DNA of 34,253 nt from assembly GCA_028820405.1 (NCBI GenBank), contig JAPPJI010000017.1:1-34253 (forward strand), read 5' to 3'. The translations under genes were made by a program, and so were the position numbers. The notes beneath the pieces are model-generated. The model worked only from the letters and a program-made list of their open reading frames with translations. It ran no database searches and was not told the DNA's origin. Shown here in pieces: positions 1 through 34,253 of this stretch (position 1 is its first letter; each line of letters starts with the position of its first letter). Origin of the DNA: Candidatus Kaiserbacteria bacterium (GTDB taxonomy: Bacteria > Patescibacteriota > Minisyncoccia > Phycocordibacterales > JABAAK01).

Positions 1-122
1 AGAGTACCATAGATTTATTTTTGCAGGTGGGGTCTTCTCGGCGTTTTTGCAGGGGCGGGCGGTGCAATCTTGACACCGTGCATAGCCCATTGTTCCGTCT
101 CGGTGATAGGAGAGGATGGTGA
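1..122. other. 5' edge without a supported gene
   Basis: One frame is open from the edge to TGA at 71-73 and could be the tail of an upstream gene, but nothing recognisable is encoded. TTGACA at 70-75 is not matched by a -10 at a proper distance. Confidence 0.3.
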
Positions 123-128
123 TACAAT
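123..128 (+). promoter_or_regulatory. -10 element of the ABC-F gene
   Basis: TACAAT preceded by TG-A (an extended -10), ending 7 nt before the ATG at 136. The same box and geometry recur in front of uppP. It decides the start at 136 over the upstream ATG at 127, which would overlap the box. No -35 is seen at 17 bp. Confidence 0.6.
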
Positions 129-135
129 GAAAACC

Positions 136-1710
136 ATGCTGCTGTCCGCAAACGCAATTGAGAAACAGTATGGATCTCATACGGTATTTGAATCTCTCTC
201 ATTCACCATTGATGAGGGGCATAAAATAGCGTTGGTGGGGAAGAATGGGGCAGGAAAGAGCACTCTCATGCGGATCCTCGCCGGCAGTGAGGACCCGGAC
301 AGCGGATCGGTCACTCTGACAAAAGGCAGGGTTTGTGCTTTTGCACCGCAGGAGTTGGTCGCTGACGAAGGGCGGACAGGAATCTCGTATCTCAACGACC
401 TCGGGCTCAAGGAGCACCAGTTTATTCCAATTCTTGACGGGCTCGGTATGTCACAGGCAGTGGTTGAACAGCCGATTGATTCTCTCAGCGGCGGACAGCG
501 ATCAAAAATCCTCCTCGCAACCTTCTTGCTGCAACCGGCTGACATTCTTCTGATGGATGAGCCCACTAACAATCTGGACATTCCTTCACTCGTATGGCTT
601 GAGACATTTCTTGCCGCATCGAAAAAAGCTATGGTAATTATCTCGCACGACCTGACATTTCTCAACAACGTGGCAAACCGCGTTTTTGAATTGAAGGACG
701 GTACCCTTACCTCCGAGCGGGGGACGTACGGCGACTATCTGGAACGGAAGAAGAAGGAGCATGATCGGCAGATGCGTCAGTACCGAGAATATCAGGAGCA
801 GCTGCAGAAACTGAGAAAGGATCGGGATGATTTAAAACAAAAAGGAGAACGGATCGATGCGGTACAAACGACAGACAAGGACAAGTTCGCGTCCGGTGTG
901 AATCGGGATCGTGCCTCAAAGGGACAGCAGCGGGTCCGGTCGCTGGATCGGAACATACGGAAACTGGAGACCGTTGAAAAGCCATATGAAGAGGATGAGT
1001 TTGCCCTGCACATCTCGACCGGTCATGTCGAAGGAGCGGTTGAAGTGACGGTTGATGACGTTGTTGCCGGATACCCTGACGGACTCTCGGTCGGACCGCT
1101 GTCGTTGACCCTGAAACAGGGTGAACGGCTCTGCTTTATGGGAGAAAACGGTTCCGGGAAGAGTACGGTACTCAAGACCATCATCGGGGCATTGCCTCCT
1201 TTGCAAGGCAGTGTGACAAAGACAGATGCGGTGCAAATCGGCGACTTCATGCAGCACCATGAGCGTGCCGACCGAAGCAAAGATGTCCTGTCGTTTTTTA
1301 TACAAGAGACGCGTAGTGACCGGGAGCGGGCGATGCATGCTTTGAAAAAGGTCGGATTCTCTGACCAGACAATCGTGCAGACAATCGACGGCATATCACC
1401 CGGTATGCGGGCCCGTCTCCTCTTTGCGGTGTTTGTCGCAACCGGTGTCACGATGCTGGTGCTTGACGAGCCGACTAACCACCTTGACACTGAGGCGGTC
1501 TTCGCACTGAAAGACATGCTCAAAGACTATCAGGGGATCGTCCTCCTCGTTTCACACAATCGTTGGTTCCTGGAGAACGTTGCCATCAACCAGTACTTTC
1601 ATATCGGTGACGGTACGGTTGATCGTATTAAAGATTTTGAACAGTATCTCCGGCAGGCGGGTGATCGGGCAAAGGGTATGACGGCCCGGCTCAAAAGAAT
1701 GATACAATAG
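136..1710 (+). CDS. ABC-F family ATPase (ribosome-associated, EttA/Uup-like)
   Basis: Soluble tandem ABC ATPase without membrane segments, 524 aa from this start. Domain 1 has Walker A GKNGAGKST, signature LSGGQRSK and Walker B ILLMDEPTNNLD. Domain 2 has Walker A GENGSGKST, a degenerate signature around ISPGMRAR and Walker B LVLDEPTNHLD. Between them lies a long charged, helical linker rich in Lys, Arg and Gln (about residues 215-290), the place of the ABC-F P-site tRNA interaction motif. Members of the family act on the ribosome E site in translation factor or antibiotic-protection roles; which applies here cannot be told from sequence. The start is chosen by the -10 box at 123-128, giving MLLSANAIEK, a normal family N-terminus. 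Alternatives are ATG 127, with AGGAGAGG 11 nt upstream, and TTG 70. The next gene, uppP, starts 4 bp downstream from its own promoter inside this gene's last codons. Confidence 0.9.
   Translation: MLLSANAIEKQYGSHTVFESLSFTIDEGHKIALVGKNGAGKSTLMRILAGSEDPDSGSVTLTKGRVCAFAPQELVADEGRTGISYLNDLGLKEHQFIPILDGLGMSQAVVEQPIDSLSGGQRSKILLATFLLQPADILLMDEPTNNLDIPSLVWLETFLAASKKAMVIISHDLTFLNNVANRVFELKDGTLTSERGTYGDYLERKKKEHDRQMRQYREYQEQLQKLRKDRDDLKQKGERIDAVQTTDKDKFASGVNRDRASKGQQRVRSLDRNIRKLETVEKPYEEDEFALHISTGHVEGAVEVTVDDVVAGYPDGLSVGPLSLTLKQGERLCFMGENGSGKSTVLKTIIGALPPLQGSVTKTDAVQIGDFMQHHERADRSKDVLSFFIQETRSDRERAMHALKKVGFSDQTIVQTIDGISPGMRARLLFAVFVATGVTMLVLDEPTNHLDTEAVFALKDMLKDYQGIVLLVSHNRWFLENVAINQYFHIGDGTVDRIKDFEQYLRQAGDRAKGMTARLKRMIQ
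1703..1708 (+). promoter_or_regulatory. -10 element of uppP inside the 3' end of the ABC-F gene
   Basis: TACAAT preceded by TG-A, ending 6 nt before the GTG start at 1715. It lies in the last codons of the upstream gene, so uppP can be transcribed independently, probably as a leaderless mRNA. Confidence 0.6.
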
Positions 1711-1714
1711 GGAG

Positions 1715-2509
1715 GTGGACACTGCGTATCTCGTTGCACTGGCTTTTTTGCAGGGAGTAACAGAGTTTTTGCCGATATCATCGTCAGCTCATCTTGTTCT
1801 TGCCAATGCACTGGCACCGCAGAGCGGTAACCCCGCCTCTGTTATCGTTGCACTGCACGGAGCGACTCTCCTTGCCCTGCTGGTGTATTTTTTTGATGAT
1901 ATTCGAAGACTGCTGCACGGTGCACTGAGCGGACAGTCCGGTGACCGAACCTATGTCGTCGCTCTCGGCATCGCAACGCTGCCAATGATCGTTGCGGGTG
2001 CTTTTTTGTATGAAATGTTTATTCAGAGCAATGATCCGACAATGGTTGCCGCGGTGCTTATTGTTTCCGGTCTCTCTCTCTTTGTCGCTGATCGGTATGC
2101 ACAGAGCACTCAACGGCGGACAACGCCGCTCCCGATGCGGGGGCTTGTTATCGGTCTCATGCAGCTGCTCGCCGTTATTCCCGGTGTCTCTCGGTCAGGC
2201 ATCACCATGACCGCCGGTCGCCTGGTCGGCTTCTCACGAAACGAGGCGGTTCGGTTTTCCTTTCTGCTCGGCATACCGGTCATTTTCGGAGCACAGGTGT
2301 GGTCTGTTGTCACCATTCTTCGCGGCAGTGCTGCCGTCCTTCCGGTGTCACCGCTCGCCCTCATTGGTGCGTCTGCGATAACGTTCTTTCTCGCACTGGG
2401 TGTTGTGCGGCTCCTGCTGCAGGTAATTGAGCGGATCGGGTTTGCACCGTTTTGTGTGTACCAGATTGTTCTCGGAACCCTCGTTCTCGTTACCGCTATC
2501 GCTCAATAA
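1715..2509 (+). CDS. uppP: Undecaprenyl-diphosphatase (BacA/UppP)
   Basis: Integral membrane phosphatase that dephosphorylates undecaprenyl diphosphate to recycle the lipid carrier of peptidoglycan synthesis. At 264 aa it has the normal family length. The two family signatures are visible: GVTEFLPISSSAHL near residues 14-27 and GVSRSGITMTAGRLVGFSR near 156-174, which carry the conserved Glu, Ser and Arg of the active site. Multiple hydrophobic helices span the remainder. The start is GTG, 6 nt after an extended -10 TGATACAAT. A GGAGG lies directly against the GTG, too close to serve as a normal ribosome binding site. The 3' end overlaps a minus-strand small ORF by 14 bp. With rodA at 28.4 kb it indicates a peptidoglycan wall. 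Confidence 0.95.
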   Translation: MDTAYLVALAFLQGVTEFLPISSSAHLVLANALAPQSGNPASVIVALHGATLLALLVYFFDDIRRLLHGALSGQSGDRTYVVALGIATLPMIVAGAFLYEMFIQSNDPTMVAAVLIVSGLSLFVADRYAQSTQRRTTPLPMRGLVIGLMQLLAVIPGVSRSGITMTAGRLVGFSRNEAVRFSFLLGIPVIFGAQVWSVVTILRGSAAVLPVSPLALIGASAITFFLALGVVRLLLQVIERIGFAPFCVYQIVLGTLVLVTAIAQ

Positions 2510-2621
2510 GTTTTGCCTCAAAGTCCGGTTTTTCCTGCGGGTTGTCCGTGAGGTCGGGGACGACGAGTGAATAGATGAAGGCGGCGATCAGAACGTAGAG
2601 GGCAAGGTACGCAATTCTCAT
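2496..2621 (-). CDS. 41-aa single-pass membrane peptide, unknown function
   Basis: Too short for the ORF track. It reads from ATG at 2621 down to TAG at 2496-2498 and gives MRIAYLALYVLIAAFIYSLV followed by an acidic, charged tail ending KLIER. This is one hydrophobic helix of about 20 residues with a cytosolic or extracellular tail of about 20. A TATACT box on the minus strand (2635 to 2630) ends 8 nt before the ATG, matching the leaderless geometry seen across the window. It is convergent with uppP (14 bp overlap) and divergent from tRNA-Thr. It is not recognised as a known family. A real gene is favoured by the promoter, the hydrophobic/charged layout and the fact that it fills the otherwise empty 140-bp gap. 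No homology could be tested. Confidence 0.6.
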   Translation of the reverse strand: MRIAYLALYVLIAAFIYSLVVPDLTDNPQEKPDFEAKLIER

Positions 2622-2629
2622 GAGTTTGC

Positions 2630-2637
2630 AGTATACT
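2630..2637. promoter_or_regulatory. Palindromic -10 (AGTATACT) shared by tRNA-Thr and the 41-aa peptide
   Basis: AGTATACT is its own reverse complement, so it offers TATACT on both strands. On the plus strand TATACT ends 12 nt before the tRNA-Thr 5' end. On the minus strand it ends 8 nt before the ATG of the 41-aa peptide. Confidence 0.6.
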
Positions 2638-2649
2638 ATGCAACAATAC

Positions 2650-2722
2650 GCCACCTTAGCTCAGTCGGTAGAGCACTCCCATGGTAAGGGAGAGGTCGTC
2701 GGTTCAAATCCGACAGGTGGCT
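2650..2722 (+). tRNA. tRNA-Thr (anticodon GGT)
   Basis: Complete cloverleaf of 73 nt. The acceptor stem is GCCACCT/AGGTGGC, the D stem GCTC/GAGC, the anticodon stem CTCCC/GGGAG with loop ATGGTAA (anticodon GGT, reading ACC/ACU), and the T stem GTCGG/CCGAC with loop TTCAAAT. The discriminator is T. The 3' end continues as CCT, so CCA is not fully encoded and must be completed by the CCA-adding enzyme. The start codon of the next gene follows only 9 nt after the discriminator. Confidence 0.95.
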
Positions 2723-2731
2723 CCTGATGAT

Positions 2732-4213
2732 ATGCCCATCTTTACGAAAACTGACTTCATCCATTTTCTCCGATGCAGTCATTCTTTGTGGCTTGAGAAA
2801 CACAAGCCTGACGTGTTTCCGAGAAAAGAGTTCAGCGATTTTCTCAAGAAAATTGCACGGGAAGGATATGAGGTAGAGGCATATGCCCAGCAGCTGTTTC
2901 CCGGCGGTGTCTCATTGCCGTCCAACACGAGCGGTGTTGCGAAAACAAAAGAAGCGGTTGTATCCGGTGCATCTGTGCTGTTCCAGGCTGCGGTGCAAAC
3001 AGAGGACAATCTCTTCGCCCGAACTGATGTTCTGGAGAGGGACGGTGACGGGTGGACACTCTATGAGGTGAAATCATCAACGTCGGTGAAGCGGGACCGG
3101 CAGCACAACCACATCCTCGACGCCTGTTTTCAGAAAGTTGTTTTTGAGCGGTCGGGATACCGTATTGATCGGGTATGCATTATTCATGTGAACGGCTCAT
3201 ACAGACGTGACGAAGTGATTGTTCCGCACGATCTCCTCACCATCACCGATGTGACGGAGGAGGTTCGGGAAAAGGAGGGTGAGGTGGTTCTCAGTATCAG
3301 AGCCGCTCAGGCGGTACTTGAATCTGAGTCAATAAACGAGTCTGTGTGTCCGTGTTTCCGAAAGACGAAGGCTAATCACTGCGATGCGTTCGCATACTTT
3401 AACGGCGAATATTCCGCAGGGTCGGTATGGGAGCTGACGAGAATCAGTGAGAAGAAACTCAACCTCCTCCTTGATCAAAGCGTTATTGCCATAAAAGACG
3501 TTCCTGTTGATACTGATCTCAACGACCGGCAGATGCGTCAGGTTCGTGCCGCGGTTGAAGGACGCCCCGTTATCAATCGGGGGGCGGTGCGGAAGCTGCT
3601 CGACACATACACGTTCCCGCTCCTGTTTTTTGACTACGAAACGGCAATGCATGCGGTACCGAGAATCATCGGTATGCGACCGTGGCAGCAGATACCGTTT
3701 CAGTTCTCACTGCACATCCTTCATGAGGACGGCAGATTGCAGCACAAGGAGTACCTCGGAGACACGCTCAATGCCTCACGTGACGTTATCGTCGCACTGT
3801 GTGAAGCGATGCCGGAGGAAGGATCGATTGTCTCCTGGCACGCCAGCTTTGAAAAACAGCGGAACAAGGAGATGGCGGAGACGTATCCGGCGTATGCAAA
3901 TGCTCTCCTCGGCATGAATGATCGTATGGTTGACCTGGAGGATGTTTTTAAGGAGGCGTATACTGACACGGCGTTTCTCGGGTCAACGTCAATAAAAAAA
4001 GTGCTGCCGGTGCTCTGTCCGGATCTCTCGTACCGGGACCTTTCGGTACAGGACGGAACCCAGGCAATGGAGCAGTGGCTTGCACTGGTGGAAGGGGGCG
4101 TGCCGGAGGCGGATCGGCAGCGTGTTCGTGAAGATCTGCTTGCGTACTGCAAGCTTGATACCTATGCAATGGTGCAGCTGTATACCAAACTTGCCCGCTG
4201 TGCGGCGGGATAG
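2732..4213 (+). CDS. DUF2779-type nuclease: PD-(D/E)XK/Cas4-like plus DEDD exonuclease-like domains
   Basis: 493 aa from ATG 2732; the ORF-track start lies inside the tRNA and is discarded. The N-terminal half resembles Cas4/RecB-type nucleases: a Cys in FLRCSHSLWL (C15), an acidic residue at RTDVL (about 99), YEVKSST (about 111-117, the E-x-K of a PD-(D/E)XK site), and a later Cys cluster CPCF...HC (about 206, 208, 217). This is the spacing expected for a 4Fe-4S cluster made from one N-terminal and three C-terminal cysteines. The C-terminal half has LLFFDYET (about 298-304), SWHASFEKQRN and a late YCKLDTYAMVQLY, consistent with the DUF2779 domain and a DEDDy-like RNase H fold. It probably acts on DNA or RNA ends, but its role is unknown. 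It is transcribed just after tRNA-Thr with no separate promoter visible. Confidence 0.8.
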   Translation: MPIFTKTDFIHFLRCSHSLWLEKHKPDVFPRKEFSDFLKKIAREGYEVEAYAQQLFPGGVSLPSNTSGVAKTKEAVVSGASVLFQAAVQTEDNLFARTDVLERDGDGWTLYEVKSSTSVKRDRQHNHILDACFQKVVFERSGYRIDRVCIIHVNGSYRRDEVIVPHDLLTITDVTEEVREKEGEVVLSIRAAQAVLESESINESVCPCFRKTKANHCDAFAYFNGEYSAGSVWELTRISEKKLNLLLDQSVIAIKDVPVDTDLNDRQMRQVRAAVEGRPVINRGAVRKLLDTYTFPLLFFDYETAMHAVPRIIGMRPWQQIPFQFSLHILHEDGRLQHKEYLGDTLNASRDVIVALCEAMPEEGSIVSWHASFEKQRNKEMAETYPAYANALLGMNDRMVDLEDVFKEAYTDTAFLGSTSIKKVLPVLCPDLSYRDLSVQDGTQAMEQWLALVEGGVPEADRQRVREDLLAYCKLDTYAMVQLYTKLARCAAG

Positions 4214-4220
4214 CATGCGG

Positions 4221-4226
4221 TATCAT
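4221..4226 (+). promoter_or_regulatory. -10 element of the pilin-like gene
   Basis: CGG-TATCAT ending 8 nt before ATG 4235, between the two genes. It fits the window-wide leaderless pattern. Confidence 0.55.
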
Positions 4227-4234
4227 GTGAATGT

Positions 4235-4858
4235 ATGGTGCTTTTACGGTCTTCGCGAAAGGGATTTACGCTCATTGAGGTGCTGGTTGCAATTGCGGTG
4301 ATAACGACAATATCATTCGCACCGTTTGCCATCATCGCCCAGCGTCTCATTGACAATTCACTCGCAGAGGATCGGGTGCGGGCACATCTCATGGCACAGG
4401 AAGTTATTGAATTTGTTCACTTTGCACGAGATCAATCAATCATCGACGCTGATGAAAAGAACTGGTTTGCCAATCTGCGAAACACTAATGCGAGTGAGAA
4501 TATCTACGCACCGTGTGTTGTTTCTGCCGAAGATTTCATAAAAGGGTCGGTGTCAACATACTGCTCCGTGCAGTGCAGGAGTACCGGTGTGGCGTCGGAC
4601 TGTACCGGGAGCAACGGTTTTGTCTCGGGTATCAACAGCAGTGCCGGGACACAGGGCAATGCAGCAACGACCTGTGACGGCGGTTCGGTCAAAGCCGACG
4701 GTGCTTTTACCGTAACGCTCAACATTGTTATTCCGGAAGCAGATGCCGATGTGCAGTATGCACTGATTGACTCCTGCGTTTCTTGGCAGGGGGCTGATGA
4801 CGTGGTCCGGAGCATTACATCACGGGAGACGATGTTTGAGTGGGTGTTAAAGACGTAG
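4235..4858 (+). CDS. Type IV pilin-like (prepilin-type N-terminal cleavage/methylation) protein
   Basis: 207 aa with a class III signal: a short basic leader MVLLRSSRKG, then the FTLIEVLVAIAVI core in which prepilin peptidase cuts after Gly and the following Phe is methylated. The hydrophobic N-terminal helix continues to about residue 35. The remaining globular domain contains several Cys (APCV, TYCSVQC, ASDCTG, TTCDG, DSCVSW), suggesting disulfides outside the cell. It is probably a minor pilin or pseudopilin (PilV/GspI-like) of a type IV pilus or competence system. The start is fixed by the TATCAT box. The next gene, another pilin-like protein, begins 1 nt after its stop, so the pair probably form one operon. 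No assembly ATPase or peptidase lies in the window. Confidence 0.85.
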   Translation: MVLLRSSRKGFTLIEVLVAIAVITTISFAPFAIIAQRLIDNSLAEDRVRAHLMAQEVIEFVHFARDQSIIDADEKNWFANLRNTNASENIYAPCVVSAEDFIKGSVSTYCSVQCRSTGVASDCTGSNGFVSGINSSAGTQGNAATTCDGGSVKADGAFTVTLNIVIPEADADVQYALIDSCVSWQGADDVVRSITSRETMFEWVLKT

Positions 4859-4859
4859 T

Positions 4860-7449
<2,590 letters not shown>

Positions 7450-7480
7450 CAGTGTTCTTGCGAAGCGGTATGCAGCAGGG

Positions 7481-7486
7481 TAGTAT
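7481..7486 (+). promoter_or_regulatory. -10 element of gatC
   Basis: TAGTAT ending 9 nt before ATG 7496. It is weaker than the TATACT boxes but in the same position relative to the start. A GTG in frame at 7487 immediately follows the box and is therefore a less likely start. Confidence 0.4.
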
Positions 7487-7495
7487 GTGGTTGAT

Positions 7496-7765
7496 ATGGC
7501 AGAAGACGATATTAAGCGATCCGTTCGCCTCTCACTGCTTGAAGGCGGCAAGGGGGAGGAGCAGTTTGCTGATGAAATAGCCGACATTCTTACGTTCGTC
7601 GGCGAGGTGCAAGAGATTGCTGTTTCAGAGGATGTCTCTGATGTGAAGCAGAACGTGTTTCGTGATGATACTGTTACCGTTTCTGAAGGGACATACCGGG
7701 AACCGTTTCTCAGTCAGGCACCGTCCCGTTTCAAAAACTGGCTCGTTTCAAAAAAGATACTATGA
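7496..7765 (+). CDS. gatC: Aspartyl/glutamyl-tRNA(Asn/Gln) amidotransferase subunit C
   Basis: 89 aa from ATG 7496; the ORF track uses GTG 7487. It is the small belt-like subunit that wraps GatA and GatB in the complex converting Glu-tRNA(Gln) or Asp-tRNA(Asn) to the amidated form. The helical N-terminus (MAEDDIKRSVRLSLLEGGKGEE), the ILTFVGEVQEIAVSEDV segment and the late FLSQAPSRFKNWLVSKKIL tail match the family layout, in which the C-terminus inserts in GatA. Sequence identity to well-known GatC looks low, but the 4-bp ATGA overlap with gatA supports the call. The overlap also implies translational coupling. Confidence 0.8.
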   Translation: MAEDDIKRSVRLSLLEGGKGEEQFADEIADILTFVGEVQEIAVSEDVSDVKQNVFRDDTVTVSEGTYREPFLSQAPSRFKNWLVSKKIL

Positions 7766-9165
7766 AGTATGAAGAGGCAGATGTGCAACAGATGCGCCGT
7801 GCACTGGAAGACGGCGATGTCACTGCAAAAGATCTTCTGAGACAGGCACGGGACGTTATTGAACGTACAAACGGCACACTGAATGCGTGCGTTGCACTGT
7901 ATGAGAGTGCGGATCGTGATGCGGACCGTGCTGATGATTTGCTGAAGAGCGGAAACGGTTCACCGCTGACCGGCATTCCGATCGCAGTGAAAGATAATAT
8001 TTGTATTGAAGGGCAGCCGGTGACTGCGGCATCAAAAATACTTGAAGGGTTTCGGTCGCCGTACAGTGCGACGGTGATTGAAAAACTGCAGCAGCAGGGT
8101 GCGGTACTTGTTTGCCGGGCGAATATGGATGAGTTTGCAATGGGGTCAAGCACTGAGCACTCTGTGTACGGCACAACCTACAACCCGCATGACACCGAAC
8201 GGGTCGCCGGCGGCTCTTCAGGCGGGTCAGCCGCCCTCGTTGCATCCGGTGCAGTACCGCTTGCACTCGGCTCAGATACCGGCGGCTCTATCAGGCAGCC
8301 TGCAAGTTTCTGCGGCGTTGTCGGTCTTAAGCCGACATACGGGTCACTCTCGCGTCACGGTCTCATCGCACTCGGGTCATCGCTTGATGTTATCGGTCCT
8401 ATTGCCCGAACAGCTGCTGATGCGGAGCTTTTGTTTGCTGCAGCGCGAGGAGAGGATACCTGCTATGACAGCACGGTCGACAGTTTTGCACGGGGTTCTT
8501 GCAAGGAAGGAGGTGTCGTTATCGGTGTGCCGGACAACCTTGATGAGATTGGTATTGCAAAAGAGACGATGGCTGCATTTGAAGAAACGCTTGATCGGAT
8601 GAAACAGCGAGGGCATACCGTTGCCAAAGTATCGCTTGCCGGTATCGAGAAGGCAGGGTCTATTTACTACATTATTCAGCCGGCCGAAGCATCGTCCAAC
8701 TTGGCACGGTTTGACGGTATTCGTTACGGTCTCTCTGTTCCGGGTGATGATCTGTGGGAAGGGTATCGAAAGACACGGTCTGAGGGGTTTGGTGATGAAG
8801 TGTCCCGGCGTATTGTCATCGGCACGTACGTACTCTCTGCCGGATACCGTGATGCCTACTATAACCGGGCGGTTGCGGCTCGCAATCAGCTCAGAAACAT
8901 ATTTGCTGATGCACTGACCTCAGTTGATGTTATCGCCATGCCGACAACACCGGACGTGGCGTTTAAAGAAGGAGCCATGCAGAACCCGGTAACCATGTAT
9001 GCAGAGGACCGTCTCACGCTGCAGGCGAACCTGACCGGCATGCCGGCAATTTCTGTTCCCATGCACTGCAGCGGCTTGCCCCGAGGCATTCAGTACCTTG
9101 CAAATTACGGTTGCGAATCAGTGCTGTTTGCATGTGCAAAAGACACTGAGTCGCAGATATCGTAA
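7762..9165 (+). CDS. gatA: Asp-tRNA(Asn)/Glu-tRNA(Gln) amidotransferase subunit A
   Basis: 467 aa amidase-signature enzyme that releases ammonia from Gln or Asn for the transamidation by GatB. The Ser-cisSer-Lys triad is visible: K77 in IAVKDN, S152 in AGGSSGGSAA and the nucleophile S176 in SDTGGSIRQPAS. The downstream CGVVGLKPTYG and SRHGLIALGSSLDVIGP motifs are typical. Start ATG 7762 overlaps the gatC stop (ATGA). The nearest partner subunit, gatB, is not in the window and must lie elsewhere. No GlnRS or AsnRS is seen here, so the indirect pathway for at least one amide tRNA is inferred. Confidence 0.95.
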   Translation: MKYEEADVQQMRRALEDGDVTAKDLLRQARDVIERTNGTLNACVALYESADRDADRADDLLKSGNGSPLTGIPIAVKDNICIEGQPVTAASKILEGFRSPYSATVIEKLQQQGAVLVCRANMDEFAMGSSTEHSVYGTTYNPHDTERVAGGSSGGSAALVASGAVPLALGSDTGGSIRQPASFCGVVGLKPTYGSLSRHGLIALGSSLDVIGPIARTAADAELLFAAARGEDTCYDSTVDSFARGSCKEGGVVIGVPDNLDEIGIAKETMAAFEETLDRMKQRGHTVAKVSLAGIEKAGSIYYIIQPAEASSNLARFDGIRYGLSVPGDDLWEGYRKTRSEGFGDEVSRRIVIGTYVLSAGYRDAYYNRAVAARNQLRNIFADALTSVDVIAMPTTPDVAFKEGAMQNPVTMYAEDRLTLQANLTGMPAISVPMHCSGLPRGIQYLANYGCESVLFACAKDTESQIS

Positions 9166-9188
9166 CGTATGGTGAGGAATGCTTTGGG

Positions 9189-9194
9189 TATACT
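9189..9194 (+). promoter_or_regulatory. -10 element of the 402-aa membrane protein gene
   Basis: GGG-TATACT ending 9 nt before ATG 9204. Confidence 0.6.
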
Positions 9195-9203
9195 GTATGC
9201 AGT

Positions 9204-10412
9204 ATGCCTGAGGAAGAAGGATCCGGACGGTCGGTCATTGATGAATTAGCCGATGACATTTCCAAAGATATCAAAACACCTGTTGATATCTTCTTTCTTG
9301 CTCTCTTTGTTATCGGTGTGCTCAGTCTTGCGGCAACGACGCTTGTCGGTCCGTGCGGCAACGTAACCGATTACGAGCTCAATCAGGACGGTCGAATTGC
9401 TGACTACACCAAGGGGGCGACGGTGATCGTGAACAAGGCAATTCGCATGGGGGACACCATTGTGCTCCCCGGTGCCTGCGGTATCATCGAGTCGGTTAAC
9501 GAAGAGCGGCTCAGTGCACGCATTCACATTCTTGCCAAGGCACCGCCGGGCTACATCGATGACCTGAAGCAATTGGCGTCGGAAGATCAGGAAGGTGTTG
9601 CTGCAGAAGAGGATGAGACGGTTGTGGTTGGTCCGGTCGAAAACATCACCGTCGAAGAGTTATTGGAAGAAGATGAAGCTGATGAAGACGTTGCAGTCAT
9701 CGGCGGCACCCGCGGAGCAGCAGAGGCATCACGATCATACCGACCGCTGCAGGCATTCTCCGGTGCACTGGAGTTTCCGGTCCGGACTGCACTCTTCTTA
9801 CATGCAGGGTCACCAAAAGATGATGTTGACATACGATTCCTGTACCCCGTCGCAACACAGCCATACACGAACGCACTCAGAACCTTCTATCTCGACAGCA
9901 TCTATGTCCTGCTCCCCATTCTTGCCCTCTTCCTCATATTCCTCGTTTTTATCGGTAACCGATTTGAGAAGAAGCGAGAGAAATGGTACGAGTGGCACAC
10001 GCTTCGGTCAACGTACATCTCCCGACTCATGCAGGACCGTGAAAAAACAGCATCCCTCCGTGCGAGGTGGGACGAAGCAAAAACAGCACCGCTGTCTGAA
10101 GACCCGAAAAAGTGGGACGAGGCTCTTGACCTTCTCGAAGACACACTCGATAGCGTGCTGACACAACTTCGTTTTGAAGGAGAAGATCTTTCAAAAAAGC
10201 TGCAAGACCTGTCGAACAAAGATCTGCATACCATTGAGCGGTTGTGGAATGCTCACAGCCTCATTATCCGGGTGAAGGGGAAGACCGATGAGGGGGATCA
10301 GGGTGCTCCGCCGCTGACCTTGAAACTGCTCAAAAAGGTGGTTGACATATACCGCGAATCCTTTATCTGGCTTGGTCTGCTCCCGCACAGTGAGAAGAAT
10401 GAGTGGGAATAG
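9204..10412 (+). CDS. Two-TM conserved protein with CPR-type C-terminal helical domain
   Basis: 402 aa, function unknown. An acidic N-terminus precedes TM1 (FFLALFVIGVLSLAATTLVG, about 30-50). An extra-cytosolic region of about 180 residues follows with an acidic Glu/Asp-rich linker (about 130-165). TM2 (YVLLPILALFLIFLVFIG, about 234-252) is followed by a basic juxtamembrane stretch and a helical C-terminal domain (about 290-395) with EGEDLSKKLQDL...LWNAHSLIIRVKG...YRESFIWLGL. From memory, this C-terminal layout is common in Parcubacteria membrane proteins, where the middle motif is usually AHxxRNxxAH. Here the second half of that motif is altered (AHSLIIRV), so any HEPN-like catalytic role is doubtful. 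The promoter directly precedes the start. A TATACT and a T-less hairpin follow the gene before tRNA-fMet. Confidence 0.75.
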   Translation: MPEEEGSGRSVIDELADDISKDIKTPVDIFFLALFVIGVLSLAATTLVGPCGNVTDYELNQDGRIADYTKGATVIVNKAIRMGDTIVLPGACGIIESVNEERLSARIHILAKAPPGYIDDLKQLASEDQEGVAAEEDETVVVGPVENITVEELLEEDEADEDVAVIGGTRGAAEASRSYRPLQAFSGALEFPVRTALFLHAGSPKDDVDIRFLYPVATQPYTNALRTFYLDSIYVLLPILALFLIFLVFIGNRFEKKREKWYEWHTLRSTYISRLMQDREKTASLRARWDEAKTAPLSEDPKKWDEALDLLEDTLDSVLTQLRFEGEDLSKKLQDLSNKDLHTIERLWNAHSLIIRVKGKTDEGDQGAPPLTLKLLKKVVDIYRESFIWLGLLPHSEKNEWE

Positions 10413-10436
10413 GGGTGCTCTGTTGCAAAGCACTCC
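10412..10436 (+). other. Hairpin after the 402-aa membrane protein gene, no T-tract
   Basis: GGGGTGCT pairs with AGCACTCC (8 bp with one G-T) around a 9-nt loop, beginning at the stop codon. No U-tract follows, so it may stabilise the mRNA 3' end rather than terminate. Confidence 0.35.
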
Positions 10437-10446
10437 GTGAAGGCTA

Positions 10447-10452
10447 TATACT
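10447..10452 (+). promoter_or_regulatory. Candidate -10 for tRNA-fMet
   Basis: TATACT 72 nt upstream of the tRNA. A longer 5' leader than for tRNA-Thr is implied, to be removed by RNase P. No better box is seen nearer to the tRNA. The 70 bases between hold no ORF. Confidence 0.4.
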
Positions 10453-10524
10453 ACCTATACGTCATACGGGGTATGTAATGTGTATTCATCAACTTGTTTG
10501 TAGCTGCCCTGCATGATGAAGCGA

Positions 10525-10601
10525 AGCGGGGTAGAGCAGTCAGGTAGCTCGCCAGGCTCATAACCTGGAGGTCATTGGTTCAAATCCAATCCCCGCTACC
10601 A
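10525..10601 (+). tRNA. Initiator tRNA-Met (CAT) with unusual 1:72 and 29:41 pairs
   Basis: 77 nt including an encoded CCA, anticodon CAT. It is of the initiator type because of the GAGC/GCTC D stem with A11:U24, the AGTCAGGTA D loop, and the overall match to the formyl-Met tRNA pattern. Read strictly, position 1 is A and position 72 is T, so a Watson-Crick A1:U72 pair replaces the bacterial C1xA72 mismatch. The anticodon stem is CCAGG/CCTGG, so the three-G:C signature is A29:U41, G30:C40, G31:C39. Both changes touch residues known to mark the initiator for formylation and P-site binding. An elongator Met tRNA is less likely given the D-arm. The encoded CCA contrasts with tRNA-Thr. Confidence 0.93.
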
Positions 10602-10624
10602 AACAAAGGTCCGCTGTCCGACCT

Positions 10625-10668
10625 CCGCCAAAACGGCAAACGGTCGGGTATATGACCGCTAATACCCG
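10625..10668 (+). repeat. 44-bp direct repeat, copy 1 (upstream of fic)
   Basis: Perfect 44-bp match to 10697-10740, 72 bp apart. It contains a CGGGTAT/ATACCCG inverted heptamer pair (10645-10651 and 10662-10668, 10-nt loop), a CGGTC/GACCG inverted pair and a small GCC...GGC hairpin. Confidence 0.9.
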
Positions 10669-10673
10669 TGGGT

Positions 10674-10701
10674 GGCGGGTATTACGTCACTAATACCCGC
10701 C
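10674..10701 (+). repeat. Perfect 11-bp inverted repeat between the direct repeats
   Basis: GGCGGGTATTA and TAATACCCGCC flank a 6-nt CGTCAC spacer. It contains the same CGGGTAT/ATACCCG heptamers as the flanking direct repeats. There is no T-tract, so it is a protein-binding or cruciform-type site rather than a terminator. Confidence 0.85.
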
Positions 10702-10740
10702 AAAACGGCAAACGGTCGGGTATATGACCGCTAATACCCG
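10697..10740 (+). repeat. 44-bp direct repeat, copy 2 (upstream of fic)
   Basis: Second perfect copy of the 44-bp unit, with heptamers at 10717-10723 and 10734-10740. A further CGGGTAT at 10748-10754 runs into the fic -10 box. Confidence 0.9.
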
Positions 10741-10751
10741 CCGAGGTCGGG

Positions 10752-10757
10752 TATACT
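10752..10757 (+). promoter_or_regulatory. fic -10 element embedded in the fourth CGGGTAT heptamer
   Basis: TATACT ending 11 nt before ATG 10769. Its first three bases are the end of the last CGGGTAT heptamer (10748-10754), so anything binding the heptamer would cover the promoter. No -35 is visible. Confidence 0.65.
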
Positions 10758-10768
10758 GATGACTACGT

Positions 10769-11851
10769 ATGGGTCTCCTGCCAGAAGACATTCCCATTCC
10801 GGACGAGCAGAGTGTTGTGTATGATCCGAACCTTGTATCAGATAGTACGCTGGCTGTCGGTCGGTTGGACGGGTCGATAAAGGATTATGTGTCGGATCAG
10901 AACCTGATACTCAGTCTGTTCTTTCGGAAAGAAGCTGAGACATCAACGAGAATCGAGGGAACCCATGTTACCTTTGAGGGAGTCATGCTGGAGAGTGAAG
11001 ATGGTGATGCACATGAGGAACGTTCAGCGAGGCTGGAAGCACTCGGCGTGGTAGATGCAATACATGAAGGGTTGGAGGCGTTAGAAAGAGAAAACATTCC
11101 CATTTCAAACAGAGTTATCAAAAGAATGCACGGAGCGTTAATGAAGAAGGCACAGCTTGAGTACGGACCGCCGGGGGAGTTCCGAAAATTGCAGGTTAAG
11201 GTCGGAAGTCACATTCCTCCGGAGCCGCAGTATGTGCCGTCTCTGATGTCAGATTTGGAGAAGTATATTCATGATGAGCCGAACGTGCCGCCGATAGTGA
11301 AGATTGCAATCGTGCATGCACAGTTTGAGATCATCCATCCGTTTTCAGACGGTAACGGAAGAGTCGGCAGGCTCCTCATACCGTTCCTGATGAAACAGTA
11401 TCGTTTGACGAGAGATGCATCCTTCTTCATCTCGCAGTACTTTGAGTCGAGCAAGCGTGACTACTACGACAGTCTGGAGAGTATAACGAAGAAAGATGAC
11501 TGGAACGGGTGGATTGATTTTTTCCTGCAGTCAGTCAAGGAGCACGGAATCGAAACAGAAAAGAAGGTGGATGAGTTAACAGGACTCTATCGAGACGGGG
11601 AGTTCCTCTCGTTTAAAAGTGCTCTGTCGCAGCATATAAAAAATCATGTATTTAGGAACCCTATTTTCACTGTTCCTTCGATGGTGCGGACTCTTGAGGG
11701 CAGCGGGGTTGCCATTTCAAACAGGAACGACCTGCATAGAATTCTCACGAACTGTACCGATGTTAAAGTGCTTGTTCAGGGGAAAGGGAAGCGGCAGACT
11801 CGTTACACGTGTCCAAAAATAGTGCAGGTTATCAATAACATATACAGTTAG
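10769..11851 (+). CDS. Fic family protein, class II (N-terminal inhibitory motif), probable AMPylase
   Basis: 360 aa. The Fic core motif HPFSDGNGRVGR (190-201) is complete, with catalytic His190 and the anion-binding Asn, so nucleotidyl (usually AMP) transfer to a hydroxyl side chain of a target protein is expected. The N-terminal STRIEG (59-64) fits the inhibitory motif (S/T)xxxE(G/N), placing it in the self-inhibited class II with an N-terminal alpha-inh helix. The family's beta-hairpin target-docking flap lies around EFRKLQVKVG. The C-terminal part (about 265-360) looks like a winged-helix DNA-binding domain (FTVPSMVRTLEGSGVAISNRNDLHRIL), common in Fic proteins with a DUF4172/Fic_N-like layout, and could let the protein bind its own promoter. 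It is cytoplasmic. The upstream repeat array suggests tight control. It is transcribed singly; the next gene has its own -10. Confidence 0.92.
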   Translation: MGLLPEDIPIPDEQSVVYDPNLVSDSTLAVGRLDGSIKDYVSDQNLILSLFFRKEAETSTRIEGTHVTFEGVMLESEDGDAHEERSARLEALGVVDAIHEGLEALERENIPISNRVIKRMHGALMKKAQLEYGPPGEFRKLQVKVGSHIPPEPQYVPSLMSDLEKYIHDEPNVPPIVKIAIVHAQFEIIHPFSDGNGRVGRLLIPFLMKQYRLTRDASFFISQYFESSKRDYYDSLESITKKDDWNGWIDFFLQSVKEHGIETEKKVDELTGLYRDGEFLSFKSALSQHIKNHVFRNPIFTVPSMVRTLEGSGVAISNRNDLHRILTNCTDVKVLVQGKGKRQTRYTCPKIVQVINNIYS

Positions 11852-11930
11852 AGGTTGGGTTTGCGGTTGCAGGATGTCGTTTTGTCGTACGCCTGTGTGG
11901 AAAACATTTCTCCCGCGAAGAAAGAGACGA

Positions 11931-11936
11931 TATAGT
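11931..11936 (+). promoter_or_regulatory. -10 element of the P-domain/protease gene
   Basis: TATAGT ending 6 nt before GTG 11943. It is the reason for preferring GTG 11943 over ATG 11874, which lies upstream of the box. Confidence 0.5.
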
Positions 11937-11942
11937 GTCCTC

Positions 11943-14237
11943 GTGTACCTTTACCCAATGATTCTGTTACTTCGATGCCCTATTCTCATTGTTGCTTTTT
12001 GTGCATCCGTTCTCATTCCTTTTGGGGCGGCAGCACAAGACATAATCGCACCGGTTCCTGATGCTTCGGAATACGGCGATGAACCGGATTTTCTTTCACG
12101 TATTAAACCTGACGTCGGTGAGGCACGGACTCTCGTGTGGGATGTTCTCACAGAAAACTATTCACAGCATGCTGTCCCGGACTCGTATACGGCAGCACTG
12201 AACCAGCCCCTGATTCGACAGTTAGATCGCATACCGGTAGTGCTCTCCGGCATCCTAGACATACACGACCGTGAAACACTCTACATCGGTATTGACCCTG
12301 AATACTATGAGGAGCATGGTGCAAAAGAACTGCGTCGTGACCTTGAGCAGCGATTTCCGTCGGTGCCGATTCACATTGAGCCGACAGAGGGGGTTTCCCG
12401 CATGCAGGGTGTTGCAGGAGTATTGCCCGAATCACAGTCAGCCTCCTCTGCCACGCGTGCTGAAACGGCAGATGACCTTACTTTTGTCGAAAACAAACAA
12501 GTTGTCATACCGGACAACACGAAGCAGATGCAAGAAGTCGGTGCGATTACCGTTCCCGGGGCAGAGACGGTCGAGTCAGTTTCTGTGGCGGTGGACATAA
12601 TGCATACCTATGTCAGTGACCTGCGTGTAGAACTTGTTTCACCAACCGGTGTTTCTGTTGTCTTGTTTGACGGACCGGCAGGTCCGGACAACGATTCAGA
12701 TGACCTCATCGCATCATGGGATTTTTCCAACACATTCCGCGGTCTTCCGGCTTCGGGAACCTGGCGACTGCTCGCCGGTGACTACGTTGTCAATGACAGT
12801 GGTTTGTTGCGATCGTGGCGGTTAACTATCACCCCGACAGGTCAGCGAATTCAGGCACCGAATCTGCCGGATGAAGAGACTGTTGCAGAGCACTTTTTCT
12901 TCGAGGATTTTGAGAATGGGATGGACAGCTGGGAGGTGCGGAAAGATCGCGGTGATATCGGGTGGCGGGCAACAACTCTCGATGAGCAAAGAGGTTCGGA
13001 AAATGACAGTATTGTCGCTCAATCTGAGGAGTGCGATGAAATCTGCATCTTAACACTTCGCCAGCCGCTGGACCTGAGGGGTCATTCCGCCATGACACTC
13101 TCGTTTGACCGCTGGGTGGACGATGCGCTTGATGAGGGAGAGCATCTCACGGTCGGAGTATTGATTGACGGTCGGTACCGTGAAGTTGCCCGCTGGTCAC
13201 AGGAGAACGGGGGGAATGACGGTCGCTGGCATCGCGAGGAATATAACCTGACGGCAGATGATCTTGCCGCGTCATCATTTAACATTCAGTTCATTTCAAA
13301 AAATAGTACCCGGTTTGAAGAAGTTGCGATTGATAACGTGGCGTTGACACCGTCTGTGCCGCCGATAACGATTGATACGCCGGAAACACCGGATGACAGC
13401 ACTCCGCCGGTTACCGTTGATGTACCGGACGGTCCTCCGTACGCGGGATGCTTCGGAAGTCCGGAACGTGATGACCCGATGGGTGGTGACATTATTTTCT
13501 CCCGGCCGATCGACAGAGGTATCGGAGGTGTCAGCTGCGGAACATTGACACTCACGGGTGTCCGGACGATAGACGGGAAAGAAGGTGCGGTTATTTCTGC
13601 TCACGTTGTCGATCTTGATTTTCAGCATATCGATACCTTCATAGGTCATGTGTATGATGTTGATGCTGCGTATCGTATTCGTCGACCGGTGGGCAGGGTT
13701 GAGAGAATGCCGTTCATTTTGCGTGGTGGCGTGCTCGGATCAATCATTCCCGACTCCATTGTTCTTGCGGATGCGGCTTTTGTTGAGTATCCGCAGGGTA
13801 GCGGGTGTCTTCTTTCATGGCTCTCTGACGGCATATCGCACTGTTTCCAGCATGAATATCATCGTCCTACATCTGCTATGCGGATACGAGGAAAGGACGG
13901 AGCAGTGTACACAGTTGTCGGGTCACAGAAACCATACCCGGGAATGAGTGTCATGATCTCCGGGGCCATTTCAGGAACTTCCGAGCCTAAGGAGGTGGTT
14001 CATCAACTGCTGAGTGTGCAAAAGAATGACAAATATGAGTATGTCTACACGGCATCCCGAGAGACGATTCTTCGGCAGGGAGATAGCGGGGCACCTGTAT
14101 ATACCATACCGGATCGGTATGGTGAAGTTTCCATGGTCGGCATCTTTATCGGTTACGCTATTTATGCCGGTGAGCGATACCACATGTTTAGTTCGTGGGA
14201 TACGGTGAGAGAGTCACTTCGATTGCGATCTCTCTAG
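11943..14237 (+). CDS. Secreted multidomain protein: P-domain, MAM-like domain, chymotrypsin-like serine protease
   Basis: 764 aa from GTG 11943. A signal peptide (hydrophobic run to about 35, cleavage near GAAAQD) is followed by a region of about 150 residues with no recognised fold. Next is a proprotein-convertase P-domain (about 195-300; VAVDIMHTYVSDLRVELVSPTG, SGTWRLLAGD, SWRLTITP). A MAM/galactose-binding-like beta domain follows (about 315-465; FFEDFENGMDSWE ... AIDNVALTP), then a Pro/Thr linker. The C-terminal domain (about 496-764) looks like an S1 streptogrisin-type protease with His554 (SAHVV), Asp610 (DAAFV) and nucleophile Ser715 in GDSGAPVY, preceded by PGMSVMISG. It is probably exported or surface-attached and acts on host or environmental protein. 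ATG 11874 or ATG 11958 are alternative starts; the former would give an unusually long n-region. Confidence 0.8.
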   Translation: MYLYPMILLLRCPILIVAFCASVLIPFGAAAQDIIAPVPDASEYGDEPDFLSRIKPDVGEARTLVWDVLTENYSQHAVPDSYTAALNQPLIRQLDRIPVVLSGILDIHDRETLYIGIDPEYYEEHGAKELRRDLEQRFPSVPIHIEPTEGVSRMQGVAGVLPESQSASSATRAETADDLTFVENKQVVIPDNTKQMQEVGAITVPGAETVESVSVAVDIMHTYVSDLRVELVSPTGVSVVLFDGPAGPDNDSDDLIASWDFSNTFRGLPASGTWRLLAGDYVVNDSGLLRSWRLTITPTGQRIQAPNLPDEETVAEHFFFEDFENGMDSWEVRKDRGDIGWRATTLDEQRGSENDSIVAQSEECDEICILTLRQPLDLRGHSAMTLSFDRWVDDALDEGEHLTVGVLIDGRYREVARWSQENGGNDGRWHREEYNLTADDLAASSFNIQFISKNSTRFEEVAIDNVALTPSVPPITIDTPETPDDSTPPVTVDVPDGPPYAGCFGSPERDDPMGGDIIFSRPIDRGIGGVSCGTLTLTGVRTIDGKEGAVISAHVVDLDFQHIDTFIGHVYDVDAAYRIRRPVGRVERMPFILRGGVLGSIIPDSIVLADAAFVEYPQGSGCLLSWLSDGISHCFQHEYHRPTSAMRIRGKDGAVYTVVGSQKPYPGMSVMISGAISGTSEPKEVVHQLLSVQKNDKYEYVYTASRETILRQGDSGAPVYTIPDRYGEVSMVGIFIGYAIYAGERYHMFSSWDTVRESLRLRSL

Positions 14238-14240
14238 ACT

Positions 14241-14447
14241 ATGCGATACAGTATATTTTTTCTCTGGATCCTTTCCTGGCTCGTTGCCGCTGCGGTTGGG
14301 TTTGCCGCCGGGTCGTACTGCTTCCTGGGACAGGGGGACGGTTTCTTTCAAACAGGGTGTTCCCATGCCGTTCAGCTGGTGCGGCGAGTCGCTGTTCCGG
14401 ACACGGCGATGCAAAGTACCTACGATTCGGAGAGCATAGATATCTAG
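14241..14447 (+). CDS. 68-aa signal-peptide/membrane protein, unknown
   Basis: Starts 3 nt after the protease stop, in the same transcript. An N-terminal hydrophobic segment (FFLWILSWLVAAAVGFAAGS) could be a signal peptide or anchor. The tail of about 45 residues has two Cys (SYCFLG, TGCSHA). No known family is recognised. Tight spacing to the protease and no visible promoter suggest co-expression, so it may be a partner such as an inhibitor, anchor or chaperone; that is only an inference. ORFs in the other frames here are shadows. Confidence 0.6.
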   Translation: MRYSIFFLWILSWLVAAAVGFAAGSYCFLGQGDGFFQTGCSHAVQLVRRVAVPDTAMQSTYDSESIDI

Positions 14448-14497
14448 GGAGTATGTTGCGTGAAAAACAATATATCTGATGTCGTGTCAATTTCGGG

Positions 14498-14526
14498 TTG
14501 GCTCTCACCAGTGCTCGTGCTACTAT
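14498..14526 (+). promoter_or_regulatory. rpsR promoter (-35 TTGGCT, 17 bp, -10 TACTAT)
   Basis: TTGGCT 14498-14503, then 17 bp, then TACTAT 14521-14526 with TG one base upstream. It ends 11 nt before ATG 14538. It shows that the longer ORF-track start at 14460 is upstream of the transcript. Confidence 0.6.
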
Positions 14527-14537
14527 ACGGATTATCT

Positions 14538-14750
14538 ATGCAAACAAAGCGGCAACCCTGCTACTTCACGACACACGACATTCAGCATGTCGATTTTCGT
14601 GACGTGCACCTCATCCAAAAGTTTCTTGATCCGCACGGTCGACTCCTTTCCCGTCGGAGAACAGGGCTTTCTGCACGGTACCAGCGTCGTGTCGGTCAGG
14701 CAGTGAAGCGGGCCCGGTACATGGCACTGTTGCCGTATATTCGCCGTTGA
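14538..14750 (+). CDS. rpsR: 30S ribosomal protein bS18
   Basis: 70 aa, normal length for bS18, from ATG 14538. The ORF track gives a 96-aa product from 14460, whose first 26 residues are not bS18-like. Visible family features: an N-terminal Cys-Tyr-Phe (CYFTTHDIQHVDFRDV), LIQKFLDPHGRLLSRRRTG and the RNA-binding tail SARYQRRVGQAVKRARYMALLPY. It binds 16S rRNA in the platform next to bS6. It is usually encoded with rpsF and ssb, but here it is isolated between a membrane protein and a lipoprotein. The product is basic. Confidence 0.95.
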   Translation: MQTKRQPCYFTTHDIQHVDFRDVHLIQKFLDPHGRLLSRRRTGLSARYQRRVGQAVKRARYMALLPYIRR

Positions 14751-14770
14751 GGGGGTGTTTCTGGGGGGAT

Positions 14771-14806
14771 AAAAAACGTCAGCATGCGACTTGCGTGCTG
14801 ACGTTT
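14771..14806 (-). terminator. Rho-independent terminator of the lipoprotein gene (may also stop rpsR transcripts)
   Basis: A 14-bp stem AAACGTCAGCATGC / GCGTGCTGACGTTT (one G-T) with a 5-nt loop. On the minus strand it is followed by six T, just after the lipoprotein stop. On the plus strand it is followed only by TTTATG, so it is a weaker terminator for rpsR. Confidence 0.85.
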
Positions 14807-14809
14807 ATG

Positions 14810-15358
14810 CTACTGTCGAGCGAAGAGTGATCCGTTTCCTCCGTCAAAGAACGTGAGATACAGCGGCGGGCTGTCCTCAAGGTCACTGAAAAAGAGGACC
14901 AGATTTCCGCTGTCGGTAAATGCGTAGAGGAACTGGTATGCCACGTTTGTGCGGAGCACAACCAGTTCCCAAAAGAACGTTGTGAGGATTTCCTGATCCT
15001 GTTCCACAACAGTGCCGTCAAAAAAGAGACTTCGGCCGGAAAATGTGAGGTGGAAAGATGTGGGTATTTTCGAATCTTCTTCCCATGTTCCCTCGTACTC
15101 GGCAATGATGGTGGAGATACTGTTGGCAGAGATGAGGTAGTGGATGCCGCCGCCCATATCCGGTATCGGTTTGATAGTCTCACGAATGGAGAACGTTTTA
15201 TCATCACGAATCTCGATCTGTGAGATGAGTGTTGATCGAAGCGGTTCCTGGTAGCTTTCATGCTTCCACGTTCCGATAACGGAACCCTCCGTCTCAACAC
15301 TAACGCTTGTACTGCAGCCCATTATGAAAAGAACGAACATCGGTATGTAGGTTCTCAT
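14810..15358 (-). CDS. Predicted lipoprotein, unknown function
   Basis: 182 aa from the minus-strand ATG at 15358. The N-terminus MRTYIPMFVLFIMGC has a signal peptide with a lipobox ending in Cys15. The mature part is beta-rich (SVIGTWKHES..., IRDDKTFSIRETI, IAEYEGTWEEDS, LTFSGRSLFFDG, LVLFFSDLED), reminiscent of lipocalin-like or META-type small lipoproteins, but no family is recognised. It has a classical AAAGGAG Shine-Dalgarno 5 nt before the ATG, unlike most genes here. The ORF-track start at 15436 has no such site. It is convergent with rpsR and has its own strong terminator. Confidence 0.8.
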   Translation of the reverse strand: MRTYIPMFVLFIMGCSTSVSVETEGSVIGTWKHESYQEPLRSTLISQIEIRDDKTFSIRETIKPIPDMGGGIHYLISANSISTIIAEYEGTWEEDSKIPTSFHLTFSGRSLFFDGTVVEQDQEILTTFFWELVVLRTNVAYQFLYAFTDSGNLVLFFSDLEDSPPLYLTFFDGGNGSLFARQ

Positions 15359-15363
15359 GCATG

Positions 15364-15370
15364 CTCCTTT
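15364..15370 (-). promoter_or_regulatory. Shine-Dalgarno of the lipoprotein gene
   Basis: AAAGGAG on the minus strand, 5 nt from ATG 15358. This SD-led gene contrasts with the leaderless pattern around it and decides the start. Confidence 0.7.
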
Positions 15371-15451
15371 GGTGAAGGGGAAAGAACAGATACTCTCTTC
15401 ATAGTGCCACGGAGCAAATGGCGGCTGCTTGGGCACGTCACTGTTTGGTGG

Positions 15452-15457
15452 TATACC
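15452..15457 (+). promoter_or_regulatory. -10 element of the AAG-type glycosylase gene
   Basis: TGG-TATACC ending 6 nt before ATG 15464. The sixth base is C rather than T. Confidence 0.5.
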
Positions 15458-15463
15458 TATGTT

Positions 15464-16039
15464 ATGAAGAGAGACCGGCTCCCGCCTTCATTTTTTACGC
15501 AACAGACGACACTGCAGCTTGCGGAGAGCCTCATCGGGTGTATTTTGGTGCATGAAACGGCGTCCGGAGTTGTTACCGGTCGTATTGTTGAGACCGAAGC
15601 GTATACCGAGTCGGATGCGGCATCGCACAGTGTTCACGGAAAAGTGACTGACAAGAATGCATCTATGTTTCTCCCTGCGGGGCACCTCTATACATACCAG
15701 ATCTACGGACACGTCTGCTGTAATATTGTTGCGGAGCGTGAAGGGAAGGGGTGTGCAGTGCTGCTTCGGGCAGCGGTGCCGATGAACGGCATCCCTCTCA
15801 TGCTGCAGCGTCGGGGCATCGAACCTCTTTCCGACGGTCCGGGAAAACTGTGTCAGGCATTTGGCATTACGCAGGATCACAACGGTTTAGACCTCACCAA
15901 TGCACATGCACCTCTCTTTGTCGCACCGAAGGAGGTGGCGTGTAAGGTTGTGCGGACACCGCGTATCGGTATCAGCCGTGCGACAGAGAAGATGTGGCGT
16001 TTTGTTGCCGGTGATGCCGGTGGTATACTGACACCATGA
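15464..16039 (+). CDS. 3-methyladenine DNA glycosylase, AAG/MPG family
   Basis: 191 aa. It removes alkylated and deaminated purines in base excision repair. The family signature is complete: RIVETEAY (catalytic Glu45 of EAY), ASHSVHGKVTDKNASMF, PAGHLYTYQIYG, AVLLRAAVP, GPGKLCQAFGI and TPRIGIS. The ORF-track start at 15260 runs through the divergent region and is not used; the -10 at 15452 fixes ATG 15464. The last codons contain the promoter and the ATG of the next small ORF (ATGA overlap). UvrB and LigA elsewhere in the window are also repair proteins. Confidence 0.93.
   Translation: MKRDRLPPSFFTQQTTLQLAESLIGCILVHETASGVVTGRIVETEAYTESDAASHSVHGKVTDKNASMFLPAGHLYTYQIYGHVCCNIVAEREGKGCAVLLRAAVPMNGIPLMLQRRGIEPLSDGPGKLCQAFGITQDHNGLDLTNAHAPLFVAPKEVACKVVRTPRIGISRATEKMWRFVAGDAGGILTP
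16024..16029 (+). promoter_or_regulatory. Extended -10 in the 3' end of the glycosylase gene
   Basis: TGG-TATACT ending 6 nt before ATG 16036. It is one of the strongest boxes in the window, in front of a 62-aa ORF rather than directly before tyrS. Confidence 0.65.
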
Positions 16040-16224
16040 ATGCTTTCCAGAGCGGGTCACGGGTCCTTTTGTACTATCGTTTTGCATATGTCTTTTTTCG
16101 TTTTGTCGGTCGCGGAGAGCGTCGTGCGACCTCAGAGGCCCGACAATTTGCACTGCGTAAGCTGCATCACATGATTGACGGCAGCGTTCAAATTTCAGCA
16201 AAGCGTATTTATGGTGACTCGTGA
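16036..16224 (+). CDS. 62-aa basic small protein, unknown
   Basis: ATG overlaps the glycosylase stop (ATGA) and lies 6 nt after a strong TGGTATACT box. The stop overlaps the start of tyrS by 14 bp. The product has an aromatic/hydrophobic part (VLLYYRFAYVFFRFVGRG) and a basic helical part (ERRATSEARQFALRKLHHMI). No family is recognised. Codon use looks like that of its neighbours. It could be a real small protein or a leader ORF coupling to tyrS; the promoter placement argues that ribosomes start here. Confidence 0.55.
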   Translation: MNAFQSGSRVLLYYRFAYVFFRFVGRGERRATSEARQFALRKLHHMIDGSVQISAKRIYGDS

Positions 16225-17398
16225 ACAGATAGCAGCATTATTTGAGCGGGAAACGATCGCCGAGGTTGTCCCGTCACGAGAAGCTTTTGAAAAGCGGCTG
16301 CTCAACGGCGATCCGATGCATGTATATTTCGGTATTGATCCGACGGCGGATAAGATACACCTCGGTCACGTGCAAAATCTTCTTTTTTTGGAAGACCTTC
16401 GCTCGCTCGGTGTAAAGGTAACAGTACTGTTCGGATCATTCACCGGCATGGTCGGTGATCCGTCTGAACGGGACGGTGTGAGGTCAGAGCTTTCGGAGAA
16501 ACAGGTTCGGGAAAATATGCGAACCTGGAAGCGGCAAATATCTCCCATCCTTAATCTCTCCTGGCGGAGCGGTGCACGGATTGATCACAATGCGAGGTGG
16601 TATCGAAAGATGTCACTCACAACATTTTTATCCCTCCTCCGTGAAGTTACCGCACAGCAGCTGCTTGAACGTGATATGTTTCAGAAACGGCTTGAGGACG
16701 GTAAGCCGCTCCATGCACACGAACTCATCTATCCGATTTTGCAGGGGTACGACTCTGTCATGCTTGAGGCTGATGGTGAGCTGTGCGGTACTGACCAAAC
16801 CTTTAATGCCCTCGTCGGCCGAACGTTTGCTCGCCGCTTCGCAGACCGGGAGAAAGTTGTTATTGCCATGAACCTCTTGCAGGCAGACGGTGTTCTCATG
16901 TCAAAGAGTTCCGGCACCGGCGTGTTTGTTGACATTGAATCGGGCGGTGCTGACCGTATGTTTGGTGCGGTGATGGCGGTTCCTGATGCCTTTGTCATAC
17001 CGATATACAAAGCGTGTACACGGGTGTCCATGCAGGATATTGCCTCGCTTGCCGATCGTTCCGGTTCGGCAATGCGGGATACAAAGATGCAGCTTGCTCA
17101 GGAGATTGTCTCGCTGTTCTGGGGGAAAGGAGTCGCTGCTGCGGCATCGGACCGATACACACAGCAGTTTCAAAAAGGTGAAGTGCCTGATGATGTGCCA
17201 AGCATCACCGATACGGGAGGGAGCACGCTACTTGATGTTGTCGCCGAGCACGGGGCGGTGTCTCGTTCGGATGCACGTCGAAAGATTGCACAAGGGGCTG
17301 TTTCCGTTGACGGCAAGAAAGTGACTGACGTCTCATACGTGATTGCCTCGGGTGATCGTGTGCTCAAAGTTGGTCGTCATTTGTTCCACCTCTCATAA
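16211..17398 (+). CDS. tyrS: Tyrosyl-tRNA synthetase
   Basis: About 395 aa. It charges tRNA-Tyr. Class I features: YFGIDPTADKIHLGH (the HIGH-type motif HLGH), the tyrosine pocket HELIYPILQGYDS and CGTDQTFN, then VLMSKSSG as the KMSKS-type loop. The C-terminal S4 RNA-binding domain is SRSDARRKIAQGAVSVDGKKV...GDRVLKVG. ATG 16211 fits the family N-terminus (MVTREQIAALFE); the track start at 16175 adds non-homologous residues. There is no clear -10 directly in front, so expression may come from 16024-16029 through the small ORF. The stop TAA overlaps an unused ATG at 17398. Confidence 0.95.
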   Translation: MVTREQIAALFERETIAEVVPSREAFEKRLLNGDPMHVYFGIDPTADKIHLGHVQNLLFLEDLRSLGVKVTVLFGSFTGMVGDPSERDGVRSELSEKQVRENMRTWKRQISPILNLSWRSGARIDHNARWYRKMSLTTFLSLLREVTAQQLLERDMFQKRLEDGKPLHAHELIYPILQGYDSVMLEADGELCGTDQTFNALVGRTFARRFADREKVVIAMNLLQADGVLMSKSSGTGVFVDIESGGADRMFGAVMAVPDAFVIPIYKACTRVSMQDIASLADRSGSAMRDTKMQLAQEIVSLFWGKGVAAAASDRYTQQFQKGEVPDDVPSITDTGGSTLLDVVAEHGAVSRSDARRKIAQGAVSVDGKKVTDVSYVIASGDRVLKVGRHLFHLS

Positions 17399-17408
17399 TG
17401 GTTTGTGG

Positions 17409-17414
17409 TACCAT
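17409..17414 (+). promoter_or_regulatory. Extended -10 of proS
   Basis: TGG-TACCAT ending 7 nt before ATG 17422. It decides this start over ATG 17398, which overlaps the tyrS stop. Confidence 0.55.
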
Positions 17415-17421
17415 ACGTACC

Positions 17422-18681
17422 ATGAAGCAGTCATTTTTAGTGACAAAGACCCGGAAAGAAGGGCTTGGTGAGGATACTGCAATTAATGCTGAATTGCTGG
17501 TTCGTGCCGGGTACGTACACAAGACCATGGCTGGTGTCTATACGTTTTTGCCGCTCGGTTTGCGGATGCTGAACAATATTGTCGGTATCATTCGGGAAGA
17601 GATGGATGCGATTGGTGGTCAGGAGATGCACCTGAGCGCACTGCAGAATCCGTCCGTGTGGCAGGAGTCCGGTCGCTGGGGCGGTGATGCGGAATCGGTT
17701 TGGTTTCGGTCATCACTGCAATCCGGCGGCGATGTCGGACTTGCCTGGACACATGAGGAGCCGGTTACCGAGATGCTTCGTCACCACGTCTCCTCATATC
17801 GTGACTTGCCCTGTTCCGTCTATCAGTTTCAAACAAAATTTCGGAACGAGGAACGTGCAAAAAGCGGTCTGCTCCGTACGCGGGAATTTCTTATGAAAGA
17901 CCTCTACTCACTTTCCCGGAACGAGGAAGAGCACAAGGCATTTTATGAAAGGTGTGCCGGTGCGTACCTTCGTATTTTTGACCGTATCGGTCTTGGCGAC
18001 AGCACCTACCGGACGTTTGCAAGCGGCGGTGCATTTTCTCAATTTAGCGATGAATTTCAAACCGTGCTTGCGTCCGGTGAGGATACCATTTACCTGCATC
18101 GGGAAAAACGTATTGCGGTGAATGAAGAGGTGTATACCGATGAGGTGCTCGAGAAGGTTGGTCTTGACCGCAGCGATCTGGAGCAGGTTCAGTCGTGTGA
18201 AGTCGGTAATATCTTTACGCTCGGTACACGATTTTCCGAGGCACTTAACCTTCTCTACACCGACGAATCCGGTGACACCTCTCCGGTATTCATGGGATCA
18301 TACGGTATCGGCCCATCCCGGCTTATGGGTGTCATTGCTGAACAGTACAGTGACGGTGAGCAGAGTATGGTGCTCCCTGATGCTGTTGCGCCGTTTCGTC
18401 TCCACCTCATTGCTCTCGGTGCATCAAGTCAGGTACAAGAAGCTGCATCAACACTGTATGACCGGCTGCAGGATCGTGAGGTGAGTGTGCTCTTTGATGA
18501 TCGGGACCTGTCGGCCGGTGAGAAGTTTGCTGACAGTGACCTTGTCGGCATTCCGCATCGCATCGTTATCTCTGACCGAACACAGGAGTCCGGTCAGGTT
18601 GAGTACCTTGATCGAAAAACAGGGAAGACATCAATGCACAAAACCGATCCGGATGGTATGGTGAAATTGTTGTATGCATAA
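17422..18681 (+). CDS. proS: Prolyl-tRNA synthetase lacking the INS editing domain
   Basis: 419 aa. It charges tRNA-Pro. Class II motifs: motif 1 around NIVGIIREEMDAIGGQE, motif 2 FRNEERAKSGLLRTREFLMKD, motif 3 YGIGPSRLMGV. The anticodon-binding domain follows (FRLHLIALG ... VSVLFDDRDLSAGEKFADSDLVGIPHRIVI). Standard bacterial ProRS of about 570 aa carry an INS editing domain of about 180 aa between motifs 2 and 3; here the sequence runs directly from SGEDTIYLH to VQSCEVGNIFTLG. The length matches the INS-less type known from alphaproteobacteria and mitochondria. Mischarged Ala-tRNA(Pro) would need a trans-editing factor, none of which is seen here. The gene overlaps the next one by 8 bp. Confidence 0.95.
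   Translation: MKQSFLVTKTRKEGLGEDTAINAELLVRAGYVHKTMAGVYTFLPLGLRMLNNIVGIIREEMDAIGGQEMHLSALQNPSVWQESGRWGGDAESVWFRSSLQSGGDVGLAWTHEEPVTEMLRHHVSSYRDLPCSVYQFQTKFRNEERAKSGLLRTREFLMKDLYSLSRNEEEHKAFYERCAGAYLRIFDRIGLGDSTYRTFASGGAFSQFSDEFQTVLASGEDTIYLHREKRIAVNEEVYTDEVLEKVGLDRSDLEQVQSCEVGNIFTLGTRFSEALNLLYTDESGDTSPVFMGSYGIGPSRLMGVIAEQYSDGEQSMVLPDAVAPFRLHLIALGASSQVQEAASTLYDRLQDREVSVLFDDRDLSAGEKFADSDLVGIPHRIVISDRTQESGQVEYLDRKTGKTSMHKTDPDGMVKLLYA
18657..18662 (+). promoter_or_regulatory. Possible -10 of the exonuclease gene inside proS
   Basis: TGG-TATGGT ending 11 nt before ATG 18674. Placement is at the long end of the range; translational coupling from proS is an alternative. Confidence 0.35.
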
Positions 18682-19255
18682 ATATATTGCTCTTGATACG
18701 GAGACAACCGGCGTTGATTTTTGCACATCACAGGTTATCCAGTGTGCGGTTATTTTTCTTGACGACGCATTGCAGCCGGTTGCTCGCCGCTCGTGGGATG
18801 TTAATTTTGTTCCGGAGAAGTTTTCGTGGGATACGGTTGCTGCCGAGGTGCACGGTATCGGTCGGGATGTTGTAGAGCAGCATGGTGTTGACCCGGAACA
18901 GTTTCTCCGTGAATTTGAGCAGGATATCGTAAAGCACTACGGAGTTGTCGGTGGTGAGAGTGCCGAGCTGCACGTTATTGCGGCAAATGCGTACTTTGAC
19001 TATCTCATGCTTGAACTGCTCTGGAGCACGTACCGCCCGGATGAAGAGGTGCCGATCTCCCGGCGGGTTGTTGACCTCTCATCACTCTCACTCTTTGTTC
19101 TCGGTGTTTCCGGCATGTCAACCGTTCTTGAAACGCTCGGCATTGCGGTTACCGAAGAGGACCGCCACTCAGCCCTCTACGACGCCGAGTTGCACCTGAA
19201 GATTTTTCACTCACTCGCGACGATTGCAAGCCGGGAGGGAATCTCTCTCTCATAG
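18674..19255 (+). CDS. DnaQ-like 3'-5' exonuclease (DEDDh)
   Basis: 193 aa. The exonuclease motifs are in order: Exo I IALDTETTG (D8, E10), Exo II ANAYFDYLML, Exo III HSALYDAELH with the general-base His and metal-binding Asp. It hydrolyses DNA or RNA 3' ends, and could be RNase T-like, oligoribonuclease-like or a proofreading subunit; sequence alone does not decide. It overlaps the end of proS by 8 bp. Confidence 0.88.
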   Translation: MHKYIALDTETTGVDFCTSQVIQCAVIFLDDALQPVARRSWDVNFVPEKFSWDTVAAEVHGIGRDVVEQHGVDPEQFLREFEQDIVKHYGVVGGESAELHVIAANAYFDYLMLELLWSTYRPDEEVPISRRVVDLSSLSLFVLGVSGMSTVLETLGIAVTEEDRHSALYDAELHLKIFHSLATIASREGISLS

Positions 19256-19263
19256 TGGTGTGG

Positions 19264-19269
19264 TATACT
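19264..19269 (+). promoter_or_regulatory. Extended -10 of the peroxiredoxin gene
   Basis: TGG-TATACT ending 7 nt before ATG 19277, starting 8 bp after the exonuclease stop. Confidence 0.7.
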
Positions 19270-19276
19270 CTACTTC

Positions 19277-19879
19277 ATGGACGAGGACCAAGACACCCGC
19301 CTTTTAATGTCGCCGTGTACCGTCGGAGACCCGGTACCGGAGACCATCGCGTTCAAGATATTCCACAACGGCGAAACTGCTGACACGACGATTGGGTCAT
19401 ATCGCGGGAAATGGCTCATCCTCTTCTTCTATCCGGGCGATTTTACCTTCGTCTGTCCCACAGAACTTGCCGAGATTGCGTCGAAGTACGACGAGTTTCA
19501 GAAACATGATACGGAGATCGTCTCAATCAGTACTGATACTGTTTTTTCTCATAAGATGTGGCACCAAACGTCACCTATGATACAGAAGGTCCGGTTTCCG
19601 ATGGGTTCTGATCATCGGCACACGCTCGTTGACTTTTTTGGCGTGTACTGCGAAGAAGACGGTCTTGCGTATCGGGCAACCATTATTATTGATCCGAAAG
19701 GGATCGTTCGCTGCACCGAAGTGCATGACAACTCCATTGGTCGGTCAGCCGACGAGCTGTTGCGGAAGGTGAAAGCGGCGAAGTACGTTGCGGAGCATCC
19801 GGGTCAGGTTTGTCCTGCCGGTTGGAGTGAGGGTGACAAAACACTGGAACCGGATGACGACCTTGTCGGGAAATTGTAG
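19277..19879 (+). CDS. Typical 2-Cys peroxiredoxin (AhpC/Prx1 family)
   Basis: 200 aa. It reduces H2O2 and organic hydroperoxides. The peroxidatic Cys60 lies in FYPGDFTFVCPTE and the resolving Cys179 in HPGQVCPAGW near the C-terminus, so it is a homodimeric 2-Cys type that needs a thioredoxin or AhpF-like reductant (none in the window). The conserved SISTDTVFSHKMW and FPMGSDHRHTLVDFFGV motifs are present. It is followed after 2 nt by an S51 peptidase, so the two are probably one transcript. It indicates exposure to oxygen or host-derived oxidants. Confidence 0.95.
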   Translation: MDEDQDTRLLMSPCTVGDPVPETIAFKIFHNGETADTTIGSYRGKWLILFFYPGDFTFVCPTELAEIASKYDEFQKHDTEIVSISTDTVFSHKMWHQTSPMIQKVRFPMGSDHRHTLVDFFGVYCEEDGLAYRATIIIDPKGIVRCTEVHDNSIGRSADELLRKVKAAKYVAEHPGQVCPAGWSEGDKTLEPDDDLVGKL

Positions 19880-19881
19880 GT

Positions 19882-20502
19882 ATGGGATGGAATGTTATCC
19901 TTCTTTCGAGTGGCTTTAGTAATCCGGCCATTCTTGCAATGGTTGAGGATGCGGTCCGTGACCGATCGTATCAGACGGGCTGTGTGATTACGACAGCACA
20001 CCCAAAAAAGCAGGCATCACCGTGGGCAAAGGCAACGAAAAAGCAGCTCGAGAAAGCGGGTCTGTCGGTCTCCTTCGTCGATTTCGACGCGGGCGATAAG
20101 ATTCCTGACAAAGCCGACGTTCTGTACATCTGTGGCGGTAACACCTACCACCTCCTCTCCAGCATCAACACGGCACCGTTTGATGTTCGGGAACGAGTTC
20201 GTGACGTTCTTGATCACGGCGGTCTCTATATCGGTTCAAGTGCCGGTGCTGTCGTGGCATCGTCGAATATTGCAACAGCCGGTGAGGTCGGTGGTGACAA
20301 AAATGACGATAAGATAGATGATTTGACCGGTCTGTCGCTCACACCGCTCTATGTTGTTCCGCACGATACGCCGGAACAGGATCATGCTATTGAGCAGTTC
20401 TGCTCAGCACACAGCCTTGATGATGGCGACGTGTTAAGGATTTCGGACGATGAAGGAGTATTTATTGACTCATTGCAGGGAGTAGTTGATGTGGTATCAT
20501 AG
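19882..20502 (+). CDS. Peptidase S51 family (peptidase E-like)
   Basis: 206 aa, cytoplasmic. The N-terminus ILLSSGF, the CGGNTYHLL loop and the nucleophile motif YIGSSAGAVV (Ser120 of the SAG turn) match dipeptidase E-type serine peptidases of the class I glutaminase fold. Peptidase E cuts Asp-Xaa dipeptides. It lies 2 nt after the peroxiredoxin stop without a -10 of its own, so it is in the same mRNA. The last codons carry the promoter of the FKBP gene. Confidence 0.85.
   Translation: MGWNVILLSSGFSNPAILAMVEDAVRDRSYQTGCVITTAHPKKQASPWAKATKKQLEKAGLSVSFVDFDAGDKIPDKADVLYICGGNTYHLLSSINTAPFDVRERVRDVLDHGGLYIGSSAGAVVASSNIATAGEVGGDKNDDKIDDLTGLSLTPLYVVPHDTPEQDHAIEQFCSAHSLDDGDVLRISDDEGVFIDSLQGVVDVVS
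20495..20500 (+). promoter_or_regulatory. Extended -10 of the FKBP gene
   Basis: TGG-TATCAT ending 8 nt before ATG 20509; the box overlaps the stop region of the S51 peptidase. A TTGCAG lies 16 bp upstream. Confidence 0.6.
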
Positions 20503-20508
20503 AGGCAT

Positions 20509-21111
20509 ATGAATAGTGACCAATCAACAAATCGCCGAGCACATAAATGGATTGCAGTTACCGTAGCTGTTGCGTTTTTCCTCTTCTTTTTCTTCGGCGG
20601 TATCTTTTTCCCGTTCCCGCGACTCTTCATCCTTGACCTCTTCGGCACAACCATCGGTACGTCACAGGTTGCAGTTACCATACAAAACAACATCAGTGAT
20701 GGTGAGCCGCCGTCAGCAGAAGATATTGCGGGTATCATTGATCGATTGCAGCCGGTCTCAGACCCCAATCTCGCTGATGCCGTCAGGTATCTTGATGTTA
20801 TTCAAGGTTCCGGTGACGCTGTTGTAGATGGTGACACGGTTCGTGTCGGATATGTCGGTATGTACCTTGATGAGAATACCGGTGAGCAGGTGATTTTTGA
20901 TTCAAACCTTGATCCCGATTCACCGTTTCAATTCACTCTCGGATCCGGCTTCGTTATTCCCGGATTTGAAGGAGGTATTATCGGCATGCGTCGGGGCGGT
21001 CAAAGGCTCATTCGTATCGAACCGTCTGCCGGATACGGCAGCAAAGCTGCCGGGTCTATTCCGCCGGACACGACTCTGATTTTTGTCATAGAGTTGTATG
21101 GGGTCAACTGA
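20509..21111 (+). CDS. Membrane-anchored FKBP-type peptidyl-prolyl cis-trans isomerase
   Basis: 200 aa. A basic N-terminus (RRAHK) and a very hydrophobic Phe-rich segment (about 14-45) anchor it in the membrane. The C-terminal FKBP domain (about 100-200) has VGYVGMYLDENTGEQVIFDSN, FTLGSGFVIPGFEGGIIGMRRGG and a closing GSIPPDTTLIFVIEL. It should act on proline bonds of exported proteins, near SecDF clients in function. The last 14 bp overlap the uvrB start. Confidence 0.92.
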   Translation: MNSDQSTNRRAHKWIAVTVAVAFFLFFFFGGIFFPFPRLFILDLFGTTIGTSQVAVTIQNNISDGEPPSAEDIAGIIDRLQPVSDPNLADAVRYLDVIQGSGDAVVDGDTVRVGYVGMYLDENTGEQVIFDSNLDPDSPFQFTLGSGFVIPGFEGGIIGMRRGGQRLIRIEPSAGYGSKAAGSIPPDTTLIFVIELYGVN

Positions 21112-23200
21112 GGTGTTTTCGATTTCTCAGGAAAAGCAGCCGGCAGGTGACCAGCCGAAGGCAATTCAGCACCTCGTCGACGGACTTCATGAGGCATATC
21201 CGCACCAGACACTGCTTGGTGTGACGGGGTCTGGAAAAACCTTCACTGTTGCAAACGTCATTGCGGCGTATCAGCGTCCTGCGTTAGTTATTGCACACAA
21301 CAAGACACTAGCCGCACAGCTTGCACAGGAGTATCGGGAATTTTTTCCGAACAGTGCGGTGCACTACTTTGTTTCATACTACGACTACTATCAGCCCGAA
21401 GCGTACGTTCCCGGGTCTGACACGTACATTGCCAAAGAGGCGTTGGTGAACGCAGAGATTGACCGGCTTCGTCATGCGGCAACGCAGGCACTCCTTACAA
21501 GACAGGATGTCATCATCGTTGCATCAGTTTCCTGTATATATGGTCTCGGAAGCCCTGAGGAGTATGAGAAGGTGCACCTTCGTATTGAGCGCGGTGCAGA
21601 GTGGACCAGGGAAGAAATTGTTCGAAAGGCGGTTGAAATGTACTTTGACCGGACCGACGGAGAGATGAAGTCCGGTACGGTCCGTGTCATTGCGAATGCC
21701 GTTGAAATTATGCCCGTGCATGAAGAGTCAATCTATCGCATCTCATTTTCTCGCAACAGCATTGAGCAGATCAGCCGAATCAATGCACTCACCCGGGCAA
21801 TTGAGGAAGAGTCTGTCGAGTGCTTCTTCCTTTTTCCGGCAAAGCACTTCGTTTCGTCAGAAGAATCGCAAAAGGCGGCGATTGTGGCGATTGAGTCAGA
21901 GCTCAAGGAACAATTGGACCGGCTTGAAAAAACGGGGAAGGTGCTTGAGCGGGAGCGGCTTCGCCGACGAACTCTGCAAGACCTCGCCCTCATCAAAGAA
22001 ATCGGGTACTGCAACGGTATTGAAAACTACTCGCGTCACTTCGATCAGCGGGACGAGGGGGAAGCACCGCACACACTCCTGTCATATTTTCCGAAGGACA
22101 ACCGCGGCAATCCCGACTTTCTCACCGTCATTGACGAGTCTCACGTTACCGTTCCGCAGCTCTCTGCCATGTATGCCGGAGACCGGGCACGAAAGGATGT
22201 GCTCGTTGAGCACGGATTTCGCCTGCCGTCCGCACGTGACAACCGTCCGCTCACCGATACTGAGTTTTTTGACCGTGTCGGTCCGATTATCTACACATCC
22301 GCAACACCGGGAGAGTTTGAACGGGAGATAAGCGATACCCGCCTTATCGAGCAGGTGATTCGTCCGACCGGGCTGGTTGATCCGGCAATTGCGGTGCATC
22401 CGGTAACGGGTCAGGAAGGGTATCCCGGTCAGGTACCGCACTTTATTGACGAAGCAAAACAGGAGATTGAAAAGGGGAATCGGGTGCTTGTGACAACGCT
22501 CACGAAGAAGACGGCAGAAGATTTGTCCGCGTTTCTTGAGGAGTCAGGTATTCGTGCAACATACCTGCACAGTGATATAAAGACGATTGAACGAATCGAA
22601 ATCCTCACCTCATTTCGCACCGGTGCATTTGATGTGCTTGTCGGGGTGAACCTGCTTCGGGAAGGACTTGATTTGCCGGAGGTGACCCTGGTTGCCGTTA
22701 TGGATGCTGACCGTGAGGGATTTCTCCGCTCAGAAACATCCCTTATCCAGATTATCGGTCGTGCGGCTCGTAATGCGGAGGGGCGGGTGATACTCTATGC
22801 CGATGTAATGACCGGGTCGCTTGAGACTGCGATTGCTGAGACTGAGCGTCGACGGTCACTGCAGCTTGCGTACAACAAGAAACACGGTATTATTCCGAAA
22901 ACCATCACGAAAAATGTCGCCGATATCACCGCTGACCTGACAGAGCGTCGACAGAAAACAGCGGTCTCTATTGCAGCGTGGGACATTGCTGAATACAGAA
23001 AAGACGCAAAGAAACTAATCTCTGACAAAGAGCGACAGATGGCTGATGCCGTTGCCGACCTTGATTTTGAAACCGCTGCAATTCTTCGTGATGAAATTCG
23101 ATACTTCACCTCCCTTGAAGGGGCGGACACAGAAGCGAAGCAGCAGGCGGGAAAAAAGCTCCGACGTGGTGCCGGAGCAAAGACAAAACGAAAGATGTAA
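21098..23200 (+). CDS. uvrB: UvrABC system protein B
   Basis: 700 aa, usual length. It is the central damage-verification helicase-like subunit of nucleotide excision repair. Walker A GVTGSGKT (41-48), the beta-hairpin region YYDYYQPEAYVPGSDTYI, the helicase motif VIDESH (about 344-349), and the late GVNLLREGLDLPEV and QIIGRAARN are all present. The C-terminal UVR motif (ADLDFETAAILRDEIRYF) binds UvrC. The start overlaps the FKBP stop by 14 bp and no good -10 is seen in front, so read-through is likely. uvrA and uvrC are not in the window. The convergent small gene follows after 7 bp. Confidence 0.97.
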   Translation: MGSTEVFSISQEKQPAGDQPKAIQHLVDGLHEAYPHQTLLGVTGSGKTFTVANVIAAYQRPALVIAHNKTLAAQLAQEYREFFPNSAVHYFVSYYDYYQPEAYVPGSDTYIAKEALVNAEIDRLRHAATQALLTRQDVIIVASVSCIYGLGSPEEYEKVHLRIERGAEWTREEIVRKAVEMYFDRTDGEMKSGTVRVIANAVEIMPVHEESIYRISFSRNSIEQISRINALTRAIEEESVECFFLFPAKHFVSSEESQKAAIVAIESELKEQLDRLEKTGKVLERERLRRRTLQDLALIKEIGYCNGIENYSRHFDQRDEGEAPHTLLSYFPKDNRGNPDFLTVIDESHVTVPQLSAMYAGDRARKDVLVEHGFRLPSARDNRPLTDTEFFDRVGPIIYTSATPGEFEREISDTRLIEQVIRPTGLVDPAIAVHPVTGQEGYPGQVPHFIDEAKQEIEKGNRVLVTTLTKKTAEDLSAFLEESGIRATYLHSDIKTIERIEILTSFRTGAFDVLVGVNLLREGLDLPEVTLVAVMDADREGFLRSETSLIQIIGRAARNAEGRVILYADVMTGSLETAIAETERRRSLQLAYNKKHGIIPKTITKNVADITADLTERRQKTAVSIAAWDIAEYRKDAKKLISDKERQMADAVADLDFETAAILRDEIRYFTSLEGADTEAKQQAGKKLRRGAGAKTKRKM

Positions 23201-23207
23201 TGTCTTT

Positions 23208-23462
23208 TTATTTTCCGCGAAGGTGGTTGATGGCGAGGAAAACAATGGTCCACCACACGCTTTGCAGTGCTGCAACGAGAAAAATACCGTATGGTACATT
23301 GCCAAAACCGTCGAATAGATAGCTAATAAGGATGCCTCCCGGGAAGATGAGAATGGTGCCGATTGTTGATGAAACCTGCAGACCAATGAACATTCCCGCA
23401 AACGTGGCAAAAATTCCAATGCAAACTCCAAAGATGATAGCGTTTGTGATGTGATTACTCAT
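23208..23462 (-). CDS. 84-aa membrane protein with two to three TM segments
   Basis: Start ATG at 23462. Mostly hydrophobic: NAIIFGVCIGIFATFAGMFIGL, STIGTILIFPGGILISYLF and NVPYGIFLVAALQSVWWTIVFLAI, ending NHLRGK inside. No known family is recognised. A TACATT box on the minus strand (23474 to 23469) ends 6 nt before the ATG, the same leaderless geometry as on the plus strand. It is convergent with uvrB (7 bp between stops) and divergent from the aminopeptidase gene. The overlapping minus ORF at 23015-23431 in another frame is a shadow. Confidence 0.7.
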   Translation of the reverse strand: MSNHITNAIIFGVCIGIFATFAGMFIGLQVSSTIGTILIFPGGILISYLFDGFGNVPYGIFLVAALQSVWWTIVFLAINHLRGK

Positions 23463-23468
23463 ACTGTG

Positions 23469-23474
23469 AATGTA
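23469..23474 (-). promoter_or_regulatory. -10 element of the 84-aa membrane protein gene
   Basis: TACATT on the minus strand, 6 nt before ATG 23462. Confidence 0.45.
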
Positions 23475-23535
23475 TTGTATGTGTATTGATAATTCGTATG
23501 CTCACCCTTACATCGTAACATGATTGTCTGCCTGT

Positions 23536-23564
23536 TTGATAACGGGTGTGTGGTTGTATATACT
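23536..23564 (+). promoter_or_regulatory. Aminopeptidase promoter (TTGATA, 17 bp, TATACT)
   Basis: A full sigma-70-like promoter with -35 23536-23541 and -10 23559-23564. It lies 25 nt before the start, so this mRNA has a leader of about 19 nt carrying AAGGA 7-8 nt from the ATG. Confidence 0.75.
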
Positions 23565-23589
23565 GTCTCTGTTTACCAAGGAATCTACC

Positions 23590-25035
23590 ATGAATATCGC
23601 AGCAAAACGAGGGTTTAATATTTCAGTTGACGCAAAAGCGTACGCCATACAAACCGACCTGTTTCTCACAGAGCTCTCGCGTATTAGCGGCACTCTCACC
23701 GCCATTGCAGAAAAGAAAGGGTGTCGTGGTGAGGTCGGCGATGTTGTTATCGGTACTGACGAAGAGGGAGTCCGCACATACTGTGTTGCGATTGACGGAG
23801 GGGACGGTACTCGGGTTCGTGACGAGGGCGGTCTGCTCGCGGCATGGGCAATCGGAGAGAAGGTGCGGGTTCTCGAGATGGACGCGTCAGTCCCGGAAGT
23901 GTTCATCGAAGGGTGCATGCTTCGCAACTATGTCTTTTCAAAACACAAAACCGTTATCTCAGAGAAGGAGTATCCGATCGAAACGATCGTTACCGATGCA
24001 CCGGTGCGACAGGAGGTTATTGACGGTGTTGAAGCGAATCACATAGCCCGGGACCTGATGAATGAGCCGGCAAACATTTTACACCCGAAGGCATACGCAG
24101 AACGGGTGCAGAAGCTGTTTGAGAATACCGATGTTGCAGTTGAGGTGCTCATGAAAGAAGAGCTGCAGAACCTGGGAATGGAAGCTGTTCTTTCGGTTGG
24201 TCAGGGATCGAGTCATGAGAGTGTCGTCGTCGTGCTTCGGTGGAACGGTGCGGGAGATGCGGGGGTTGACACCGCACTCGTCGGCAAGGGGCTGACGTTT
24301 GATACCGGCGGCGTGTCACTGAAGCCGGCGAAGGGAATGGAAGAGATGAAGTGGGACATGGGCGGATCCGCTGCGGTGGTAAGTGCAATGCATCTTATCG
24401 CAAAACGGTCATTGCAGAAGAATGTGGTCGGGGTCATCGGTCTTGTTGAGAACGCGGTTGACGGTGCTGCGATTCGTCCGGGAGATATTATTAAAACAAT
24501 GTCCGGAAAGACCGTAGAAGTTATCAATACCGATGCGGAAGGACGGCTGGTGCTCGCCGATATTCTTTGGTACGTGCAGAATCGGTTCCACCCCACGAAC
24601 GTCATCGATCTTGCGACACTGACCGGTGCAGTTATCGCGGCACTCGGAAAAGAGTATGCAGGGCTCTTTGCAAATGATGACGCACTCGCATCTTCACTTA
24701 CTGTTGCCGGTGAGCGAACCGGTGAGCTCGTTTGGCACCTGCCGATCCACCCCCTCTTTCTTAAACGAATGAAGTCAGCCGCTGCTGATCTGCGAAATGT
24801 CAGCGTGCTGGAGAAATCCGATGCGGGTGCCGGCACCGCCGCAGCATTTCTCCGTGAATTTATCCAAAAGGGAACGGCTTGGGTGCATCTTGATATCGCA
24901 GGGTCTTCGTTTCCGTCGGAAGACAATCCGTGGGGCGGCTGCTGGCCGAACGGGTTTGGGGCACGAATGCTCTATGATTTTCTTGCCGCTGACCGCTCTC
25001 CCGCGACAACTGAACAGCTCCTGCTCCCGCAGTAA
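23590..25035 (+). CDS. Leucyl aminopeptidase, M17 family
   Basis: 481 aa from ATG 23590, chosen because of the AAGGA Shine-Dalgarno and because the track start at 23524 lies upstream of the -10. M17 metallo-aminopeptidase that removes N-terminal residues from peptides as a hexamer with two metals. Active-site motifs: LVGKGLTFDTGG (metal-binding Lys and Asp), KWDMGGSAAV, and the family signature NTDAEGRLVLAD. The N-terminal domain is divergent, as usual. Peptide recycling fits with the S51 and M16 peptidases nearby. Confidence 0.95.
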   Translation: MNIAAKRGFNISVDAKAYAIQTDLFLTELSRISGTLTAIAEKKGCRGEVGDVVIGTDEEGVRTYCVAIDGGDGTRVRDEGGLLAAWAIGEKVRVLEMDASVPEVFIEGCMLRNYVFSKHKTVISEKEYPIETIVTDAPVRQEVIDGVEANHIARDLMNEPANILHPKAYAERVQKLFENTDVAVEVLMKEELQNLGMEAVLSVGQGSSHESVVVVLRWNGAGDAGVDTALVGKGLTFDTGGVSLKPAKGMEEMKWDMGGSAAVVSAMHLIAKRSLQKNVVGVIGLVENAVDGAAIRPGDIIKTMSGKTVEVINTDAEGRLVLADILWYVQNRFHPTNVIDLATLTGAVIAALGKEYAGLFANDDALASSLTVAGERTGELVWHLPIHPLFLKRMKSAAADLRNVSVLEKSDAGAGTAAAFLREFIQKGTAWVHLDIAGSSFPSEDNPWGGCWPNGFGARMLYDFLAADRSPATTEQLLLPQ

Positions 25036-25074
25036 CTGTTGTGTATAACGGTGGGGCAGGAAAGGGGATGGTGC

Positions 25075-25080
25075 GATACT
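25075..25080 (+). promoter_or_regulatory. Extended -10 of the FG-GAP protein gene
   Basis: TGC-GATACT ending 10 nt before ATG 25091. Confidence 0.5.
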
Positions 25081-25090
25081 GTAGGGGAGT

Positions 25091-27556
25091 ATGAAGGTTG
25101 ACGAACACCCGTATAAGAAGCATGCTATTCGCTTTTTTCTCTTCTTTTCTCTTTGTCTGTTTGTGGTCGGCGCGGCAAAGGGGTTTGCTCAGGATGCAGA
25201 TTTTTTTGTCAGCCGGCTCTTGCAAAATGAGACGGATGAAAGCATTTTGGCCGTTGAAGTGCAGGGTGACTTTATTCACAACGATGTTCTCAACGTCTAT
25301 ACCAACGGTCAGTTTATTAAATCTAAGGTAATTGAGGGTTCCGATATCGGGGACGGTAAAACGGTTGTTGTGAAAAATATTTCTGTCGACGTGCTGCGTG
25401 GCGGTGTGAACGATATCACTGTGGCAATTGAGCGGCAGGGGGTTGAAGAGCGGCAAACCGAACCGTTTCGTATCACGATTCAAACGGTTCCCGACCGACC
25501 GATTCTTGCGGTCACAAAAGTGGAGGAGGACGGCGGCTATGCGGCAGAGGTTACCACACCATTTCTCGTTGACGACGTCGTTGCGGTATTTCTCAACGGA
25601 GAAGAGGTGGTGACGGTACCGGTGACCGATTCGCTTGTTGAAAAAGGTATGGTTTCGGTCCTGCTGCAGGAGGCGTTATTTATTGAAGGTGACAATCGGA
25701 TCGAGGCACTGATTCGGCGTGGTGATCTTGAGGGCGGACTAAGCAGCCGAGAAACCGTTACTATCGCCTCTGAAGAAGAGGGGGTGGCGGTGCAGAGCAC
25801 CATACCGTCCTGTTTTGCATATACCGAGCAGCAGTATATTCAGCCGGAGTACCGCGGAAAGGGAGATGAGTTCGGCACGTCGGTAGCCTTGTTCGGCAGC
25901 ACGGTTGCAATCGGTAACAAAGAAGGGGAGGTTGAAGTTTTTGCAAAGAGCATGCAGGGAGAAGAAGAGGTGTGGAAGCATGTTACTGATTTTGAAGGCG
26001 GTCGATACACATTTCGGCATGACAATCCGAAGAGCATACTGCTTGACGGCTCTGAACGGCTTCTCGTCGGCACGAATACCGCTGACTATCAGGGAGGTCA
26101 ATCCGGTATCGTTGAGGTGTTCGCCCGATCTGACGACAAGTGGTCCGGAACCGGCATCATTGCACCGAAGTCTCTCGGTGCTCGTGAACTGTTTGGCACG
26201 CACATTGCGGTGAATGACACAATGATGGTCGTAAGTGCACTGCGTCCTGACGTCGGCGGCGGTATTTATGTCTATGAGCGGGATAGCCGTGATTCGTCAT
26301 GGGGCCCGCCGACTATTATCACCCCTCGTTCCGTAACAGATGCGATGCGATTTGGTGAACAGGTTGCGGTAGGTGAGGGTACCATTGCAGTCTCATCCCC
26401 GGGCAGTTTTGCGATATACCTTTATTCAAAGGACGGAGGTCGTTGGGTAGAAGAGCGGGTGACGGCACGGCATGGTAGTACTGACAATTTGTTCGGAAGC
26501 CGATTGCTGCTAGTAAACGGTATGCTCATCGTGGGTGCTCCGGGTGAAGGAGAGCAGGGCATGGTGTACATCTATGAACGTGACAGACGGGATGCGTGGA
26601 ATTTGACACAGATGCTGCCGGCACCAAAGGGTGCACGGGATTTCGGTGCTGAGATGGCATACGTTGATGGTGCGCTTGCAGTTGGTGCTCCGAGAACCAA
26701 TCGAACGGGTGCAGTCTTTGTCTTCACACACCGCGGCGGTGTGTGGCGGTTGCAGGACACGGTAATGCCGGACATGCTGAGTTTGGGTGACCGGTTTGGA
26801 TCAAGTATCGGCATGTACGGAACAACGCTTGTCGTCGGCGCACCCGGAGACGATGCGACAGATTCGTCAAATGTCGGTACCGCATACCTCTTCACAGCGA
26901 GTGAATCAGTCTGCTCTGCTGCTGTTGTCGGAGGCGTTGTGCCTGAGCAGGAAACAGTCTCCCCGGAGGAGAACGTGCAGAACCTCCTGGAAAGGCAGGA
27001 AGAATTAGAGGTTCTCAATGAAGATGTGCAGGCACTCATCGGTGCTATTTCACAAAATATTGTCGCTGCCATGCAGGAGGTGGTTCGGCATGAGGATCGT
27101 ATCATTATTTTCGACGAAGCGTTGGTGAGCGGTTCGGCACAGCGGCGTGCCGCAACGGTCCGTGGTATTACCGCCCCGTGGATTCCTCCCGAGGTGACCG
27201 CTGAACAGTATAAGGCGAAGGAGGCAAGTATTCCCACTGAGCCGGAGGTACGGAGCCGTGTTGAGGTGGTAAATGAAGTAGTAGATGATGCAGGTATTGT
27301 TGTTCCCGTTACCAGTGTCGGTCTTAGCCTCGGTGACCGTCATGAAGATGTGTATCGGCTGCAGATTTTTTTGAATCAGAATGGATATCGGATTGCGGCA
27401 GACGGTCCGGGCAGTCCGGGAGAGGAGACAAACGAATTTACTGAATCGGTTGAGCGGGCACTCAAGCTCTTTCAATTTATCAACGGTCTTGATCAGACCG
27501 GCGTGTTAGACGGAAAAACACGGGACCTCGTGTTCACGTATGTTGACGGCGTCTAG
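25091..27556 (+). CDS. Secreted FG-GAP beta-propeller protein with C-terminal peptidoglycan-binding domain
   Basis: 821 aa. Signal peptide (IRFFLFFSLCLFVVGAAKGFAQD, cut near 33). Two beta-sandwich-like domains (about 40-135 and 140-235) follow. Next are six to seven FG-GAP-type blades (about 258-600), each with a pattern such as GDEFGTSVALFGSTVAIG, RFGEQVAVGEGTIAV, DNLFGSRLLLVNGMLIVGAPG, DFGAEMAYVDGALAVGAP and DRFGSSIGMYGTTLVVGAPGDD, a fold resembling integrin-like propellers. A predicted coiled coil (about 630-665) leads to a PGB_1-like domain at the end (LGDRHEDVYRLQIFLNQNGY ... LKLFQFINGLDQTGVLDGKTRD, about 745-815). The protein is therefore likely attached to the cell wall with the propeller displayed outward, possibly for adhesion to a host cell. 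The target is unknown. Confidence 0.85.
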   Translation: MKVDEHPYKKHAIRFFLFFSLCLFVVGAAKGFAQDADFFVSRLLQNETDESILAVEVQGDFIHNDVLNVYTNGQFIKSKVIEGSDIGDGKTVVVKNISVDVLRGGVNDITVAIERQGVEERQTEPFRITIQTVPDRPILAVTKVEEDGGYAAEVTTPFLVDDVVAVFLNGEEVVTVPVTDSLVEKGMVSVLLQEALFIEGDNRIEALIRRGDLEGGLSSRETVTIASEEEGVAVQSTIPSCFAYTEQQYIQPEYRGKGDEFGTSVALFGSTVAIGNKEGEVEVFAKSMQGEEEVWKHVTDFEGGRYTFRHDNPKSILLDGSERLLVGTNTADYQGGQSGIVEVFARSDDKWSGTGIIAPKSLGARELFGTHIAVNDTMMVVSALRPDVGGGIYVYERDSRDSSWGPPTIITPRSVTDAMRFGEQVAVGEGTIAVSSPGSFAIYLYSKDGGRWVEERVTARHGSTDNLFGSRLLLVNGMLIVGAPGEGEQGMVYIYERDRRDAWNLTQMLPAPKGARDFGAEMAYVDGALAVGAPRTNRTGAVFVFTHRGGVWRLQDTVMPDMLSLGDRFGSSIGMYGTTLVVGAPGDDATDSSNVGTAYLFTASESVCSAAVVGGVVPEQETVSPEENVQNLLERQEELEVLNEDVQALIGAISQNIVAAMQEVVRHEDRIIIFDEALVSGSAQRRAATVRGITAPWIPPEVTAEQYKAKEASIPTEPEVRSRVEVVNEVVDDAGIVVPVTSVGLSLGDRHEDVYRLQIFLNQNGYRIAADGPGSPGEETNEFTESVERALKLFQFINGLDQTGVLDGKTRDLVFTYVDGV

Positions 27557-27570
27557 CAGTCCGGTGCATG

Positions 27571-27576
27571 TATACT
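27571..27576 (+). promoter_or_regulatory. -10 element of the 262-aa conserved protein gene
   Basis: ATG-TATACT ending 8 nt before ATG 27585. Confidence 0.6.
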
Positions 27577-27584
27577 GACAGTGT

Positions 27585-28373
27585 ATGTCAGTGTGGGCAG
27601 CAAGACGACGGATTTATATCATAACGACAGCAACTATTCTTGCGGTATTTTCCGCAGTATTTGCAATCATACTTCTCTCATACCAGCCCGCATCGTGCGA
27701 AGACGGCAAACAAAACGGGTCTGAATTCGGTATTGATTGCGGAGGTATCTGTCCGAACGAATGTCCTGTTCCGCCGAAGCGACCGCTTGATTTGTGGACA
27801 CGGGCATTTCCGCTTGCAGACGGTGTCTATGCTGCCGTCGCATACGTTGAAAATCAGAACAGCGATCTGTATGTTCCTGAGGTGCAGTTTGAGATTGAGG
27901 TGTATGACAGGAACAATGATTCCATTACCCGGGCATCAAGGAGGACACCGATTATGCCGGGCGGTGTGACACCGGTTTTTGTGCCGCACATTATCACAAA
28001 AGAGCGGTCAGTGTCACACGCAACATTTCGATTTGTCTCTAATCCGAAGTTTGCAGTGCACCAGAATCCGTACGATATTATTTTTTCAAACATAGATCTT
28101 GATGCGAACGAACCGTCGGTGAGTGCTGTCGCGACAAATCGGGGGTCTCAGTCGCTTCGTGAGGTTGAATTTGTCGTTATTCTCTATGACGCTGATAACG
28201 TTGCAGTGGCGGCGTCAACAACGGTGCACTCGCACATTAGGCCGGGGGAGTCAAGAAACCTTGCATACACCTGGGTGCATCCTATCTCACTGCGACAGGG
28301 TCCCTGTCCGGGCGGAACGTGCTATCGGCCGATTGAGCGGGTGGAAATCATCCCGATCGTCTATGATGAGTAG
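27585..28373 (+). CDS. Membrane-anchored conserved protein with SCxDGxxN/DCGGxCxxxC motif
   Basis: 262 aa. The N-terminus is basic, then comes a single TM (IITTATILAVFSAVFAIILLSY, about 11-33). Directly after it lies a Cys-rich motif, PASCEDGKQNGSEFGIDCGGICPNECP, of a kind I associate with Parcubacteria and other microbes' surface proteins; the Cys residues probably form disulfides. The remaining part is two beta-sandwich-like modules (AAVAYVENQNSDLYVPEVQFEIEVYD and SAVATNRGSQSLREVEFVVILYD) resembling FxLYD-type repeats. Function unknown. Directly upstream of rodA with a 3-nt gap, it may share expression with cell-shape genes, though rodA has its own possible -10. Confidence 0.75.
   Translation: MSVWAARRRIYIITTATILAVFSAVFAIILLSYQPASCEDGKQNGSEFGIDCGGICPNECPVPPKRPLDLWTRAFPLADGVYAAVAYVENQNSDLYVPEVQFEIEVYDRNNDSITRASRRTPIMPGGVTPVFVPHIITKERSVSHATFRFVSNPKFAVHQNPYDIIFSNIDLDANEPSVSAVATNRGSQSLREVEFVVILYDADNVAVAASTTVHSHIRPGESRNLAYTWVHPISLRQGPCPGGTCYRPIERVEIIPIVYDE
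28362..28367 (+). promoter_or_regulatory. Possible -10 of rodA
   Basis: TATGAT ending 9 nt before ATG 28377, inside the last codons of the upstream gene. Confidence 0.4.
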
Positions 28374-28376
28374 CAT

Positions 28377-29495
28377 ATGGAGGATGTGTTGAGCAGTGTG
28401 CGACGTGCGGATTGGCTTCTTATCGCACCGGTATTTCTCATCATGGTTGTCGGTCTCATTACGAACATCCCGGTTGATGCCGTTGCAGTTAACTCACTTA
28501 TCGTTAAGCAGACTGTTTTTGTCCTCATTGCAATGGCAATCATTCTTGCCGGTACGGCGGTTGACTACGCCATTCTCCGTGGTCCGCTTGTGCCACTCCT
28601 GCTCTACAGTGCTTCAGCGGCAGTTCTCGTTTCTCTTCTCCTTTTTGCACCTGAAATCAATGGGGCGAAAAGCTGGTTTCCCATCGGGCCGATTGCGGTG
28701 CAGCCGGTTGATTTTGCAAAATTGGTTCTCATACTCACACTTGCCCGATTCTTCGTGATTCGTCACACACACTTGCGTCACGTGATCATCTCACTCATTC
28801 TCACCGGCACCCTTTTTCTCCTTGTCTTTGCACAGCCGGATCTCGGGTCGTCAGTTATCCTCATTGCGATCTGGATCGGTATCATTTTTGTCTCCGGTGT
28901 CTCACGTCGGCATATTATGTGGCTTGCAGTGGCGGCAACGTTTGTTGCCCTTGTCGGCTGGCAATTTATTCCTGAATACCAGAAAGATCGGGTACTCGCC
29001 TTTATCGAACCGTTGGAAAACCTTGAGTCAGCGGGATATACCACCAACCAGGCAAAGATTGCTATCGGGTCCGGCATGCTCTTTGGCAAAGGTATTGGAG
29101 AGGGGACACAGGCGAACATGGGGTTCTTGCCGCTCTATGAGTCGGATTTTGTGTTTGCGGCATTTGCAGAGGAGTGGGGGTTCTTCGGTGTCATGCTCCT
29201 CCTCCTGAGTTACGGTATTATCGGTTGGCGGCTTCTTGTGCATGCCCGGCAGGGACGGACAAGTTTTGAGGCACTGACGATTGTCGGCATCTTTGCCCTC
29301 ATATTTTCACACATGGCCGTTCATGTCGGAGTGAATACGGGAACCCTTCCGGTAACAGGGATTACACTCCCGTTTATGAGTTACGGAGGGTCACACCTCA
29401 TTGCCGAAGCCATCGCCATCGCACTCGTGCTCAGCATGGCCCGTCGACAGCTTCCCGGAACATCTGCTGAACTCTCTCGTCGCCGTATTGCTTAG
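28377..29495 (+). CDS. rodA: RodA/FtsW-type peptidoglycan glycosyltransferase (SEDS)
   Basis: 372 aa with about ten TM helices. SEDS proteins polymerise lipid II into glycan strands with a partner class B PBP. Conserved SEDS features are visible: INGAKSWFPIGPIAVQPVDFAKL, the catalytic-Asp region AQPDLGSS, the extracellular-loop GKGIGEGTQANMGFLP, the EESDFVFAAFAEEWGF-like block and GITLPFMSYGGSHL. It resembles RodA (elongation) more than FtsW by the short length and lack of an N-terminal extension. No mreB or PBP2 gene is in the window. The next gene region is noncoding. Confidence 0.92.
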   Translation: MEDVLSSVRRADWLLIAPVFLIMVVGLITNIPVDAVAVNSLIVKQTVFVLIAMAIILAGTAVDYAILRGPLVPLLLYSASAAVLVSLLLFAPEINGAKSWFPIGPIAVQPVDFAKLVLILTLARFFVIRHTHLRHVIISLILTGTLFLLVFAQPDLGSSVILIAIWIGIIFVSGVSRRHIMWLAVAATFVALVGWQFIPEYQKDRVLAFIEPLENLESAGYTTNQAKIAIGSGMLFGKGIGEGTQANMGFLPLYESDFVFAAFAEEWGFFGVMLLLLSYGIIGWRLLVHARQGRTSFEALTIVGIFALIFSHMAVHVGVNTGTLPVTGITLPFMSYGGSHLIAEAIAIALVLSMARRQLPGTSAELSRRRIA

Positions 29496-29527
29496 CAGTT
29501 GGGGTATCGGTTGAAATATTTTTTGTG

Positions 29528-29533
29528 TATACT
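29528..29533 (+). promoter_or_regulatory. -10 element of ncRNA candidate 1
   Basis: TGTG-TATACT with an upstream AT-rich tract. The predicted start is near 29540. Confidence 0.55.
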
Positions 29534-29539
29534 AAGCAT

Positions 29540-29640
29540 GCCTCAGGGTATCTCATTGGACCGCTTCTTGAGGTGAGTTAGAGGAGAGGTGGGAAGCCGG
29601 TAGAGATTGGATCGTCCAGTCCTACCGGCTATTTTTTTTG
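29540..29640 (+). ncRNA. ncRNA candidate 1 (about 100 nt, own promoter and terminator)
   Basis: Starts 6-7 nt after a TATACT box and ends in a very strong rho-independent terminator. No convincing ORF lies inside. The 5' part folds as CCTCAGG/CTTGAGG (7 bp with one G-T) around a 20-nt loop. The middle is purine-rich (GTTAGAGGAGAGGTGGG, Shine-Dalgarno-like). The terminator stem is AGCCGGTAG, A bulge, GATTGGA / TCCAGTC, CTACCGGCT. It does not match SRP RNA, tmRNA, 6S or RNase P by motif. A leaderless 12-codon ORF from the ATG at 29538 is possible but too close to the box. Confidence 0.6.
29595..29639 (+). terminator. Rho-independent terminator of ncRNA candidate 1
   Basis: A 9-bp AGCCGGTAG/CTACCGGCT stem extended by 7 more pairs after a one-base bulge, with a 3-nt loop and eight T directly after. 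It may also terminate rodA read-through. Confidence 0.92.
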
Positions 29641-29656
29641 CAAATGCGGCGTGTGA

Positions 29657-29662
29657 TATACT
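29657..29662 (+). promoter_or_regulatory. -10 element of ncRNA candidate 2
   Basis: TGTGA-TATACT just 17 nt after the T-tract of the first unit. The predicted start is near 29669. Confidence 0.55.
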
Positions 29663-29668
29663 AATAGT

Positions 29669-29766
29669 AGTATCAGGAGATCTCTGATCAATTAACTGTT
29701 TCCAAGGGGAGGGGAATGGTAGGAGGTGCGTGTAAACAGCGGCTTGTGCACGCACCTCTTTTATTT
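29669..29766 (+). ncRNA. ncRNA candidate 2 (about 100 nt, own promoter and terminator)
   Basis: Tandem to candidate 1 and with the same build: a 5' hairpin (ATCAG/CTGAT around a 7-nt loop, 29672-29688), a purine-rich GGA-repeated single-stranded part (CCAAGGGGAGGGGAATGGTAGGAGG) and a GC-rich terminator. The primary sequences of the two units are not similar beyond this layout. No convincing ORF; ATG 29717 after AAGGGGAGGGG would read through the terminator for 20 codons only. Confidence 0.55.
29723..29766 (+). terminator. Rho-independent terminator of ncRNA candidate 2
   Basis: A 10-bp stem GAGGTGCGTG/CACGCACCTC with a 16-nt loop (inner ACA/TGT pairs possible), then TTTTATTT. Confidence 0.85.
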
Positions 29767-29774
29767 CTCACTGT

Positions 29775-29803
29775 TTGAAAAATATTCTGCACTGATATAC
29801 CTT
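29775..29803 (+). promoter_or_regulatory. Possible promoter of the 108-aa unknown gene
   Basis: TTGAAA 29775-29780, 17 bp, TACCTT 29798-29803. TATACC (29796) and TATACA (29805) overlap it, so the exact -10 is uncertain. It leaves a leader of about 40 nt with a strong Shine-Dalgarno. Confidence 0.45.
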
Positions 29804-29836
29804 ATATACAGACAGGGACACTTACCACACCGTGAG

Positions 29837-29844
29837 AAGGAGGG
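29837..29844 (+). promoter_or_regulatory. Shine-Dalgarno AAGGAGGG deciding a TTG start
   Basis: Near-perfect anti-16S complement 4 nt before TTG 29849. It is the best ribosome binding site in the window. Confidence 0.75.
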
Positions 29845-29848
29845 TACC

Positions 29849-30175
29849 TTGAAACATGATATTTTCTTTGCATATGCTTTCGAACGTGCTCTTGAGAGTG
29901 TGTTAGAGAAATCTCCCATTGATTCTCGTTCTCACACGCTCACCAAGGAAGCATTCGAACTATTTTTATTAGAAGCGGGCGGAACCGCCTCATTCGAACG
30001 GTTTGCTCCGTCCGTGAGGTCTTTCGGCAACGGTCGTTTCGAAGTCAGGATTGATGTAACTGTCTACAAAAAACGGTATTGGCGAGTGAGAGGTGCCGCT
30101 CAGTCGATGCAGAAGCTCCTTGCAAGACACAACGTCAAGGCTACTGTTCGAGTGAGGCAGTCTCAAAATCTTTGA
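29849..30175 (+). CDS. 108-aa protein of unknown function (TTG start)
   Basis: The ORF track extends it to 29726, but that crosses the terminator of ncRNA candidate 2. The start is TTG 29849 behind AAGGAGGG. The product (about MKHDIFFAYAFERALESVLEK ...) is a soluble, mixed alpha/beta protein with a helical first half (ALESVLEK, EAFELFLLEAGG) and a basic second half (GNGRFEVRIDVTVYKKRYWRVRGAAQSMQKLLARHNVKATVRVRQ). No family is recognised. The basic C-terminus could bind nucleic acid. It has a leader, its own promoter and terminator, so it is a single-gene unit. Confidence 0.75.
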   Translation: MKHDIFFAYAFERALESVLEKSPIDSRSHTLTKEAFELFLLEAGGTASFERFAPSVRSFGNGRFEVRIDVTVYKKRYWRVRGAAQSMQKLLARHNVKATVRVRQSQNL

Positions 30176-30202
30176 TACTGTTGTCTCGGAGACGGTAAAG
30201 GA

Positions 30203-30231
30203 CCCCCGTATGTCAGGTACGGGGGACTTTT
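30203..30231 (+). terminator. Rho-independent terminator after the 108-aa gene
   Basis: CCCCCGTA/TACGGGGG (8 bp) with a 7-nt loop, then ACTTTT. The secD -10 begins 5 bp later, so the terminator and the next promoter are fused. Confidence 0.85.
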
Positions 30232-30235
30232 GTGG

Positions 30236-30241
30236 TATGGT
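30236..30241 (+). promoter_or_regulatory. Extended -10 of secD
   Basis: TGTGG-TATGGT ending 7 nt before ATG 30249, immediately after the terminator T-tract. Confidence 0.55.
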
Positions 30242-30248
30242 AGAAGGT

Positions 30249-31550
30249 ATGAAGATACTACGCAGTATTGGCGGGTTACTTATTGCCCTCGCCGGTCTTG
30301 GAATAGTTATTTTTGCCGGTATCTATGTAAATGATTTAGATCAGCACCCATTTCATCTCGGTCTTGATCTCAACGGCGGTACACAGGTAACGTATACCGT
30401 TGATACCGCTGACGTGCCGGAAGAAGAGATTTCGGGGCGGGTGAGTGCTTTGCAGTACGTTATCGAGCGGCGAGTGAATGCACTCGGGGTTTCTGAGCCG
30501 AACGTCTATACCGTAACAAGTTCTGCACTTGCCGGCGTTCCGTCGGAACATCGTCTCGTCATTGAACTGCCGGGCGTCACCGACGTAACGGAAGCAACCG
30601 AAGCGATCGGAAAAACACCCTATTTAGAATTCCGTGTGCTTGACCGTGAGTCCGGAGAGTTTGTCTCATCCGGTCTTCAGGGCGGACACGTTGCGTCAGC
30701 TGACGTACAGTTTTTGCCCGGTCTCGGCGGTACACTGACGAATGAGCCGATTGTTGTCGTGAACTTTAACGGTGAGGGAAGTCGTCTCTTCGCGGATCTC
30801 ACCCGGGCAAATGTCGGCAATGCCATTGCTATTGTCCTGGACGGCACCATCATCTCATCGCCGATTGTGAATGACGTGATCCTCGGCGGCTCTGCACAAA
30901 TCTCCGGCAGTTTTGACTTGGAGTCCGCAACGGAGCTTGCTGAAAGCCTCAATCTCGGAGCTCTTCCGGTACCGATTACACTCAGCGGTACCCGTACCGT
31001 GAGTCCGACACTCGGCAGTGAGGTGTTGGAGAAGAGTTCCTTTGCCGGTCTCGTTGCACTCGCCGCCATCATACTCCTCTTTCTTGTGGTGTATCGGTTT
31101 GTCGGTCTCGTTGCCGCAGTTGCGCTTGTCGTCTATTGCACTGCGGTGCTCACCATATTTAAAGGTATCCCGGTCGTACTCACCGCCGCCGGTCTTGCCG
31201 GATTCGTTATGTCCATCGGATTTGCCGTTGATGCGAATGTTCTCATTTTTGAAAGAATGCGTGAAGAGCTCGGTCGGGGTGCCTCCCGGGAAGAAGCGGT
31301 GCGGCAGGGGTGCAAGCGGGCATGGTCAGCGATACGGGATGCGAACATTACCAGTATGATCATCGCATTGCTCCTCTTCTGGTTCGGCACTTCAATCGTC
31401 AAGGGGTTTGCCTTTGCCTTTATCGTCGGCGTACTCATCAGCATGCTCTCAGCGTATATTTTGACGCGGCTTCTGCTTCGATCAACAACCGCTGTCTTTT
31501 CAAAACGGCTTCGCAAGCTCTACCTTCCGCCATCATATGAAACACGATAA
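30249..31550 (+). CDS. secD: Protein translocase subunit SecD
   Basis: 433 aa from ATG 30249; ATG 30237 and the track start 30210 are upstream of or inside the terminator and -10. An N-terminal TM (LLIALAGLGIVIFAGI) precedes the periplasmic-side P1 domain starting LGLDLNGGTQVTY. About five further TM follow in the C-terminal half. The RND-type motif FAVDANVLIFERMREELG with the conserved Asp is in TM4. SecDF uses the proton motive force to pull proteins through SecYEG from outside. The gene overlaps secF by 14 bp; no yajC is seen upstream. Confidence 0.95.
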   Translation: MKILRSIGGLLIALAGLGIVIFAGIYVNDLDQHPFHLGLDLNGGTQVTYTVDTADVPEEEISGRVSALQYVIERRVNALGVSEPNVYTVTSSALAGVPSEHRLVIELPGVTDVTEATEAIGKTPYLEFRVLDRESGEFVSSGLQGGHVASADVQFLPGLGGTLTNEPIVVVNFNGEGSRLFADLTRANVGNAIAIVLDGTIISSPIVNDVILGGSAQISGSFDLESATELAESLNLGALPVPITLSGTRTVSPTLGSEVLEKSSFAGLVALAAIILLFLVVYRFVGLVAAVALVVYCTAVLTIFKGIPVVLTAAGLAGFVMSIGFAVDANVLIFERMREELGRGASREEAVRQGCKRAWSAIRDANITSMIIALLLFWFGTSIVKGFAFAFIVGVLISMLSAYILTRLLLRSTTAVFSKRLRKLYLPPSYETR

Positions 31551-32520
31551 ACAAAAACGAACAGTACCAATACATGCATTTCTGGGGGCAGGGTTTGTCC
31601 TTGTTTCACTCATTGTCTCGCTGCTCATACCGTACAATATTGCACCGGAGTTTAGCGGTAGTGCGGAGTTGACGGTGCGGTTTGATGAACCGACAGAGGT
31701 CAGCATTGTTGAAGCTGCTGTGTCGGAGGTGCCGTTTTCTGTCACTGTTTTGCCGCAGGAAGGAACGGGATATCAGATCTCATCGCAGTCGCTCAGTGAT
31801 GAAGAATACCAAACCCTCCTTGCAACACTGACTGACGGTGTTGGTGCGTACACCATTGAAGAGTACCAGTCATTCTCACCTTCTATCAGTCAGGAACTGG
31901 TTCGCAAGGCGATTCTTGCAATTATCTTTGCAATGGCGCTCATCATCGCATACGTCTCCTTTGTGTTTCGTAACACATCGCCGGTTATGGCGTCCTGGAA
32001 GTACGGAACGGTTGCAGTCGTTGCCCTTGTCCATGATGTTGCAGTACCGTTCGGTGTTTTTGCCGTGATTTCACCATTCTCAGGTGCTGTCATTGACACT
32101 CTTTTCATCACCGCCATCCTTGCAACGCTCGGGTATTCGGTGAACGATACCATTGTCATCTTTGACCGTATTCGCGACCGGCTGCGGATGAACCGGGACC
32201 GGCAGGCAAAGGAGTCGTTTGAAGAGAGTGTTCGGTACGGTGTTCGAACAAGTATTCGGCGGTCTGTTTACACGTCACTGTCAACCGTCCTGCCGCTCCT
32301 CCTTCTCTTCCTGACGGTCCCGACAATGAAGTGGTTCGCATTAGCACTCTTTGTCGGTGTCATTGCGGGTACCTACTCGTCACTGTTCTTCGGTCCTGCA
32401 CTACTGATGGGGTGGAATCGACTATTCCCGCAGCGGGAAAAAAAGGAGGGCAAGAAAGGTGACACGCAACGAGCCGAAGAATCACTTCGCACCATGCTGC
32501 ATGGTGAGGATGTGCTGTAG
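31537..32520 (+). CDS. secF: Protein translocase subunit SecF
   Basis: 327 aa. TM1 (FVLVSLIVSLLIPYNI), a small extracellular domain and five C-terminal TMs. The family motifs LGYSVNDTIVIFDRIRDRLR and RRSVYTSLSTVLPLLLLFL are clear. The usual D/E-F-x-G-G motif after TM1 reads EFSGSAEL here, with one Gly lost. The C-terminal tail is charged (QREKKEGKKGDTQRAEESL). The gene overlaps secD by 14 bp (translational coupling); TACCTT 10 nt before ATG could act as an extra -10. Confidence 0.95.
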   Translation: MKHDKQKRTVPIHAFLGAGFVLVSLIVSLLIPYNIAPEFSGSAELTVRFDEPTEVSIVEAAVSEVPFSVTVLPQEGTGYQISSQSLSDEEYQTLLATLTDGVGAYTIEEYQSFSPSISQELVRKAILAIIFAMALIIAYVSFVFRNTSPVMASWKYGTVAVVALVHDVAVPFGVFAVISPFSGAVIDTLFITAILATLGYSVNDTIVIFDRIRDRLRMNRDRQAKESFEESVRYGVRTSIRRSVYTSLSTVLPLLLLFLTVPTMKWFALALFVGVIAGTYSSLFFGPALLMGWNRLFPQREKKEGKKGDTQRAEESLRTMLHGEDVL

Positions 32521-32535
32521 CGGGGTTGTTTGCAT

Positions 32536-33816
32536 ATGAATCTGTCGTTGCACAAACTGGAGAACGGGATACCGGTCCTTCTGAATCTTGATGAGCAGGC
32601 AGAGACGGTGTGCGTGCTTGTCGGGGTCGGTGTCGGGTCAAACCATGAAGCAGACAATGAGCACGGACTCGCTCATTTTTTTGAACACATGTGCTTCAAA
32701 GGGACGGAGACGTTTCCGAATCAGAAAGCACTCCTGACGCATCTTGACGGTTTAGGGGTTGTCTCCAACGCATTCACCTCCAACGAATACACCGCGTACT
32801 ACACACACGGACGATCGGAACGTTGCTCTGACATGCTGCAGGTGACGGCAGATATTTTCTTGCATTCTCTCTTTGCTGAGGAGGAGGTTGCAAAAGAGAA
32901 GGGGGTTGTACTTGAAGAGATTGCGATGTATGAGGATGATCCGTCGGAAAAGAGTCATGAATCGGTTGAACTCTCCCTCTTTGCCGGTACCGCAGCCGGT
33001 CACCCTGTTATCGGTACGGTTCCGTCAGTGCAGTCATTTTCTCGCAGTCAGTTTGTTTCCTTTTTTGAAAAACACTACACAACAGGCAACATGATTATCT
33101 CTATTGCCGGCAAGTTTGATCCGGAACAGGTGCTCTCCGAACTCAACCGCCTCTATACAAAAGCTCCCGCAGGAAAAAAAGCGGATCCGATCATCCTCAC
33201 GCCGTCCGGTCCCGCCGCTTCGCACCGGAGTATTGTGCGAAGTGATATGGAACAGATGCGTGTTGCAATCGGCGGCTACGCACCGTCCATGCAAAGCAGC
33301 GATCGGTTTGCTGCAACGGTATTTACAACACTCTTCGGCGGATCCATGAGCTCACGCCTCTTTCTCCGTATTCGTGAAGAGATGGGCGCCTGCTATGACA
33401 TCGGGTCGTATAACCACATGCAATCAAGTGCGGGATTGCACGGCATCTCAACCGGCATACCGCCTGCACGGGTTGCCGAGGTGTCGGGTGCGATTGCTGA
33501 GGAATGCAGCAAGGTGTGTGCTGATGCGGTATCTGATGAAGAATTGCGGCGGGCAAAAGATCAGGTACTCGGTCGATTTGCTGTCGCCCGTGAAAGTGTG
33601 GGTCAGCGGGCAACACGGCAGGCACTCCTCTATCTGCAAACGGGGGGCGGTGAAGACGAGCACACGTTTGTGCAACATATCGAGGCAGTGACTGCAGATG
33701 CGGTGCAACAGGTTGCACGGGATATCTACACCCCGCAAAAGATGGCGATCTGCTACATTGGAAAAGATGAGGTGCAAGAAGAAGTTTCAGATGCCTTTTT
33801 CAAAACGCTGGTATGA
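32536..33816 (+). CDS. M16 family zinc metallopeptidase (processing-peptidase-like)
   Basis: 426 aa from ATG 32536; TTG 32530 (track) is less likely. One catalytic and one inactive M16 half give the usual length for a bacterial pitrilysin/MPP-like protein. The inverted zinc motif HFFEH (H47, E50, H51) lies in GLAHFFEHMCFKGTETF, with the third ligand in the downstream EEIAMYEDDP stretch. The second half shows FGGSMSSRLFLRIREEMGACYDI, typical of the substrate-binding half. It degrades peptides or trims proteins. It lies just after secF, and its ATGA overlap with the next gene suggests coupling. Confidence 0.92.
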   Translation: MNLSLHKLENGIPVLLNLDEQAETVCVLVGVGVGSNHEADNEHGLAHFFEHMCFKGTETFPNQKALLTHLDGLGVVSNAFTSNEYTAYYTHGRSERCSDMLQVTADIFLHSLFAEEEVAKEKGVVLEEIAMYEDDPSEKSHESVELSLFAGTAAGHPVIGTVPSVQSFSRSQFVSFFEKHYTTGNMIISIAGKFDPEQVLSELNRLYTKAPAGKKADPIILTPSGPAASHRSIVRSDMEQMRVAIGGYAPSMQSSDRFAATVFTTLFGGSMSSRLFLRIREEMGACYDIGSYNHMQSSAGLHGISTGIPPARVAEVSGAIAEECSKVCADAVSDEELRRAKDQVLGRFAVARESVGQRATRQALLYLQTGGGEDEHTFVQHIEAVTADAVQQVARDIYTPQKMAICYIGKDEVQEEVSDAFFKTLV

Positions 33817-34145
33817 ATACGGATACGATTTCAATCGATGATTTTTTTCGGGTTGTGTTGGTTGCCGGTCGTATTGATGCGGCTGAGGCAGTACCGGATT
33901 CAAAAAAACTGCTGAAACTGACGGTGCACATCGGCAGTGAAGACCGTCAGATTATTGCCGGCATCGCTCCGCACGCGGAGCCGGAGGGGTTGATAGGGAG
34001 GGGGTGTGTGATTGTTGCAAATCTGGAGCCAAAAGTATTAGCCGGTCTTGAGAGCCAGGGAATGCTGCTTGCCGGTGTTGCTGAAGACGGATCGTTTGAT
34101 CTCGTGCACTGTCCGGGAGTTTCGCCGGGTACGCGAGTGCGGTAA
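33813..34145 (+). CDS. Stand-alone tRNA-binding domain protein (MetRS C-terminal/Trbp111-like)
   Basis: 110 aa. An OB-fold of the EMAP II/Arc1p/Trbp111 type: VLVAGRIDAAEAVPDSKKLLKLTVHIG, RQIIAGIAPHAEPEGLIGRGCVIVANLEPKVLAGLESQGMLLAG. It is a single domain with no synthetase attached, so it could be a free tRNA-binding homodimer, a MetRS C-terminal domain encoded apart from metG, or a CsaA-like chaperone. It overlaps the M16 stop (ATGA). Confidence 0.9.
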   Translation: MNTDTISIDDFFRVVLVAGRIDAAEAVPDSKKLLKLTVHIGSEDRQIIAGIAPHAEPEGLIGRGCVIVANLEPKVLAGLESQGMLLAGVAEDGSFDLVHCPGVSPGTRVR

Positions 34146-34154
34146 GATAACACA

Positions 34155-34186
34155 ACACCCACTGTAGTTCTGTCAAGAAAGGGTGT
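34155..34186 (+). other. Weak hairpin after the last CDS
   Basis: ACACCC/GGGTGT (6 bp) with a 20-nt loop and no T-tract. A poor terminator candidate. Confidence 0.25.
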
Positions 34187-34207
34187 CGGTTGACACTAAA
34201 TCTGTGG

Positions 34208-34213
34208 TATAGT
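34208..34213 (+). promoter_or_regulatory. -10 element of a gene beyond the window
   Basis: TGTGG-TATAGT followed by a leader that ends in GAAAGG at the window edge, so an SD-led start codon probably lies just outside. TTGACA is only 12 bp upstream, so the promoter is more likely of the extended -10 type. Confidence 0.5.
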
Positions 34214-34253
34214 CATAGGTAGACCTGCACCTTTAAACCATCACACCGAAAGG

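What the first reader, a model, noticed from the sequence alone, without database searches (positions are those of the whole stretch)
123..30248. Window-wide leaderless promoter architecture
About twenty start codons on both strands are preceded by a -10-type hexamer (TATACT in the strongest cases; also TATCAT, TACAAT, TACCAT, TATGGT, TATAGT, TACATT) ending only 6-11 nt upstream, often with TGG or TG-N before it. Examples: 5438 (ligA), 9189, 16024, 19264 (Prx), 20495 (FKBP), 27571, 30236 (secD), and on the minus strand 23474 and 2635. Since transcription starts about 6-8 nt after the -10, these mRNAs should be leaderless or carry only a few nt. The boxes lie in the last codons of upstream genes, so single-gene units prevail over operons. 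Leaderless mRNAs are established in other bacteria (for example Deinococcus and mycobacteria); their apparent dominance here is the observation.
Basis: partly seen in the sequence, partly recalled or inferred. Interest (0 to 1): 0.8.

Follow-up and report, generated by a model that had tools for sequence, protein, structure and literature searches.

The report
Leaderless promoters with missing anti-Shine-Dalgarno
In this uncultured ultra-small bacterium most genes seem to be transcribed from a promoter placed so close that the messenger RNA begins at or within a few letters of the start codon, and its ribosomal RNA has lost the sequence bacteria normally use to find genes, which suggests a mainly leaderless way of starting protein synthesis.

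Summary
In the source genome (636,599 nt MAG; Patescibacteria, near Parcubacteria/Campbellbacteria), unbiased motif discovery upstream of 515 coding-called starts finds an extended -10 box, tGgTATAcT, 6-10 nt before the start codon. TANNNT at 6-11 nt occurs in 37.5% of genes against 5-6% at internal ATGs. The distance has a hard lower edge at 6 nt, as RNA polymerase geometry predicts if the transcript starts at the AUG. The same box precedes tRNA genes, so it is a promoter, not a ribosome-binding site. At orthologous starts located by homology it recurs in diverged relatives (55%, against 2% at control spacings). About 50-59% of all genes qualify, and 70-88% of co-directional genes with 21-60 nt of upstream space. 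Most other genes sit in short coupled operons or have a longer leader. The 16S 3' tail has lost the anti-Shine-Dalgarno in all 28 readable genomes of the order, with graded decay across the class and retention in 117 of 120 genomes of other classes. Isolated cases of such loss were already published; the link to leaderless promoters was not found in the searched library. Unexplained: about 20 genes here keep perfect Shine-Dalgarno sequences. No 5' ends were mapped.

The parts
123..128 (+). -10 box TACAAT, gap 7, ATG 136 (ABC-F type ATPase)
   Evidence: joint start/-10 model posterior 1.00
1703..1708 (+). -10 box TACAAT, gap 6, GTG 1715 (UppP-like)
   Evidence: posterior 1.00
2630..2635 (-). 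-10 box TATACT read on the minus strand, gap 8, ATG 2621 of a 41-aa ORF; overlaps the tRNA-Thr box (palindromic AGTATACT)
   Evidence: sequence; ORF read by eye
2632..2637 (+). -10 box TATACT, 12 nt before tRNA-Thr (2650-2724)
   Evidence: tRNA, PWM 8.1 bits at gap 12
4221..4226 (+). -10 box TATCAT, gap 8, ATG 4235
   Evidence: posterior 0.99
5438..5443 (+). -10 box TGGTATACT, gap 8, ATG 5452 (ligA)
   Evidence: posterior 1.00
9189..9194 (+). -10 box TATACT, gap 9, ATG 9204
   Evidence: posterior 1.00
10752..10757 (+). -10 box TATACT, gap 11, ATG 10769 (Fic-like protein)
   Evidence: posterior 1.00
15452..15457 (+). -10 box TATACC, gap 6, ATG 15464 (DNA glycosylase-like)
   Evidence: posterior 0.99
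16024..16029 (+). -10 box TATACT, gap 6, ATG 16036 of a 62-aa ORF that overlaps the tyrS start (16211)
   Evidence: sequence, translation
17409..17414 (+). -10 box TACCAT, gap 7, ATG 17422 (proS); ortholog in same-order G147 has GTATACT at gap 7
   Evidence: posterior 0.98
18657..18662 (+). -10 box TATGGT, gap 11, ATG 18674
   Evidence: posterior 0.97
19264..19269 (+). -10 box TGGTATACT, gap 7, ATG 19277 (peroxiredoxin)
   Evidence: posterior 1.00
20495..20500 (+). -10 box TATCAT, gap 8, ATG 20509 (FKBP)
   Evidence: posterior 0.99
23474..23479 (-). -10 box TACAAT, gap 11, ATG 23462 (minus)
   Evidence: posterior 0.78; sequence
25077..25082 (+). weak -10 box TACTGT, gap 8, ATG 25091
   Evidence: posterior 0.93
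27571..27576 (+). -10 box TATACT, gap 8, ATG 27585
   Evidence: posterior 0.99
28362..28367 (+). weak -10 box TATGAT, gap 9, ATG 28377 (RodA/FtsW-like)
   Evidence: posterior 0.72
30236..30241 (+). -10 box TATGGT, gap 7, ATG 30249 (secD)
   Evidence: posterior 0.99

Best explanation
Each box is an extended -10 promoter (consensus tGgTATAcT, no clear -35) of the housekeeping RNA polymerase. It is placed so that transcription starts at the A of the start codon (gap 6-8) or 1-5 nt upstream of it (gap 9-12), so the mRNA is leaderless or nearly so. Such mRNAs would be translated by recognition of the 5'-terminal AUG by initiator tRNA on the ribosome rather than by Shine-Dalgarno pairing. Shown here: the motif, its position, its promoter nature (tRNA genes), its conservation, and that the 16S 3' tail has no CCUCC in this genome or in any readable genome of its order. 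Inferred: the exact transcription start, initiation on 5'-terminal AUGs, and that leaderless dominance relaxed selection on the anti-Shine-Dalgarno so that it decayed. Genes without a box are mainly second genes of short operons whose start overlaps or abuts the preceding stop, and a few with a longer leader.
For: TANNNT and TATAMT enrichment at gap 6-11 with internal-ATG controls. De novo discovery, LL 409 vs 24-27 shuffled. Profile with sharp onset at gap 6 (>=8-bit sites: 0 at gap 5, 22 at gap 6, 23 at gap 8; posterior gap distribution 0.3% at 5 and 18.8% at 6). Fitted pi 0.59; permuted-column decoys 0.01-0.06 in five of six. Same box at tRNAs, 24 vs 1.2 expected, mode gap 10. Start codons of boxed genes 196 ATG, 9 GTG, 0 TTG; T or C at -1 in 47 of 52 gap-6 genes, fitting a pyrimidine before an A start site. 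Homology-located starts: 55% of relatives' orthologs have a box at gap 6-10 when the own gene has one, vs 2% at gaps 15-19 or 25-29, and 15% when it has none. Boxed genes show virtually no SD at gap 5-9. 16S tails without CCUCC; single 16S copy.
Against: No 5' ends mapped. One of six permuted-column decoys reached pi 0.36. SD-like motifs are still enriched in this genome (86 vs 36.5 expected) although the 16S has no CCUCC. Some class members with an intact CCUCC also show leaderless boxes (G142: 12 vs 0.8), and some that lost it show little of this motif (G056, G124), so the link between the two traits is not one to one.
Confidence: 0.88

Rival explanations
1. The motif is an AT-rich ribosome-binding signal of the non-SD kind (as discussed for Bacteroidota), not a promoter, and mRNAs have ordinary leaders.
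For: The 16S has no anti-SD, so some non-SD signal is needed.
Against: The same GgTATACT box lies 7-12 nt before tRNA genes, which have no ribosome; it is an extended -10 consensus with G at -2; it is depleted at operon-internal starts, which also need ribosomes.
Confidence: 0.04
2. The boxes are real promoters but the starts are mis-called; the true start codons lie further downstream, so leaders are normal.
For: Start calling was done with a home-made caller; a few starts (2786, 11958, 23590) are doubtful.
Against: Coding-only calling already gives the peak; starts placed by homology in relatives give the same peak; the peak has a hard edge at the minimum -10 to +1 distance.
Confidence: 0.04
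3. Chance or base composition: TANNNT is a loose pattern in AT-rich ends of genes.
For: TANNNT has about 1% background per position.
Against: Internal-ATG, shuffled and permuted-column controls; GC here is 0.49-0.53.
Confidence: 0.01
4. Leaderless promoters are real, but the ribosome still uses SD pairing for the rest: an unassembled second 16S gene, a processed or edited tail, or a displaced pyrimidine-rich stretch supplies the anti-SD, so the loss of anti-SD is only apparent in this genus.
For: Strict SD motifs before 21 genes, AGGAGG 11 vs 0.5 expected in box-less genes, also seen in same-genus G002 (6 vs 0.5).
Against: One 16S only; same-order genomes lack CCUCC too, with one 16S match each in single-contig G002 and G009, and G009 and G083 show no SD; no ACCTCC in the 1,300 nt scanned from the own 16S 3' region onward; the leader-trailer stem closes 117 nt after h45.
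Confidence: 0.2

Closest known systems
Bacterial 'TA-led' leaderless genes (Zheng et al. 2011, PMC3160421; highest D. radiodurans, 46.1%)
   Same: TANNNT -10 box about 10-12 bp upstream of the start, read as leaderless.
   Different: Different phylum (uncultured Patescibacteria); a share of about 50-59% with my method (not directly comparable); the 16S here lacks CCUCC.
Mycobacterium tuberculosis leaderless transcriptome (PMC3898074)
   Same: Many mRNAs predicted to begin at the start codon.
   Different: There mapped by RNA-seq and combined with an SD system; here predicted only, with a decayed anti-SD.
[quoted passage not shown]
   Same: Loss of CCUCC in related Patescibacteria.
   Different: That paper reports isolated genomes and does not mention promoters; here the loss is order-wide, graded within the class, and tied to a leaderless -10 architecture.
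Mammalian mitochondria (PMC9881170)
   Same: Mostly leaderless mRNAs; [quoted passage not shown]
   Different: Independent lineage; a bacterial genome with more than 500 called genes.

Membership tests
Leaderless genes of bacteria (TA-led class) | -10-type TANNNT box about 10 bp upstream of the start, positionally enriched | tested here: met
Leaderless genes of bacteria (TA-led class) | No SD before the same start codon | tested here: met
   SD4 about 0-1% per position at gap 4-11 in boxed genes vs up to 11% in box-less genes
Leaderless genes of bacteria (TA-led class) | mRNA 5' end at or within a few nt of the start codon | not testable with these tools
   no transcript data
Extended -10 promoters | TG or G motif just upstream of the -10 and weak or absent -35 | tested here: met
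   G 68% at -2; -35 region information content at most 0.09 bit
Extended -10 promoters | Also serves genes without start codons (tRNA) | tested here: met
   24 vs 1.2 expected at 40 tRNAs
SD-scarce, CCUCC-less ribosome class | 16S 3' tail without CCUCC | tested here: met
   own genome and 27 further genomes of the order
SD-scarce, CCUCC-less ribosome class | No SD enrichment upstream of starts | tested here: inconclusive
   G009 and G083 none; own genome 2.4-fold, mostly in box-less genes

The most novel reading that the evidence does not exclude
A whole order of Patescibacteria initiates translation chiefly on leaderless mRNAs, and as a consequence its ribosomes have lost the anti-Shine-Dalgarno in place, through graded intermediates still visible in sister orders. 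The small set of genes that keeps perfect SD sequences is translated by a pairing site that is not the standard 16S tail, or not by pairing at all.
Probability: 0.5. Interest if true: 0.85.

Novelty: new variant of a known kind. Interest (0 to 1): 0.74.

Why it matters
Leaderless initiation is known in bacteria but as a minority or companion of SD initiation. A lineage in which it dominates and the anti-SD has decayed offers a graded natural series for the open question of how a ribosome loses SD pairing. It also matters in practice: gene finders tuned to SD sites will misplace starts in these genomes, and the box is a strong start predictor. Paceibacteria are a large part of Patescibacteria, so the reach is wide.

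Tried and rejected
-35 element: none above noise. Intron or insertion hiding the anti-SD: rejected for the own genome, no ACCTCC in the 3' region scanned and a leader-trailer stem closing 117 nt after h45. Second 16S copy: none found. New anti-SD in the tail: the own CACCUUC would pair with GAAGGUG, but the enriched motif is AGGAGG. Era loss as the partner of anti-SD loss: Era is missing from nearly the whole class regardless of tail (1 of 190 over cut-off). bS21: scattered, not informative. Conserved structure of the 3' region after h45: only the first 12 or so nt are conserved.
Full report
SOURCE. The window is contig C7 of a 636,599-nt, 27-contig genome, 91.7% complete. UvrB is closest to a Parcubacteria group MAG (64%) and a Campbellbacteria MAG (63%), so this is a Patescibacteria lineage of the Paceibacteria/Parcubacteria kind (class name inferred). 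All contigs were read as stretches and called with a dicodon gene caller that ignores upstream signals (525 genes).

THE OBSERVATION. At coding-only starts TANNNT lies 6-11 nt before the start codon in 37.5% of 515 genes, against 4.8% and 5.7% at internal ATGs; TATA[AC]T in 11.3% against 0.0-0.1%. A motif search with no preset pattern found tGgTATAcTg in about half of the genes, gap mode 6-8, log-likelihood 409 at width 8 against 24-27 for shuffled rows. With a joint start and motif model pi is 0.59; permuted-column decoys give 0.01-0.06 in five of six and 0.36 in one. Genes with posterior above 0.5 and gap 6-12 make up 50%.

WHY IT IS A PROMOTER AND WHY LEADERLESS. Forty tRNA genes were tested for the same box: 24 hits at gap 7-12 against 1.2 expected, mode 10. 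That fits a 2-4 nt pre-tRNA leader, whereas the gap before coding genes is 6-8. The gap distribution has a wall: 0.3% at 5 nt, 18.8% at 6 nt. This is expected if RNA polymerase starts about 6-8 nt after the -10 and the AUG must be inside the transcript (polymerase distance from general knowledge). T or C precedes the start codon in 47 of 52 gap-6 genes, as at a normal initiation site. There is no -35. Boxed genes use ATG (196) or GTG (9), never TTG.

GENE ORGANISATION. The box is present in 72% of divergent genes, 88% of co-directional genes with a 21-30 nt spacer, 80% at 31-60 nt, 65% at 11-20 nt, but 29-30% when genes overlap or lie within 10 nt (posterior above 0.5 at any gap; at gap 6-12 only, the 21-30 and 31-60 nt classes are 85% and 70%). 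Only 18 of 125 co-directional boxes overlap the upstream ORF. So most genes with room have their own promoter, and short coupled operons exist too.

CONSERVATION. Starts were placed by protein homology in four genomes of the order (protein identities 27-76% for the rows printed). Where the own gene has the box, 55% of 56 orthologs have one at gap 6-10, against 2% at control gaps; where it has none, 15% of 33. Extended -10 enrichment at gap 6-10 is 10.9-fold in the own genome and 8.1-fold in four other genomes of the order, against 2.6 to 4.8-fold in other groups. The scoring matrix was trained on the own genome, so other groups may be underscored.

THE RIBOSOME. The only 16S gene ends, after helix 45, in GGAATAATTCAAGTGAAATCACC... 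instead of GGATCACCTCC. In 28 of 28 genomes of the order with a readable tail (19, 9) CCTCC is gone from that position; one genome (G147) has in addition a second, foreign-looking canonical piece near a contig edge. In the class sample, 39 of 190 genomes match the canonical tail, while many others show a graded series such as GGATCATCTCC, GGAACATCTCC, GGAACATTTCCT, GGAACATTTCAA. Outside the class, by my count of the listed matches, 117 of 120 genomes with a readable tail keep CCTCC. Only about 12 nt after helix 45 are conserved, the usual tail length, so I read this as decay in place. A leader-trailer stem of 15-33 bp closes typically 117-162 nt after helix 45 where it was found.

PRIOR WORK. 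Zheng et al. 2011 described TA-led leaderless bacterial genes, highest 46.1% in D. radiodurans (PMC3160421). PMC10783764 lists one Campbellbacteria and one Wolfebacteria genome lacking CCUCC and scarce in SD and does not mention promoters. Searches for leaderless genes in Patescibacteria/CPR found no such report in the held library; most subscription journals and preprints are not held.

WHAT DOES NOT FIT. SD-like motifs remain enriched in the own genome (86 vs 36.5), mainly before box-less genes; 21 genes have strict SD, several with a -10 box 20-60 nt upstream, many encoding hypothetical proteins that look secreted, one EF-Ts (by eye). The same-genus G002 agrees (6 vs 0.5) but 60% of its stretch is masked. 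Tail state and box strength do not match one to one. IF3 is present but its C-terminal domain scores below the Pfam cut-off in the window's family; S1 domains are present.

VERDICT. Leaderless or near-leaderless promoter architecture: confident. Order-wide loss of the CCUCC tail: confident at gene level, mature tail not seen. Causal link: plausible, not shown.

Noticed in passing
window 2630-2637: Palindromic AGTATACT acts as a -10 box in both directions: tRNA-Thr on plus, a 41-aa ORF on minus.
   Followed up: partly
window 16036-16224: Unlisted 62-aa ORF with its own leaderless box, overlapping the tyrS start; explains why tyrS has no box.
   Followed up: partly
L031:6344-7075: IF3 with a strong N-terminal domain (92.9 bits) but a C-terminal domain below the Pfam cut-off (21.4 vs 34.8); among the genomes searched the weakness is confined to the window's family.
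   Followed up: partly
own genome, 21 genes: Perfect Shine-Dalgarno sequences, several with a leader, in a genome whose 16S lacks CCUCC; many encode hypothetical proteins that look secreted.
   Followed up: partly
C21:66761-66911 and relatives: After 16S helix 45 a poorly conserved 117-162 nt stretch is closed by a long leader-trailer stem with GUUCCGUUC/GAACGGAAC in many members.
   Followed up: partly
G147:C6:263-321: A second, E. coli-like 16S end with canonical CCTCC near a contig edge; probably contamination.
   Followed up: no
C22:8498-8517 and C2:28553-28574: Divergent genes only 19 and 21 nt apart, so both promoters would have to lie inside that space.
   Followed up: no
class sample: Era is essentially absent from the class (1 of 190 over cut-off), whatever the state of the 16S tail.
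   Followed up: yes
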